From assembly GCA_963969595.1 (NCBI GenBank), contig OZ018415.1, positions 14,508,001-14,572,000 on the forward strand: a stretch of DNA of 64,000 nucleotides, written 5' to 3'. Below, piece by piece: positions 1 through 64,000 of this stretch. Below the pieces are notes generated by a model. It had not been told where the DNA came from. It was given only the letters and a program-made list of their open reading frames with translations, and ran no database searches. Each line of letters starts with the position of its first letter. The stretch's first letter is position 1. The DNA comes from Neckera pumila. Its lineage: Eukaryota > Streptophyta > Bryopsida > Hypnales > Neckeraceae. The position numbers were made by a program, and so were the translations under genes.

Positions 1-945
1 TCCAAAAAATAAAATTTCAACTGCTTCCTTTATGTCTCACATTTGTCTTTGTATGGGGAAAAATTTGATTTTTTTTCCTAATGGCAACGGCCCAAACCAC
101 TACTCTACTTGCATAGGCAGGTTTACCTTACAGTAACTCTTCATAGAGGAAGAGTTTGCAATATATAGGCCTTAGTTACATACTACCTCTGTTTCTAAAT
201 AATATCAGTGTTTCCTTTGTATTTTACAAAAAAAAAAGTGAGTAGTATTAAGAAACAGAGAGAGTATTTAACTTGCAAAGTTATGATGCAAGAAGTAGAA
301 GGTTTGTATATTCCTTATTCAAAAACTTCGAGCAACACAAGTTTTGATCAAGACACCTATTGAAAAATATATTCTCCAACAAAAAGAGGTACATCTCTAC
401 ACCTTGTGTCAAAATTTCAGAAATATTCATTGAAAATTGATTTTTTAAGGACCTATTGAAAGTTTAGTTCAACTAGGTCATCAACACAAGTCAACAAATT
501 TAAGATGTTTAAAATATGTACAATATTATGAATAAAATTTCTATTGTTACATTTACAATATAGTAGAACCTCCCAAAGTTGATCCTCTCAAAGCCGATAA
601 ACCTCTATAAACAAATAAGGCCGGGCCGTATCGACTTTGAAGATAAAATAAGTTATAGTACTAAATGAGAGCCTGCCAAGGAGTTGTGGTGGACCTCGAC
701 CTTGTCAAAAAAAAGTAAAATATTCTCTTGAACAAGCTCCTTTTTCCTAAAATGTGGCACATGCCTCCTTGCCGCAACTTCTTGTAAGGTGCAAACCCTC
801 TCTAAAGCAATTAACCTCTCTAAAACAATCTTGTCAAGCGGTCCTAGACCGATCAAGTTAGAAAGGTTCTACTTTATTATGGAAAATTTCAAATGATGTA
901 CTACTAAAACTATTGAAGCGTTTCTCAGTAAATATCAATTCTTAA
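1..945. other. AT-rich intergenic sequence
   Basis: No convincing exon is seen on either strand. The only structured item is the small MITE at 183-264. The sequence ends at the TTAA (942-945) that starts the first short TTAA element. Confidence 0.5.
183..264. mobile_element. Miniature Stowaway-like MITE, 82 bp
   Basis: The left end CTACCTCTGTTTCTAAATA is mirrored by TATTAAGAAACAGAGAGAG on the right, and both sides carry the dinucleotide TA (181-182 and 265-266). This fits a Tc1/mariner-derived Stowaway element. It is too short to code for anything. Confidence 0.6.
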
Positions 946-1485
946 ACCCTAAAGAACTAAAGCACATTTTGGGCAAAAATTATTAAAAACTGCCATTTTT
1001 TAGGGCAATAAGAAAAAAATGAAAATGAATAGTTTCTCTTCAAAATTTCACCATATAAATTTGTACTATACTTCTCTAGGAATGCCTAGAATTTTTTTCC
1101 AAAACTTCAACCACATGGATTGGAAAATTATAATGTTTGAAGTTAGGAGTTTTTTTCCGCCCTTGCTCATTATAGCTAGCAGACTTTACTCCTCCTAAAG
1201 TGAATTTTTTACATAAAATATGGTTATTTTTTATAACATTTGCATCTTATATCATGTAAGTTACATACTTGCCAAATTTAGAATTATTAGAGGAGTTTTG
1301 CACATGCTGCCTGTAGCTGCCTAAAAAGTTCAAGACAGCATAAATTTGATCTAGGCACCTAGTTGGAAAAAAAATATATTCCTACTAAAGAGGGACATGT
1401 ACACACCATGTGCCAAAAATTTAAGAACATCCGTTAAAAAAATGATTTCATATGCACCTACGTGCATTCAACAGTCCTTTAGGGG
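946..1485. mobile_element. Short TTAA-flanked non-autonomous element (540 bp)
   Basis: TTAA lies at 942-945 and 1486-1489. The ends read ACCCTAAAGAAC and GTCCTTTAGGGG, matching the terminal inverted repeat of the 0.9-kb TTAA family. The interior has the family's phrase about a wide 'atggattggaaaat...' stretch but is shorter and diverged. There is no ORF. Confidence 0.6.
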
Positions 1486-1489
1486 TTAA

Positions 1490-3886
1490 ATCAATGAGCA
1501 TATATATAATAAATTGAAAATGATAAATTGTACATTTATTATAAATTTATATAAGTTCAATTTCAAAAAAAATTCTTAAATTTTTTTCTTTAATATTCTA
1601 AATGGTTGTGAAATGTAATTGGTAACCTATTTTAGAATTTTTTTTTTTAAATTTTCAAGATGGCCATTGCAAACTTTATATTTAATATTTCTTAAAATTT
1701 TACATTGGTTTCTTAGGGACTAAACCTCCAACAATCATTGTTCAATCTCCAAACTAAAAATAAATAAAGGTTCAAGAAGCAAAGGCAATCAAGCATTCAA
1801 AGGTATAAAACATCCAACTTCTTTAATCAAAAAGCAAAACACATAAGGGTTAATCTAATTTTGAAGCAATGGATTAAATGGAATTGAAGTTATTGTCTAA
1901 ATCTAGACTTTAAACAAAAACAAAAAAACAAAAAAACAAAAAACAACTAAGACCAAAAAAATGTAGCAACCATTAAGGTGCTAAAGCCCCATGGGTCATT
2001 TATTTGGGCTTGGAGTTGCAAGAATGGACCAATATTCCAACTTAAAGAAGAATATAATTAGATTTTATGCAACTATGAGTTGTTTCTATTTCAATTACAA
2101 AACAAATGCGAAGGTCCACAAGAATTCAAATGCAATCAAAAAAAAAAGAATCGGCATATCTTCAATGTAGGCCAAAGAGGGATTACAACAAGGGACTACA
2201 ACCAAGCCAATACACCATAATTTTTTATATTTCTATTATAAACAACTTTCTTTCTTTATCTCCAAATCCTTCCTATACAAAAAATTTAAGTTATCCTTTT
2301 CTTTTGAGACAACATAACATTCTTGAACATTCGAGATATTATATTCTGGTATGCCTTTATTTATATAAAAACATTTTAACCACATAAACAAAAAGGAAAC
2401 AAATACTTCTACACAAAGGTTCTAACTTGTACCTCAAGAATTCTAACATTAGTCGAATGGTGGTCATGGGGCACCACAATGACTAGTAACAGAGCATGGT
2501 GCCCAAGGCCCACCAAGCTTGTGCCAAACATGGGCCTTAGATACCATGCTATGCTCCTTTGTTTTAAACCACAAACCACCCACAAACCACCCTTTCTACT
2601 AGTGTAAGAATCACCTTGACTTCAAGGTTTATTCTTGTTTTTATTAAAACAATAAAAAGAAAGAATTCAATTTTTTTTAATTTCCTGAGGGGGTCCCAAG
2701 AGTGAGGACTCACATGAATTCCAGTTCCCCCCCCCCCCCCGCCCCCCTTATGAATGCTGAAAATGGGGCCCCCAAAATTCATGCCGGCAAAATCCTTGGG
2801 ATCCCCCAAACTCTTCAAGAATGTTATGCTCAGGAACTGGATAAAAATTCCAGGATCAATCTTTTTTCCCCAGACAGAATCGAATAAAACTAGATATCAG
2901 TACGACCTCTCAAGCTTTAAAAAAACACAAAAAATCCCACAAAAAATCCCAAAAAATCCAAAACATTCTTCACTCAACCCACCCACAACCACAACCACCC
3001 AACTTGCTCCTTATTTTTTAAGCCAATAAGCATTGCCGAATTCCCATTTTGATTTGCCTGAAAGGCTAAGCCTAAACTACTAAAAAGATTATAAATCGTA
3101 CAAGCATGGCCCTTGGTCTCTTGCAGAATACTCGTTGACAATTCACAAAGTCAGGAATAAAACTGGAACCTACTACTACTACTACTACTGATGATGATGA
3201 TAATCTGACTTTTATTATTCCCGGGGACCGGGGGATTTTTGGCGTAAGTCCCACTCATGACAACCACTTGTACGTCAACTAATTTAATTTACAAATGAAA
3301 TATTATAATAATTGTCCATTTGTTTCAAAATAATAAATAATATTATATGGGCACATGGATATTGCTCTGCGGTGACGGGCACACTTGATTTTCAGTTTGG
3401 GTTCAGAAAAGGGGGCTGCGAGCCCATTCCAAACACATGTGCGTGTCCACGTCGAAACCCAGTTTTTTTAATTTTTTTTAATCATGGGGGATGTACATCA
3501 TCTTTTTTTGGGGATGGACGAAATAATTATTGGTCGAGTGATGGAAATGTCAAGGAGTAGTACTCCTCAGGAACTTTAGGGCATGTCAATATGGTGCATG
3601 GACACCCCTATCAAGGTTATTTGGTGCCAACCTCTGTGCCAACTCAAAGTGATTGAAAAAATGACATTGAAATGGCCTTTGCTGTGAAAATGGCATCGAA
3701 ATGGGCATCAAACTAAACTGGACTAACTTTTTGATGAGTGAGTAGTAGTAGTACTCCCTACAACCTAGCCTCTGTCTAAAAATAAATGGAAATTATTCAA
3801 TGGTAAGTACCACTCCCATTGTTTCCCATGAGAAACCACGGATTTATTTTGGGTAGAACAATATAAATGGTCCTTTGAAATCTATG
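1490..3886. other. Intergenic sequence with simple-sequence tracts
   Basis: No gene is supported. It holds an interrupted poly-C tract (C14 at 2727-2740, G, C6 at 2742-2747) and a compound trinucleotide repeat (TAC/ACT at about 3171-3189, then ATG/TGA to about 3203). Short open frames on both strands around 2560-3560 overlap one another and lack splice or codon support. Confidence 0.5.
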
Positions 3887-4107
3887 CACTATAAGAGAAT
3901 GGAGTGTTTTAAGTGAGTTTTTAAGTATAGTCCTAGATATAGGTTTTAAATTATGCCCTTTAAGGCACTTTTTAGAAAAATTTGACTAGAAACACATGTA
4001 TTTCTAGTAAAACTTTGCTAAAAATATCCTTAAAGGTCAACACTTAAAATCTTATGTTTAGGACTATACTTAAAAACTCACTTAAGACGCCTTATTCTCT
4101 CATAGTG
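3887..4107. mobile_element. CACTA-type hairpin MITE, copy 1 (221 bp)
   Basis: It begins CACTATAAGAGAATGG and ends TTCTCTCATAGTG. Nearly the whole element folds back on itself. The flanking 3-mers are ATG (left) and GTG (right), a one-mismatch 3-bp duplication of the size expected for CACTA elements. A second copy lies at 6616-6837. Confidence 0.7.
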
Positions 4108-4472
4108 GTGGGTTTTACCCTAAGGAGAAATCGACTGGAATTTTTCCGCAGGATGTCAAATCCGTCTTACGAAGTGGGACCAACAAGGTAAATTTTGTGT
4201 TTTTCAAGGTAAAAGTAAAAAAAGCCCCCTATTTTGTGCCAGGTGTAAGATCTGTAGTAGACCTCTACTAGCTTACTTGGGGTCTCTGATTGCAAATATG
4301 AATTCAAAAATGTGACAAATAAAAAATTCTTGCATTTTTTCCCGAGGTAAATCCACCTTGTTGGTTCCACATTGTGATTGAAATCAATGATAAAAACCAT
4401 ATGGATTTTTTTAGATAACAATTTATCATGAATAGGGTCTCACTACTTAAGGTAGCTATTGACTAGCTTTAC

Positions 4473-6057
4473 CCCCTAAGAAACCAATGCAGATTTTGGC
4501 TCCAAAACCATTGAAATCTACCATTTCTGCTGCAATCACTTCCTACACCAAAAAATATATATATAAACCCCTAAAAGCCCATTGTCCCTTCGGGGGACAA
4601 ATGCGTTTTTGGGCAGGTACCTATGGGCTGAAATTTTCTCCTGATTTTTTTAAACTTTTTCCGGAGGTAGAAAAGTTGATTAGCTTCATGGGAATATAAT
4701 CTTTTTCACAATCGGTGCCCAGGAACAAAAGTTATGACCAAATAAGCTCAAAACAGGGGACGGTGGGCAACCTGGGTAGCAAAAAAAAAATGGATAAAAA
4801 TTTGAATTTTTTTTTTAATATTTTTTTCTTATAGATTATATTTTTGTCTATCGGGAAAGCTTTGATTCATTTCATTTGGATTTGTTATGAGAAAGTTATG
4901 GACATTCTTATTTTTTGGGCAATTAGAGCATCTTTTTGAAAAAATAGCTTGTAGGATTCATTTTTGAATGCAATTTTCAAATTTTTCAGTTTTTTTTCTT
5001 TTTGCATGGTTTAGTTTACTTGCTAGAACAATCTCACCCTTGGGATTAATACAATTTACTTCCATCTAAAATTTATGAATATTTTAGATTTTCCTTCTAT
5101 CTTGTACCTACTTCTACTTAGCAATTCTTTTAATAATGAAAATTAAGTTTTTTTGAATTTTATTTTTTAGCTAGATTCTCAACTCAATTCTCTACTATAA
5201 ATATTTAAAGCTCAAAACTCTGTATTGCAAAAATTTCAAGTTAAAAATGATCAAAGTCAAAAAATCCAGTCCCACAATGTGCTGAAAATTTTGCTTTTTT
5301 CACTTCAAATGTAGATATCTTGCAATTTGTGCGGTCAAAAATTTTGAAATTTTTTACACACATTCTCATACTAGTTAGGTGTAAGATAATATGGTTAAAT
5401 GTGCAAAAAAAACAATTTTAATTTTTTTTTCACTCTTTGCTAAAAAAATGACAGTTTTGGGTGTTTTTTGGCAAAAAAAAGGCCTCAGGCCTTTAGGGGT
5501 TAAAATCTAACTGTAGGATCTTGTACTTCACTTGTCTTAGATCATGTAATAAAAATTCATGAAGCTTGACCATACGGATTAGAAGATATTAGCATTTGAA
5601 GTTGAAAAAAGAATTTTTTTTGAATTGTGGCCAGCAATTTCAGATGACTTTGACAGCCATTTGTGGATTTTTTTTGCACTATATACTATAAGTTGTTGTC
5701 TTTGAAGACGCTTACATTGCCCGAAAAAGAAGATTGTCCATAACTTTCTCATTCTGAATCCAAATAGAATGAATCAAAGCTTCAAATGTAGACAAAAACA
5801 TAATCTTTGAGGAAGAAAATTGAAAAAAAAAACCTGATTTTTTTAAGTTTTTTTTTTCCTGCCCGAGGAATTGCTTATTTGACTTTGGGTGGCATAACTT
5901 TTGCTTTTGGGCACTGACTAAAAAAAATTATATTTTTAGAAAGCTAATGTGATTTCCTATCTTCCAAAAAGTTTCAAAAATCAAATCAAAATTTTAGGTA
6001 GCACGAGCCTGCTTGAAATCCCAGGTGTTCCTAGAAGGGACTTTGGTAATTTAGGGG
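4473..6057 (-). mobile_element. TTAA-family element, subfamily C, split by an A element
   Basis: This is a C-type element in reverse orientation, with a left end near 4473 (CCCCTAAG) and a right end of TTTAGGGG at about 6057. It is interrupted at 4568-5499 by a complete A-type element. The two C halves join in the same order as the C copy at 61318-62804. The interior is non-coding and carries the core 'aagcttt...attc' region shared by the family. Confidence 0.65.
4568..5499 (+). mobile_element. TTAA-family element, subfamily A (932 bp), nested
   Basis: It starts CCCCTAAAAGCCCATTGTCC and ends CAGGCCTTTAGGGG, followed by TTAA at 5500-5503; the left flank has decayed to TAAA. Just inside the left end is a small hairpin, TTGTCCC-TTC-GGGGGACAA. 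There is no ORF. It sits inside the reverse C element at the position where the C copy at 61318 has TTAA (61411-61414). Confidence 0.75.
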
Positions 6058-6278
6058 TTGAAAAAGGCTTTATGATCCCGTTTTTCACATGATGCCCTAA
6101 TTTCCAATGATTTGGAATTCTTGATGCCAAAAAAGTTTTCATTGGTGGAATTCTAACTAAGTTTAGGACTACTGATGACTTTAGGCCTCGAGTGGATTCT
6201 TTCATTTTATTGTAGACCCTGGTGTTCAATGCACTGCCCACTTACCTAACATGGCTAACTCTTGTAGGATAATGAGGC
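6058..6278. other. Short unassigned spacer
   Basis: This separates the C element from the LINE poly-A end. A minus-strand open frame crosses it but runs into the repeat, so it is not treated as a gene. Confidence 0.4.
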
Positions 6279-6279
6279 T

Positions 6280-6930
6280 CACTTTTTTTCTTTTCTTTTT
6301 GGAATAAATGGGAATCCCACTGCATTAAAAAAGCAAAACATACAAGATAGCCAAGTCAGAACGTTGGACAATGAAGAAAGAAAGCGCATTGAGGGCAAAA
6401 AGATGAGACTACAAAAACTGACAGGAAGGGGGACTCTTTTGGTTCTCCATAATATAATCACCGCAGCAAAAGGCAAGAATCGGCGATTGAAACCAGATCT
6501 TGTCAAAATTAGCCCAAATATCTACAACCTAATGAGGTCTATGACTAGCACCACCCTGTGCTTTAATTTGAGCCACCCTCTCTGGGTCCAATAGTGCATT
6601 CCAAAGGGCTTGTTGCACTACAAGAGAATGGGGTGTTTTAAGTGAGTTTTTAAGTATAATCCTAGACATAAGATTTCAAGTAATGACATTTAAGACAATT
6701 TTCAGCAAGATTTTACTAGAAATACATGTGTTTCTAGTAAAATTTTGCTGAAACTTGCCTTAAAGGTCATTCCTTAAAATCTTATGTCTAGGATTATACT
6801 TAAAAACTCACTTAAAACACTCCATTCTCTTGTAGAGTTGGAGTAGCCCTATGGGCACGGAGTTTGGAAGAAAACTTTGTTATTCTGAGTGATTGAAATA
6901 AGCCAAGTGCAGATCCATACAAGAGGGACC
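6280..6930 (-). mobile_element. 5'-truncated LINE (non-LTR) fragment, 3' end with A-rich tail
   Basis: On the minus strand the sequence resembles the LINE at 23.7-25.2 kb. It has a peptide like WLI-ITQNNKVF, then a QQALWNA-type segment, then an untranslated tail ending ATGCAGTGGGATTCCCATTT before an A-rich stretch (plus-strand T-rich run at 6285-6300). The region is frame-disrupted. A CACTA MITE (6616-6837) is inserted. L1-type plant LINEs end this way; the clade call is inference. Confidence 0.6.
6616..6837. mobile_element. CACTA-type hairpin MITE, copy 2 (222 bp)
   Basis: It begins CACTACAAGAGAATGG and ends CCATTCTCTTGTAGAG, so the ends are inverted repeats with one mismatch. The 3-bp target duplication is TTG (6613-6615 and 6838-6840). 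It is inserted in the LINE fragment; removing it restores similarity to the LINE at 23.9 kb. Confidence 0.78.
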
Positions 6931-7020
6931 AAATGGTTTGAAGGCCAAGAAATCTCCAAGGAAGATGAGGCTCACTTTTCATTGCACAAAGGACATGTTT
7001 GCAGTTAAGATCCATTTAAA

Positions 7021-7668
7021 GAAATTAGAAGCTAATGTGCTAGAGATGGAAATTGATCTATGGAAATATATGCGTGTTGTTTACTTCAATGGAATTCAAA
7101 TGGACTTAAAATCTTCATTATAAATATTTATAACCCTACTCCTTTTCAAATCTTATTAATAATGAATAAGTAGCAAAAATAGGAATCTTCAAGCTATTTT
7201 CTTATTTCTTTTAGGGCAAATCCTTATCAATAAATTTTGACGGTTTTGGGTGTTTTCATCTTACCGTATGTGGCATGCCTTATGTGTTTGCTATTGCAGT
7301 GAAGGAATCTTTTTTAATTCTACAATGTTGCTTCGGACACTAAGTGTCTTGATGGATAACATAGAATTTTTCATGTAAGAGAAAAGTACAAATGCCGGTT
7401 CATCCTTGGACTTTTGTGCAAAAGGGAAGGTCTTGCACAATAGCTTAACCTCTAATGAGTGCTTTGGGGATTTTTAAGCAAATGATTCACATGTTTTTTT
7501 TGGTCATCATGATTCACACATTTCAAAGAGGATCATTTCCACAATGACTTGCCCATCCTTACAGGGTTAACTTTGTTCCTGGAGGATGTTGTACTCTCCA
7601 GAGAAGTACAAATTTGAAATGCTTTCAACCTGGCGGCATGTTTACTTACCAGTATAGTATCCATCTAC
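7021..7668. other. Unassigned AT-rich sequence
   Basis: No exon, TIR or tandem repeat was recognised. It leads into the local duplication that starts at 7669. Confidence 0.4.
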
Positions 7669-8133
7669 TTAAATGATGTCATTTCTTGCTGTGGCTTGAA
7701 GTTTAGTGGCATTGCAAGTTTTGTAAGTGCAACTAAGGTAGGAGGTCCATAAATTGCTCATCTAAGAGCTGAAGCTGAATTTTGGGGAGATAAAACTTCT
7801 TAAAATATTTTTCAGTAAATTTTCCTTGAAAGGCAAGAGAAATTGGCATCTAACCCAAGTTGTTTCATATTTTTTGAAGTTTTGTAGAATTAGTTATGAA
7901 TTTTTGAAGTTGCAGAAAAGTGCATTTTTGTGGGCTCTAAAATCGACCACCTCCTCAAATGCACACCACTTGTACATTGGAAAGTGCAAAATGTACCTCT
8001 AGAGCCTGATTGGTTTTAGAACCCGCTCCATTTTAGAACCTCCTACCTTATTGGCAGTCGTTTTTGGCCGTGGTGCTTTATGGAAACCATGGACAAAACT
8101 ATACAGTACATACACTAAGGGTCTAGAATTTGA
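7669..8133 (+). repeat. Local duplication, copy 1 (contains a MITE)
   Basis: The two ends, 7669-7735 and 8049-8133, are nearly identical to the continuous block 8349-8495. The intervening 7736-8048 is the MITE described separately. The duplicated sequence itself is non-coding as far as I can see. Confidence 0.7.
7736..8048. mobile_element. TA-target MITE with AGGTAGGAGGT ends (313 bp)
   Basis: The left end AGGTAGGAGGTCC is inverted at the right end as ACCTCCTACCT. TA flanks both sides (7734-7735 and 8049-8050). The neighbouring copy at 8349-8495 has a single TA where this element sits, so the insertion boundaries are seen directly. A partial relative is at about 11364-11640. Confidence 0.75.
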
Positions 8134-8348
8134 TTACACAGGTAAAACCGTGTAATCGGGGATTACGGATTTTTCATCCGGCTCATTGTTTCATCCAATT
8201 TTATCTCCTCTTTCAATCGTGATTTACGTCGGGCATTACCCTTATGGTCAGGCATTGCGCCAAATAATCGGCCCTCCTCGTCGAGCTCCGCCCTTCTCGT
8301 CGGCCGATTATTTGGCACAATGCCCTCCTCTGCGGGCATTGCCCTATA
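8134..8348. repeat. GC-richer spacer with a 23-bp hairpin
   Basis: The arms 8251-8273 and 8302-8324 are inverted copies with one mismatch. They are separated by a 28-bp loop in which CTCCTCGTCGAGCTCC-like sequence dominates. The spacer lies between the two copies of the local duplication. A minus-strand open frame covers it, but it runs through the repeats. Confidence 0.6.
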
Positions 8349-8495
8349 CTTAAATGATGTCATTTCCTGCTGTGGCTTGAAGTTCAGTGGCATTGCAAGT
8401 TTTGTAAGTGCAACTATTGGCAGTCGTTTTTGGCCGTGGTGCTTTATGGAAACCATGGACAAAACTATACAGTACATACACTAAGTGTCTAGAAT
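8349..8495 (+). repeat. Local duplication, copy 2 (empty-site copy)
   Basis: This matches 7669-7735 joined directly to 8049-8133, with the 313-bp MITE absent. The junction reads GTGCAAC-TA-TTGGCAG with a single TA. Confidence 0.75.
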
Positions 8496-8645
8496 TTGGG
8501 GATCAAGGCAGAGGGGATGTGCAAATTAAAATGCAACTGATGATATGCGCAGCAGCTACCGATTGAACACAAGCAACACAGACTCTGTACTGGTTAATTA
8601 ATCCTTACAAGGTTTCAATCCAAACTCATGTGCACGGAGATCAGT

Positions 8646-8750
8646 ACACAAAATAGTGAAATTAGGTTGCCCCAGACTATAGTTCACCATGTCTGAAAGT
8701 GTTAGATATGAGAAATTAGTGTGGGGCAACCTAATTTCACTATTTTGTGT
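8646..8750. repeat. Perfect 29-bp inverted repeat (105-bp hairpin)
   Basis: The arms 8646-8674 and 8722-8750 are exact reverse complements, starting ACACAAAATAGTG, with a 47-bp loop. There is no obvious target duplication. It could be a tiny foldback element or the source of a small hairpin RNA. Confidence 0.7.
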
Positions 8751-9255
8751 AGTTTTTGGGAGTGGAGCAGATGAGATCACTTCAGGATCTTATGGATTCT
8801 AGGTGCACATATGCCAATTTCGTATGTAAGGTAGTATGCTCTTAAAGCGACCATTTAAGCCTACGTAACTCATCATTGACAGTAGAACATACTTCAAGCA
8901 ACATGTCAGTCCTTCCTAGATAGGGGTCGCAATTAGAACACGGTTGATTTTAGGTGTAGTTACCTTAGAATGAAGCCACCGAAATTTTGCAGTTTCAGAC
9001 CTCTCAAAGTCAGTCGAGCGATTGATTGAATCATGTCGTGAAGGGAATTAAGAAATGAGAGATTCCATCTTCTAATTGAAACAACAACGTGACATTCAAT
9101 TATGAACAATATTCTTGATAAATTAATGCATCATTCTGTATACACCTTGACCTAAACAACAAATTAGGACACACTTGATTGGTTTATAGTGACTAGGGTA
9201 TTCATCAGATCTTTTGCATGGGAGTGAAAAATGAAATAGGTGGTCATTAATTTTG
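8751..9255. other. Unassigned intergenic sequence
   Basis: There is nothing codable here. A short stretch at about 8827-8862 (AAGGTAGTATGCTCTTAAAG) resembles the left end of the 11364 repeat, suggesting a further decayed copy. Confidence 0.4.
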
Positions 9256-9257
9256 TA

Positions 9258-9502
9258 CTCCCTCCATCCCACTAAAAACCTCCAAATCAAGACAATGTGT
9301 GTGTACTACTGTAAATCTCTCCATTTATTGATTTTGATCAGAAAGGCTGCACTGTGGAATCCTAATCAATTTCGTCTCAATGAATCCTAAACTCCACACC
9401 GCTAGCTCACTCAGCAATCAACAATGAAAATCAAGATGAAGCAGATTTAGTGGTACATGCTCTATATATCCGATTCGGAGTTTTTTAGTGGGACGGAGGG
9501 AG
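9258..9502. mobile_element. Stowaway-like MITE (245 bp)
   Basis: The left end is CTCCCTCCATCCCACTAAAA and the right end is its inverse, TTTTAGTGGGACGGAGGGAG. The target duplication is TA (9256-9257 and 9503-9504). These are classic plant Stowaway (Tc1/mariner) features. Confidence 0.85.
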
Positions 9503-9795
9503 TATGTGTTGGTGAGAGAATTCACAACCCTAAATCCTAGCTATGTCATGAAAGTTTCCATGTGCCTCAGATTGTCATGAGTGCGCGCAATCAGCTGCAG
9601 ATATTGTGACGATCGAAGGAGCAATATGTGCAAGAGTTTCGATCGAAGAAATTGGTTGATGTTTTTCCAAGTTGATCTTGGAACAGGATGCGGGCTTGTT
9701 TGTGAGAGAGATTCTTGACGAAGGCATTCGATCAGTATACTCTCTTGTGTGATAGTTGCCTGACGTTTATTTCGAATTTAACAAGCCGTATTGAA

Positions 9796-10159
9796 TCAAA
9801 TCAACTCCAGTGACCTATACAGTGGTGAATTCAATTGCTCCGGCCATTTTGTATCCTCAAGCTGTCCTGCTCTAGCTAGACTGGTATTGATTATCAATTC
9901 TCCGTTGTTGCTCGTCGCCACAAAGCGTAGTTGAGCATCGAACCCGAACGTGGAGAAGATTGAGACTACGTTAGTGCGTGGGCTAGCTAGCGGTAAGGCC
10001 CTGCAATTCAATGGCCAACACTCTGATCTCAAAATGGTGGAATTGAAGACTGGTTGCATAGCCGATAGACTATCTGACCTCACTGGTACCGAATTTGTGT
10101 ACACTGTTGTTAGCAATTACATGCGGTATGATCAGAAAATAGGGAAAATAAAAAGTTAA
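9796..10159. other. Possible coding remnant, strand uncertain
   Basis: This interval is noticeably richer in GC than its surroundings. It is open on both strands: a 106-codon minus-strand frame (9796-10116) and a 69-codon plus-strand frame (9950-10159). I recognise neither product. The composition suggests an exon or an exon-derived fragment. There are no confident splice partners. Confidence 0.25.
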
Positions 10160-11363
10160 AAACCCACCCATAATGTGTCCAAAATTGGATTCCTTAAGGA
10201 TTAAAACCTAAAACCCTGAATCCATGAATCCATGAATCGTCGACTGCATCCCCAAAAGAAGCGCATTCACCGTACACCGACAGACGAGCATGCTCGTTCA
10301 TCTCCCTTCCAACAATTCCAAAACGACGAGCCCTAATCCTAACACTTGGCTTGGATTCCAATTCTAAATCTTCTTTCAATCAATCTAAACAACGCCATTG
10401 AATTCCAGGGATCGCTTCCGTGCTGGCTAATGCAAAACCTTTAATCCTTTGCAATGTCATTTTCCCGATCGCCCTTATGTTTGCTTTCCTCTTGAGAGCT
10501 AGGATCATTTGGATTGTAGATATTCTGAAATTGGAGATCATCTTTGCTTTTGTTTTTGTATATTCTTAGTGTCTCATGGGCATGACCACACTTTGCAGTT
10601 TCTTGTTTTGTGCAATCTGCTCTGTAAATTAGGTTTCCGAATTGACCTGGGCTTAAGCCTATGTGGAGCATGTTCTGAATCAACATGGACAGAAATCCCT
10701 GAGAACTTGTTTTGCAAATTTGCAGTGAGTCATTGTCTTCAAGAGTTCGCCAGTGGTTTAATTTTGCTTGATTTGCTCTGTCATGAAAGTGGTGGTGAGA
10801 ATTTTTAGTTTTATTGAATTTTTTCATGTATTTAGTCTTAAGGACTTGTGTACGTATTGCCTTTTCTTGCGTAATTAAGTTTCCGAATTTGAGCAGCGGT
10901 GAGTCGTTTCGGTGTCGGTGCTTTAATTTTGCTCTGATTTCGCATGACTTTGTTCTGAATAAATTGTACTTAGCACGGTTATTATGAAAAAGGTGCCCTG
11001 GTACTACTATGGTACTGAGATGTTGTGGAGGTGAGAATTTGTAGTTTTTTGAATTTTTTTCTTCGTATGTTTAGTTTTGAAGAACTTGTCCACATTTGCC
11101 GTTTCTTGGGTAAATAGGTTTGTGAACTTGAGTAGGAGGTGGTGGACAATGCTTTAATCATATTAACCAACATGTAGGAGAATTCATTAAGAGATCACTC
11201 ATTTGAAGATCACTCTGGGCAAGAGAGTCAAATGTATTGTAGATCAATTTTTTAATCTGTTTATAAATTTCTTTTGGAATTTCATAGTGGGAGATTGTAG
11301 ATGATTATGCGGGATGGTTTACGATCCCATTTCCACCCAAAGATCAAGTGTCATAAGCATTTA
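10160..11363. other. Intergenic sequence of mixed composition
   Basis: Several short open frames occur on both strands (for example around 10194-10379 and 10441-10827), but they overlap each other and none reads like a known family. The region 10230-10500 has the composition of a promoter or 5' UTR. No gene can be tied to it. Confidence 0.35.
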
Positions 11364-11640
11364 AGGTAGGCTGCTCTTAAAGCGACCTTTGAAGAGTTGA
11401 TTGCCTACTAAACTCTTTGAAATAATTTTGAATAAATTATCTTAAGAAGAAAAGTGGAATTGGCATCTAACCCAAGTGATTTCATATTTTTTAAACCTTG
11501 GGCAAATAGTTGCAAATTTTTGAAGTTGAAATATAGTGGTCACTTTTAGTGACCACCTCCTAAAATGTACACTATTGGTACATTGACTAAAGCAAAATTT
11601 ATCCATTAGGGGAGATTTAGGGCCTCTAGAGGGCCGTTTC
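11364..11640. repeat. Diverged partial copy of the AGGTAGG-end MITE
   Basis: It starts AGGTAGGCTGCTC and shares a long interior similarity with 7830-8010 (for example the phrase TTGGCATCTAACCCAAGT). The right end has decayed and I cannot define a target duplication. Confidence 0.4.
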
Positions 11641-11724
11641 AAGCCCGTTCCCCAATCTGGCCTGATCCTATGAACAGAGGGTATGGGTTGTAAGATATTT
11701 TTATTTTCAAAATATCATTTTGAG

Positions 11725-11728
<4 letters not shown>

Positions 11729-11760
<32 letters not shown>
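11729..11760. repeat. Poly-T tract
   Basis: A homopolymer of about 32 T. It could be the poly-A tail of a minus-strand retroposed sequence, but no clear retro-element precedes it on that strand. Confidence 0.8.
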
Positions 11761-12439
11761 CCGAAAAATGATGTGGCTTCATCTCAACCACATCAACCAG
11801 CAATTATCCTGCATTCCCACAATCTGGGAACACATGATAACTCGCAGTCTTCTAATGGCCCCTCATCTCTTCTAATGTTTTGTATTAGTAGTCACTTTTA
11901 GAATAGTATTGCTTTTAGAGCACTACACACCTTAGTTTGCTTACACCACGTGCTAATAAGTTTAGCCAAGTATTCATTGATAAGATAGATTGGGTATTGA
12001 ATTTATTTGTTTTTGGAGTGTAAGCATAGTAAGTGCAAATTGTGTTTTGAAAAGGGGTGTGCATAGGAAGGTGAGATGGGATCAATTTCCATTTGTGGTA
12101 CAGTTTGGTTGGATGTATGAGGCTATTCACATTTGTATGAAAGAATTGTTTTAGAGATGTTGTATGTACTTATAGAAGTGATTTTTTAAATTGCAAAGGC
12201 AGCTTGAATAGGGTGATATTCGAAATTCGAATAGAATTTTTTAGGGGGAGGTTTATTTGTTGTTGATCATAAGTTTGGTGGTGGTAGTATATTTGGTGTA
12301 TTGGTATGGGGTGTGGGTATTTGGAGTGTGCTTGGAAAAATTTCAAAAGTTGGTGCATGTTGGTTACATAGGTGGTTGCAAAGTAGTATGCAAATCTTGT
12401 TTCAAATGATATGGCAGAAGTTTGATAAAACCTAGATTC
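11761..12439. other. Unassigned sequence
   Basis: The open frames at 11915-12358 lack any recognisable domain. No TIR or tandem structure was noticed. Confidence 0.35.
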
Positions 12440-12642
12440 AATCCTCTACTCTTGCTTATAGGAACAATGACCATATCATTTGAAACAAGATTCCTCCCCC
12501 TCCTAGCTCCTTTTTATAGTTCAATTGTGATTTTTTTTGTCTATGCTCATTTTACTTCATTGTCCAGCCTTTGGCTTGGCTATCTTATATTTTTTTTTTT
12601 TTTAATGCAATGGTTTTCTCTATTTGTTCAAAAAAAAAAAAT
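12440..12642 (+). mobile_element. LINE 3'-end fragment with A-tail
   Basis: It resembles the 3' ends at 6280-6480 (minus) and 25050-25240 (plus). There is a GGCTTGGCTATCTT-like phrase, a T-rich run, ATGCAATGGTTTTCTC, then a poly-A run at about 12631-12642. It is only the extreme 3' part and is heavily diverged. Confidence 0.5.
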
Positions 12643-13316
12643 AGTGTGCATTGATTGGTATAAAAGAACTACGTAGTGATTCATATAGTATATTCCAATT
12701 GTTGAGTTTGGGTTTATTTGGTTGTTCAACTACAATAGCAGGGATTAGAAGGGTGCGGCCATGAGAGTGCATAATTTGGTCGAGGTGTGTGACGTGATAT
12801 TGGAGGAGTTTATTGATGCATTTTGTGTTGATTTTTTTGTGAGATTAGGGAATTCTTATGCTTGCTTGTGCCACTGTTGTATGAGTAAGCATTAGAAGAA
12901 ATTTCAGGCCTTTAGAGGGCTGCTCCACAGCCCTCCGAGGTACCCTAAAATTTACTTTTTGTTTGCTCAAAATTTTTTTTTCACCTATTTCCGCCCAGTT
13001 GAAACTACATCAGCAATGGTGCGGAACCCAAAATTTCAAATAAAAAATTATTATTTTATTTTTTAAAATTAAAAAAAAAAATTAAAATTAAAAATTAAAA
13101 AAATTAAAATTAAAATTAAAAAAAAAAAAATTAAAAAAAAAAAAATTATATATATATATATTAAAAAAAAATAGTTGCAAAATCTAAATGCTCCGGCAAG
13201 ATGTCATACACTCTGATTGCTCACCAAAAGCACTTTTCGAAGTTGATAGGTCATGTATGAAATAGCATGGCATGTCAACTTGGAACATCCCTCCAAGGGG
13301 CTGAAATTTTCTTTAA
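12643..13316. other. Intergenic sequence with AT low-complexity tract
   Basis: About 13040-13170 is a degenerate (AAATTAAA)n/(TA)n tract. The rest is unassigned AT-rich sequence, with no gene. Confidence 0.5.
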
Positions 13317-14226
13317 TCCCTAAAGTTTCATGACTATATAATCACCAAAAATGCTCCAAAACTACCATTTCTAATACAACTACCAAATTTTTGGAAAAAA
13401 ATAATTTTTGACACATGTAACCATAGGATCTTGTAGTATGGTATTTTGAAAACACATAGTAAAAATTTCAGAAAATTCCACCATGTGGATCATAAGATAT
13501 AAGCATTCAAAGTCTTGAAAACCATTTTTTCAATCCTTTGAAAAACCGGGCAGCTGCACTTTGCAAGCTCACTTTTCAATGAAAAAAAGCTGATAAAGGT
13601 GGTTCTTCTTTGAATTCAGTTTCCTAAACAAGTTTTCTATAAGCTTGAAAAATTTCACATCATTTGGAATTGTACAACATATAGGAAAAGAATAGTAAGT
13701 AGAAAGAAGTAGAAAATGATTCAAAATACTAAATTGTTAAAAATTTAATTAAGGAATTTAAAAATGCCAATCCAATGGTTGTAATAATCAATCTACATCC
13801 TAGGATTTTTTTTTTCCAAAAATATTGAAAACTGAATTAGATAAAGGACTTCATAGTTTATTTTAGAGTAGAGATTCCATAACTACCCTCAAACTAAAAC
13901 TCCTCATAACTTTTGACTCATTGATTGAAATGGAATGACTCAAAGCTTTTTAAGTGTATATAAATGTAGAGAACCATTTTTTTTTAAATGCGGAAAAAAT
14001 GATTTTTTTGGATCTACCCAAGTTGCCCAGTTACGAAAAAAAAGTAACATATTAGGTCACAACTTTTGACTCATATTTTGAAATGTCATGAAACTTGGTA
14101 CACATGAAGATATTCCTTGTCCCTACCTTCTATTAAAATTTCAGCCTCAAATATGGATATCTCTAGTCACACGTACCTGCCCAAAATTTCTATACAGCCA
14201 AAAAATGCATGTTGGTCCTTTAGGGG
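13317..14226 (-). mobile_element. TTAA-family element, subfamily B (910 bp)
   Basis: TTAA lies at 13313-13316 and 14227-14230. It is in reverse orientation: it starts TCCCTAAAGTTTCATGAC and ends GCATGTTGGTCCTTTAGGGG. The interior carries the family core (CAAAGCTTT...tcatttt) and the subterminal 'ggatcttgtagtatg' region. No ORF. Confidence 0.75.
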
Positions 14227-14629
14227 TTAATGGTTTTGTGGAGTGGAAATTGAGGGAATAGACTTCATAGATGTATTGTGTTTCACCTACATTAGATTAG
14301 GATTTCAACACTATTACACCCTCCTCTCCAATTTATATTTCTATGAATTGATTTTGACTTTTTTCAAACTAGATTTTGTTAAAATTTGTTAGAATTTGTT
14401 AAAATGTATTAAAACAATTTATAACAAGGTTTTAACAAAACAAAATGTCAAAGAAAATCTTGTTCAATTTTTTTCATAGATTCTATTGGAGTTTGTTAAA
14501 TTATATTATATTTAACATGATTTAATTAAAATTTTAACTTAAAATAGAAATATATCAGATAAAAAATTTCAAATAAAATCTTAGGAAATTTAAAGGATAC
14601 CTAGTCAGTTTGTACTAGACGGAGTTTAA

Positions 14630-15152
14630 TCCCTAAAGGACCGGGGGTGTTTGAAAATCCCCTTTGTTGAAATGAAAGAAGACTTATTTAGCTTTATTTT
14701 TAAAAAAAGATCAACAAAATTGTTCAATTTTTGAGAAAATGCCACCGTTGGCAAGATTGTTGAAAGATGTTTGGTTAGGTAGTACTTTGTATGTACGCTA
14801 AAATCAAAATGTTGAAATTGGAATGCTCAAAAGTGCTCCAAAAACTCTGATTTTTCTTCCACATGTATATACTATCATAATATTGATGTGTAATTTTTTT
14901 CGAATCATTTTGAGGTGTAGAAAAAAGATATGGGAATGTGAATTAATGGCCCACAACGCCTTTTTCATTCTCACAAAATTCACCAAAAATCGCACACTCA
15001 ATCATTTCTCAATCGGAAGGTATCAACGGATTTAGCAAAGAAATTAATCTAGATCTCTTTGGTGTTCACGAACTGTTAATGAAGTTCATATATTGAATTT
15101 CTTACAAATGTAGCTGTAAAAGCCATGTGGTGGCTTTATGGTCCTTTAGGGG
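14630..15152. mobile_element. Short TTAA-family element (523 bp)
   Basis: TTAA lies at 14626-14629 and 15153-15156. The ends are TCCCTAAAGGACC and GGTCCTTTAGGGG. The paralogous block at 26754-26757 has a single TTAA and no element, giving a clean empty site. Confidence 0.8.
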
Positions 15153-15165
15153 TTAAGGAAAAAAC

Positions 15166-15540
15166 GAAATGGAATGTCAAAGCTACATCCAAAAATTGAA
15201 GACCCTAGGTCTAGATAATTAGGACTTGGAATTCAATAGAAAACCATGGATGCCAAAGCCATAGCTAAACATCCAACACCTTGGAACTTGATTAGGATTG
15301 GGAGCTCAAAAGGAAGCTACTGTAGTCAAAGTCACAACCAAGCCCAAAAGATTTAATGGCTAGATTACGGTTTGAAAGTCAAGAAGAAGCTTTAGATACC
15401 AAAGCTATAGTCAAACATCTAAGATCATTGGGCTAAATTAGAGTTTGGACCTAGAATGGTTGCCAAAGTCATAGCCAAAGATCCAATACTTCAAGATAGA
15501 TTAGGGATTGGGGCTTAAAGCCATTGTTGAACTCTAATGA
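15166..15540 (+). repeat. Degenerate 73-bp minisatellite, block 1
   Basis: Successive degenerate copies of a unit that contains CCAAAGCCATAGCCAAACAT and a later TAGATTAGGGTTTGGAGCTC-like phrase. The spacing between unit starts is about 73 bp. The frame is not conserved, so it is probably non-coding. Confidence 0.6.
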
Positions 15541-15665
15541 GGTAGAAATACCAAATTGCACCACATTTTGTTCTCCAACACTTATTTATAGCCTTGAATG
15601 AACACTTCAAACCACCAAAGCTTTTCGAAAGCAACTAATAAGAGTTGAAGAGTTTTTTTGAAGTA

Positions 15666-16063
15666 GGGAAGGCAACCCATTTCCGATCACTTAAGGAATT
15701 ATGCATATCTAGAGGGCGGATTTCTTCAATGGAGAAATTTTTGGGGGTGCAAAAATAGAATTTGGAAGGGTTTAATAATTTTTCAAATTTTTATTTCTCA
15801 AAATATAGTTACTATGAATTTTTTGGTTGAAGATTCTATTTGATCCATTCTAATTATAGAGACTTTCCTATTTCCAACCAGAGGCTAGTTGCAAAATCAA
15901 CCAAAGATTGGTTGCAATATTGAAAGTCTTGGAGACAATCATAATGTGAACAACTGCCTCGGGAACCATGCCATAATTAATCGCTGTTCATCTCCTCCTT
16001 CACAAAAAGAGAACAGCATACATTGCCACAATGGGACGTGGATCAGAAATGGGTTACCTCCCC
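15666..16063. mobile_element. TA-target MITE with GGGAAGGCAACCC ends (398 bp)
   Basis: The left end GGGAAGGCAACCCATTTCCG is mirrored by CAGAAATGGGTTACCTCCCC. TA flanks both sides (15664-15665 and 16064-16065). The paralogous block near 27262 reads GAAG-TA-CTCATTGAAA with a single TA and no element. Confidence 0.75.
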
Positions 16064-16240
16064 TAATCATTGAAATTGAGACATTTTATATTGCAAGGTG
16101 AGTCTAGTGTTATATAGAGACATGGAGTATATCCTATGTTTTCAACCCTGAAAATATGTGCAATATTACTAAAACGTCATGCAATTACAAAAGCATTTGG
16201 GTTGCATTTTTCTTGAGCTTGCAGACAACCTCATCACTGG

Positions 16241-17049
16241 GAACCTGGGCCACTTCACTGGGTGGTGAAGTGGCGACGTAATGCCACCCAGGGCCCGCGG
16301 CCAGTTCACCCCCCGCGACTCGCCATCCGCATGGACACGTGGCGTGGTGCAAGTGGCTAGTTAGCTACTCACAAGTTAGGGTTTCTTCATTGGAGGCTCA
16401 TCTGCTCACCTGTTTGATCAATTCCGCCACACCACGCCAAGTGAATTTGCCCACTAGTTTTACAAAATGTTCTCTCAAAAATTGTTTAGGAACAACTTTT
16501 GAATTGTTTTTTAGATGTTCTTTCAAATTGTGGCCAAGAGATTGCACCTCTTCTTAGTTTGTTTTTTTCCTTCATAGGTGTTCTTTCAAATTGTAGCCAA
16601 GATATTGCACCTTTTATGAGCTTGAATTGTATGGTTATGGTAAAAAAAATTGAAAATCTATATCTTAAATTAGGTTGTTATTTGGTTTGTTTTATTTGAT
16701 ATGTCAGACGTCCAACAACTTTGTTTTGTGGTGTTCAACCTGTGGTGTAAAAGTTTTGGATTTTAAAAATGAAACAGTTAAATTAAATTATCTTTTATTT
16801 TAGAAAATGCATAACATTTGTATTGTGTGTCCAAATACCACCAAACAAAGCCCTTGCACACTTTTGTGCATAAAGCTTTGTATTTGTACCAAGAATGCAA
16901 CCTCTCACGCTACAATGTGAAAGTTACTAAATTTTTAAATTTTTAAAGAATGAAAAAATGAAAAAATTATTTTGGTTTTTTTATTGACTGTGGCAACGGC
17001 AAAGAGCACAATAGAGAACTTTGTGACCGCGTGTCCCCTGGTTGCATTC
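16241..17049. other. Intergenic sequence with a short GC-rich patch
   Basis: 16245-16345 is a GC-rich patch in an AT-rich setting. The following open frames at 16339-16699 contain internally repeated sequence (two copies of a GTTCTTTCAAATTGT phrase about 70 bp apart) and are not convincing genes. Confidence 0.4.
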
Positions 17050-17053
17050 TTAA

Positions 17054-17373
17054 TCCCTAAAGGACCAGATGGCGAATTTTATTAAAAATGGCCAAATTCC
17101 GTGTGCTATTTTTCATACCGTGTCATCTGAAATATCTGGGGTTGTTGTACATTTCCAACATCTAAGAATGGTATAAATTTTAGACTGTGTGGTCTAAATA
17201 TGTAGGAATGCACTAGATTTTAGGTATCCAGGATTGACGTAGTTTTTAATAATCTAAGAGAGGTACAAATTCACCTACAGATTAAATTGTTCAGACCGCA
17301 TGGTCTGCATTGTTAGAAGTGCCAAAAATAACAAAATATGGCCATTTTAATGAAATTTGCCATCTTGGTCCTT
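17054..17373. mobile_element. Foldback element with TTAA-family left end (320 bp)
   Basis: TTAA at 17050-17053 is followed by TCCCTAAAGGACCAGATGG. The right arm ends GCCATCTTGGTCCTTT. The arms are about 45 bp and inverted. The right-hand TTAA is missing because the element is fused to the next repeat. Confidence 0.55.
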
Positions 17374-18460
17374 TTTGTACCAAAAAACTCTCAAAATTGC
17401 CATTTCTATAGCAAAGAGTAAGAAAATTTCAAGATTATTTTTTTGGCACATATAATTGTAGGATCTTACACCTAACTAGTATGATAATTTTTTTTTTAAA
17501 TCCAAAATTTTTCACGGCATACATTGCAAGATATTTGTGTTCAAATTAGAAAAAAACAGTTTTCCAGTTCATTGCAAGACAAAATTATTTGACTTTGTAC
17601 CTTTTGCACTTTAATTTTTTGCACTCTAAAGTTCTGATCTTCCAATCTTAATTAGTGTGCCTTGTGCTGTTGTCATAGCTAAAATCATAGTATAAATAAT
17701 TTTATAATTTTATAATTCATAATAAAAACTTTAAAATTCAACATCTTTCACACCATCATTCCAAACGCCACAAAGCAAAGCTTGACCACCCCTCCGTGCC
17801 AAGAGCTTTCCAATGATACCACCAATGCAACCAAAACCAAAGTAAGAGTAAATTTCTAGTTTTTTGATACATAAACACATCGAAATTCAATAACTTCTGC
17901 AACATAGGTCCAATCGCTACAAAAAGAAGCTCGCACATCCCCCCTTGCCAAGAGCTTCCCAACGATATCAAGCACGCGGCTAGAGGACGCACGATCCAGG
18001 AGATCTCAACGTAACAAAACAAACAAACAAACAAAACAAGCAAAACAAAACAAATAAACAACCAAACTTAAGGTATGGATGGTGGAGAATTGTATTCAGA
18101 GTATAGGGGAAAAAAATCAAGAAAATTTAATTTTTATACTTCAAAAAATTATTAAATAGAAGTGGATACAACATAGAAGGAAAATTCTAAATTATAATTT
18201 CTGTAAAATAGAATTAAAATGTACTAATTTCAATGGTGAGATTGTTCTAGCAAGCAAACTAAACCATGTGGAATTTCTTTTTTCCAATTGTAAAAAGTGC
18301 ATTCAAAATTGAATCCTACAAGTTATTTTTCCAAAAAGATGGTCTAATTTCCTAAAGAAAAAGACTGGCTATAACTTTCTTATAACAAATCCAAATGGAA
18401 TGAATCAAAGCTTTCCAGATGGACAAAAGAGCACAAAAAATAAAATAAAGGTACAGCATT
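17374..18460 (-). mobile_element. Broken TTAA-family A element, reverse, with foreign insert
   Basis: Both 17374-17635 and 18065-18440 match the reverse complement of A copies such as 48359-49291. Between them is about 430 bp of other repeat sequence, related to part of 16840-16920. That insert carries an AAAC-rich tract near 18015-18055. The left TIR is lost at the fusion with the 17054 foldback. Confidence 0.55.
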
Positions 18461-20188
18461 GAATTTGAACATTATTTCGCGCCAACTTCAGAATTTTCCA
18501 CTGTGTAGATTGCAATATATGAGTATTCCAATTAAAAAAAATCCCTTTTCTGTCCTTGTGAAAAATTGGGCAGCTGCACTTTACAAAGTCACATTGGTAT
18601 GAAAAATGGTCCAAAATGGTGGTTACACTTTGCATTCATTTTTTAAAGTCAAGTTGGCTACATACTAGAAAAAAATCAGATAATTTAGAATTGTAAAATA
18701 TACAGGAAAATAATAGTAAGTACAAAGAAGTAGAGAAGATTCAAAACTTAAAGTGTTAAGAATTTAATTATAGAATTGAAGTATGCCAATCCCAATGGTT
18801 GAAATGTTGTAATAAAGAATGAATCTACATCGAATGTTTTTATTTTTTTATCAAAAATATTGAAAATTGAGTTAACTCCTAAAGGACCATTGTCCCTTCG
18901 GGGACAAATGGGATTTTGGGCAAGTACCTACAAGCTGAATTTTTGTCGTAATTTTTTGAAACTTTTTTTGAATATAGAGAAACTGATAAGCTTTGTGGGA
19001 ATATAATTTTTTCTTCAATTGGTGCCTGGGAACAAAAGTTATGCCCAAATAAGCTCAAAACAGGGGAGAGGGGGTAGCAAAAAAATTTTGCAGAAAATTT
19101 AATTTTTTTTGAACTTTTTTTTACTTATAGATTATATTTTTGTCTATTTGGAAAGCTTTGATTCATTTTATTTGGATTTTATATGAGAAAGTTATGGACA
19201 ATCTTGTTTTTTGGGCAATTAAAGCATCTTCTTGAAAAAAATACGTTGTTGGATTCATTTTGGAATGCAATTTTTGCAATTTTTCAAATAAAAAAGTTCC
19301 GCATAGTTTAGTTTTTGTGCTAGAACAATCTCACCATTGGAATTAGTGCATTTTAATTCCATCTAAAAGACATTAATATTTTAAATTTTCCTTCTATCTT
19401 GTACCTATTTCTACTTAACAATTTTCTTAAGAATGAAATTTAAGTTTTTTGGAATTTCTTTTTTTTCCCTAGACTCTCAACTCAATTCTCAACTAGAAAG
19501 ATTTAAAGCTCAAAACTCTATAGTGCAAAAAATTTAAGTTAAAAATGTTCAAAGTCAAAAATTGTAGTCCCACAATGTGCTAAAAAACCTGTTTTTTTCA
19601 CTTCAAACGCAGATATCTTGCAATTTGTGCGGTCAAAAATTCTGAAATTTTTTCCGCATATTCTCATATTAATTAGGTATAGGATCCTATGGTTAGATGT
19701 GCAAAGAAAAACAATTTTTAAATTTTTTTAATCTTTGTTCTAGAAATGGTAGTTTTGAGAGTTTTTTGGCAGGAAAAAGGCCTTGGTCCTTTAGGGGTTA
19801 AATAAAGGACTTCAATGTTTATTTTAGAGTAGAGATTTCATAACTACCCGCAAACTAAAACTCCTCATAACTTTCATCTCATTAATAAAAATGAAATGAT
19901 TCAAAGCTTTCCATATATACATAAATCTAGAGAACCGATTTCAAATTCATATTTTTTAAAAGTGATTTTAAAGGAATTTTTTGAGCTGCTCACCAGGCAT
20001 TGAAAATCATGTATCATACAATAACTTTTTAATTGTGCAGTCAAAGTTATGAAAATTGTTGGGCCTTAAAGCTACTCTTTGAAAAAATGTTGTGTGAAAA
20101 TTTCTAAGAAAAAATATATAAACTCGACTTGTAGTGAGCTACCCAAAAATGTTATGTTCTCAAAAAAGCATGTTCAAAGCTTTAGGGG
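18461..20188 (-). mobile_element. TTAA-family B' element, reverse, split by an A element
   Basis: This is the B'-type interior in reverse, with its left end truncated at the junction with the preceding A fragment. It ends GCTTTAGGGG followed by TTAA (20189-20192). The phrase GAAAATTGAG-TTAA-ATAAAGGACTTC, intact at 29788 and 22702, is split here by the nested element 18876-19797. Confidence 0.65.
18876..19797 (+). mobile_element. TTAA-family element, subfamily A (922 bp), nested
   Basis: TTAA at 18872-18875 and 19798-19801 flank CTCCTAAAGGACCATTGTCC and CCTTGGTCCTTTAGGGG. The subterminal hairpin (TTGTCCC-TTC-GGGGACAA) is present. It is inserted in a B' element exactly at a TTAA that is single in two other B' copies (29788-29791 and 22702-22705). 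Non-coding. Confidence 0.88.
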
Positions 20189-20192
20189 TTAA

Positions 20193-20771
20193 GCTATTCA
20201 CATTGTTGTGAAGTAACGTTACACCTTTCAAATTGTAAAGGAGTGGAAATATTTTGCTTCATGCACAATACAATGTTTCTACTTCTAATTTATAGGATAT
20301 AATTTTATTGTTTACAATTCTTTAGTGTATAGAGCAAAAGTTACAAACGTTTGAAGTGAGAAAATGCAAAATATAAATTGCACACAATTTGTAGCCACAT
20401 ATTCAGCATATTCTTTTATAACTATTCCTCAATGTACATTAAGTCAGCTACTTGCATACAAAAATTGGACATGGCCATTTGTAAGGTGTTCATCTTCAAA
20501 ACATGATGCACTAAAATTTTGTAAAACAAAAGTATTGATTTAGGCCAAATTAATTCATGGTTCAAGTACAAAGGCCGTAATAATGATTTTCCACATTGTC
20601 CAATACATTAAATACATTCATTTTGGAAATCCTAATTGCATAGTAATTTCATATTGCAAATTCCAACTCATTTGCATACCTTTCTTTAGTGCATACTAAT
20701 ATGCCCTATGTTGTTTCCATAGTCAAAACAAAAATAAAACCAAATGTCCAATTTGCAAAGAATTTAATCTT
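20193..20771. other. Unassigned AT-rich spacer
   Basis: No exon, TIR or tandem repeat was seen. Confidence 0.4.
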
Positions 20772-21021
20772 CAATCCCTAAAGTTCCAAACACCATTTTT
20801 TGGCAACATAGATATTTTGAGAAACTCACTAAAAAGGTAAAAATGGAATCTTTATTTTTATTTTTTGAAATTTTAAAACAACATATGGTCAAGGAGTATT
20901 TTTAAGGCCAAATAGTTTTCATAACTTTTGATTACATGGTTGGATAGTTATTGTATGATATGTATTTTTTGGGCGAGGATAGGCAGTTTGGGCATATTTT
21001 AAAAAATCATTGTTTTAAGAT
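20772..21021 (+). mobile_element. TTAA-family B' left half (250 bp)
   Basis: It begins TCCCTAAAGTTCCAAACACC in forward orientation and stops abruptly after ATCATTGTTTTAAGA. Its inner 80 bp is inverted at 23275-23361, so the two half-elements face each other across a transposase remnant. Confidence 0.55.
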
Positions 21022-21034
21022 TCACTGTAAAAGA

Positions 21035-22035
21035 CTATTGTTCAAGTATCCTACTATGTAATTCTAATATGAGCTTACATTTTGTGCTGTCATTCATTTC
21101 AGAAGCAATTCTTAATCCTTCCCTTCTAGCTCCATTGTGGTTAGGACCAATCTTCATAAATTTGTGTTGCAACAAATTCAAAGGCTTAAAACATTTATCA
21201 TCAAATGCAACCATCCGATTTGTGTATATCAAATGCATTCCTGTAATGGATTCTACATAATCTGTTCCTTTCCAAACTATTGACTTGTGTCGCATCTTTC
21301 TGCCATTTACTTTTTTCATCGATAGAAGTTGTAATAAGTTGCACCAAAAAACACATGCATTTCTCTATTATACCATACATAGATGAATTGAGATATTTGG
21401 ACTTTCATAGGTACATGTTCTAAGTTATGCGGCTTGGAATCCATCCATTCTTCTTTGATCAATGCATATAGTACACTTGGTAGCATCCACTGAATAAATT
21501 TTTGGTTTTCTTCTGCCATAAAAAAAATTGCTATACTCAAATGGGTTGTTTGGTCAACGTCCCTCTCGTAAATCACAAGGGCGTGACTCTTCCACTGTTG
21601 TACACATTTCTAATACTCTTGTCTTTTTATTTGCATCATCGCCAATCCACGTGAACAAATTCTTGATGTACGACTTGAAAACGTTCAAGCCCATGATGTG
21701 CATTACATCGTATACAAGGTCTACTGAAAGGTCAAATCCATATAGATGATATAGTGTCCATAAAGGGGACTCTCTACATATACCTGTTCTTTGTCCATGA
21801 CTAATGAATGTTTTTTTGGATTAGCAGGCAACCGATTCCAACCACGCACATCTTGCCATAACTGTGCAATGCTACATTTTTCAGGAGCATAGAATATTTG
21901 CTCGCGATTATGGCCATATACATAATGACCATCTTTTAGCTCAATAAACATTTTTATTTTTATTTCAATTTTATGTTCTTCACGCCGAACTAGAATTTGG
22001 GCTTTTTGTGCGATACTTTTGCTCCTAGGCACCAC
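21035..22035 (-). pseudogene. Frameshifted transposase-like remnant (tnp2/CACTA-like, tentative)
   Basis: The minus-strand frames 22035-21721, about 21740-21550 and 21576-21035 read as one protein broken by frameshifts and a stop. The first segment contains ANPKKHSLVMDKEQVYVESP. The middle contains YDVMHIMGLNVFKSYIK, then RPCDLREGR followed by a stop. The last contains MAEENQKFIQWMLPSVLYAL and VWYNREMHVFFGATYYNFYR. A DxMH...N...K arrangement followed by a region with long conserved helices is reminiscent of tnp2-type transposases of CACTA/Plavaka elements. That match is from memory of the family pattern, not from a search. It is not obviously a piggyBac transposase. The gene cannot make a full-length product as it stands. 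It lies between inverted half-copies of a B' TTAA element, either as an insertion or as internal DNA of a larger element. Confidence 0.5.
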
Positions 22036-22166
22036 TTGAAATAGAAATTATATTTTTTGGAAGCTCACAGTTTTTTTGTCTTTAAAGAAAACTTCAGAAA
22101 ATCAAGAGAATTGATGAGACTATAGGAGCCTATCCAAAATGCATTTTCACCCCCACAGAGACAATG

Positions 22167-23361
22167 GGATGTAGACCTCTAAAGGTTTTTGACTATGTTT
22201 TCACCAAAACCGCTCCAAAAGGGCCATTTATAGTACAATATCAAATTTTAGAAAAAAACAAACACATGTAACCGTAGGATCTTGTAGTATGCTAGTTTGA
22301 AAAGATGTGGGTATAAATCTCTGAAATTTTCACTGTGTAGATTGCAAGATATTAGCATTTGAAGTGACAAAAATCCTTTTTTTTAGCCTTGCAAAAGAAA
22401 GAGCAGCGTCAATTAAAATTGTATAAAAAAACGGTCCAAAATGCTTGTGCATCTTTGATTCATTCTTCATTTCAAATTGGCTACATTCTTTCAAAAGTTT
22501 CAGATCATTTGGAATGGTACAACGTATGGAAAAAAAATACGGAGTAGTAAGTAAGAAGAAATAGAGAATGATCCCAAATATTGAATTGTTAAGAATTTAG
22601 TTATGGAATTGAAAAAATGCCAATTCCAACGGTTGGAATGATGTACAAAACAATGTACACCCAATGTTGTTTTGTTTTTTTCAAAAATATTGAAAATTGA
22701 GTTAAATAAAGGACTTCAAAGTTTATTTTAGAGTAGAGTTTCCATAACTACCCGCCTACTGTCTACAACTAAAACTCCTCATAACTTTAGACTCATTGAT
22801 CAAAAATCAAATGATGCAAAGCTTTCTATGTATACGGTAGAGGCACCCATTGTCAATCTGGACCCATTCCCAATCTATAGGAGATACTATTTTCAATCTT
22901 AGCTAGAACAAACCTAAACAAATCCAATCTAAGCTTGGAATGTGTTTTTTCAAGGTAGGGACTAATAAGGTTGAGACACATGTCCCAAAGTAGTGAGTGA
23001 AAAAGCAGTTCTTGACGGATTGGAATTAGAAGAATCTAGAGATTGGCAATTGGTCCTGAGTACTTTTTGCCTCCCAAAATTCACAATAATTTCAGCATTG
23101 GGAATAAAATTATAAAGAACTTTCGATCCCCTCATTTCCTATATTTTTACATGTGAAAAATTTGCTTCGTCATAAACTGCTCATGATTTGCTGGGAAATC
23201 CCGTTAAAGATCAACAATGGGTGCCTCTATCTTATATAAATCTGGAGAAAAAGTTTCAAATTTTTATTTCTTAAAACAATGATTTTTTAAAATATGCCCA
23301 AACTGCCTATCCTCGCCCAAAAAATACATATCATGCAATAACTTTCCAAGTGGTAAGGGAT
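22167..23361 (-). mobile_element. TTAA-family B' element, reverse, split by a TA MITE
   Basis: It starts CCTCTAAAGGTTTTTGAC (the left TTAA has decayed) and follows the reverse B' interior, including the uninterrupted TTAA site at 22702-22705. It is broken by the MITE at 22840-23227. The right end is truncated near 23361, just before AAGGGATTAA. Confidence 0.6.
22840..23227. mobile_element. TA-target MITE with GAGGCACCCATTG ends (388 bp)
   Basis: The left end GAGGCACCCATTGTCAATC and right end ATCAACAATGGGTGCCTC are inverted repeats. TA flanks both sides (22838-22839 and 23228-23229). It interrupts the B' element at a point that is continuous in other copies. Confidence 0.7.
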
Positions 23362-23680
23362 TAAACTTTTAAACTACAATTGACAATGTTTTGGTAGGGT
23401 TCAATTTTAATTTTGATTTGTTATGAATTATGGAGAGTTCTTTTTGTTTTATAGTTTCATATGAATACAACATGGCTAAAAAATTACAAGTTTAGCTTTA
23501 TGCTACAAGTGTGTAGAACTTCATTATGTGACCATTTTGAGGGAAATTTTGGTGCAATATGTTCACGTATTGTTGAGGCATTATATGGGTTATTGCCAAT
23601 TTTGTATAAACTGATTTGTTTTATGGAACATATTGAAATTCTTTTTTCAAAATCACAGTGTCAATTTCATTTTTTCAAAT
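23362..23680. other. Unassigned AT-rich spacer
   Basis: A 139-codon plus-strand frame starts here at 23461 and runs into the LINE-like region. Its first half has no recognisable motif. Confidence 0.35.
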
Positions 23681-23689
23681 ATATTGCAT

Positions 23690-25240
23690 ATCAGAGGGAG
23701 GACCTACGCAAGAGAGACCAGATGGTACAAAGGCAAAGATATCTCCGGGGCAATGTCGAGCCAAAAATGCAAAGGCTGGAATCAAAACGGATATGGGGTC
23801 CCATTAGAGGATGTTCTCCAAGGATGTGGACAAGAATGGTTTGGGCATACTCCCATACTTCCAAAACTCAAAGGCAATAGTAAAACCTATTGATGGGTGG
23901 CTAATCTGGATTGCCAGAAACAACAAGGTTTTCTTCCAAACTCACTGGCCACAAGGTTTTTTTCAACAAGCTCTTTGGAATTCTTTGTTGGATGCAGGGC
24001 GAGCGACTCAAATTAATCCCTAAATGCCCAAAGTCCCCTCATGAGGCACTTGAGATTTTGGGTAGGCTCGTGTGACCTCAACTTTTGACCTGATTTTTTG
24101 AAACTTTTTTGGAAGTTTTTTTGGAAGAGAGGAATCACATTAGCTTCTAAAAATACAATTCTTTTTTCAATTGGTGCATGGGTGCAAAAGTTATGCCATC
24201 CGAAGTCTGAAAAGTAATTCGCTGGGCAGAACAAAAAAACGCAAAAAATTAATTTTTTTAATTTTAATTTTTTTCCTAAGAGATTATGTTTTTATCTACA
24301 TTTGAAGCTTAGATTCATCCTATTTGGACTAGTAATGAGAAAGTTACGGACAACGTTGTTTTTTGGGCAATTTTTGCATCTTAAAAAAACAAAAACTTAT
24401 AGAATTCTTTTTTGAATGCAATTTTCAAAAAAATTCAAATTTTTTTGATAAGCTAAAGTTTGTTTGTAAGAAGAATCTCACCATGGGCATTATGATTTTT
24501 CCATTCTATCTAAGAGCTATTAACAATTTTGTGTTTCATTCAATCTTAGACCTACTTTCACTTAATATTTCTTTTATATGTGAAAATCAACTTTTGATAT
24601 GCTAAAATTCTTTTATCCAACTTTCAACTCAAATGTTCAACAAAAAAAAATTATACATTTATGGTTTGTAGTACAAAAACTTTCCATAAATGGAGCTCAA
24701 AGTCATCTGAAATAGCAAGCTAGCATTCCAAAAAACATCTTTTTTCAACTTCAAATGCTAATATCTTTCAATCCATATGGTCAAACTTCATGAAATTTTT
24801 ACCACATGATCCGAGACAAGTGAAGTACACAATCCTATGGTTAGATCTTTAAAAAAATGTTTTGGTTTGGTTTCTTGAGTGATCGCAACAGAAATGGTAG
24901 TTTTCAGTGGTTTGAGAGTCAGAAAATGCCTTGGACATTTAGGGATTAAAAGCTTAGGGTGAAGCTATCTATAGGCCTGGGCGGGCTTTAGACATTTGGG
25001 CCATATTTGATAATATCCATCTCCAATCTCTGGTTCTTGCCTCTCGTTTTGGTGACCATATTAGCTGGAACAGAAGGGGTCCCCCTTCTTGCGAGCCTTC
25101 TTGTCAGTTTTTGTAGTCTCTCTTAAGGGCCTTTATTGATTCTCTCCTTTGTTTCAATGCTCAATTTCTTGGCTTAGCTGGCTTGTATATGATTTCTATT
25201 TTTAATGCAATGGGATTTTTCCATTTGTTAAAAAAAAAAT
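23690..25240 (+). mobile_element. 5'-truncated LINE fragment split by a TTAA element
   Basis: The region 23890-24012 encodes WLIWIARNNKVFFQTHWPQG and then QQALWNSLLDAGRATQIN, a segment typical of the region downstream of plant LINE reverse transcriptases. After the inserted C element (24017-24945) it resumes, and it ends with ATGCAATGGGATTTTTCC plus a poly-A run at about 25230-25240. It is frame-disrupted throughout. The closest relative in the window is 6280-6930 on the minus strand. Confidence 0.6.
24017..24945 (+). mobile_element. TTAA-family element, subfamily C (929 bp), nested in LINE
   Basis: TTAA lies at 24013-24016 and 24946-24949. The ends are TCCCTAAATGCCCAAAGTCC and CTTGGACATTTAGGGA. 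The homologous LINE at 6563-6566 (minus strand) has a single TTAA and no insertion. No ORF. Confidence 0.82.
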
Positions 25241-26399
25241 AAGAAAATAAGAAAAAAAAGATATTGCATAATTAAAGTTGGATTATTGGTTGAATTGCAG
25301 ATGCGATTGGTTTCAAGATCTTGCTTCAAATGTAGGTATTTCATTGACTTAATAAGGATTTCTATAGATTCATAGATATGCAATATATTTTAGGATTTTT
25401 CATGGATTTAGGAATTTTTAGGTTTTTTAATTAGTTAGGAGATTAGTATAGGAGATTAGTATAGGAGATTTCTATAAGATATCATACCTGCCAATATGTC
25501 ATGGTATGTATTAAAATGTATCCGGTTGGGAAAGTCTACTATAAATAAAGATCCTAAATTTCATTCAAATATTTATAATATTTCTATTATTGTAAATTGA
25601 AAAGATTTTACAAAATGCACGTATAAAAATCTTTCAATCATACTTTTTTTACAAACAATGTCATCACTAGTGGTAGTGATGCCATTTCTATTCCTAATTG
25701 TTATGAATCAATGATTCATGTAAGAAAAAAGGATGCACATGGCTCCTCACAATATTACATTTAGGATGAAAACCAAAAGTAGTCGTTTGCACATCACAAA
25801 AATGATTATAAATAGCCATAATGTATTGTTCCATCCATCGGGTTTGAGACTCAAAATCATAATGTTGATGTCATTATTATATGATTAATCTCTGTTATAA
25901 TCATGGAGGTGTAGAAGTGGAGAACAGTGGAAGTCTTCGAAATTTCTTTGGGCAAGAACCATAAGACATAGAAAATGCAAATGAATTGTGGTCATTCTCA
26001 GGGTGGTTTTTTTTGGCTTTTTAGTGCCAAATTGCACTAGAAAAAAATTGGCTGAAAAATGATGAAAACCATGAATTTTTTGCCAAGAAAACTTCGACTA
26101 AAAAAATCTTGGATGAAACAGCTAGATTATGGATATATAAAAATAAAATTATGGATATGCGATATGTGCTAATGTGATATTTTCTATTCAATATGTGGAT
26201 GAATGTTGAAATTTAGAGCACTACTATAATATTTTACATCACTACTTTGGCACTTCGTAAAAAATGGAAAAAGCCCTAGTCATACTTGTATGCAGTGACT
26301 GGTTCCAAGTGATTGAAAATTGTGCTAGGAAACCTCTACTTGAATGCCTTTAAGATCATAAAATCCAATCATAAAGATATGGTTTCTTTTTTGATAAAC
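25241..26399. other. Unassigned AT-rich sequence
   Basis: There is a short tandem of GGAGATTAGTATA (about 25438-25472). Otherwise there is no structure or exon that I can support. Confidence 0.4.
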
Positions 26400-27424
26400 A
26401 TCAATTGAAAGACCTTGGGATTAGATTAGAATTTTGACACTATTACACCTTCTTCTCTAATTTATATTTCTATGAGTTCATTTTGACATTTTTCGTATTA
26501 GATTTCGTTAAAATGTGTTAAAATATGTTAAAATGTATTAAAAACAATTTATAACAAGATTTTAACAGAAAAAAAAGTCAAAAAAATCACGTTATATTTT
26601 TTCATAGATTCTATTGGAATTTGTTAAATTCTATTATATTTAATATGATTTAATTAAAATTATAACTAAAAAGAGAAATATATCAAATAGAAGTTGTCAA
26701 ATAGAATCTTAGGAAACTTAAAGAAAGGCTAGTTAGTTTGTAATAGACGAAGCTTAAGAAAAATCAAATGGGATGTCAAAGCTATATCCAAAAATTGAAG
26801 ACCTTAGGTCTAGATTAGGATTTGGAATTTAATATAAAACCATGGATGCCAATGCCATAGCTAAACATCCAACACCTTAGAGCTCGATTAGGATTGGGAG
26901 CTCAATGAAAAGCCATGGTAGTCAAAGTCACAACCAGCACTAAAGATTTAATGGCTAGATTAGGGTTTGAAAGTCAAGAAAGCTTTAGATACCAAAGCTA
27001 TAGCCAAACATCTTAGATCATGGGGCTAGATATGGGTTTGGAATTAGGATGGTTGCCAAAGCTGTAGCCAAAGCTCCAATACCTTAGGGTAGATTAGGAA
27101 TTGCAGCTCAAAGCCATCATCAAACTCCAATGAGGTAGAAACACTAAATTGCACCTCCTTTTGTTCTCCAATACCTACTTATAGCCTTGAATGAACACTT
27201 CAAACCACCACAAATTATCAGTGAGGGTTGAAGAGTTTTTTTGAAGTACTCATTGAAAGTTGAGACATTTCATATTGCAAGGTGAATCTAGTGTTATACA
27301 AAGTATATATCCTATGTTTTCAACTTTGAAAATTTGTGAAATATTACTAAAACATCATGCAATTACACAATCACTTGGATTGCATTTATCTTCAGTTTGT
27401 AAACAACGGCATCAATTTTTGGGG
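26400..27424 (+). repeat. Dispersed duplicated block, copy 2 (empty for two elements)
   Basis: Collinear with 14280-16240 but lacking both inserts found there. The single TTAA at 26754-26757 and the single TA near 27262 mark the two empty sites. It includes minisatellite block 2. Confidence 0.7.
26765..27130 (+). repeat. Degenerate 73-bp minisatellite, block 2
   Basis: The same unit as 15166-15540, with AACATCCAACACCTTAG and GATTAGGGTTTGAAAGTC-like phrases recurring at about 73-bp spacing. A single TTAA inside it (26948-26951) is the empty counterpart of the insertion at 29258-30249. Confidence 0.6.
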
Positions 27425-27440
27425 GTCATTCAAACTTTAA

Positions 27441-28339
27441 CCCCTAAAAGACCAGCATGCATTTTTTGGCAACATAATAATTTTGGTAGGTTGGTATAAA
27501 TGAGGATTTGCATAATTCGGCTAAAATTTTATTAGAAAGTGTGGACAAAGGATATCTTTTGCACTAAATTTCATGACATTTGAAAAAATGAGTCAAAAAT
27601 TATGGCCTAATATGTTACTTAGTTTTACAAATGGGCAATCCAAGCAAATTAGCAAAAAACACTTTTCCAAAAACAGAAATTTGAAATTGTTTTTTAAGAT
27701 TTATATATATATATATGAAGAGCTTTGAATCATTCCATTTTTATCAATGAGATGAAAGTTATGAGGAGTTTTTGTTTGCAGGCACATTTAGATTCTCTTG
27801 TCTAAAATAAACTTTGAAGTCTTTTATTTAACTCAATTTTCATTATTTTTTGAAAAAAAAAAACATGGCGTGTAGACTGTTTATTACAACATTACAACCA
27901 CTGAAATTGGGATTTTTCATTTCTATAACTAATTCTTAACAATTTTGTATTTTGAATCTTGCTCTAGTTCTTTCTACTTACTATTTTGTTTATAGATGTT
28001 GTACAATTTCAAATGATGTGAAAATTTTCAAGCATGTAGCTGAATGCAAAGAAGCACCATCACTTTGGACATTTTTTTGTAGAAAAGTGAGCTTGTGAAG
28101 AGCAACTGCCTTATTTTTTGCAAGGCCAAATAAATGTTTTCAATGAATTTGAATGCTTATATCTTGCAATACATGTGGTGGAAATTTCTGAAATGTTTAC
28201 CACATGTTTTTGAGTTAGAATACTACAAAATCTAATGGATGTATGTCAAAAAAAGTTTTTTTCAAAAATTTGATATTTGTACTAAAAATGGCAATGTTGG
28301 AGCATTTTTGATGAAAACGTAGTCATAGAACTTTAGGGA
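27441..28339 (+). mobile_element. TTAA-family element, subfamily B (899 bp)
   Basis: TTAA lies at 27437-27440 and 28340-28343. It begins CCCCTAAAAGACCAGCATGC and ends CATAGAACTTTAGGGA. Forward orientation, no ORF. It is inserted at the edge of the duplicated block. Confidence 0.8.
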
Positions 28340-28343
28340 TTAA

Positions 28344-28989
28344 GGTAGTGCAACTAGAAAAAGTATCACTTTTAGTTTTAGGAGTTTAAAGCTCATGGCA
28401 AAGCAAAAGACACCATAGCCAAATCCAAATTCCCCTCATATCCTATTACGCTTAATGTCGCCAATGAAATTTTGTTGGCAAATAATTACAAAAATCGCAA
28501 TTATTTTTTAGTTGGCTCTTATTATACATGAAGAAAAGGGAAAAAAAGTGAATGAAACCGTCCAAAACCATCTCTAAGAATACCAACTTTGGGGGCTTTT
28601 GAATTATTATTATTATTTTTAAATTATAAATAAAGCACTATGAATGAAATTTTATTTAAATTGGAGGGAATTTTTTTTATGGATTTTTGAAAATTATGCA
28701 CAAAGGTTTCAATTCTTCATACATATTGTGAGTTTTTTAAATAAATATGTAAACCAAAATTTTCTTCATCTTTTTTATTTAATTTGTTCTTCACCTAAAT
28801 TTTTGGTCCTTTTAATTTGATATAATTTTTACAATAGTCATCCTTTAAGCCGTTTTAATGTCAGTGCCCCCTGCATATAATACAAGAGTTGCGTACCCAG
28901 GAAATAACCAAGCAATGGTCCTATGCTTATTAAAAAATATTATATTTTCTTAGATGCTAGGGAGGGACTTACGAGCTAATTCAAATATT
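28344..28989. other. Unassigned AT-rich sequence
   Basis: No gene or repeat boundary was recognised. Confidence 0.4.
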
Positions 28990-29257
28990 GGGGTTGGCTA
29001 AAGAGCCATATACAGTCACTTCAAAAATTGAAGACCTCAAGTCTAGATTAGGGTTTGGAATTCAATAGGAAGCCATCAATGCCAAAGTCATAGCTATATT
29101 TCCAACACCTCATAGCTCAATAGGATTTAGAGCTTAATGGAAAGCAATGATTATTAAAACCATAGTCAAACATCCAATACTTCATGGCTAAAGCAAGAAG
29201 TGGAGCTCAAAAGAAAACCATGGTAGTCAAATCTATTGCCAAATATTGAAGATATAA

Positions 29258-29900
29258 TCCCTAAAGGTTTTTTACTATGTTTCCACCAAAAATGCTTCAA
29301 AATTGCTATTTCTAATATAAGTACCAAATTTTAGAAAAAGAACACTTTTAGACACACGTAAATATAGGATCTTGTAGTATGTTGGTTTGAAAAGATGTTG
29401 AAAACATTTCAGAATTTTCCACCACGTAGTTGGCAAGATATTAGCGTTTGAATTGACAAAAATCTTTGGTAGGGCCCTATAGAAAATTGGGCATCTGCAT
29501 TTCACAAGGTCACATTTGCCTGAAAAAATGTCCAAAATGGTGGCTATTGTTTGGATTCATTCTTCAAGGCAAGTTGGCTACAAGCTTGAAAAATTTTAGA
29601 CCATTTGGAAATGTTCAACATATAGGAAAAAAGTAGTAAGTAGAAAGAAGTAGATGATGATTCAAAACACTAAATTGTTAAGAATTCAGTTATAGAATTA
29701 AAAATGCCAATTCCAATGGTTGTAATGTTGTAATAACAATCTATGCCCTATGTTTTTATTCTTTTTAAAAAACTATTGAAAATTGAGTTAAATAAAGGAC
29801 TTCAAAGTTTATTTTAGAGTAGAGATTCTATAACTACCTGCCAACTAAAACTCCTCATAACCTTCATCTCATTAATAAAAAATGGAATGATTCAAAGCTT

Positions 29901-29945
<45 letters not shown>

Positions 29946-30249
29946 ACAGAGACATATATATATATAAATAAATCCTGACAAGCAATTTCAAATTTTTTTT
30001 TCTTAAAAAAGTGAATTTTTATAGAATTATTATGAGCTACCCAAGTTGCTCACACATCACTAAAAATGTCATATCATACAATAATTTTTTAACCATGTAG
30101 TCAAAAGTTATGAAAATTGTTAGGCCTTAAAGTTACTCCTCGGGCACATGTGTGAAAATTTTTAAGGAAAAAAAAATAAAAAATTTTGTTTGTAATGAGC
30201 TGCCCAAAAATGCTATATTCTCAAAAAAATATGTTTAGGACTTTAGAGG
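29258..30249 (-). mobile_element. TTAA-family element, subfamily B' (992 bp)
   Basis: The left flank has decayed to ATAA; the right TTAA is at 30250-30253. It starts TCCCTAAAGGTTTTTTAC and ends GGACTTTAGAGG. It contains an uninterrupted TTAA at 29788-29791, which serves as the empty site for 18876-19797. It has expanded by a CA/TA microsatellite at about 29906-29966. Confidence 0.75.
29906..29966. repeat. Compound (CA)n-(GA)-(TA)n microsatellite
   Basis: A CA run to about 29941, a short CAGAGACAGAGA bridge, then TA repeats. It lies inside a TTAA element at the position where other copies have a TA-rich 'catatatata' stretch. Confidence 0.85.
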
Positions 30250-30610
30250 TTAATGGCTAAATTAGGGTTTGAAGGTCAAGAGAAAGCTTTAGATGCAAAA
30301 CTATAGCCAAACACTCCAAGATCTTAGTTTGGATTAGAGTTTGGAGCTCAAAAAGAACCAACGGTTGCCAAAGTTGTAGCCAAAGACCCAATACTAACCT
30401 TAGAGTAGATTAGAGATTGGGACTCAAAACTATAGTTGAATATCCGATAAGGCAAAAACACCAAATTAGGCCATAGTCATCAAAATTCCCCTAATATCCC
30501 ATTGCTTGTGATCATTGCTAGTGAAACTTTTATTGACCAAAAGCTTGCCTAATTTTTGAGTTTAGGGTAATTTGGAAAAAAATAGATGAAATCGCCAAAG
30601 CCATCTTTAA

Positions 30611-31521
30611 CCCCTAAAGTTCCTTGACCATGTTCTCACCAAAAATGCTCCAAAACTGCCATTTCTATTACAAGTACCAAATTTTTGAAAAATGTCACTT
30701 TTGGGTATATGTAACCATAGGATCTTGTATTACTCTAATTTGGGAAGATGTGGAAAAAATTTCAGAAATTTCCACCGTGTAGATTGCAAGAAATTAGAAT
30801 TTGAAGTGGCAAATTTTTTGGGCCCTGCGAAAAAACGAATAGCTGCACTTCACAAGGTCATATCATTATGAAAAAATTCCAAAATGGTTGTGCTTTTTTG
30901 GATTCATTTTTCAGGGAAAGATGTCTACATGCTTGAAAATTCTCAAATCATTTGGAATTGTACAACATATAGGAAAAAAATAATAAGTAGAAAGAAATAG
31001 AGAATGATTCAAAATACTAAATTGTTGAGAATATTGTTTTGGAATTGAAAAATGCCAATCCCAATGGTTGTAATGTTGTCATAAACAATATACATCCTAT
31101 GATTTTATTTTTTCAAAATATAAAAAGAATTGAGTAAAATAAATAGTTTCATAGTTTATTTTAGAGTAGAGAATCCATAACTGCCCACAAACTAAAATTT
31201 CTCATAACTTTTGTCTCATTGATCACAATGTAATGATTCAAAGCTTTCCACATATATATAAATCTAATAAACCAATTTAAATTTTTTATTTTTGAAAAAT
31301 GTGATTTTTTCTTATCTGCCCGAACTGCCCAAATTGATAAACATATCATGCAATAACTTTTGACTCATATTTCCAAATGTGATGAAAGTTTGTGCATGTG
31401 AAAGATATTCCTTGTCCCTACGTTCACGTAAAATTTTAGCCCAAAATATGCAAATTTCTAGTCACACGTACTTGCCCAAAATTTCTATATTGCCAATAAA
31501 CACATGTTGGTCCTTTAGGGG
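30611..31521 (-). mobile_element. TTAA-family element, subfamily B (911 bp)
   Basis: TTAA lies at 30607-30610 and 31522-31525. It starts CCCCTAAAGTTCCTTGACC and ends CATGTTGGTCCTTTAGGGG. Reverse orientation, non-coding. Confidence 0.82.
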
Positions 31522-31525
31522 TTAA

Positions 31526-32231
31526 AAACTACAAATTTTGAATATTTTTGGATGATGAATATTAATTTAAGATAATATTGTGAATGAGGGAAGGATGAAT
31601 GATCAAAACTAGATGATTTGTCTAGCTTGCTTTGCATAGCCCACTTCCACCAAGAAAACCCAAAAAATTCACAGTGTCCTTATCCCCGTCAACAATAACA
31701 TTGTAGACCTAAGTCAGGATGGTCTGATTTATGCTAGGAAGGTATTATGCTTTGTTAGATGCTTGGAAGGGACTTAGAGCATGTCCACGAGGCTTGAAGA
31801 ATGGATGAAATTATTAAGAGGTCATCCAATTTGCAAAGCAAGTCGGCAACCAAGCCTAAAAAATAGGGCTCATTTTACAAGCCAGTGCGTGACGTGAACA
31901 AAACAACCTACCTTGATTGATTGATGGTTGATACGCAGTTGAGCCATGGGAGGGGTAGTTCATTTGATCTTTCAAGGTGAGCTACGAAGTCCTATAGAAA
32001 TGCTCTTATTAATTAATCCTTAAGGAACTTGTTGGTGACTGTGGAAATCATCCCTTTAAATACCGTGTGAGAAATTGGCTTTAAAAAAATGCAAAAAGAT
32101 TCACTAGAAGCCAAATTACTGTAGAAGACCTTCCCTTTTCACAGCAAAATTTTGAGGATTAATAGTTGCAATTTTTTTCTACATGCAAAGATTTCTATCA
32201 TTCAATGGCCAGAAAATGGCAGCAACGTCAT
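31526..32231. other. Unassigned sequence
   Basis: The last 200 bp (about 32035-32231) resembles 33150-33350 on the other side of the next element (shared GGAAATCATC and AAAATTCCAAGGAT-like phrases). This may be a diverged tandem duplication. Confidence 0.35.
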
Positions 32232-32235
32232 TTAA

Positions 32236-33148
32236 CCCCTAAAAGCCCGTTGTCCCTTCAGGGGACAAATGCATTTTTGGGCAGGTACCTACGGGTTGAA
32301 ATTTTCTCCTGATTTTTTGAAACGTTTTTGGGAGGTAGAAAACTGATTAGCTTCATGGGAATATAATTTTTTTCACAATCGGTGCTCGAGAACAAAAGTT
32401 ATGACCAAATAAGCTCAAAACAGGGGACGGCGGGCAAAAAAAAAAATTTGCACTTTTTTTCTTCTTTTTTTTTCTTTTTTTCTTCCCCATAGATTATATT
32501 TTTGTCTATCTGAAAAGCTTTGATTCATTTCATTTGGATTTGTTATGAGAAAATTATGGATATTCTTGTTTTTTGGGCAGTTAGAGCATCTTTTTGAAAA
32601 AAATAACTTGTAGGATTCATTTTTGAATGCAATTTTTCAAATTTTTTTTTTGGCATGGTTAAGTTTACTTGCTAGAATAATCTGACCATTGGGATTAGTG
32701 CATTTTAATTCCATCTAAAATATATGAATATTTTAGATTTTCCTTCTGTCTCGTACCTACTTCTACTTAACAATTTTTTCAATAATGAAAATTAAGTATT
32801 TTTTGATTTTTGATTTTGGCTAGATTTTCAACTCAATTCTCCACTATGAAAATTTAAAGCTCAAAACTCTGTAGTGTAAAAATTTTAAGTTAAAAATGTT
32901 CAAAGTCAAAAAATCCAGTTCCACAATGTGTTGAAAACTTTGTTTTTTTCACTTTAAACATAGATATCTTGCAATTTGTGCAGTCAAAAATTCTGAAATT
33001 TTTTCCACACATTCTCATACTAGTTAGGTGTAAGATCCTATGGTTAGATGTGCAAAAAAAAATATTTTTAATTTTTTTTCACTCTTTGCTAAAAAAATGG
33101 CAATTTTGGATGTTTTTTGGCAGAAAAAAGGCCTTGGGCCTTCAGGGA
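32236..33148 (+). mobile_element. TTAA-family element, subfamily A (913 bp)
   Basis: TTAA lies at 32232-32235 and 33149-33152. It starts CCCCTAAAAGCCCGTTGTCC and ends TGGGCCTTCAGGGA. The subterminal hairpin is TTGTCCC-TTC-AGGGGACAA. Two overlapping plus-strand frames near its 3' end are AT-rich chance frames. Confidence 0.82.
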
Positions 33149-33152
33149 TTAA

Positions 33153-34189
33153 GGACGTGCTGGTCTCTGCGGAAATCATCATTTTTGATATAGTGTGCAT
33201 CATCTACTTTAAGAAAATCAAAAGCACTCATTTGAGGACAAGCTATTGTAGAAGGTCTCTCCTTTTTGCACAAAATTCCAAGGATGAACAATCACACTTC
33301 TATCCTATAGTATACAAAGTTTCTTTGTCATTCATTGGACACTTAGGGCCTCCTTACATGTATCGGTGGGTGGGTGCGGTCAACAATGCCGAAATATAGA
33401 AGGCACTTTTATGCTCCTTCTACAATGTGAGATACAAGGAAATCGGTAGAACTCTCCTCCTCCTTCCACGCTTACCGATCATTGGTGGTACTGTGTTTGT
33501 CTTTTAGTTGCTTTTTCTGTCCACCGGGCTCAGATGTAAGTTGGCCTTTAATGCACGCGGAAGCGTTTCAAGGTTAAGGGTTGAAGTAGGCTAAAGCGCC
33601 ATATAAAACAATTTTGTTCAATAAAGGGTTCCTTTTTCAAGGATGCAAAAGGAACCAATAGCATTTTTGTTTTGCGTGAAAATTTGCCCAACCTGCTAGA
33701 TCCTGACCTCTCTATCACCAACCCTTCCATCACGCGACCCAAGAAAAAAAGTGGCCTTGCCTCATTGGTAAACAATGTTATCACTCCGTCTCTGACTGTC
33801 CTCACCTTCCCTGCGGAAGGCAGGCACGCGCGTGAACGACGACCGGTTGGTGCATGCCATTGCTACAGCTCCCACGCGGGTCCCCTTCTCAAACTCCCCA
33901 AATCCTCCAAATCCTACCCAAATTCCACCCGAAATCCGCTGGAACGAAGACTTTCCAAGCCTCCAGCCCTCACGGCGCGTCCTTTCCACCTTCCCTTTGT
34001 TGAAATCCCGTCCAGGCGCGTGCTGGCATCCTTTAATACTTCCACCAAAACATGCACAGTTTAACAGTTTCGAAATAGGTAACCCATTAGTCGTTGCTGC
34101 CACATGATGTGCTGCTGCTTCTTCTCCTCCTTCTTCCAACTTATCATTTTCTAACAAGGCTTTTCAACGACACGTTCGTAACAGAGTAA
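33153..34189. other. Intergenic sequence upstream of gene 1, turning GC-rich
   Basis: From about 33380, and especially 33780-34010, the GC content rises. Several overlapping open frames occur on both strands (33672-34157) but none has a recognisable domain; they look like GC-rich promoter-proximal DNA. Confidence 0.4.
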
Positions 34190-34462
34190 CCTAGAGTGGG
34201 TGGGGAGAGCCGAGACGGAGGCTTAGTTTAAAAGTGGAGTCTTGGATGGAGTCTGAGATTTGATTGTTGGTGTGTGGAGTGTGAGTGAGCGCGAAGGTGT
34301 TGTTGTTGGATCCGAGCTTAGGGTTTTTGCTGTGGTCGATCGTGCAAGGGCTTGATTGAGGATTGAAAGACTTGAGGATTGGAGGATTGGAGGCTTGATT
34401 GAGGATTGCTTGGTGGCTGAGAGTGTGTGAAGGAGGAGGGGCGATCAAGCAGCGAAGCGAAA
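34190..34462 (+). promoter_or_regulatory. Probable 5' UTR / promoter-proximal region of gene 1
   Basis: A G/T-rich stretch with several GGATTGGAGG-like repeats directly upstream of the ATG. It has no canonical TATA box that I can assign. The call rests on position and composition only. Confidence 0.35.
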
Positions 34463-35270
34463 ATGTGTCCTCTGCGTGTGATTTTGCTGTTTCTCTCCGC
34501 GATGCTGGCGGGGTACTTTGCGTTCAAGTCCGTGCAGTCGGACGGGCATTCCAGTATTCTGAACTTGAGTGAAGATGAGGCGGAGCAAGCGGTTGAGGAA
34601 ACGAGCCTTCTTACTAAGGTACGCTGTGAATGCTTCTCTTGGGAGGAGAGGTTTTTATGGGGAATGGGGAAGTTGTAGGCTTTTACGCAGGAATGAAACC
34701 CTTACTAGGTTGCAAGAAAGGTTAGGAGTTTTCTATATCACGATCGCTTCCGCCTCTGTTGGTACTCTGCTAGCGTTTTCGAAGATAGGGAAATCGTTTT
34801 CGGAGTCATTTTGGGCTGGACGCGTAATTTGAGTTGGGGGTTCTCTAGAAATCTTATTGCTCCTTGAACAGCAGATTGTATCTAAGCCAGATTACTTCTG
34901 GCTTCATTCGATCGTTATAGTTCGTTGGGTAGGGTTTTCTGGGTATACTCTGCCAAGTGATTTTGCGTAGCGATTCGAGAAGACGGGGATTAAATGGAGA
35001 TCTTTAGAATTCTTATTCCTTCTTGAAGTGCAGATCATATCTAAACTTTACTTCTGATTCAGTCTACCAGTTTTAATAGTTCTACAGTCTTAAGGTTTTG
35101 CCAGTAGTCTTGTTTCTCGCACTCACAGGCGAGTGCTACTTTTGCAGGTCTCGACAGGAATTTCATCTGGCTTCTGGGTGATGATCGACATGCTGAGCGG
35201 CCGCTACCTATATCAAAACCTGAAGGGACAAGCTCCAGCGAAAGTTGATGAGTTGAACGAAGCTTCCTGA
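34463..35270 (+). CDS. Small N-terminally anchored plant protein (methyltransferase-related annotation family)
   Basis: There are two exons, 34463-34618 and 35148-35270. The intron is 529 bp with donor AAG|GTACGC and acceptor TTTGCAG|GTC, and both exons are in phase 0. The product is 92 residues. It starts MCPLRVILLFLSAMLAGYFA, a short positively charged N-terminus followed by one hydrophobic segment (about residues 5-22), which predicts a signal anchor. An acidic linker follows (NLSEDEAEQAVEE, about 35-47), and then the second exon with GFWVMIDMLSGRYLYQNL (about 60-77). Small plant proteins with an MCPLR start and a conserved GFWV-D-SGRYLW/Y motif are often annotated 'methyltransferase-related'. 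No methyltransferase fold is visible at this length, so the biochemical role is unknown. Codon use is GC-rich, unlike the other genes here. An AATAAA-like signal lies at 35439-35444. Confidence 0.8.
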
Positions 35271-36210
35271 TCGAGCAAAGGAGTGAAAAATTTGTCGATT
35301 TTCTCCTTTCGGTGCGTCTTCAAACGAAGGCCTCTCGACGGACTGTCTTCAGCATCGCAGGCCGTCGTTTGAGCATGCACCTTTACTTACTGCAGGCGAT
35401 GCTCTCCTGAACAAGAGGGTGTGACCCTGTTATTGAAAAATAAATCCACCAAGAGCCTCTGCTCTTCGTGAACTTCGATTCTCGATCGAATGTCCAGAGC
35501 TTTCTAGCAAATGCAGTCGCCGCCTCAAATTCCAGAGGGGCTCCGTCATATGACGGAAGTGCAAGTGAACCTCGTGATTATGGTACTCTTAGCAAGAGAC
35601 ATGATTTTGAAATCACTTCCATATGTAAATACATTTTTTGGGGAACATCACGAGTTCTACTTTTGCATCATTCATTGATCTCTCTTGTTTACGATATCTC
35701 TGAGTTTTGTCTTCTTGATAACGTTGGATCCGTTTTTGCGTCTCTTTTTTACAAAGGAAAGATGTAACATCAACTGTGCTTCTCAATGCTCTTATGTGTG
35801 TTTTATAAGTTGACATGTGAAATTGTCCAACTGCACAACTTGACAAACTCTCTAAGAGATACAAAGGAATGTGCCGGCTTTGCATGGTGTGCAATTAGAG
35901 AGGTTTCAGTGTATTGATATGAAATTGTTCCACATATGAAATTGTTTCACATATGAAATTGTTGTCACATGTCTGCAATCCATCTTTGACCGGGATGTCG
36001 TATCTTCTCAACCATTGAAAGTGTTGATGAATGATGAGAGAGTGGGCAAAGAAGTACTTCAATATCAGTAGAAGAGGTACTCACGTCACTTGGTTTGGCC
36101 TTTCTTATCGAGGATGTCTTTTTGTGGGTGTGTACTTGGGAGGTGCATGTAGGTGTTCAGAGATTGTGATTGGGCTTGGAAATTCAAGGTTTGCTCAACG
36201 CCCAATGTAG
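35271..36210 (+). other. 3' UTR and downstream intergenic sequence of gene 1
   Basis: An open plus-strand frame (about 35445-35767) lies downstream of the stop. Its first 60 codons (for example SFLANAVAASNSRGAP) have coding-like composition, but there is no start ATG and no splice partner. It may be 3' UTR, a lost exon or chance. A triple ATATGAAATTGTT-type tandem lies near 35917-35965. Confidence 0.4.
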
Positions 36211-36212
36211 TA

Positions 36213-36992
36213 CTCCCTTTGTCCCAAAATAAATCCAAGGTTTTTAAATATACTTGTCCCAAATTAAATTCAACATTGGCACTCCACAAGTTGATAGACA
36301 ACAATTGAAGTTAGTTTGAACACCTTGAAGCAAAAGAATTTGTAGATGTCAAACTCCAAAGACTATATAGCAATTGAGTCCCTACAAAGGGAATCAAAAC
36401 ACAACTTTTAACCAACCAAAGGTGAAGAATTCATCCCAAATCTATACAAAAACTGCTACTAACAAATCTCTTGTTGAGGTTTTCTTTGAGTTGAATCAGA
36501 AGACATTGTTGAAATTGAATACAGAGGACATCAATGGACATCATTGCATCAACGTTGCTTAGGACATCAATGGATGTCATTGCATCAATGTTGCTCAAAG
36601 AATGATCAAAATTAAAGGTGAAGAATTCATCCCAAAACTATACAGAAATTGCTACCAACAAATCTCTTGTTGAGATTTTCCTTGAGTTGAATCACAAGAC
36701 ATTGTTGAAATTGAATACAGAGGACATCAATGGGCGTCATTGCATCAACTTTGCTCAAAAAATGGTCAAAATTAATACCACTAGAGCAATTTCCAAAAGG
36801 GCAAAAACATCTCACATTTGCTACCTATATATTTTCAACATGCGCCACTTCATTCTTGACTTCCATTCTTTCACACCTAGTAGGCTTTAGTAGAAGCTAC
36901 AATAACTACGCAATCCCTTGAAAATAGGAGCAACTCACTCATTAATCTAGCCATTTCTAGGAAACCTTGGATTTATTTTGGGACGGAGGTAG
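36213..36992. mobile_element. Long Stowaway-like element with internal 196-bp duplication
   Basis: The left end CTCCCTTTGTCCCAAAATAA is inverted at the right end as TTATTTTGGGACGGAGGTAG. TA flanks both sides (36211-36212 and 36993-36994). Inside, the block starting at 36421 (GGTGAAGAATTCATCCC) recurs at 36617, a 196-bp tandem duplication. Frames within the copies are short and not conserved at the ends. Confidence 0.75.
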
Positions 36993-36994
36993 TA

Positions 36995-37614
36995 TTACCT
37001 TTTGCACAACTATTTTGTGTTGAGTGAAAATTTGCTTGACCCGCCAAATTCCGACATCTTTGTAGTTGTCCCTCCAAAAATTAGCCTATGTAGCGAAGCT
37101 ATTAAGCTGACACGTGGCCAAAAAAACAAATTGCTTTTGCAATGCGCACCCGCACCTACATTTCCCTTCTTATCCAACTTTTTATTACTTTTGTAAAATT
37201 AAGCCAAAAACAGAAAAAAAAATTAAACTACTTATTCTATTTTGTGTGGCCTTCACTGGCTCATTTTACCTTTCACCTTCTGTCTGTGGTCTTGACTTTA
37301 TCAAAAATGGTTTCCTTGACTGACCAATATCATGCAATGAAAATATGTGGGTAAATTTTTTTTAACCCATTTCTTAACCCATTTGGATATGCATGTCTTA
37401 CATAACATTCAGTAGCCTTCAATGAGGCTGCCTTTCCCTCCCCGGAGTCTTCATCCACGAAATTCATCCTCAAATAATTAATGTAAGCTTACGTACCAAG
37501 ATAGTGTAATTACATTATGTTTTGTTCCATTTTCTTTGTTAATTTTAGGACCAGACATACAAATCAACAAATATTTGTAGAAAAGAATGTTGGCAAAGAA
37601 TCCAATGAATAATG
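36995..37614. other. Unassigned sequence
   Basis: The opening (37021-37050) shares a GAAAATTTGC-TGACC-like phrase with 33678-33705 upstream of gene 1. No gene is supported. Confidence 0.35.
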
Positions 37615-37761
37615 CAATACAACCATTTGTCATCAATAACATATTTTGGGTTTTCAAGTAAAAAGACAACTTTATATATGCACATGGGGTGGGAGGAGGT
37701 AGAACAACCCAAACGGGATAAATAAATTCGAATTTGTAGTTTCTCAAGCAGTCATAGTTAA

Positions 37762-38160
37762 GCCAAAAACAAAGAATTGTGTTAAAAGTAGAATTTCAGG
37801 CCTCATTTAGGCATAGTAAAATAACTTTTCTCAAAAAACTTTGAACTAAGAAAAGTTGGTGTATGAAGATGAGTTTCACCTCCAAAAATCCTTTTGGCAT
37901 TTTGAATCTCTAACCAAAACTTATGGACAAATTTCAGAGAGGATTTTTAAAAATGTGAAAGAAAATGTCCATTCCAACCCCTCTCTCAAATTTGTCCATA
38001 ACTTTTTATTAGAGATTCAAAATGCCAAAAGAATTTTCGGAGGTGAAACTCATCTTCATACACCAACTTTTCTTAGTTCAAAGTTTTTTGAGAAAAGTTA
38101 TTTTACTATGCCTAAATGAGGTCTAAAATTCTACTTTTAACACATTTCTTTGTTTTTGAC
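37762..38160. mobile_element. TTAA-flanked foldback element (399 bp)
   Basis: TTAA lies at 37758-37761 and 38161-38164. The ends are GCCAAAAACAAAG and CTTTGTTTTTGAC. The two halves are inverted copies over most of their length (arms of about 150 bp). The TIR differs from the CCCCTAAAG family, so this is a separate family using the same target. Confidence 0.7.
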
Positions 38161-38216
38161 TTAACATTAGGAAAAAGAGGCCGTGAGACCTGAGAGAACG
38201 CAGGGAACGCAAGCCG

Positions 38217-38249
<33 letters not shown>

Positions 38250-38262
38250 TTTTTTTTTTTTT
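38217..38262. repeat. Poly-A/poly-T junction
   Basis: About 28 A followed directly by about 18 T. This could be a head-to-head fusion of two retroposed tails or simple slippage. Confidence 0.85.
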
Positions 38263-38409
38263 GCGACAGCGAACTGCAGGCGCGGAACAGCAGGGAACAG
38301 TGCAGCTGAACTGCTTAAAAAAACATTAAAAATTTTTTTTATTAAAATAAATTCAAAATTACAAAATTTTCAGATCTGACATGGCACTACACATGCCATG
38401 TCAGACTGC

Positions 38410-38590
38410 AAATATTACAATTTTTATTATTTTATTATTTTTATTATTATTTTTTATTATTTTTTATTTTTTATTATTATATTATTTTTATTATTTTTTA
38501 TTTTTTATTATTATATTTTTTTTATTTTTTATTTTTTTATTTTTTTTATTTTTTATTTTTTTATTTTTTAAATATTTTTTAAATATTTTT
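38410..38590. repeat. (TTTTTA)n/(TTA)n low-complexity tract
   Basis: About 180 bp of T/A pentamer- and hexamer-like repeats. The open frame across it is an artefact of composition. Confidence 0.9.
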
Positions 38591-38835
38591 TAATTGTAAA
38601 TCACTGTTGAGTTCCCTTGAGTTCCCTGGAGGGGAAGCTTACACTACAAAGCAGCCCCTTCTAAGGTTCATTTTTTTCCTAATGCTATGAGTGCTTGAGA
38701 AACTACAAATTTATTTATCCCGCATGGGTTGTTCAACCTTCTACCACCCCATGTGTATATATAGAGTTGTCTTTTCACTTGAGAACACAAAACATGAATG
38801 ACAATCACATCAAAGACAATGATGTAATTCAAGCA

Positions 38836-39574
38836 TTGAGATAATTGATCTCTATAAATTGATTGCCACTTTGAATAAGCTTGCCATTTTATTTACAGTT
38901 TTATTTCAAAGTACTTAATTTGCCGTTAATCCCAATGTGCATCTGCGACCTTGTAATTGACTCAAGCACTTTGCTGAGTTCTGACAACTTTCGCCAAGTG
39001 TCCTTATAGTTATTGATTTGGTGTGGAATATACCACATCATTCCGTCCGCGGAAGGCAGTCGCAGTGATTGCTACTAAATGTTATGTACCCAAAAATATT
39101 TAATCCACTTTTTTTAGGTGGATAAAAATATGCGGATAAACAATAATGCCTCTTACAAACTAAAAATATTGAATTGAAATCAAATAAAGTTTATATACAT
39201 TCTTTTTGACTACACTACAAGGAATCATGGACTAAAGAGTCCTGGGCTTTCTGACCCACCCTCCGGGGAGTCCACTTAAAATAGAAGGTCCTATAAGATA
39301 ATTACACCTAAAATTGCACAAATAAGCAATTTAGTATGGTTCCCATTATTATATTGAAAAAGAATTTAAGGTTTCTTGTTGGTAATCAAAAGGGAATACT
39401 AGATTATCTTAGAATGCATTTTTTAGACACTATTTGAATAAACTATGAAATTTCAAAGTACTGAAAATAGGTGTTTTTAAACCAACTTTAGACTCATGAA
39501 TAGTGAGAATATATTTTAGGCAAGATTTTGTAGTGGTCAATTTTAAAAAGCGGTTGAAATTAGGCATAGTTCCC
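38836..39574. other. Unassigned AT-rich sequence
   Basis: No exon or element boundary was recognised. Confidence 0.4.
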
Positions 39575-39578
39575 TTAA

Positions 39579-40496
39579 CCCCTCAACTACCAAAGTCCCC
39601 TTGGGGGATGCTTGAGGTTTTAGGTAGGCTCGTGCGACTTGAAATTTTGACCTGATTTTTTGAAACTTTTTTTAAAGATGGGAAATCACATTAGCTTTCT
39701 AGAAATATAATTTTGTTTTCAATCGATGCTTGAGAGCAAAAATTATGCCACCCAAAGTCAAAAAAGCAGTTCACCGAGTAGAAAAAAAAAACTTTAAAAA
39801 ATTGAATTTTGTTTGAAAAAAAATTCTCTTAAAGATCATGTTTTTTCCTACATTTGAAGCTTTGATTCATTCTATTTGGACTCAAAACAAGAAAGTTATG
39901 GACAATCTTGATTTTCGGGCAATCTAAACATCTTCTAAAAAAACAACTTATAGAATTCATTTTTGAATGCCATTTTCAAGTTTTTTCAAATTTATTTTTT
40001 GACAAGGTTAATTTTGTTTTCAAGAACGATTCCGCAATTGGGATTGTGGTATTTTAATTCCACCTAAGAGCTATTAACGATTTAGTATTTTGTTCAATTT
40101 TGGACCTACTTCTACTTAACAATTTTTTTATATGTGAAAATCAAGTTTTGACATTTTGAAATTTTTTTCCGTGTCTCTTAACTCAAATATTCAATATAAA
40201 AACTTTTAACTTTATCATGTGTAGTGCAAAAAAAAGTCCACAAATGGCCGTCAAAGTCATCTAAAATTGCAAGCTAGAGTTCAAAAAAACTTCTTTTTCT
40301 AACTTCAAATGCTAATATCTTCTAATCTATACGGTCTTTCTTTATGAAATTATTACTACATGATCTAAGACAAATGAAGTACAAGATCCTACGATTAGAT
40401 TTTTTTTTAAAGTTTTTCTTGGTTTAAAAAGTGATCGCAGCAGAAATGGCAGTTTTCAGTGGTTTTGGAGCCAAAACTGCCTTGGTATTTTAGGGG
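39579..40496 (+). mobile_element. TTAA-family element, subfamily C (918 bp)
   Basis: TTAA lies at 39575-39578 and 40497-40500. It starts CCCCTCAACTACCAAAGTCC and ends CTTGGTATTTTAGGGG. An imperfect hairpin (AGTCCCC-TTG-GGGGAT) sits just inside the left end. Forward orientation, non-coding. Confidence 0.82.
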
Positions 40497-40500
40497 TTAA

Positions 40501-42121
40501 ATGATTTTGAAAATCTCCATAGTACAAATCTCTAGAGATAATCTTAGAAAGATTTATGATATTCTTAACAATGGTATGGATCAATAATCCTTCTATGGAT
40601 ATTAGAAAGAAAGGTATCTATTCTGAGATACCTTGGAGGCGCATAAATTTTGTTGAGGTGCTTGCATAGCTTGCTACAACTTCTTGCATTAGAAAGGCTA
40701 CCTACATGTCACAGAGGACAAAAGCACCCCCCCCCCCCCCCCCCCCCCCCCCCCTCTATAGTGAAGGTTAGGAATGTTATTTTGATGAATGAAAATACAA
40801 GTCTTTATATGTAATTAGCCCCTTAGAATTCATTCATCATTCAAAAGTTACTCGCAAGGACTATCAAAGGTTAATGAATATGAGGTGACTATAAGAATGG
40901 AATGAGATAGGTCTCTCAAAATTTCTATGTTGGTTAACCTTTAGATGTCATTTTTCTTTTCAAAAATGTTGAAATTTGTATGAAATGTAGCTTTCTAATG
41001 CTCAAATCTTGTTCTAATTCAAAGTAGGATTAGTATGAAGCAAATAAAGTTGTTAAAATTAAAACAATTACAATATCAATTTTGTGTCATAATGTTTTTT
41101 CAATCAAATATAAAGATATTCTATTTTTGAAAAATGAAAATGAAAATTTCAAAAATATAATGATATGTGATTTTATCTTTTAATAGAAATTGATAATTAA
41201 ATAATTATTGAAATCTATACTAGGCCAAATAGGAGACAAGGAATTCACAACATTAACAAAGATGTAGATAGGTGGCTTTAGTACCCAATAAGTAGTCATC
41301 TCATATATGTATTTATTATTTGACTACTGTACGTGAAGGTCTAATTCGGCACCTCGGTGCCAAAATTGAGTTTCCATGTTAGATTTTCAAGGGTCCACGT
41401 CACCTTGGACCATTCAGAAGATGACACGGGACACTTTTTTCCAAAAATGACCTAATTTTGTCGTATCTGACCTTTGCGTAGGGTAGTAAAATATTAGTAA
41501 GTGAGCTTCTGACATAAAACAATGTTAAGCAATCAAAAGAGGTTCTCTTTGGGACTCATATAGAAAAAACAATTCACTATTTAACATAATATAAATTTGT
41601 AAAGATAATTTGCAATTGTAGTGAAGCACTAATTCGCCATTAAATATGATTTTTGGTTGTGTGACATAAGTATAATTTTCCAATTTACATATATGTTAAA
41701 TTTTTAGTATCTTATACGATAGATTTAAAATATTTTGCATTTGACTTTTTATCAAGGAAAGCTTTAGCCTTGTTCAACTATAATTTTATATAATCAATAG
41801 GTAAATTCTTCTACTATTTCATAAGTGTACTTGAATAAAGTATGCATATCCATTATGGACCCTCAATGCAATTGCATCTCTATTTACATCAACCCAATAT
41901 TTCACCCTTTGAAATGTTAGACAAATGAAGATAGGAAAGCAATTGGATCATTCGATATGCATACATTATTTAAATCCAAGTTGAATAATGAATACTATAC
42001 CTTTTAACTACGCTTATTAATCTTGCATCCACCTATTTGCAATTTAATGGCTAGATGACAATGCTATTCATTCCAATGCTTCAAAGACATGTAGGGCATC
42101 CATATTATTATAAAACCTAAC
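40501..42121. other. Intergenic sequence with a C28 homopolymer
   Basis: The C28 run is at 40727-40754. I found no exon with matching splice signals in the rest. Confidence 0.45.
40727..40754. repeat. Poly-C tract (28 C)
   Basis: An uninterrupted run of 28 C in otherwise AT-rich DNA. Its exact length is likely to be unstable or subject to sequencing error. Confidence 0.85.
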
Positions 42122-42125
42122 TTAA

Positions 42126-43081
42126 CCCCTAAAGGACCAACATGCGTTTTTTGGCCGTATAGAATTTTTGGGTAGGTACATACAGTTAGAGATTTCTATA
42201 TTTTTGGCTGAAATTTTAATAGAAGGTGGGGGCAAGGAATATCTTTCATATGCACCAAATTTCATGACATTTGGAAATACAAGTCAAAAGTTATGGCCTA
42301 ATATGTTACTTTTTTTTGTAACTGGGCAGTCCGGCAGATCAGAAAAATCACTTTTTTCCAAAAAAAAAATTTTGAAATTTGTTTTCTAGAGTTATATACA
42401 CATAGAAATCTTTGAATCATCACATTTTGATCAATGAGTCAAAAGTTATAAAGATTTTAAGTTTGCAGGCAGTTATAGATTTTCTACTCTAAAACAAACT
42501 TTGAAGTCCTTTATCAATTTTAACCAAACTTTGAAGTCCTTTATCCTTACTCAATTTTCAATATTTTTTGGAAAAAATAAAATCCTAGGATGTAGATTAT
42601 TTATTACAACATTGCCACCATTGGGATTAGCATTTTTCAGTTCCATAATGAAATCCTTGACAATTTTGTATTTTGAATAATTCTCTACTAGTATCTACTT
42701 ATTATTTTTTTCCTATATGTTGTACAATTCCAAATGAAGTGAAAAATTTCAAGCATGTAGCCAACTTGTCTAGGAAAAATAATCCAAAGAAGCACCAACA
42801 TTTTGGACATTTTTTCTTTGAAAAGTGAGCTTGTGAAGTACTGCTGCCCTATTTTTTGCAGGGCCAAAAAAATGATTTTAGTGAATTTGAATGCATATAT
42901 CTTGCAATCCACGTGGTGAAAATTCCTGAAATTTTTACCATATGTTTTCAAGTCACCATAATACAAGATCCTATGGTTACATGTGTAAGATTTTTTTTTT
43001 CTTCAAAAAATTGGATACTTGTACAAAACATGGCAGTTTTTGAGCATTTTCGGTGAGAACATAGTCATGGAACTTTAGGGG
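42126..43081 (+). mobile_element. TTAA-family element, subfamily B (956 bp)
   Basis: TTAA lies at 42122-42125 and 43082-43085. It starts CCCCTAAAGGACCAACATGC and ends ATGGAACTTTAGGGG. It has a short internal direct duplication (TTTGAAGTCCTTTAT at about 42499 and 42530). Forward orientation, non-coding. Confidence 0.85.
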
Positions 43082-43085
43082 TTAA

Positions 43086-43750
43086 GGGATATTTTTACTT
43101 GATGTCAACCAAGAAATTATATTATTGAGAGGTCAAGAGCTTAGATTTGGTCCTAGTTTAAAGAACAAATACACAAATCTGTAAAAAGAAATGGATAAAA
43201 AACACATGTGCTTGGGATGTATTTAATTCATCTATTGTTCAAAATTTGAACACCTAGTCTTTTAAGGGTTAAAGCCTAAATTAAGCTAAAACTTATTGGC
43301 AATGAAAACTTCAAATCACAAATAGATACCTACCATTTAAAACAAATCAATTCCACCAACATTATCTCCTACATTTACTAAAAGAGAATTCTAAAATTTT
43401 GTATCTATATCTATATTGTATCTAAATGTAGAGATGTGTTTTATTACCCTTAATTGCTAGAGCAACTACATCAACCAAAATAAATGCACAAAGAATATAA
43501 AGTGAAGGATAAACTCACAACAGACATAAGAAAAAATATGGAGTCTCTAAAGAAAGCAACAACCTAAGCATAAGTATAGAAAATAGCACAAGAAGAGGTT
43601 GACACATACAATAAAGTGACAACCCATACTATACAAAAATTTGTAGGGAATCCCTAGAATGCATGGTGACACTGACATTTTAGTGTGTTTTTTTAATAGA
43701 TTTTTAGATTATAATCTACAAGCAATGACTAAATCAATAATTCACCATTA
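43086..43750. other. Unassigned AT-rich sequence
   Basis: No exon supported. Confidence 0.4.
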
Positions 43751-44075
43751 CACTAAAAACTATATTTAGTGTTGGATTGCATTTAGTGTAATTACCAGCC
43801 TACTCCATCCAACACTAAATCTGAACTTTGGAGTAATTAGTATAGTGTCAAACTTGAATGCGCCGCCTTCGCCTTCTCTTCCCTTTTGCCTTCCCCTTCC
43901 TTGATCTTCCCTTGTGATCTAACACTAAATGTAAACATTTTCGGATTTCAGATTTACCATAGAGTATATTTAGTGTTAGAAATTACATTTAATGTTATTT
44001 ACTTTAGTAGGCTTAATGATATTTAGTGTCATGGTTCATAAATAGTGTTGCTAACACTAAATATAGTTTTTAGTG
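43751..44075. mobile_element. MITE with CACTAAAAACTATATTTAGTG ends (325 bp)
   Basis: The terminal inverted repeats begin CACTAAAAACTATATTTAG and read in reverse as CTAAATATAGTTTTTAGTG. The ends look like CACTA, but the flanks share only TA (43749-43750 and 44076-44077), not a 3-bp duplication, so the superfamily is unsettled. Further AACACTAAAT motifs recur inside. Confidence 0.65.
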
Positions 44076-45602
44076 TAGTAGTTAGTTTGTAGTTATACCA
44101 TCAAATTTTGTTCAATATACAATTACATAGTCACTTGACTAATGGTCATTTCTTTCTTGAAAGTTTTGACTATATGAGACTATCATTTAAATTAGTGTAA
44201 TTTGTAAAAGCATGATTGTCTGTAGTTCTGTTGGTAAATGATTATGTTTGATGACATATGATATGATATAATGTGAATGTTTTATCTCAACCCTCGAGCT
44301 TAAGTTGTTAGAATTTGTAAACATTAGGTTCTTATGGATGTCAATCCAAGTTTTAGGGAAAAAATTTGGTCCTTGAGATCTATTTGATTCTTGTGTTTAT
44401 TTTCAATCACAAATGTGATAGAAATATTGAACCTATTCCAAAATAATATAATAATTCTAAATTTGACTTTGTATGAAGAGGTTAGAAGGATTCAAAGTTT
44501 TATATGAGTTTTAATTATTTCATCTTCATCCATCTAAGTCTTAATAAATGACAACTTGTTTGGAGATTTCAAAGTAGATTTGGAATTTTGATTTACCTCC
44601 ATTTGATTCCTAAATTTATCCTTTGACTTGAAATATGGACTGATTCTTCACCCAAATTTAGAATAATTCTATTTGCAAGAGATGCATTTATAGAACAAAG
44701 TTTTATCTTTATTTTGGATGACAATTTGAATGTATGCTTTTGCGTTGGAAGGTTTTTTAGAATTTTTGTCCAATAGCTTTGAAGTTGCCCATTCCTTAGA
44801 GTGGATGAAAGTTCATCGTTGATTATTCATTTTTACTAGAGTTGTGATTCCTACGTGAGAAGTACTAGCAAGTCTAATTTATGATCTATCCTACAAGACC
44901 TAAAATATGAAAGATTAATTTAGATGGTGACTTGATGATGAACAACTAAAAATATTGTGAGTATACAGCTTAATTTTATCACATTTTCAAACAAAAGACT
45001 TTGTTCATTTGAAAAGCCAAAAACTTGAAGTATTTGCAAGATTGATCCAAATTTCAAACTTTTGTAGCTTTTCCATTAAAGAAAAAATTCAAAAAACTAT
45101 ATTATTAGACATAATTTTGTAGAAATTGATACAACATTCTTTATTTCTTTTCTATATGACCATTTTTATAAATTCAAGCAAAAGTATCAATTGGAGGAGA
45201 CATTTTAGATCATATTAAATTTTAGAAAATATTCTCTTCAACATAATGATTTTAGTTATTAAACCTGCACATTAATTGAAATTCACAACTAAAATATATT
45301 GAAAGATTGTAGTTTTAGATGGAATGAATGTTTAAAATAATGAAATCAAAATTTTGAAATGTACACTAACAAAAACAAAGAAAATTGTATTAGCAGTTTG
45401 TACTTTATAAGATGATAAAGAAAATGCACATTTACACCATTAAAAGTAATTTATTTAGAAGATTAAGCAATAACCTAGAAAAATTTGATGTTGTATCACC
45501 TATATTCAGCAAAGACTTTTATAGTCTAAAGATGCCAATGAACCATATACCAATGATGTGTTGCCAACATTTTGTATAAAAGCATTGCAAAGGTTAAATA
45601 CA
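44076..45602. other. Unassigned AT-rich sequence upstream of the coiled-coil gene
   Basis: No exon supported. TATAAAA at 45575-45581 lies only 22 bp upstream of the chosen ATG, so either transcripts are very short-leadered or the box is chance. Confidence 0.4.
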
Positions 45603-46188
45603 ATGGCAACCACAAGCGTAAGTTTTCTAACAAATTATTTCAAGGGTGATGTGATGTGCCAAATTATTACATATAAAATACATATATTTTCAATTTTCGT
45701 ATTATATTTGTCACGCTAGCTAATAAGTTATATATTTGAATTCATATATTTATTTATGGAATAAATATGTTCACCAAATGCAATGTATCACAATATATAA
45801 TGAAAATCAAATTTTTGAGAAAAATAATTAAAATTTCTTTATGAAAATTATGAATATGCCGTACTGATTTGAAATATTATAAAATATCAGGTCTATTTGG
45901 AAGAAGATAAAAGACCAAAAACGTCTCGAGAATTAACAAACTGTGACACATTGAATGGAGATGAAGAATTTATCCAAAGACCCATTGAAAAGCCAAGACC
46001 ATCTACAACTAGCAAATGGATTTGTCCCAATCATCGAGACAAAGAGTCATTACTTGACGAGTTGCTTGAATTGAAGAATGCAATAGTAGATCAAGCATTC
46101 CATATGAGGCTTCACATACAACATCATGAACAAGTTCAAGAGAAAAACAAGTAAGTTTAACATTCCGCAACAATTTATAAATTTTACG

Positions 46189-46252
<64 letters not shown>

Positions 46253-49200
46253 GTGTGTGTGTGTGTGCACGTGTGCTTTTAAATTTTTTTTTTTTTTATA
46301 GTGTAAACTATCTATTTCTTACATTGTGATATATAAAAATGAGAATGAAAAAACAATCCTTGTTTGTTTAAATAAAATGAAAAAAAATCTAATAGTCAAC
46401 TTGAAAAGAGTGTCGAAAATCTTGAGTTGGCATATGGATTGGAGGCACCCCGTGTTGGAGGTGAAAGCAAATTGACTTCCAAACTACTAGGTATTGTATA
46501 TATTTTATATTTGATTTATTTATGTTCAATGATATTGGTAAAATTCTCATTATATTTTATGATATTTTTTTAAGTCATCTTTAATGCATATTTTTTATTT
46601 AATATGAATTAAAAAATAGTACCAAAAATCCATTATACCAATATGCAAGTGCAATTGTAGTGTTTAGGTTTGAAAGCACGCTTGCAAGAAAAACAACTCA
46701 TATGCAACAGTTGTGATATTGAAATTTGTTTACTCCGTAAAGACTTACGTGTGACCCATTGTCGAGTAAAATTCTACATACGTGGTCATTACCGAAATAT
46801 CAATCATTTTCTATTAATTACTAATAAATTATTATTCTTTGAAATCATATCCTATGATAAAGATTCTTAATCTAAGATATTGCTTGAAATCAAATATCAA
46901 ATGAATTATGAAATATTTTTCTTTAAATTTATTTTATCAAATCAATATTTCATCACTTTTGAAATGTAAAATTATCATTAATCATTTCAAACTATCATAT
47001 TTAATTGTCAAACAAGTTTTAAAATAACTCCATTAGAAACCAATAGTTATGTTTTGAGAGGTTATAGAATAAAATTGATGCATCCATCTAATTGAACTCA
47101 ATCATGCATACCAATACTTGACTATTCATGCATCTTCATGAATCTCTTGTTCATTTCCAGTGAAAACCTTAAAAAATTTGACCCAAATTTAGCCAACTTA
47201 TACAAAACATATCAGTCAATTGTGCTTGTATTGTGATAAGTTAGTGCCTCAAGGAAAATATACACAAACAAGAAAACCATGAAGAAAATAAAAAATAAAA
47301 AAATATATTTGTCAGTACGTATTTTTATGTTACCAGCTTACCCTTTTATTTAAATTTTCATCCTGTTCCCAAATATATTAGTGCACAATCTTTTGGGCAC
47401 TATCCAAACATTGACAACTTCCAATCATCATAAGTTTTTGAATCATATGTTGAACCCCTAAATAACCAAACGTCCATTCAAGGAACAATTGGAATTTGGG
47501 TAGGGGATGATGAAGTAAAAATGAACGAATGTTTTTGAAAAAATGAACGAATGACACAAGGTGGAGACATTCACCTCCTTTGTCTTTTGTGAGAATGCAA
47601 ATTTTTTGATTGGATGCCTAGATAAAAAGTTATGCTGCCCAAGAAAATCCAAGTTGTTTAAGCACTTCTAATACCTTTTGCAAAAAGTTCATCTACTTTT
47701 AAAAAATTTCATTTATGAAACTAACATCATTTAATGCAATTTTCAAAAACTATTTTTAATGCAAAATTCATTCTAAAGGGAGTCCAAAGTCTACTAACTA
47801 TGCTTAGCAATTCTGAAAAAAAACTTTTGCTTAATGAATTGCTCAATTAAAAAATTATAATCTTTTAATCCATGTGGTTAAATGGGTTGAAATTTTTCAA
47901 CACATTCTAATAATAGTCTACTAAATTTTCTATGATTGAAGTTAAAACTAGATTATTTTCAATTGTGGCCCATGCACTAAAAAATGGCAATTTTTGACAA
48001 TTTTTCTTTAAAAATAACTCTACTCCTTTGGGGGTTAATGTGTGCCTTTTTGACACCTTAATTTATATACAAATAAATTCATTGATGTATGTGTGTTTAA
48101 TTTTAAAAATTTATGAGCTTATAATCATTGATACATAATGACTTAAATTTGAATTTATATTTTAATTGAAATTTGATTAAATTATTGTGTTGAATTTGGA
48201 TTTTTTTCAATTGTTCTTTTTATCTCCATTAATATATAATTTGTCTTAGAATTCAAAAAAAATATTGTATTGAAATGAATGAAATTACAAAGTAATCAAA
48301 AATTGTGTTTTTGTTCCTAATTTAATCAATGATAGTCATAGAAAGTATACTTTCTTAATCCCTAAAGGACCATTGTCTGTTTGGAGGACAAATGGAATTT
48401 TGGGCAAGTACCTACGGGCTAAATTTTCTCTTGATTTTCTAAAACTTTTTGCGAACGTGAAGAATTGAAAGAAGTATGTGGCGGAGAAAACAAATTTTGA
48501 AATCAGACCTTCAAGCGAGAAGTTATGCCATTTCTTGGAATGCGTGGGGAGGGGGTGGGGGTGGGGGTGGGGCAGCAAAAACATTTTGCAAAATTTTGAA
48601 TTTTTTTTGAATTATTTTTTTTCTCATAGATTATATTTTTGTCTATCTGGAAAGCTTTGATTCATTTCATTTGGATTTGTTATGAGGAAGTTATGGACAT
48701 TCTTGTTTTTTGGGCAGTTAGAGCATCTTCTTGAAAAATATAACTTGTAGGCTTCATTTCGGAATGCAATCTTTGTAATTTTTCAATTTTTTTTTTGTAA
48801 TGGTTTTGTTTACTTGCTAGAATAATCTCACCATTGGGATTAGTGCATATCAATTCCATCTAAAATATATGAATATTTTAGATTTTCCTTCTATCTTGTA
48901 CCTACTTCTACTTAACAATTTTCTTAAGAATGATAATGAAGTTTTTTTGAATTTTGTTTTCCCCCTAGACTCTCAACTCAATTCTCCACTATAAAGATTT
49001 AAAGCTCAAAACGCTGTAGTGCAAAAATTTTAAGTTAAAAATATTTAAAGTCAAAAAATCTGGTCCCGCAATGTGCTGAAAAATTTGTTTTTTCCACTTT
49101 AAATACAGGTATCTTGCAATCTATGCGGTCAAAAATTCTAAAATTTTTCCACACATTCTCATATTAGTTAGGTATAAGATCCTACGGTTAGATGTGCAAA

Positions 49201-52200
49201 AAAGATAATTTTTAAATTTTTTTACTCTTTGCTCTAGAAATAGCAGTTTTGAGAGTTTTTTGGCAAAAAAAAGGCCTTGGTCCTTTAGAGGTTAACCCCT
49301 AAAGCCCTGAACATGCTTTTTTGAGAACATAGTGTTTTTGGGTAGCTCACTACAAGTGGAGTTTTTAATTTTTTTCTTTGAAATTTTCACACAACATTTT
49401 CCTGAGGAGTAGCTTTAAGGCCCAACAATTTTCATAACTTTTGATTGCATTGTTAAAAAGTTATTGTATGATATGTGATTTTCAATGCTCAGCGGGCAGC
49501 TCAAAAAATTCTTAAAAAATCACTTTTAAAAAAAATAAAAATTTGAAATTAGTTCTCTAGATTTATATATACATGAAAACCTTTGAACCCTTCCATTTTG
49601 ATTAATGAGATGAAAATTATGAGGTGTTCTAGTTTGCGGGCAATTATGGATTCTCTACTCCAAAATAAACTTTGAAATCCTTTATTTAACTCAATTTTCA
49701 ATATTTTTGAAACAAAATAAAAACATTGGATGTAGATAGGTTATTACAACAATTAGAACCATTGGGATTGGCATTTTCAATTCTATAATGAAATTCTTAA
49801 CAAATTAGTGTTTTTAATCATTCTCTACTTCTTTCTACTTACTATTTTTTCTCTATATGTTGTACAATTCCAAATGATCTGAAATTTTTCAAGCATAAAG
49901 CCAACTTGATTTCAAAAATGAACCCAAAGAATAACCACCATTTTGGACATTTTTCCATACAAGTATGACCTTGTGAAGTGCAACTGCCCGTTTTTTTGCA
50001 GGGACAAAAAAAGGGTTTTTCTCAATTCAAACACTAATATCTTGCAATCTACATAGTGGAAAATTTTGAAATTTTTTCCACAAATTCTCAAACCAGCGCA
50101 CTACAAGATTTTATAGTTACATGTGTCCAAAAATGTTTTTTTTCTAAAATTTGATACTTGTTTTAGAAATGACAGTTTTGGAGCGTTTTGGGGGAAAACA
50201 TAGTCAAAAACCTTTAGGGATTAAACATCATTCATTGAACCTTGATGTTTTACATATATATTTATATGAGGAAATAGGAATTCCAAGTTGTGATAATTGT
50301 ACTTCTAATGGCAATAGTTCACAATCACTTGGATTCAATATACATTGTTGATAGTAGTTGTTAATGGTAGTAGAAATATGTAATCATATACATATTTGTG
50401 AATTAATAAAAATACAAATTAACTGTAAAGAATATTTTCAAATAATTTGTAATTAGAATATATTTTTATTGTAATAATTAAAAATTATTTACAAATTTAT
50501 TATTATTATTATATGCATTGATTTTTTAATTTGATAATAATTGATTATTTATTTATGATGTAATTTAGGAACTTGAAATTGAACGGGATTTGCTTGCAAG
50601 TGAAGTGGGTACACTTCAAAAAGCCTTAAGGGGCCTTCGACATATTTTTGTTCGTGTAAATAGTGAAAATGATGAAATTCAAAGAGTACGGAAAAAAATT
50701 AGTAAATTGGAAATTGCAAATAAAGAACTGGAGAATAAAATTACAGTGAGATTTGATGCACTACATTTCATTTTAAAATGAATAGTTTTCCAAAATTAAA
50801 GAGGAATTCAAATTTGCTAAGAACATAAATAAGATATTATACCTTTTAATATAAATATTTCGAATTACTTTTTCATATACAAACAATATTTAAAAATAAA
50901 GCTTTTATGACTTTCACATTATCTAAAATAGTAATATGAATATATTATTTTAATAGAATAGTGGAAAATCCAATACTAGTTTTTTATTTAATCTTGATTT
51001 CAAAACATTATTTGGATCATCTTAGAGCACCCAAAAAGCTATTGGAGATGCAAAGGCGGAAATTGTTGTACTTGCCAATCAAAGTTTGGCAGCGCAATCA
51101 GGTGCTAAAAGTGCAAATTCAAAACTCTTGGAGTTAGTAAATCACTCACAAGTACTGACAAAATTGAAACACCAAGAAGAATGCGAGAGAATAAAATTAG
51201 AGCATTCAATATTAAAGATTGGCAACGACACGCGACAAATTTTGAAGGATAAAATTGCTGCAGAAAAGAAAGCTTTATACAATGCTCAAGCATCTCCACA
51301 AACACCACCTGCTCAAATTAAGTTCAAGGCCCCGGAGCAACCACCGGACTCACCGAGTGGAGATGCTATGGCTCAATTAGAGGCAGAATTTATAGCTGAA
51401 GTTGAAATCGCCGCTGTCGAGTTTATTGAAACCGTACCGGCATCCCAACCTCCATCACCTAAGACGGAAGAGCAATTGAAAGACCAACATTTGACTTTTG
51501 AAAATCGTAAAGGAATTTTCGCAGAAAAAGTGGAGGATGCTGAGATATGTTTTTTGATGGCAATGGAAGAAATTGAATATGGGAAAGCACAAACTAAGAA
51601 AGGACAATCCATGGCAAAGAGATTAGCAGCTGCGGAAAAAGCCCGCTTAGCTGCTGAAAATGAGAGGTTGGCAGCTGAAGCCCTTGCCCAAAAATTAGCG
51701 GAGGATGCAAAGAAAGCACAAGAAGAAGCAGCAAGGTTGCAAGCTGAGTTGGAGAAACTATGGGCTATGGGCTCAGGTGATAAACGTTGGAAGAGTGAGA
51801 AGACAAATATTACTTTGGGAGGGGAGCTTCTCAAGCCATCCGAGTATAAGATTCAAGTACTTGATAAACGTGAAGAAATTGACATTGATGTTGATATACC
51901 TTCTCCATCTCCTCACGGTCCAAGTGCATGCGATGGAGATGTGGCACGTGAAAAAGCGAATCGGAAAAAACTAAATGAATTGAATAGCGCGAAAGCCAAG
52001 GCAGAAGCGGAAGCAAAACGTTTGGATGAAGAAATGAGGAAAGCACAACAAGAGCGAGATAGAATGGCTGCGGAATTGGCAAAGTTGCAAAGTAAGGGGG
52101 CTGGTTTAGATGAAGAAATGAAGAAAGCGCAACAAGAGCGAGATAGAATGGCTGCGGAATTGGCAAAGTTGCAAAGTAAGGGGGCTGGTTTAGATGAAGA

Positions 52201-52606
52201 AATGAAGAAAGCGCAACAAGAGCGAGATCGGTTGGCGGCGGAATTGGCGAAGTTGCAAAGTATGGGGGCTGGCGGTAAAAGATGGAAGAATGAAATAGTC
52301 TCAATTGTGATGGGTGATAAAGAGCTATCAAAAGATGAATATAAGTTGACGGTGCATGATAAAGGTGCACAAATTGATATTGACGTCCAAATACAAGGGA
52401 TTAGTAATCAAATTGTTGATGAATTGGAGAAAGTAAAAGAATTAGCAGGGCAAACACAAAGTGATCTTTTGGATGACGACTCAAGTAAATTGATTAAGGC
52501 AAATATTGAAGAAGTATTACAACATTTAGAAAATATAGCAGATGTCATTAAACTAAAGTCTAGTAAAGCAGGGCCAAGTAAACATGATGTATCAAGTGCT
52601 AGTTGA
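45603..52606 (+). CDS. Predicted 741-residue coiled-coil protein with duplicated 44-residue module (six exons)
   Basis: The exons I infer are 45603-45617, 45891-46150, 46396-46490, 46668-46765, 50569-50745 and 51026-52606. Each intron starts GT and ends AG, and the phases chain without a break to a single stop. The start MATTS is followed by donor GTAAGT. Residues about 30-330 are mostly charged heptad-like helix, with a small Cys/His-rich patch (LICNSCDIEICL...THC) in exon 4. A Pro-rich stretch follows (about 306-325 and 350-360). Residues about 405-462 are Ala/Glu/Lys coiled coil. The 44-residue modules at 463-506 and 628-671 (each with KRWK, EYK, DK, IDIDV) are identical at 23 of 44 positions. 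Three 28-residue coiled-coil repeats (548-631) lie between them. I do not recognise the family. A structural or cytoskeletal role is only inferred from coiled-coil content. Codon use is AT-rich. Intron 4 (3.8 kb) holds three TTAA elements. Confidence 0.75.
46191..46267. repeat. (TA)n-(GT)n compound microsatellite
   Basis: TA repeats at 46191-46249, then GT repeats to about 46267, inside intron 2 of the coiled-coil gene. Confidence 0.9.
47455..48034. mobile_element. Short TTAA-family element in intron 4 (580 bp)
   Basis: It starts CCCCTAAATAACCAAACGTCC-like (left flank TTGA instead of TTAA) and ends CTCCTTTGGGGG before TTAA (48035-48038). The interior is diverged from the A, B and C types. 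Confidence 0.55.
48359..49291 (+). mobile_element. TTAA-family element, subfamily A (933 bp), intronic
   Basis: TTAA lies at 48355-48358 and 49292-49295. It starts TCCCTAAAGGACCATTGTC and ends GGTCCTTTAGAGG. Its right TTAA is also the left TTAA of the next element. A GGGGGT tandem (about 48546-48572) is peculiar to this copy. It lies in intron 4 of the coiled-coil gene. Confidence 0.85.
49296..50220 (+). mobile_element. TTAA-family element, subfamily B' (925 bp), intronic
   Basis: It starts CCCCTAAAGCCCTGAACATG directly after the shared TTAA (49292-49295) and ends AAAACCTTTAGGGA before TTAA (50221-50224). Forward orientation, non-coding. Confidence 0.85.
52022..52273 (+). repeat. Three tandem 84-bp coding repeats
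   Basis: The units 52022-52105, 52106-52189 and 52190-52273 are near identical and each encodes 28 residues (LDEEM-KAQQERDR-AAELAKLQ then KGAG or MGAG). They lie inside the last exon of the coiled-coil gene. Unit 2 is the most similar to both neighbours, as expected of recent slippage or unequal exchange. Confidence 0.9.
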
Positions 52607-53082
52607 ATAATCACGTTGTTGGTCTTAAGACCATCATGAATGAAGAGTCTATTGGGAATAGTTTAAGGGAATAGTTTGATGTAGATAGCAAGGGCTGTCC
52701 TTGTTAGCTCTTTGTAGAGGTTGACATACATAAAGATTAGAGTCACCAAAAACAAAATTGAATTACGGAGTATAAAATATCCTTGTATAAAGGTGAGTGA
52801 ATTTGGTATATTAGAGTTTCAAAGAGGTGTCTATTGATGTGATATGAGACATATGCATTATGACAAATCGATTTGTGTATAATTTTAGATTGCTAAATTA
52901 ATTATTTTGTGAGATGGTTAGCTTTTTGAGGTTTTAATAGTTGCTCTTGGTTCGAAAATGTATTATAAAAATCAATTTAAAGAATTAATTTGGCAAATGT
53001 AGCATGCACAAAGTTGCACATCATGATGATGGTTGAATTTGTATTGTATAGCTTTAAAGTAAAATCTGAATGTATGTTTTAA
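52607..53082 (+). other. Downstream sequence / 3' UTR of the coiled-coil gene
   Basis: AT-rich, with no further in-frame exon. It reaches the TTAA at 53079-53082. Confidence 0.4.
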
Positions 53083-53986
53083 CCCCTAAAGTTTTTTCAT
53101 GTTTAGAGGCCAAAATTGCTTCAAAATACTAGTTTCTAAAGCAAGGTTAAAATCTTCATCAATAATTTAGTTTTCTTAACAAATCCAAATCATAAGATAT
53201 TTTAGTTAATTTATTGGAGGACATCCTCCCAAAATTTTAGAATAAAAAATCTTCTCAATTGTAAGATCAAGAATGTTTGGGTTTCAAAAAGAAGTGTTTT
53301 TGGATTTCAAATGGTTAGATTTTATCTTTCAAACATTTTACCCAAAAATGTATAGATCCCACAGTTTGAAGCTATCTACAAAATGTTGAAGAAATAAGGT
53401 GAGAACACATATAAAAATTTCCAATTTTCTTTTCATATTTATGCTTGAAAAAATAATAAGTAATAAGTAGAAAGAAGTAGAGAATGAATGAAAAAACAAA
53501 ATTGTTAAGAATTTAGTTATGGATCAAAGGTGCCAATTCCAATGGTCTTAATATTGTAATAAACAATATACATCTTATAATTTTATTTTTTCAAAAAATA
53601 TTAAAAATTCCTTAAATACAGGATTTCAAAGTCTACTTTAGAATAGAAATATCATAATTGCCCACAAACAAAAATTCCTCATAACTCTCATCTCATTATT
53701 CAAAATGGAATGATTCAAAGCTTTCCACATATATAAATCTTAAAAAAACAATTTCAAATTTTTATTTCTTGAAAATGTGATTTTTTTGAGTTATCCGGGT
53801 TAAGAAAAAAACTAATAGCATGCAATAACTTTTTAACCATGTTGTCAAAAGTTACAAAAATTTTTAGGCCTTAAAGCTACTTTTTGATGACATATTGTAT
53901 GAAGATTTCAAATAAAATAATTGTTTTCTTTATAATCTGCCCAAAATTGCTATGTTGCCAAAAAACTTTGTTTGGTCCTTTAGGGA
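53083..53986 (-). mobile_element. TTAA-family element, subfamily B' (904 bp)
   Basis: TTAA lies at 53079-53082 and 53987-53990. It starts CCCCTAAAGTTTTTTCATG and ends GTTTGGTCCTTTAGGGA. Reverse orientation, non-coding. Confidence 0.8.
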
Positions 53987-53990
53987 TTAA

Positions 53991-55600
53991 ATGCTTTATT
54001 CAATGTGATTGCTAGAAGTCTTCATTAGTATCTTTTTCATTTTTATATTAGGATTTTATTTAAATAAAAATCTGAAAGATTGCCAAACTTTTCTTTGAAA
54101 ATCTCTACCATAATTAGTGTACCATTGATTATGGTAACCATTTTTAATGCCACATAATTTAAAGGTCATAATTAAGTTGAGCTATAAACCACCACTGGTC
54201 AGTTGTACTAGTGAAAGGAAGACAATTGAAATTTGATTCTGAGTGGAGGTTTGCTTAGTTCATAACACTTGGACTTTGCATTCAAGATGATTTACAACAC
54301 CATAGAAGGTAGGGCTATAAGGTGTCTTAATACTCAATAGGCTCTACCACATGCTAGTATGCTACGTGTTTGTAAGTTTGAATACTGGAGCTTTATCCGT
54401 GTTGAAAAGTTGTTGAAATCCATAGGCCCCATTTCACCTATAATTCGTTGATGCCGCTTGCAAGGCAATTGTTGCCTCTTGATGTTGGGGCTCAATTGGA
54501 CGATTTGTTGTTCGTCCATCATAGGCTTTCCTACCAATATAATAATGTCATGCAACAACCACATGGTTTGGCATGTGGTGTTGTGATGTAGGCCACCTAC
54601 TAATTGAAGTTGGCATCTTCTTATGCTAAAGTGTGTATGTAGTATTAGAAGGTCTTATTAATTGTTGATTAATAACCAGCGATAAAATATTTAGTATTAG
54701 GATTAAGGAAACTTTAGGGTCAGCTGATAGCTAGCCTCCTAGGGTTAAATTTGTTATTTGGAAGCAAGGGTTGATTTTTTTTTCTTCTCTTGGTTTTTGG
54801 TGGAAATGAAGTGTAGAATGCACATAGGGTGCTAGTTTTTAAATTTGCTTGTGTTTTATTATTGAAAGAAGCATTGATATGAGAAGCCTTGGATTTATGT
54901 TAAGATCAAATGTTGGATTTAAATAATTTTTACTGTTGGATCAAAGCAATATTTTGGTTTTGGGATTTCGGCAAGGTAATCTTCTATAACACCAAATTTC
55001 AAATGTAGATTAATTATGGAAATAAAAATATGATGCATAAAAAGAGAGGTGTTTTGAGTTCAAGGCAACTGAGATGGATGTATTTGGTAGCTTCAATCTT
55101 ATTGAATATTAGTGATATACTTATGAAATTTAGAGGGTATTTTTTAAACTTTCCATCTATCTTGTATAATAAATTTGGCTACAATAGACTTGAAGTCTAT
55201 AGGTTATAAACTAAATACAAACAAGGTATTAAAGTTGTAACTAGTAGAAAGTTAGTAGTAGGAAAATGTCTACCAAAATTGAACAATATTTAGGATTGGA
55301 GTGAAATTTCATATGTTCACGAGTATTTGATAAATTTACCTACATTTTTGATAAAGTTTCATATTATGTAGAGTGATTAGTTATGATTTAGTCTAGGTCA
55401 AAGTTAAGTATGCTAGATTTTAGATTATCATAGGCATTCATGTGAATTATAGGTTTGAAATTTGGATTAAAAATATATTTGGGAGTAGGTTTAGTATTAT
55501 TTAGGAAATTAAGGGTAAAAAAATTATATATCCCATGATATTCTAAACCTAATCGAGCAACATTGTGACAAAGGATTCTTTGCAATAGCGTAAACTACAG
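53991..55600. other. Unassigned AT-rich intergenic sequence
   Basis: No supported exons. The minus-strand frame near 54334-54564 has no recognisable domain. Confidence 0.35.
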
Positions 55601-55609
55601 ACATTGCCT

Positions 55610-57522
55610 ATGGCATCTCGTCCAAGACATTGGTTTATGTCATCTTTATATGAAGGCATACGTGCGGAATTGCAACAACAAAAAGAGGTTTGCATTATTT
55701 TCCAAGTATAGTGTTGTTCATCATGTTTTGGGGCCTTCCATATTTGTGCCAAAAATAGTGTCAACAAAGTCTCTAGAGTTCAAAATGAGGCCCCTAAACC
55801 AATGCTATTGATAATACAAGATCATACTAAAAAAAATCTATGTTTTAAAAAATATATGTTTTTGAATTAAAAAAGACGCGTCTTGCCAAAATTTTGATAT
55901 ATGTTTGAAACCTAAGGAAATATTTATATATGAAGATTTTTGACCAAGAATTATATTTTAAAAACCTCAAAATTTTTATACAATATTAATCCAAAACTCC
56001 CATCACCAAGGGTCTCTAGAGCCAGTAATAGGGCCTAAAAATCTTCAATTGGGCATCACTAATAGCACGGAAAGTGCATTAACAAAGTTCTAGTTTATAA
56101 TGTGTAAAAAAATTCATATATAAGAACTTGAATTATTAACTCATTATATTGCAAAAGAAGAGGATCTAATCTAATAGGAAAGACTTTAAAGAATTATATG
56201 CTTATGCATCTTTGATGATGGGATATGGTGTGGTCAAAGAGCCAGAGAACTAATGCATTCTTGATCTTGGACAAAAAGGTGGCATTGTGGCAATGAAACT
56301 TGAAATGGCTACTTGTATAAATTGATCCTACATCAAAGTGATCATGGGATCAAAACTCAATATGGATGTAAGGACTAGACATATGAAAATGATGACAAAA
56401 GAGTAGTCAATGGTGATAGAATCCAAACACATAGTGATGAAAGGATAATAAAAAAACCAAGTCAAATAGTCAAGACATGAAATTTCATTGAGTTTTCAAA
56501 TACGGTTATAGGACTTCAAAATCCCATTTACTTTATTACACATCTAAAAATATACATAAATTACACTAGAGCTATGCTTTTTTGCACTAAAAACCTATTG
56601 AAGATTTAAGAATTTTGGCATGTTGAAACTATAGATTCTTAAATTATTAAAAGTAGTGAATGAACTTTAAAACTATGATTTTATGATTTTATAGTTTTTA
56701 AGTCTTCCAATCTTTTTTAATTTTTGATATGTAATGTATTCAAATTATAAATTTGTTAGAAAAAATAAATTGAAATGCATGATATAAAATTGTAGAAGAG
56801 GAAGATCTATCTCAATGGAACAAATTTCAAATGGTTACGATTGAATGCATCCTAATTGAAGTGACAAAACCAAAGACTAAATGCATTGTATATAAATGAA
56901 TGAACACATGAAAAAGTGGACTTTAGATGACAAAAGTGCAATGGATATTATAACAAAGCAACCGCATGGTAGAGTGTAAGTGCATTGTAGATGCCAAGAC
57001 ATAGAAGAAGGCGTCCAAATTGGGCTTCTAATTGTAGAGTAAATAGAAAGATAGGTACAAACAGTGTCAAAATAGTTCAAACTTCAATTTCACTAGTGTG
57101 ACTTTAAGATTCAATAATTTTAGTTGCTCATCTTAAACTAACTCCAAATTCACTCACATTTTAAATCGAATCCTATATACATCAATGCATAAACCAACTC
57201 TAGCCTAAAGATCATCAATAAAATAAAATATTTTATTTTATTTTATTAATATATGCAAATTTATAACATAGATTATTAATTTGACAATTTGATTAATGGT
57301 AATATAATAATAATTATTATTATTATCACTACATTACAATAAACAATTAATAATGTAAAGAAAGAAAAAGAATTGTTTGAAGTTGAATTGTACAAATTAC
57401 AAAAGGATGACAATTCATCTGGAAGGCAAAAAAAAGTGTTATCTACACAATTTACATGGATAGAAGGGTTAATATTGTTTTCACACAAGAATTATTTTAA
57501 TTTTCCATGCTTCTATTTATGA
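55610..57522 (+). CDS. Candidate small two-exon gene, unknown product
   Basis: Exon 1 (55610-55687) follows an acceptor-like TACAG and codes MASRPRHWFMSSLYEGIR and then AELQQQKE, ending at a GAG|GTTTGC donor in phase 0. A frame in phase with it resumes at 57361 after TGTAAAG and codes KEKELFEVELYKLQKDD, then GRQKKVLSTQFTWIEG, stopping at 57520-57522, for 79 residues in total. The joined sequence has a charged helical centre. The codons are AT-rich like those of the two flanking genes. The second acceptor lacks a good pyrimidine tract, exon 2 may really end at a donor before its stop, and further exons could exist on either side. I do not recognise the family. Confidence 0.35.
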
Positions 57523-58876
57523 TTCATTTTTAGAAATTGAAATATTCATATTGTTTAATTATTTAATTTACTAATCTATAATATTTTAAGCTTATATAAA
57601 TACTTGATTTTATGAAAAATGAACTAATGGAAGTGAAATGATGGATTTACTATTGACTAGGGCGACACTTGTTTCTACACAAATAAGTGACAATTGATTA
57701 CAAATTTTAGACTCTTGAAGATTTTAGAAAGATGATTTTCTTAAATATTCTCATACAAATGTTGGCTTTTGGAAAGAATTGTTGCTAGGACGGTTTGGGG
57801 GAATGCAGGGGGAATTTTTTGTTGTTGATGTAGTTTTGTATATTTGACCTAATTATCAAAATGATTTAAACCAATGCTCTAAGAAAAATATGGAATATAA
57901 TGTTCATGGCATATACTATTGGATGAATATCATTAAGTGTGGATACAACCACTGTCTTGACTTGGATACTTTTTGGAAGTGGCTATTTTGGAGAATCAAT
58001 GGAATGCAACTGCCTTGTAGATGCCAAAAATACACTATAAGACTTCCTAAACAATCATCTACGTGATCATGACCTTAGAACTTTGAGATTTCATGGATTG
58101 AGCCACTTTGTCCTACATATGCATATTGTGCACCGCATCTTTAGCTTTACCGCAGTAGTGAGCCTTACATAGGACAAACGAACTTTGACCTAAAATTTGT
58201 CACTAAATTTATAAAATAATGTCCTTAGAATTTACTACCAATTAATTATACCAAAAATACAATTTTGAAGTTGAATGGACTTTCTATAATATTAAAGTAC
58301 ATGTGGACATGAATTTAATTTTAATGTACCACGGTGGGGTGGCAATTCCTAGTTGCTTGTGAGCTACAAAGTCTTTTATCATCACTGTTGTCATTTGTGA
58401 AACAAAATTTTGAATCATTTATTGCCTGTAAGATTTTGAAAATTATAAATTAGGAGTTCAATTTAATTGGCTTCATTTTTAAAAAAAAATCTTTAATGTC
58501 ATATTTGACTTCAAGCATTTGATGCCAGTTTGTAAATAAATATTCCCATAATAAACAAAGTGTTAAAAATCAGGACATGGTATTAGGCATTTTGAAAAAT
58601 TGGTGATTTTTTTATAAGATTGAGTGGCTATTTTTTCAGTTTCATTTTACTTAGAGCATGACATTGAAGGTCAAAAATACATTTTTCAATTTGATTTTAT
58701 TAAGAGCATGGTATTGAAGTTAACTAATTGAGAAACTAAGAGGGATCTTGTAATAATGATATATCTAGTGTATTATCACTAATTTTTTGGTACACTTTTT
58801 ATGGAAAGATTGTATTTTTTTAGTATGCATAATAAATAATAAATCAAAATTTGCAATATTTTTGTAGAAGTGAAAC
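57523..58876. other. Unassigned AT-rich sequence
   Basis: No exon was supported between the candidate gene and the B12D gene. Confidence 0.35.
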
Positions 58877-60016
58877 ATGGACGCTTTTTCCAAGAAACAA
58901 AGTAATAAAAATATTGTGCCTAAAACTTCAAGTATGACAAAATGGGCTATTTCCAAGAAATTTATCAGACCAAAGGTTTCTATCATAATTCTATCATAAT
59001 TCTATTGTAATTCTTACTATCATAATTCTATAAAACTATTCTATTTTTGAAGCATTTTGCATAAACCAAATTTTGATGACAATGATTTCAACAATTCAAG
59101 TGTTTGTAAATTTTTAATTTAATTCTTGTAAAATATGAACAATATAAAAAACTCATATATTTAGTCTACAGTATTATATTATTTCAAATGATACAACCAT
59201 TACATGGTCAATGTCATATAACTTATGGTATTAATATTTTTACTTTATATTGAATTGAAATGGCATACAGCTATATCCATTATGCTTAACTGTATCTGCA
59301 ATAATCAGTTTATCAGGATTTTTGATAAATCGAAATTTAACAATAAATCCTGATGTTCGGTAAGAATTATTTGTATACTTTTTAATTTAAAACATACTAA
59401 TTCTTACTCTGTATGTATTCTACATGCTGCAATGATTACAATAATTATCAAAAAAACTAACAATAAAATCATCGTATAAATTTTTTTTTTAAATTATAAA
59501 TTTATAAAATTTTCATATCATATATCTATTTATATTTATACTAATTACTAATAAAAAGTACAAAGATTATTGGTTATTTCATTGAATGTGATGTATATAA
59601 AGGATATTTACATCTTCATTTTTATATGCTTCAAAATACTTGAAGTTATTGATGTAGAGCTGAAATATGTTACATTTGAATGTAGCAAATAATATAAAAG
59701 TGTGATTTTTTTTTTAAAAACCTGTAATAAATTATAGTTCAATGTGTTTATTTATAATCAAAGCTATGATTTGGATAAGTTAAAAGGTTTGATGAAAAAC
59801 AATGTGATTTTAGAGGTTAAATTTTAAAAGTGATGACTGCAGTGACCATTAACAATTGACTTTTCAAATTGGTGGTGTAGAATTAATAAAGATGATCGAG
59901 TTGCAGGAGTACTAAAGAACTATAAAGAAGGGAAAACATACTACAATCATCAACTTAGGAGTTATTTGAGATCACATTATCCTTCATATTTTGATCAATA
60001 TGAAAATTCAAAATGA
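58877..60016 (+). CDS. B12D / NDUFA4-like mitochondrial protein (three exons)
   Basis: The exons are 58877-58975, 59271-59359 and 59881-60016. The introns are 295 and 521 bp (donors AAAG|GTTTCT and TTCG|GTAAGA, acceptors CATACAG and GTGTAG). Phases 0, 2 and 1 chain to a TGA, giving 107 residues. Exon 1 gives a basic N-terminus ending FIRPK. Exon 2 gives LYPLCLTVSAIISLSGFLI, the single hydrophobic segment (about 34-52), then RNLTINPDV. Exon 3 gives RINKDDRVAGVLKNYKEGK and the HQLRSYLRSHYP region. The order RP-x-YPL, membrane segment, RN...NP-V, K-R-GV--N--EG--Y--H-LR is the B12D (PF06522) signature. Family members are small inner-mitochondrial-membrane proteins related to the complex I/IV-associated NDUFA4. 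The N-terminal 33-residue part is longer than the roughly 15-20 residues usual before the motif. Codon use is very AT-rich. All key residues appear intact. Confidence 0.85.
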
Positions 60017-61313
60017 ATCAATATACATAATTTTAATATTGATTTAATAATATTTTGTGATTGATTGAGCAAAATTTTCTAAAATAGAAAGTAGATAAAA
60101 TTTCATTAATATTCTATTTAGTAATTTTATAAACATTATTTCATTTAAAAACTGAATAATATTTTTACATACAAAATATGATACCGTAAAAAAAAAAAAC
60201 TTGCATAAGCTCTATAATCAATGTAATACTATACATTTGAATCTATTAATCTGGTTTGTTTTTATAAACATTTGTACAAATTTTCTTTATAATTGAAAAT
60301 TTTCAAAAGTTTAATATGGCATGAATCCAAACTTTAGTCTTTCATAATCCCAACCTCATGTATATTAATTGAATGAGAGACAAATATGACTTAAAAAGTA
60401 AACACATTGCGTTTACTTATGCAAACTCTATTTTCATACCCTTTTTATTTCTAAATGTTTAAATAATTATTTTAATTAATTGTTTAATCTTTTGTAAAGG
60501 CATAATTTGGATTTGGATTTATAATGTTTATATATTAATAATTTGCCTAAAGGTATATTCTATATTCAAATATGTTACAATCATAGGAATGAAACAACAT
60601 CAACATAAGAAACATAACTTTTATATCCTTTGATAAATTCAAGCATACATATTAGATTCTAAATATATTTATTGTCATATTTGTTGTCAAAATTTAATTT
60701 CCACGTTTCAGTTCAAGAAGTTATAACCTATCAAATAATGATATGTGTCACTTTTGACGAGCAAGAAACAATTATAAATATTATCCAATTACTTTGTAGA
60801 GACATAAAATTATTTCACGTAAATGACTAGTAGCTAATGCAAAAAATTATATAAAATTTTGAGCTTTGTAATATTAAGCTTTATACATCAAACAAATCAT
60901 ATTAATATAATATTGCTCATGTGTCAACAACAACACCAATTAAAAGAATTGTGTTCAAAAAAATAGTATTTTGCTAAAACACCTATTAAAAGTTCAAGAC
61001 ATAATCACTCAAACTTTAAGAATGTTTCCAAGGTTTTTTTCAAGATACGATACAAAAATTAATTCATTTCATTCAATTTCAAGTAACTAACATGAAATGT
61101 TTTCTATTCACTTTTCACTTTTCAACTTGACAATTTTGAGCATTCATGCCAATGTTCACTATCTCTCTCTATATAGGTTAGTTTTTTTTTCTTTTTGTGT
61201 CATGATAATACCACAAATGTGTATGGTCCTAAGATAATATTGATGCCATTAATATATTTATTTAAAAATAAAAGGTGTTAGCTATTTGTTTAACAAGATT
61301 TGGATGTGCTAAT
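60017..61313. other. Unassigned AT-rich sequence
   Basis: No exon, tandem repeat or TIR recognised. It contains short CTCTCTCT and poly-A runs only. Confidence 0.4.
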
Positions 61314-61317
61314 TTAA

Positions 61318-62804
61318 CCCTTCAAGTCCCAAGGCCATTTTTCTGTCAAAAAACACTCAAAACTGCCATTTTTGCTACGTTCATCCAAGAAAACAAAAAG
61401 AACCATTTTTTTAATCTAACCATAATACTATATCCTTCACTTGTCGAAGATTATGTGGTAAAAATTTCATGAAGTTTGACCATGTAGATTGGAAGATATT
61501 AGCATTCAAAGTTGAAAAAGAAAGTTTTTTTGAAAACTGGCTTGCAATTTGACCTCTATTTGTGGAAAATGTTTGCTCTACAAACTTTGAACTTAAAAAT
61601 TTCTATGTTGAAGAATTGAGTTGAAAGTCTTGAAAAAAGAATTCGAAAAAAAACACTTGATTTTTATTCTTTAAAAATTTATTAAGTAGAAGTAGGTCCA
61701 AGATTGAAAAAAACTAAACTATTAATAGCTTTAAGATGGGATTGAAACACAATAATCTCAATGGTGAGATTGTTTTAGCAACCAAATACTCCCTCTATCC
61801 GACTAAAAACCTCCAAAAAGCTTCCATACAAGGTATTAACTATATTTTTAGTCTTTGTGTTAGTGATACATGCATTCAAAAATCAAAAACCCTTCCCTCA
61901 CATCTCCTTACATAGATTGATCTATGTAAAATCTCCAACTTAGGCGTCATCGTTTAAGCACCCAAAATTCATGCGGAAAGTATCATATTTGAGCATAGTT
62001 TGTGAATGCTGCCAGCTCCATCATTTTTGATGATTAAAAGGTTGGTGGCAACAATGGATTCTAAGAACATTTGACCCAACCCAAATACCTGCAAGAAGGA
62101 ACCCTGGCCTACTTCATAAACAAATTTTCATAGTGCCAAAGTGGTCATCAAATCCATCGTTGTTTGAGGAAGCACAACAAGTAAGAGGTACCTCACATAG
62201 GCAAGGCCAAGCTTTCTAGAAGAGGAATGCTCCCTAATCTCTTAACTTGCCCCCCACGTGGTCATTCAACACGGCCAATGCATACTCAACAGTCAAAATT
62301 ATAAAATGGAGCTTTTTAGTGGGACATAAATTGTGCCTGATTTGGAGTTTTTTAGTAGGATAGAAGGAGTACAACCTTGTCAAACAATTTTTTTGAAAAA
62401 TTGTAAAAATGGCATTCAAAAATGAACTATAGTTTTTTTTTCAAGAAGATGTTTAGATTGCCCCAAAAAACAAGATTGTCCTTAATTTTTTCATTATTAG
62501 TCCAAATAGAATAATCAAAGCTTCACATGTAGACAAACTATAATACTTTAGGAATTTAAAAAAAATTATTTTGACTTTTTGCAATTTTTTTTGTATTGCT
62601 CGTTGGTTTTAGTTCTAAGCTTTTTTTGTGGTATAACTTTTGCTCCTGGTCACCAATTGAAACAAAAGTTGTATTGCCATATAGCTAATCAATCCATTTT
62701 TCTATCTTATGAGAAAGTTTAAAAAAGTTTAACAAGGAATTGAGGTTACAAGAACCTGCCCAAAATCCAATTTGTTCTTTGAAGAGACAATGGGACTTTA
62801 GGGG
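61318..62804 (-). mobile_element. TTAA-family element, subfamily C, split by a Stowaway-like MITE
   Basis: TTAA lies at 61314-61317 and 62805-62808. It starts CCCTTCAAGTCCCAAGGCC and ends TGGGACTTTAGGGG. Without the 581-bp insert it is about 906 bp. It keeps the uninterrupted TTAA at 61411-61414 that is the empty site for the A insertion in the C copy at 4473. Confidence 0.78.
61789..62369. mobile_element. Stowaway-like MITE (581 bp) nested in a TTAA element
   Basis: The left end CTCCCTCTATCCGACTAAAA is inverted at the right end as TTTTAGTAGGATAGAAGGAG. TA flanks both sides (61787-61788 and 62370-62371). It interrupts the C element between parts that are adjacent in the other C copies. Confidence 0.78.
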
Positions 62805-62984
62805 TTAAAATACCAAACCCCAAATATTCTTGTTTTTATTCTAGATTTGTATGAACTTAAAAAAATGATTTTTTCTTTAACATAAATTGAATTGCAACAA
62901 TTGTATTAGTGACCTTATTAAACTACACCAATCTGTACAGTAAAAAATAATTTTTTATTTATTTTGTGTGTATAGTATAAATAT

Positions 62985-63515
62985 ATCAGAACATGAAAAC
63001 CATGACTATGTTCTTGGCACCTTTGGAAGCTTAGGAAAGACAAATGTATCTTTGGATAAATTCAAAAAATGTTTCCTAGAAAAATAAAATTCTATAAGTG
63101 TGTTCCAAAGCTTAGGTTTAGCAAAATGAACTTTGTAAATAATTTATAATTGTATAGGCTTCCATCTATCAATGGAAAGTCATTTTCACTAATGAATGTA
63201 AAAACAAAGTGAGTTCTTCATTTATAAATATTATCCATTGTTGTAGATAATTCTGAGATAGATATATTGTATAAATTAAAATTTGCAAGAGCATATTCAA
63301 CATCTAATAATTATGATGACGTGTAACAATGAGTAAATTACTTTTTTCACCTTATAAGCAACATCTCAAGAATTCTGCATACTTATTTATAAAGTATTCA
63401 AATTATGAATTATTAATATATTTGAATCATCTTAGACGTAAAAAAATACACAAAAATATCCATTTCAATTATAGAATCTACCACAAAAGACACAAGAATG
63501 TTCCTATCTTATGAA
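62985..63515 (+). other. Cluster of exon-like fragments, unproven
   Basis: Three short plus-strand stretches read like protein: DYVLGTFGSLGKTNVSLDKF (about 63003-63062), NSEIDILYKLKFARAYSTSN (about 63248-63310) and a 61-codon frame at 63329-63514. Acceptor-like AGs precede the first two. The gaps between them are too short for normal introns and the phases do not chain, so this may be a decayed gene or chance in AT-rich DNA. Confidence 0.2.
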
Positions 63516-64000
63516 AATAGGAAATAATTTCATCTCAATTTGACGAATCAATGGCCTTAATGTTTGAAATCCTTATCACAAAATCCTTATCACATTCTCA
63601 ATTCTAGTCCTATTGGTTGTCTGTATTTACAATTTGGTGAAGAATCAAAGGTTTTATACTGTTCTTGCGCTCACTTGTCAAAGATCAATTCATGCTTTCA
63701 AATAAGTTGAAGAACCTCTAGTCATTCTTGTGATAATAATTCTTTGATGGTGTAGAAGTGTTAGAGTTAATACTCTAAAGGCCCTATTTTTTTATATGGA
63801 AACAATATAAGTTTTGAATTAAAGTGGCTTGGGGATTTTGCCTTCATGTAGTTGGCATTTGATTGTTTGAAATTGGAAGGACTAGTGAGAATTCTTTGTG
63901 CATGGAGAGCATAAAGTGAACATTATATTTGAAATCATATTGCACGCATATGCTTATAGACACAAAAATATGCCTGTGATATTCTATAATGTTGTGTTAA
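63516..64000. other. Unassigned AT-rich sequence at window end
   Basis: Nothing recognised. Confidence 0.4.

What the first reader, a model, noticed from the sequence alone, without database searches (positions are those of the whole stretch)
946..62804. A large non-coding element family that inserts at TTAA, proven by five empty sites inside the window
Seen directly: about twenty copies have ends TTAACCCCTAAAGGACC and GGTCCTTTAGGGGTTAA (allowing a few changes), and full-length ones are about 0.9 kb with no ORF. Occupied/empty pairs: 18876-19797 versus 29788-29791 (also 22702-22705); 14630-15152 versus 26754-26757; 29258-30249 versus 26948-26951; 24017-24945 versus 6563-6566 (minus strand); 4568-5499 versus 61411-61414. 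In every empty site the complete TTAA is single. Known: TTAA duplication plus ends starting CCC is the hallmark of piggyBac. Inference: this is a piggyBac-like, non-autonomous family that has been highly active in a land plant, where as far as I know piggyBac families are rarely described.
Basis: partly seen in the sequence, partly recalled or inferred. Interest (0 to 1): 0.88.

Follow-up and report, generated by a model that had tools for sequence, protein, structure and literature searches.

The report
Abundant piggyBac transposons in a moss
This moss genome carries thousands of short pieces of jumping DNA, and longer relatives with the same ends carry a gene of the piggyBac type, a group well known from animals but rarely described in land plants.

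Summary
The window comes from a 339.5-Mb genome; a gene in it best matches mosses among named proteins. The tip CCCCTAAAGGACC occurs 13,867 times genome-wide (6 in the reversed control); 12,107 (87%) follow TTAA, although TTAA was not part of that query. Two loci hold 7.2-7.3 kb elements with exactly these ends around a piggyBac (PF13843) transposase gene (L046, L049), 95.9% identical from TTAA to TTAA and dissimilar outside. A related 5.6-kb family with near-identical ends (L039/L040) has an 894-codon frame with all four catalytic aspartates. The 0.9-kb non-coding copies look like non-autonomous derivatives: 30 of 41 match the termini of the large elements, against 0 of 41 in each of two controls. 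Corrections: at least two non-coding families, not one; median K2P is about 0.3, so most copies compared are old; of five empty sites two are clean, two weak, one blurred at the junction. The mechanism is known; host and scale are the news: a 2022 table of land-plant superfamilies omits piggyBac.

The parts
18872..19801 (+). Family 2 non-autonomous element (930 bp with both TTAA), nested inside a family 1 copy (18484-20192)
   Evidence: TTAA both sides; unoccupied relatives at 29644-29902 and 22556-22835; both ends match L046/L039 termini
4564..5503 (+). Family 2 element; left target now TAAA; inserted into another family 2 copy (about 4468-6059)
24013..24949 (+). Family 2 element
   Evidence: TTAA both sides, weak empty site 6615-6422
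32232..33152 (+). Family 2 element
   Evidence: TTAA both sides
39575..40500 (+). Family 2 element
   Evidence: TTAA both sides
48355..49295 (+). Family 2 element sharing its right TTAA with the family 1 element at 49292
61314..62808 (-). 1495 bp between TTAA sites with family 2 ends; only the outer parts (61314-61790, 62373-62808) resemble other copies
29254..30253 (+). Family 1 element (left target now ATAA); holds an unoccupied relative of the 18872 target at 29788-29791
13313..14230 (+). Family 1 element
   Evidence: TTAA both sides
30607..31525 (+). Family 1 element
42122..43085 (-). Family 1 element
   Evidence: exact 17-mer at one end, TTAA both sides
49292..50224 (-). Family 1 element, abutting 48355-49295 at a shared TTAA
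53079..53990 (+). Family 1 element
   Evidence: TTAA both sides
18484..20192 (+). Family 1 copy interrupted by the 18872-19801 insertion
   Evidence: BLAST of 29258-30253 against the window matches 18487-18887 and 19797-20192
22175..22834 (+). Family 1 fragment with an unoccupied relative of the 18872 target
27437..28343 (-). Family 1 fragment
14626..15156 (.). Separate 531-bp element with the same kind of ends; no relative among the copies compared
   Evidence: TTAA both sides, empty site at 26604-26902, 87.5%; singleton
942..1489 (.). 548-bp element, TTAA-ACCCTAAAGAACT ... AGTCCTTTAGGGG-TTAA
   Evidence: read directly; right end also

Best explanation
These are non-autonomous (MITE-like) piggyBac elements in a moss. 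A piggyBac DDD transposase, encoded by 5.6-7.3 kb relatives in the same genome, recognises ends of the type CCCCTAAAGGACC plus subterminal sequence, excises the element and inserts it at TTAA, which is duplicated. Shown: shared ends, TTAA targets, unoccupied relatives of targets, transposase genes inside the same ends, conserved catalytic residues. Inferred: that this transposase actually moves the 0.9-kb copies in trans, and the excision chemistry. The 0.9-kb families probably kept the ends of such elements while the interior was lost or replaced, then multiplied over a long time, with at least one younger cluster.
For: Genome-wide: 13,867 exact tips, 12,107 after TTAA, reversed control 6. 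L046 1081-8303 and L049 1589-8888 carry the exact 17-mer at both ends around PF13843, 95.9% identical from TTAA to TTAA; ungapped identity over 60 bp is 77% and 98% just inside the two ends and 23% and 38% just outside. L039/L040 (5.6 kb, 98.8%) end in TTAACCCCTAAAGTCCC. PF13843 E 4.6e-80 in the genome search and 4.9e-81 for the L001 protein; L001 aligns to T. ni piggyBac 6x67 at E 3.2e-35 with D268, D346, D447 and D450 opposite aspartates; the L049 frame holds the same three motifs. 30 of 41 copies show terminal-to-terminal similarity to L046/L049/L039; 0 of 41 reversed copies and 0 of 41 other window segments do. Unoccupied relatives for the five named targets, two of them clean; one more outside the window, L031 versus L006, with a diverged site.
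Against: No transposition was observed. The two loci with exact GGACC ends both look damaged: L046 has an in-frame stop between its 324- and 509-codon frames, and the L049 frame ends before the cysteine-rich tail. Eleven of 41 copies, including the 531-bp element, show no terminal match to L046, L049 or L039 at E <= 1e-4, although a few of these match the right end of L043. Subterminal identity is only about 67-75% over the longer matches. A coding partner specific to family 1 was not found.
Confidence: 0.95

Rival explanations
1. The elements belong to another TTAA-targeting superfamily such as Kolobok, and the piggyBac transposases lie between these ends by chance or by hitch-hiking.
For: TTAA duplication alone does not separate the superfamilies (recalled). 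I did not search the genome for Kolobok transposases.
Against: Two copies at different loci (L046, L049) are bounded exactly by TTAA and the inverted ends and contain the transposase; a sister family (L039/L040) repeats this with a long open frame and near-identical ends.
Confidence: 0.03
2. PIF/Harbinger-like elements with a 3-bp TWA duplication misread as TTAA.
For: PIF-Harbinger is a listed land-plant superfamily (PMC9033089 Table 1).
Against: 12 of 14 copies keep the full TTAA at both ends and the two clean empty sites keep one TTAA; 87% of tips follow TTAA; the transposase found inside the ends is piggyBac.
Confidence: 0.01
3. Real piggyBac elements, but in the sequence of an animal or other contaminant rather than a plant.
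For: The relatives with an organism name are animal, plus one fungal fragment.
Against: The scored transposase matches lie on contigs C1 to C11, several of them chromosome-sized; the window itself holds a gene whose best named matches are Physcomitrium and Ceratodon; the six own transposase domains lie in one group (support 99) that holds none of the animal proteins in the tree.
Confidence: 0.02

Closest known systems
piggyBac superfamily (T. ni piggyBac, PDB 6x67; piggyBat, PDB 9c0f)
   Same: TTAA target and duplication, ends starting CCC, PF13843 transposase with the four catalytic aspartates; a cysteine-rich tail by eye in L001
   Different: Host is a moss. Elements are 5.4-7.3 kb (T. ni 2,472 bp per PMC10140906, passages seen); frames of 844 and 894 codons between stops with a long N-terminal part, acidic by eye; true start and introns unknown
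Non-autonomous piggyBac derivatives (MITEs) of animals
   Same: Share ends and subterminal DNA with coding elements, no gene inside
   Different: About 0.9 kb, at least two unrelated interiors on one kind of end, 26.5% of this window; comparison with animal families is recalled, not run
The six TIR superfamilies listed for land plants: Tc1-Mariner, hAT, Sola, MuDR-Foldback, PIF-Harbinger, CACTA (PMC9033089 Table 1)
   Same: Elements with inverted ends, some with MITE derivatives
   Different: Other transposases; piggyBac is not in that table

Membership tests
piggyBac superfamily | TTAA target-site duplication | tested here: met
   12,107 of 13,867 tips after TTAA; two clean empty sites and three less clean
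piggyBac superfamily | Terminal inverted repeats beginning CCC (or CAC) | tested here: met
   CCCCTAAAGGACC at both ends of L046 and L049
piggyBac superfamily | Transposase of the DDE_Tnp_1_7 type inside the same ends | tested here: met
   L046, L049, and L039 with two bases different; PF13843
piggyBac superfamily | Catalytic D268, D346, D447 (and D450) | tested here: met
   L001 aligned to 6x67; same motifs in L049
piggyBac superfamily | C-terminal cysteine-rich domain | tested here: inconclusive
   Visible by eye in L001, L007 and L046; no domain model matched it; the L049 frame ends before it
piggyBac superfamily | Seamless (footprint-free) excision | not testable with these tools
   No reads or second individual available
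PIF/Harbinger | 3-bp TWA duplication | tested here: not met
   Four-base TTAA at both ends in 12 of 14 copies and single in the clean empty sites
Kolobok | Kolobok transposase in the autonomous partner | not tested
   Partner found is piggyBac; no Kolobok search was run

The most novel reading that the evidence does not exclude
Mosses carry their own ancient, vertically kept and strongly diversified clade of piggyBac transposons, with enlarged transposases and elements, which has supplied a sizeable share of this genome (26.5% of this window) and stayed active until recently. It would be a seventh TIR superfamily of land plants, missing from the plant classification I could read.
Probability: 0.5. 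Interest if true: 0.7.

Novelty: new member of a known kind. Interest (0 to 1): 0.6.

Why it matters
piggyBac is a main tool for animal gene transfer (recalled) and is left out of the plant element lists I read. A moss with more than 13,000 piggyBac ends, and coding copies still 98.8-98.9% identical, makes it testable whether the superfamily is native to plants, whether it came once or several times, and whether a plant-adapted transposase works better in plant cells than the insect one. It also suggests that plant repeat annotation may leave such DNA unclassified.

Tried and rejected
Rfam on the window: no match. A search of the 4-kb loci L001-L008 for the 17-mer gave only weak matches (5-6 mismatches); the ends lay outside those stretches and appeared once 10 kb were fetched. 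Of 12 loci fetched at 10 kb (L039-L050, all from the 15 best-scoring of 116), both boundaries were established in 7: L039, L040, L041, L046, L048, L049 by their ends, L042 by alignment to L041 alone. L043 and L050 showed one exact GGACC end and no left end; L044, L045 and L047 stayed unresolved. L041/L042/L048 is another family with different tips (CCCCTTGGGGACT) and no BLAST match to the window or L009-L038 (run with L041), so it is not the partner.

I first read the 4568 empty site as unsupported; one search corrected this to 'flanks match, junction unreadable'. Typing the host by its LEAFY gene was dropped because the genome search did not complete. A genome count of the shorter end TTAACCCCTAAAG did not complete.

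Literature, open-licence papers only, mostly seen as capped listings: 30 of 46 listed; 20 of 91; 9 of 10; 20 of 50; 5 of 6; 20 of 23; 8 of 8; 10 of 58; 10 of 10. No listed title or abstract start reported piggyBac in a moss; I opened passages of only a few, so a mention in a body text or supplement is not excluded. PMC10619864 uses 'piggybacking' of gene expression (passages). Against 'never in land plants': PMC6890710 lists 1,230 PiggyBac matches, 0.00%, in a fern (passage); PMC10140906 says piggyBac has been identified in plants (passage); PMC10794571 names PiggyBac among plant superfamilies (passage). PMC11709435 lists PiggyBac 0 in yerba mate (passage). PMC5791352 mentions it in a reference only.
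Full report
WHERE IT IS. The window is contig C8:14508001-14572000 of a genome of 339.5 Mb in 18 contigs. A gene at about 34.46-35.2 kb, which I spliced by eye from two frames, matches unnamed proteins at up to 93%; among organisms named it matches Physcomitrium patens (76%) and Ceratodon purpureus (77%) best, then Sphagnum (47-52%) and flowering plants (42-52%). The host is therefore most likely a moss outside those genera; the species is not identified.

THE ENDS ARE REAL. In the window the 17-mer is found 12 times at <=4 mismatches (mean 0.33 in 3 mononucleotide shuffles). In the genome the exact 17-mer occurs 6,010 + 6,097 times with none in the reversed control. The tip without TTAA occurs 6,913 + 6,954 times with 6 in the control. 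Thus 12,107 of 13,867 tips (87.3%) follow TTAA although it was not asked for. In the window 16 of 21 loosely matched ends adjoin TTAA, against 0.9% by composition.

EMPTY SITES. I joined the flanks of 15 intervals and searched the window and the loci then held. Of the other ten intervals only 49296 gave a spanning match, to its own neighbouring end, which I do not count; 27721-28343 was a fragment without ends. Outside the window, the element in L031 interrupts DNA whose unoccupied relative lies beside the transposase gene of L006, with a diverged site.

FAMILIES. Of 41 elements compared (30 found by paired ends in the loci and window, 11 added from the window), 24 fall in family 1, 15 in family 2, and 2 are singletons. 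Median K2P is 0.312 (276 pairs) and 0.352 (105 pairs); the closest pair is 0.026. Most copies compared are therefore old, with a younger cluster in family 1. The loci were the first 30 exact matches on C1 plus transposase loci, not a random sample. Similar sequence covers 16,991 of 64,000 window bases.

THE CODING PARTNER. The genome search scored 116 PF13843 matches of 872 candidates, on C1 to C11. I fetched 12 of the 15 best at 10 kb. L046 (7,223 bp) and L049 (7,300 bp) have the finding's exact 17-mer at both ends, match each other at 95.9% from TTAA to TTAA, and do not match outside. Their subterminal sequence continues as in family 2 (TTAACCCCTAAAGGACCATTGTCC and TTAACCCCTAAAGGACCAAGGCC). 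L039/L040 (5.6 kb, 98.8%) have ends two bases different and an 894-codon frame. L041/L042/L048 (5.4 kb, 98.8-98.9%) are a further family with CCCCTTGGGGACT ends. The remaining five loci are incomplete: L043 and L050 show one exact GGACC end, L044, L045 and L047 none that I could pair.

LINK BETWEEN SMALL AND LARGE. With L046, L049 and L039 as targets, 30 of 41 small elements have a terminal-to-terminal match, against 0 of 41 reversed copies and 0 of 41 window segments elsewhere (one of those segments has a match that is not terminal). Of the 15 family 2 copies, 12 match L046 or L039 at both ends and 3 at one end. Family 1, where it matches these two, does so at one end. Family 1's own coding partner was not found.

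THE TRANSPOSASE. L001 (the gene of L039) matches PF13843 at E 4.9e-81 and T. ni piggyBac (6x67) at E 3.2e-35, with D268, D346, D447 and D450 opposite aspartates. The tail of L001 resembles the cysteine-rich domain by eye. The L046 and L049 genes look damaged, so the intact-looking enzyme seen here is the L001 type.

RELATIONSHIPS. The search with the L004 type returned 118 relatives, 117 without an organism name (sources jgi, lgn, ena), up to 77% identical; the one with an organism name is a locust protein at 34%. For the L007 type 51 relatives came back; those with an organism name are animals and one fungus. In a quick tree of 91 rows chosen from these, the six own domains lie in one 35-row group (SH-aLRT 99) without any of the animal proteins, labelled or not; the fungal one was not in the tree. 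Depth within this group suggests long residence, but its unnamed members may or may not be mosses, so horizontal transfer is not excluded.

MECHANISM. Shown: ends, TTAA duplication, transposase genes within the ends, catalytic residues, nested and adjacent insertions. Inferred: trans-mobilisation of the small elements by these transposases, and cut-and-paste with hairpin ends as in piggyBac (recalled).

NOVELTY. A 2022 review of land-plant elements lists six TIR superfamilies, without piggyBac (tables and legends section read; passages). A 2008 grapevine paper names five described in plants (passage). My searches, mostly seen as listings, showed no moss report. The fern trace and two general statements listed under Tried and rejected count against absolute absence. 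I rate this as a new member of a known superfamily in an unexpected host and at unexpected scale.

Noticed in passing
window 49292-49295; L048 1856-1859; L041 1990-1993: Two elements abut and share a single TTAA, as if one had inserted exactly at the other's target duplication.
   Followed up: partly
element ends, e.g. window 19785-19801: The end TTAACCCCTAAAGG contains CCCTAAA, the plant telomere repeat unit (recalled); it may confuse telomere-repeat scans or hint at an origin.
   Followed up: no
L043 7394-9899: A unit of roughly 350 bp appears to repeat in tandem at the right end of a piggyBac copy, and resembles stretches in L050 and L046.
   Followed up: no
window 21035-22047 (-): Frames that read like a CACTA/TNP2-type transposase remnant (by eye).
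   Followed up: no
window 51026-52606 (+): A 526-codon coiled-coil-like frame (by eye) with three tandem 84-bp repeats (52020-52272) and no Pfam match.
   Followed up: partly
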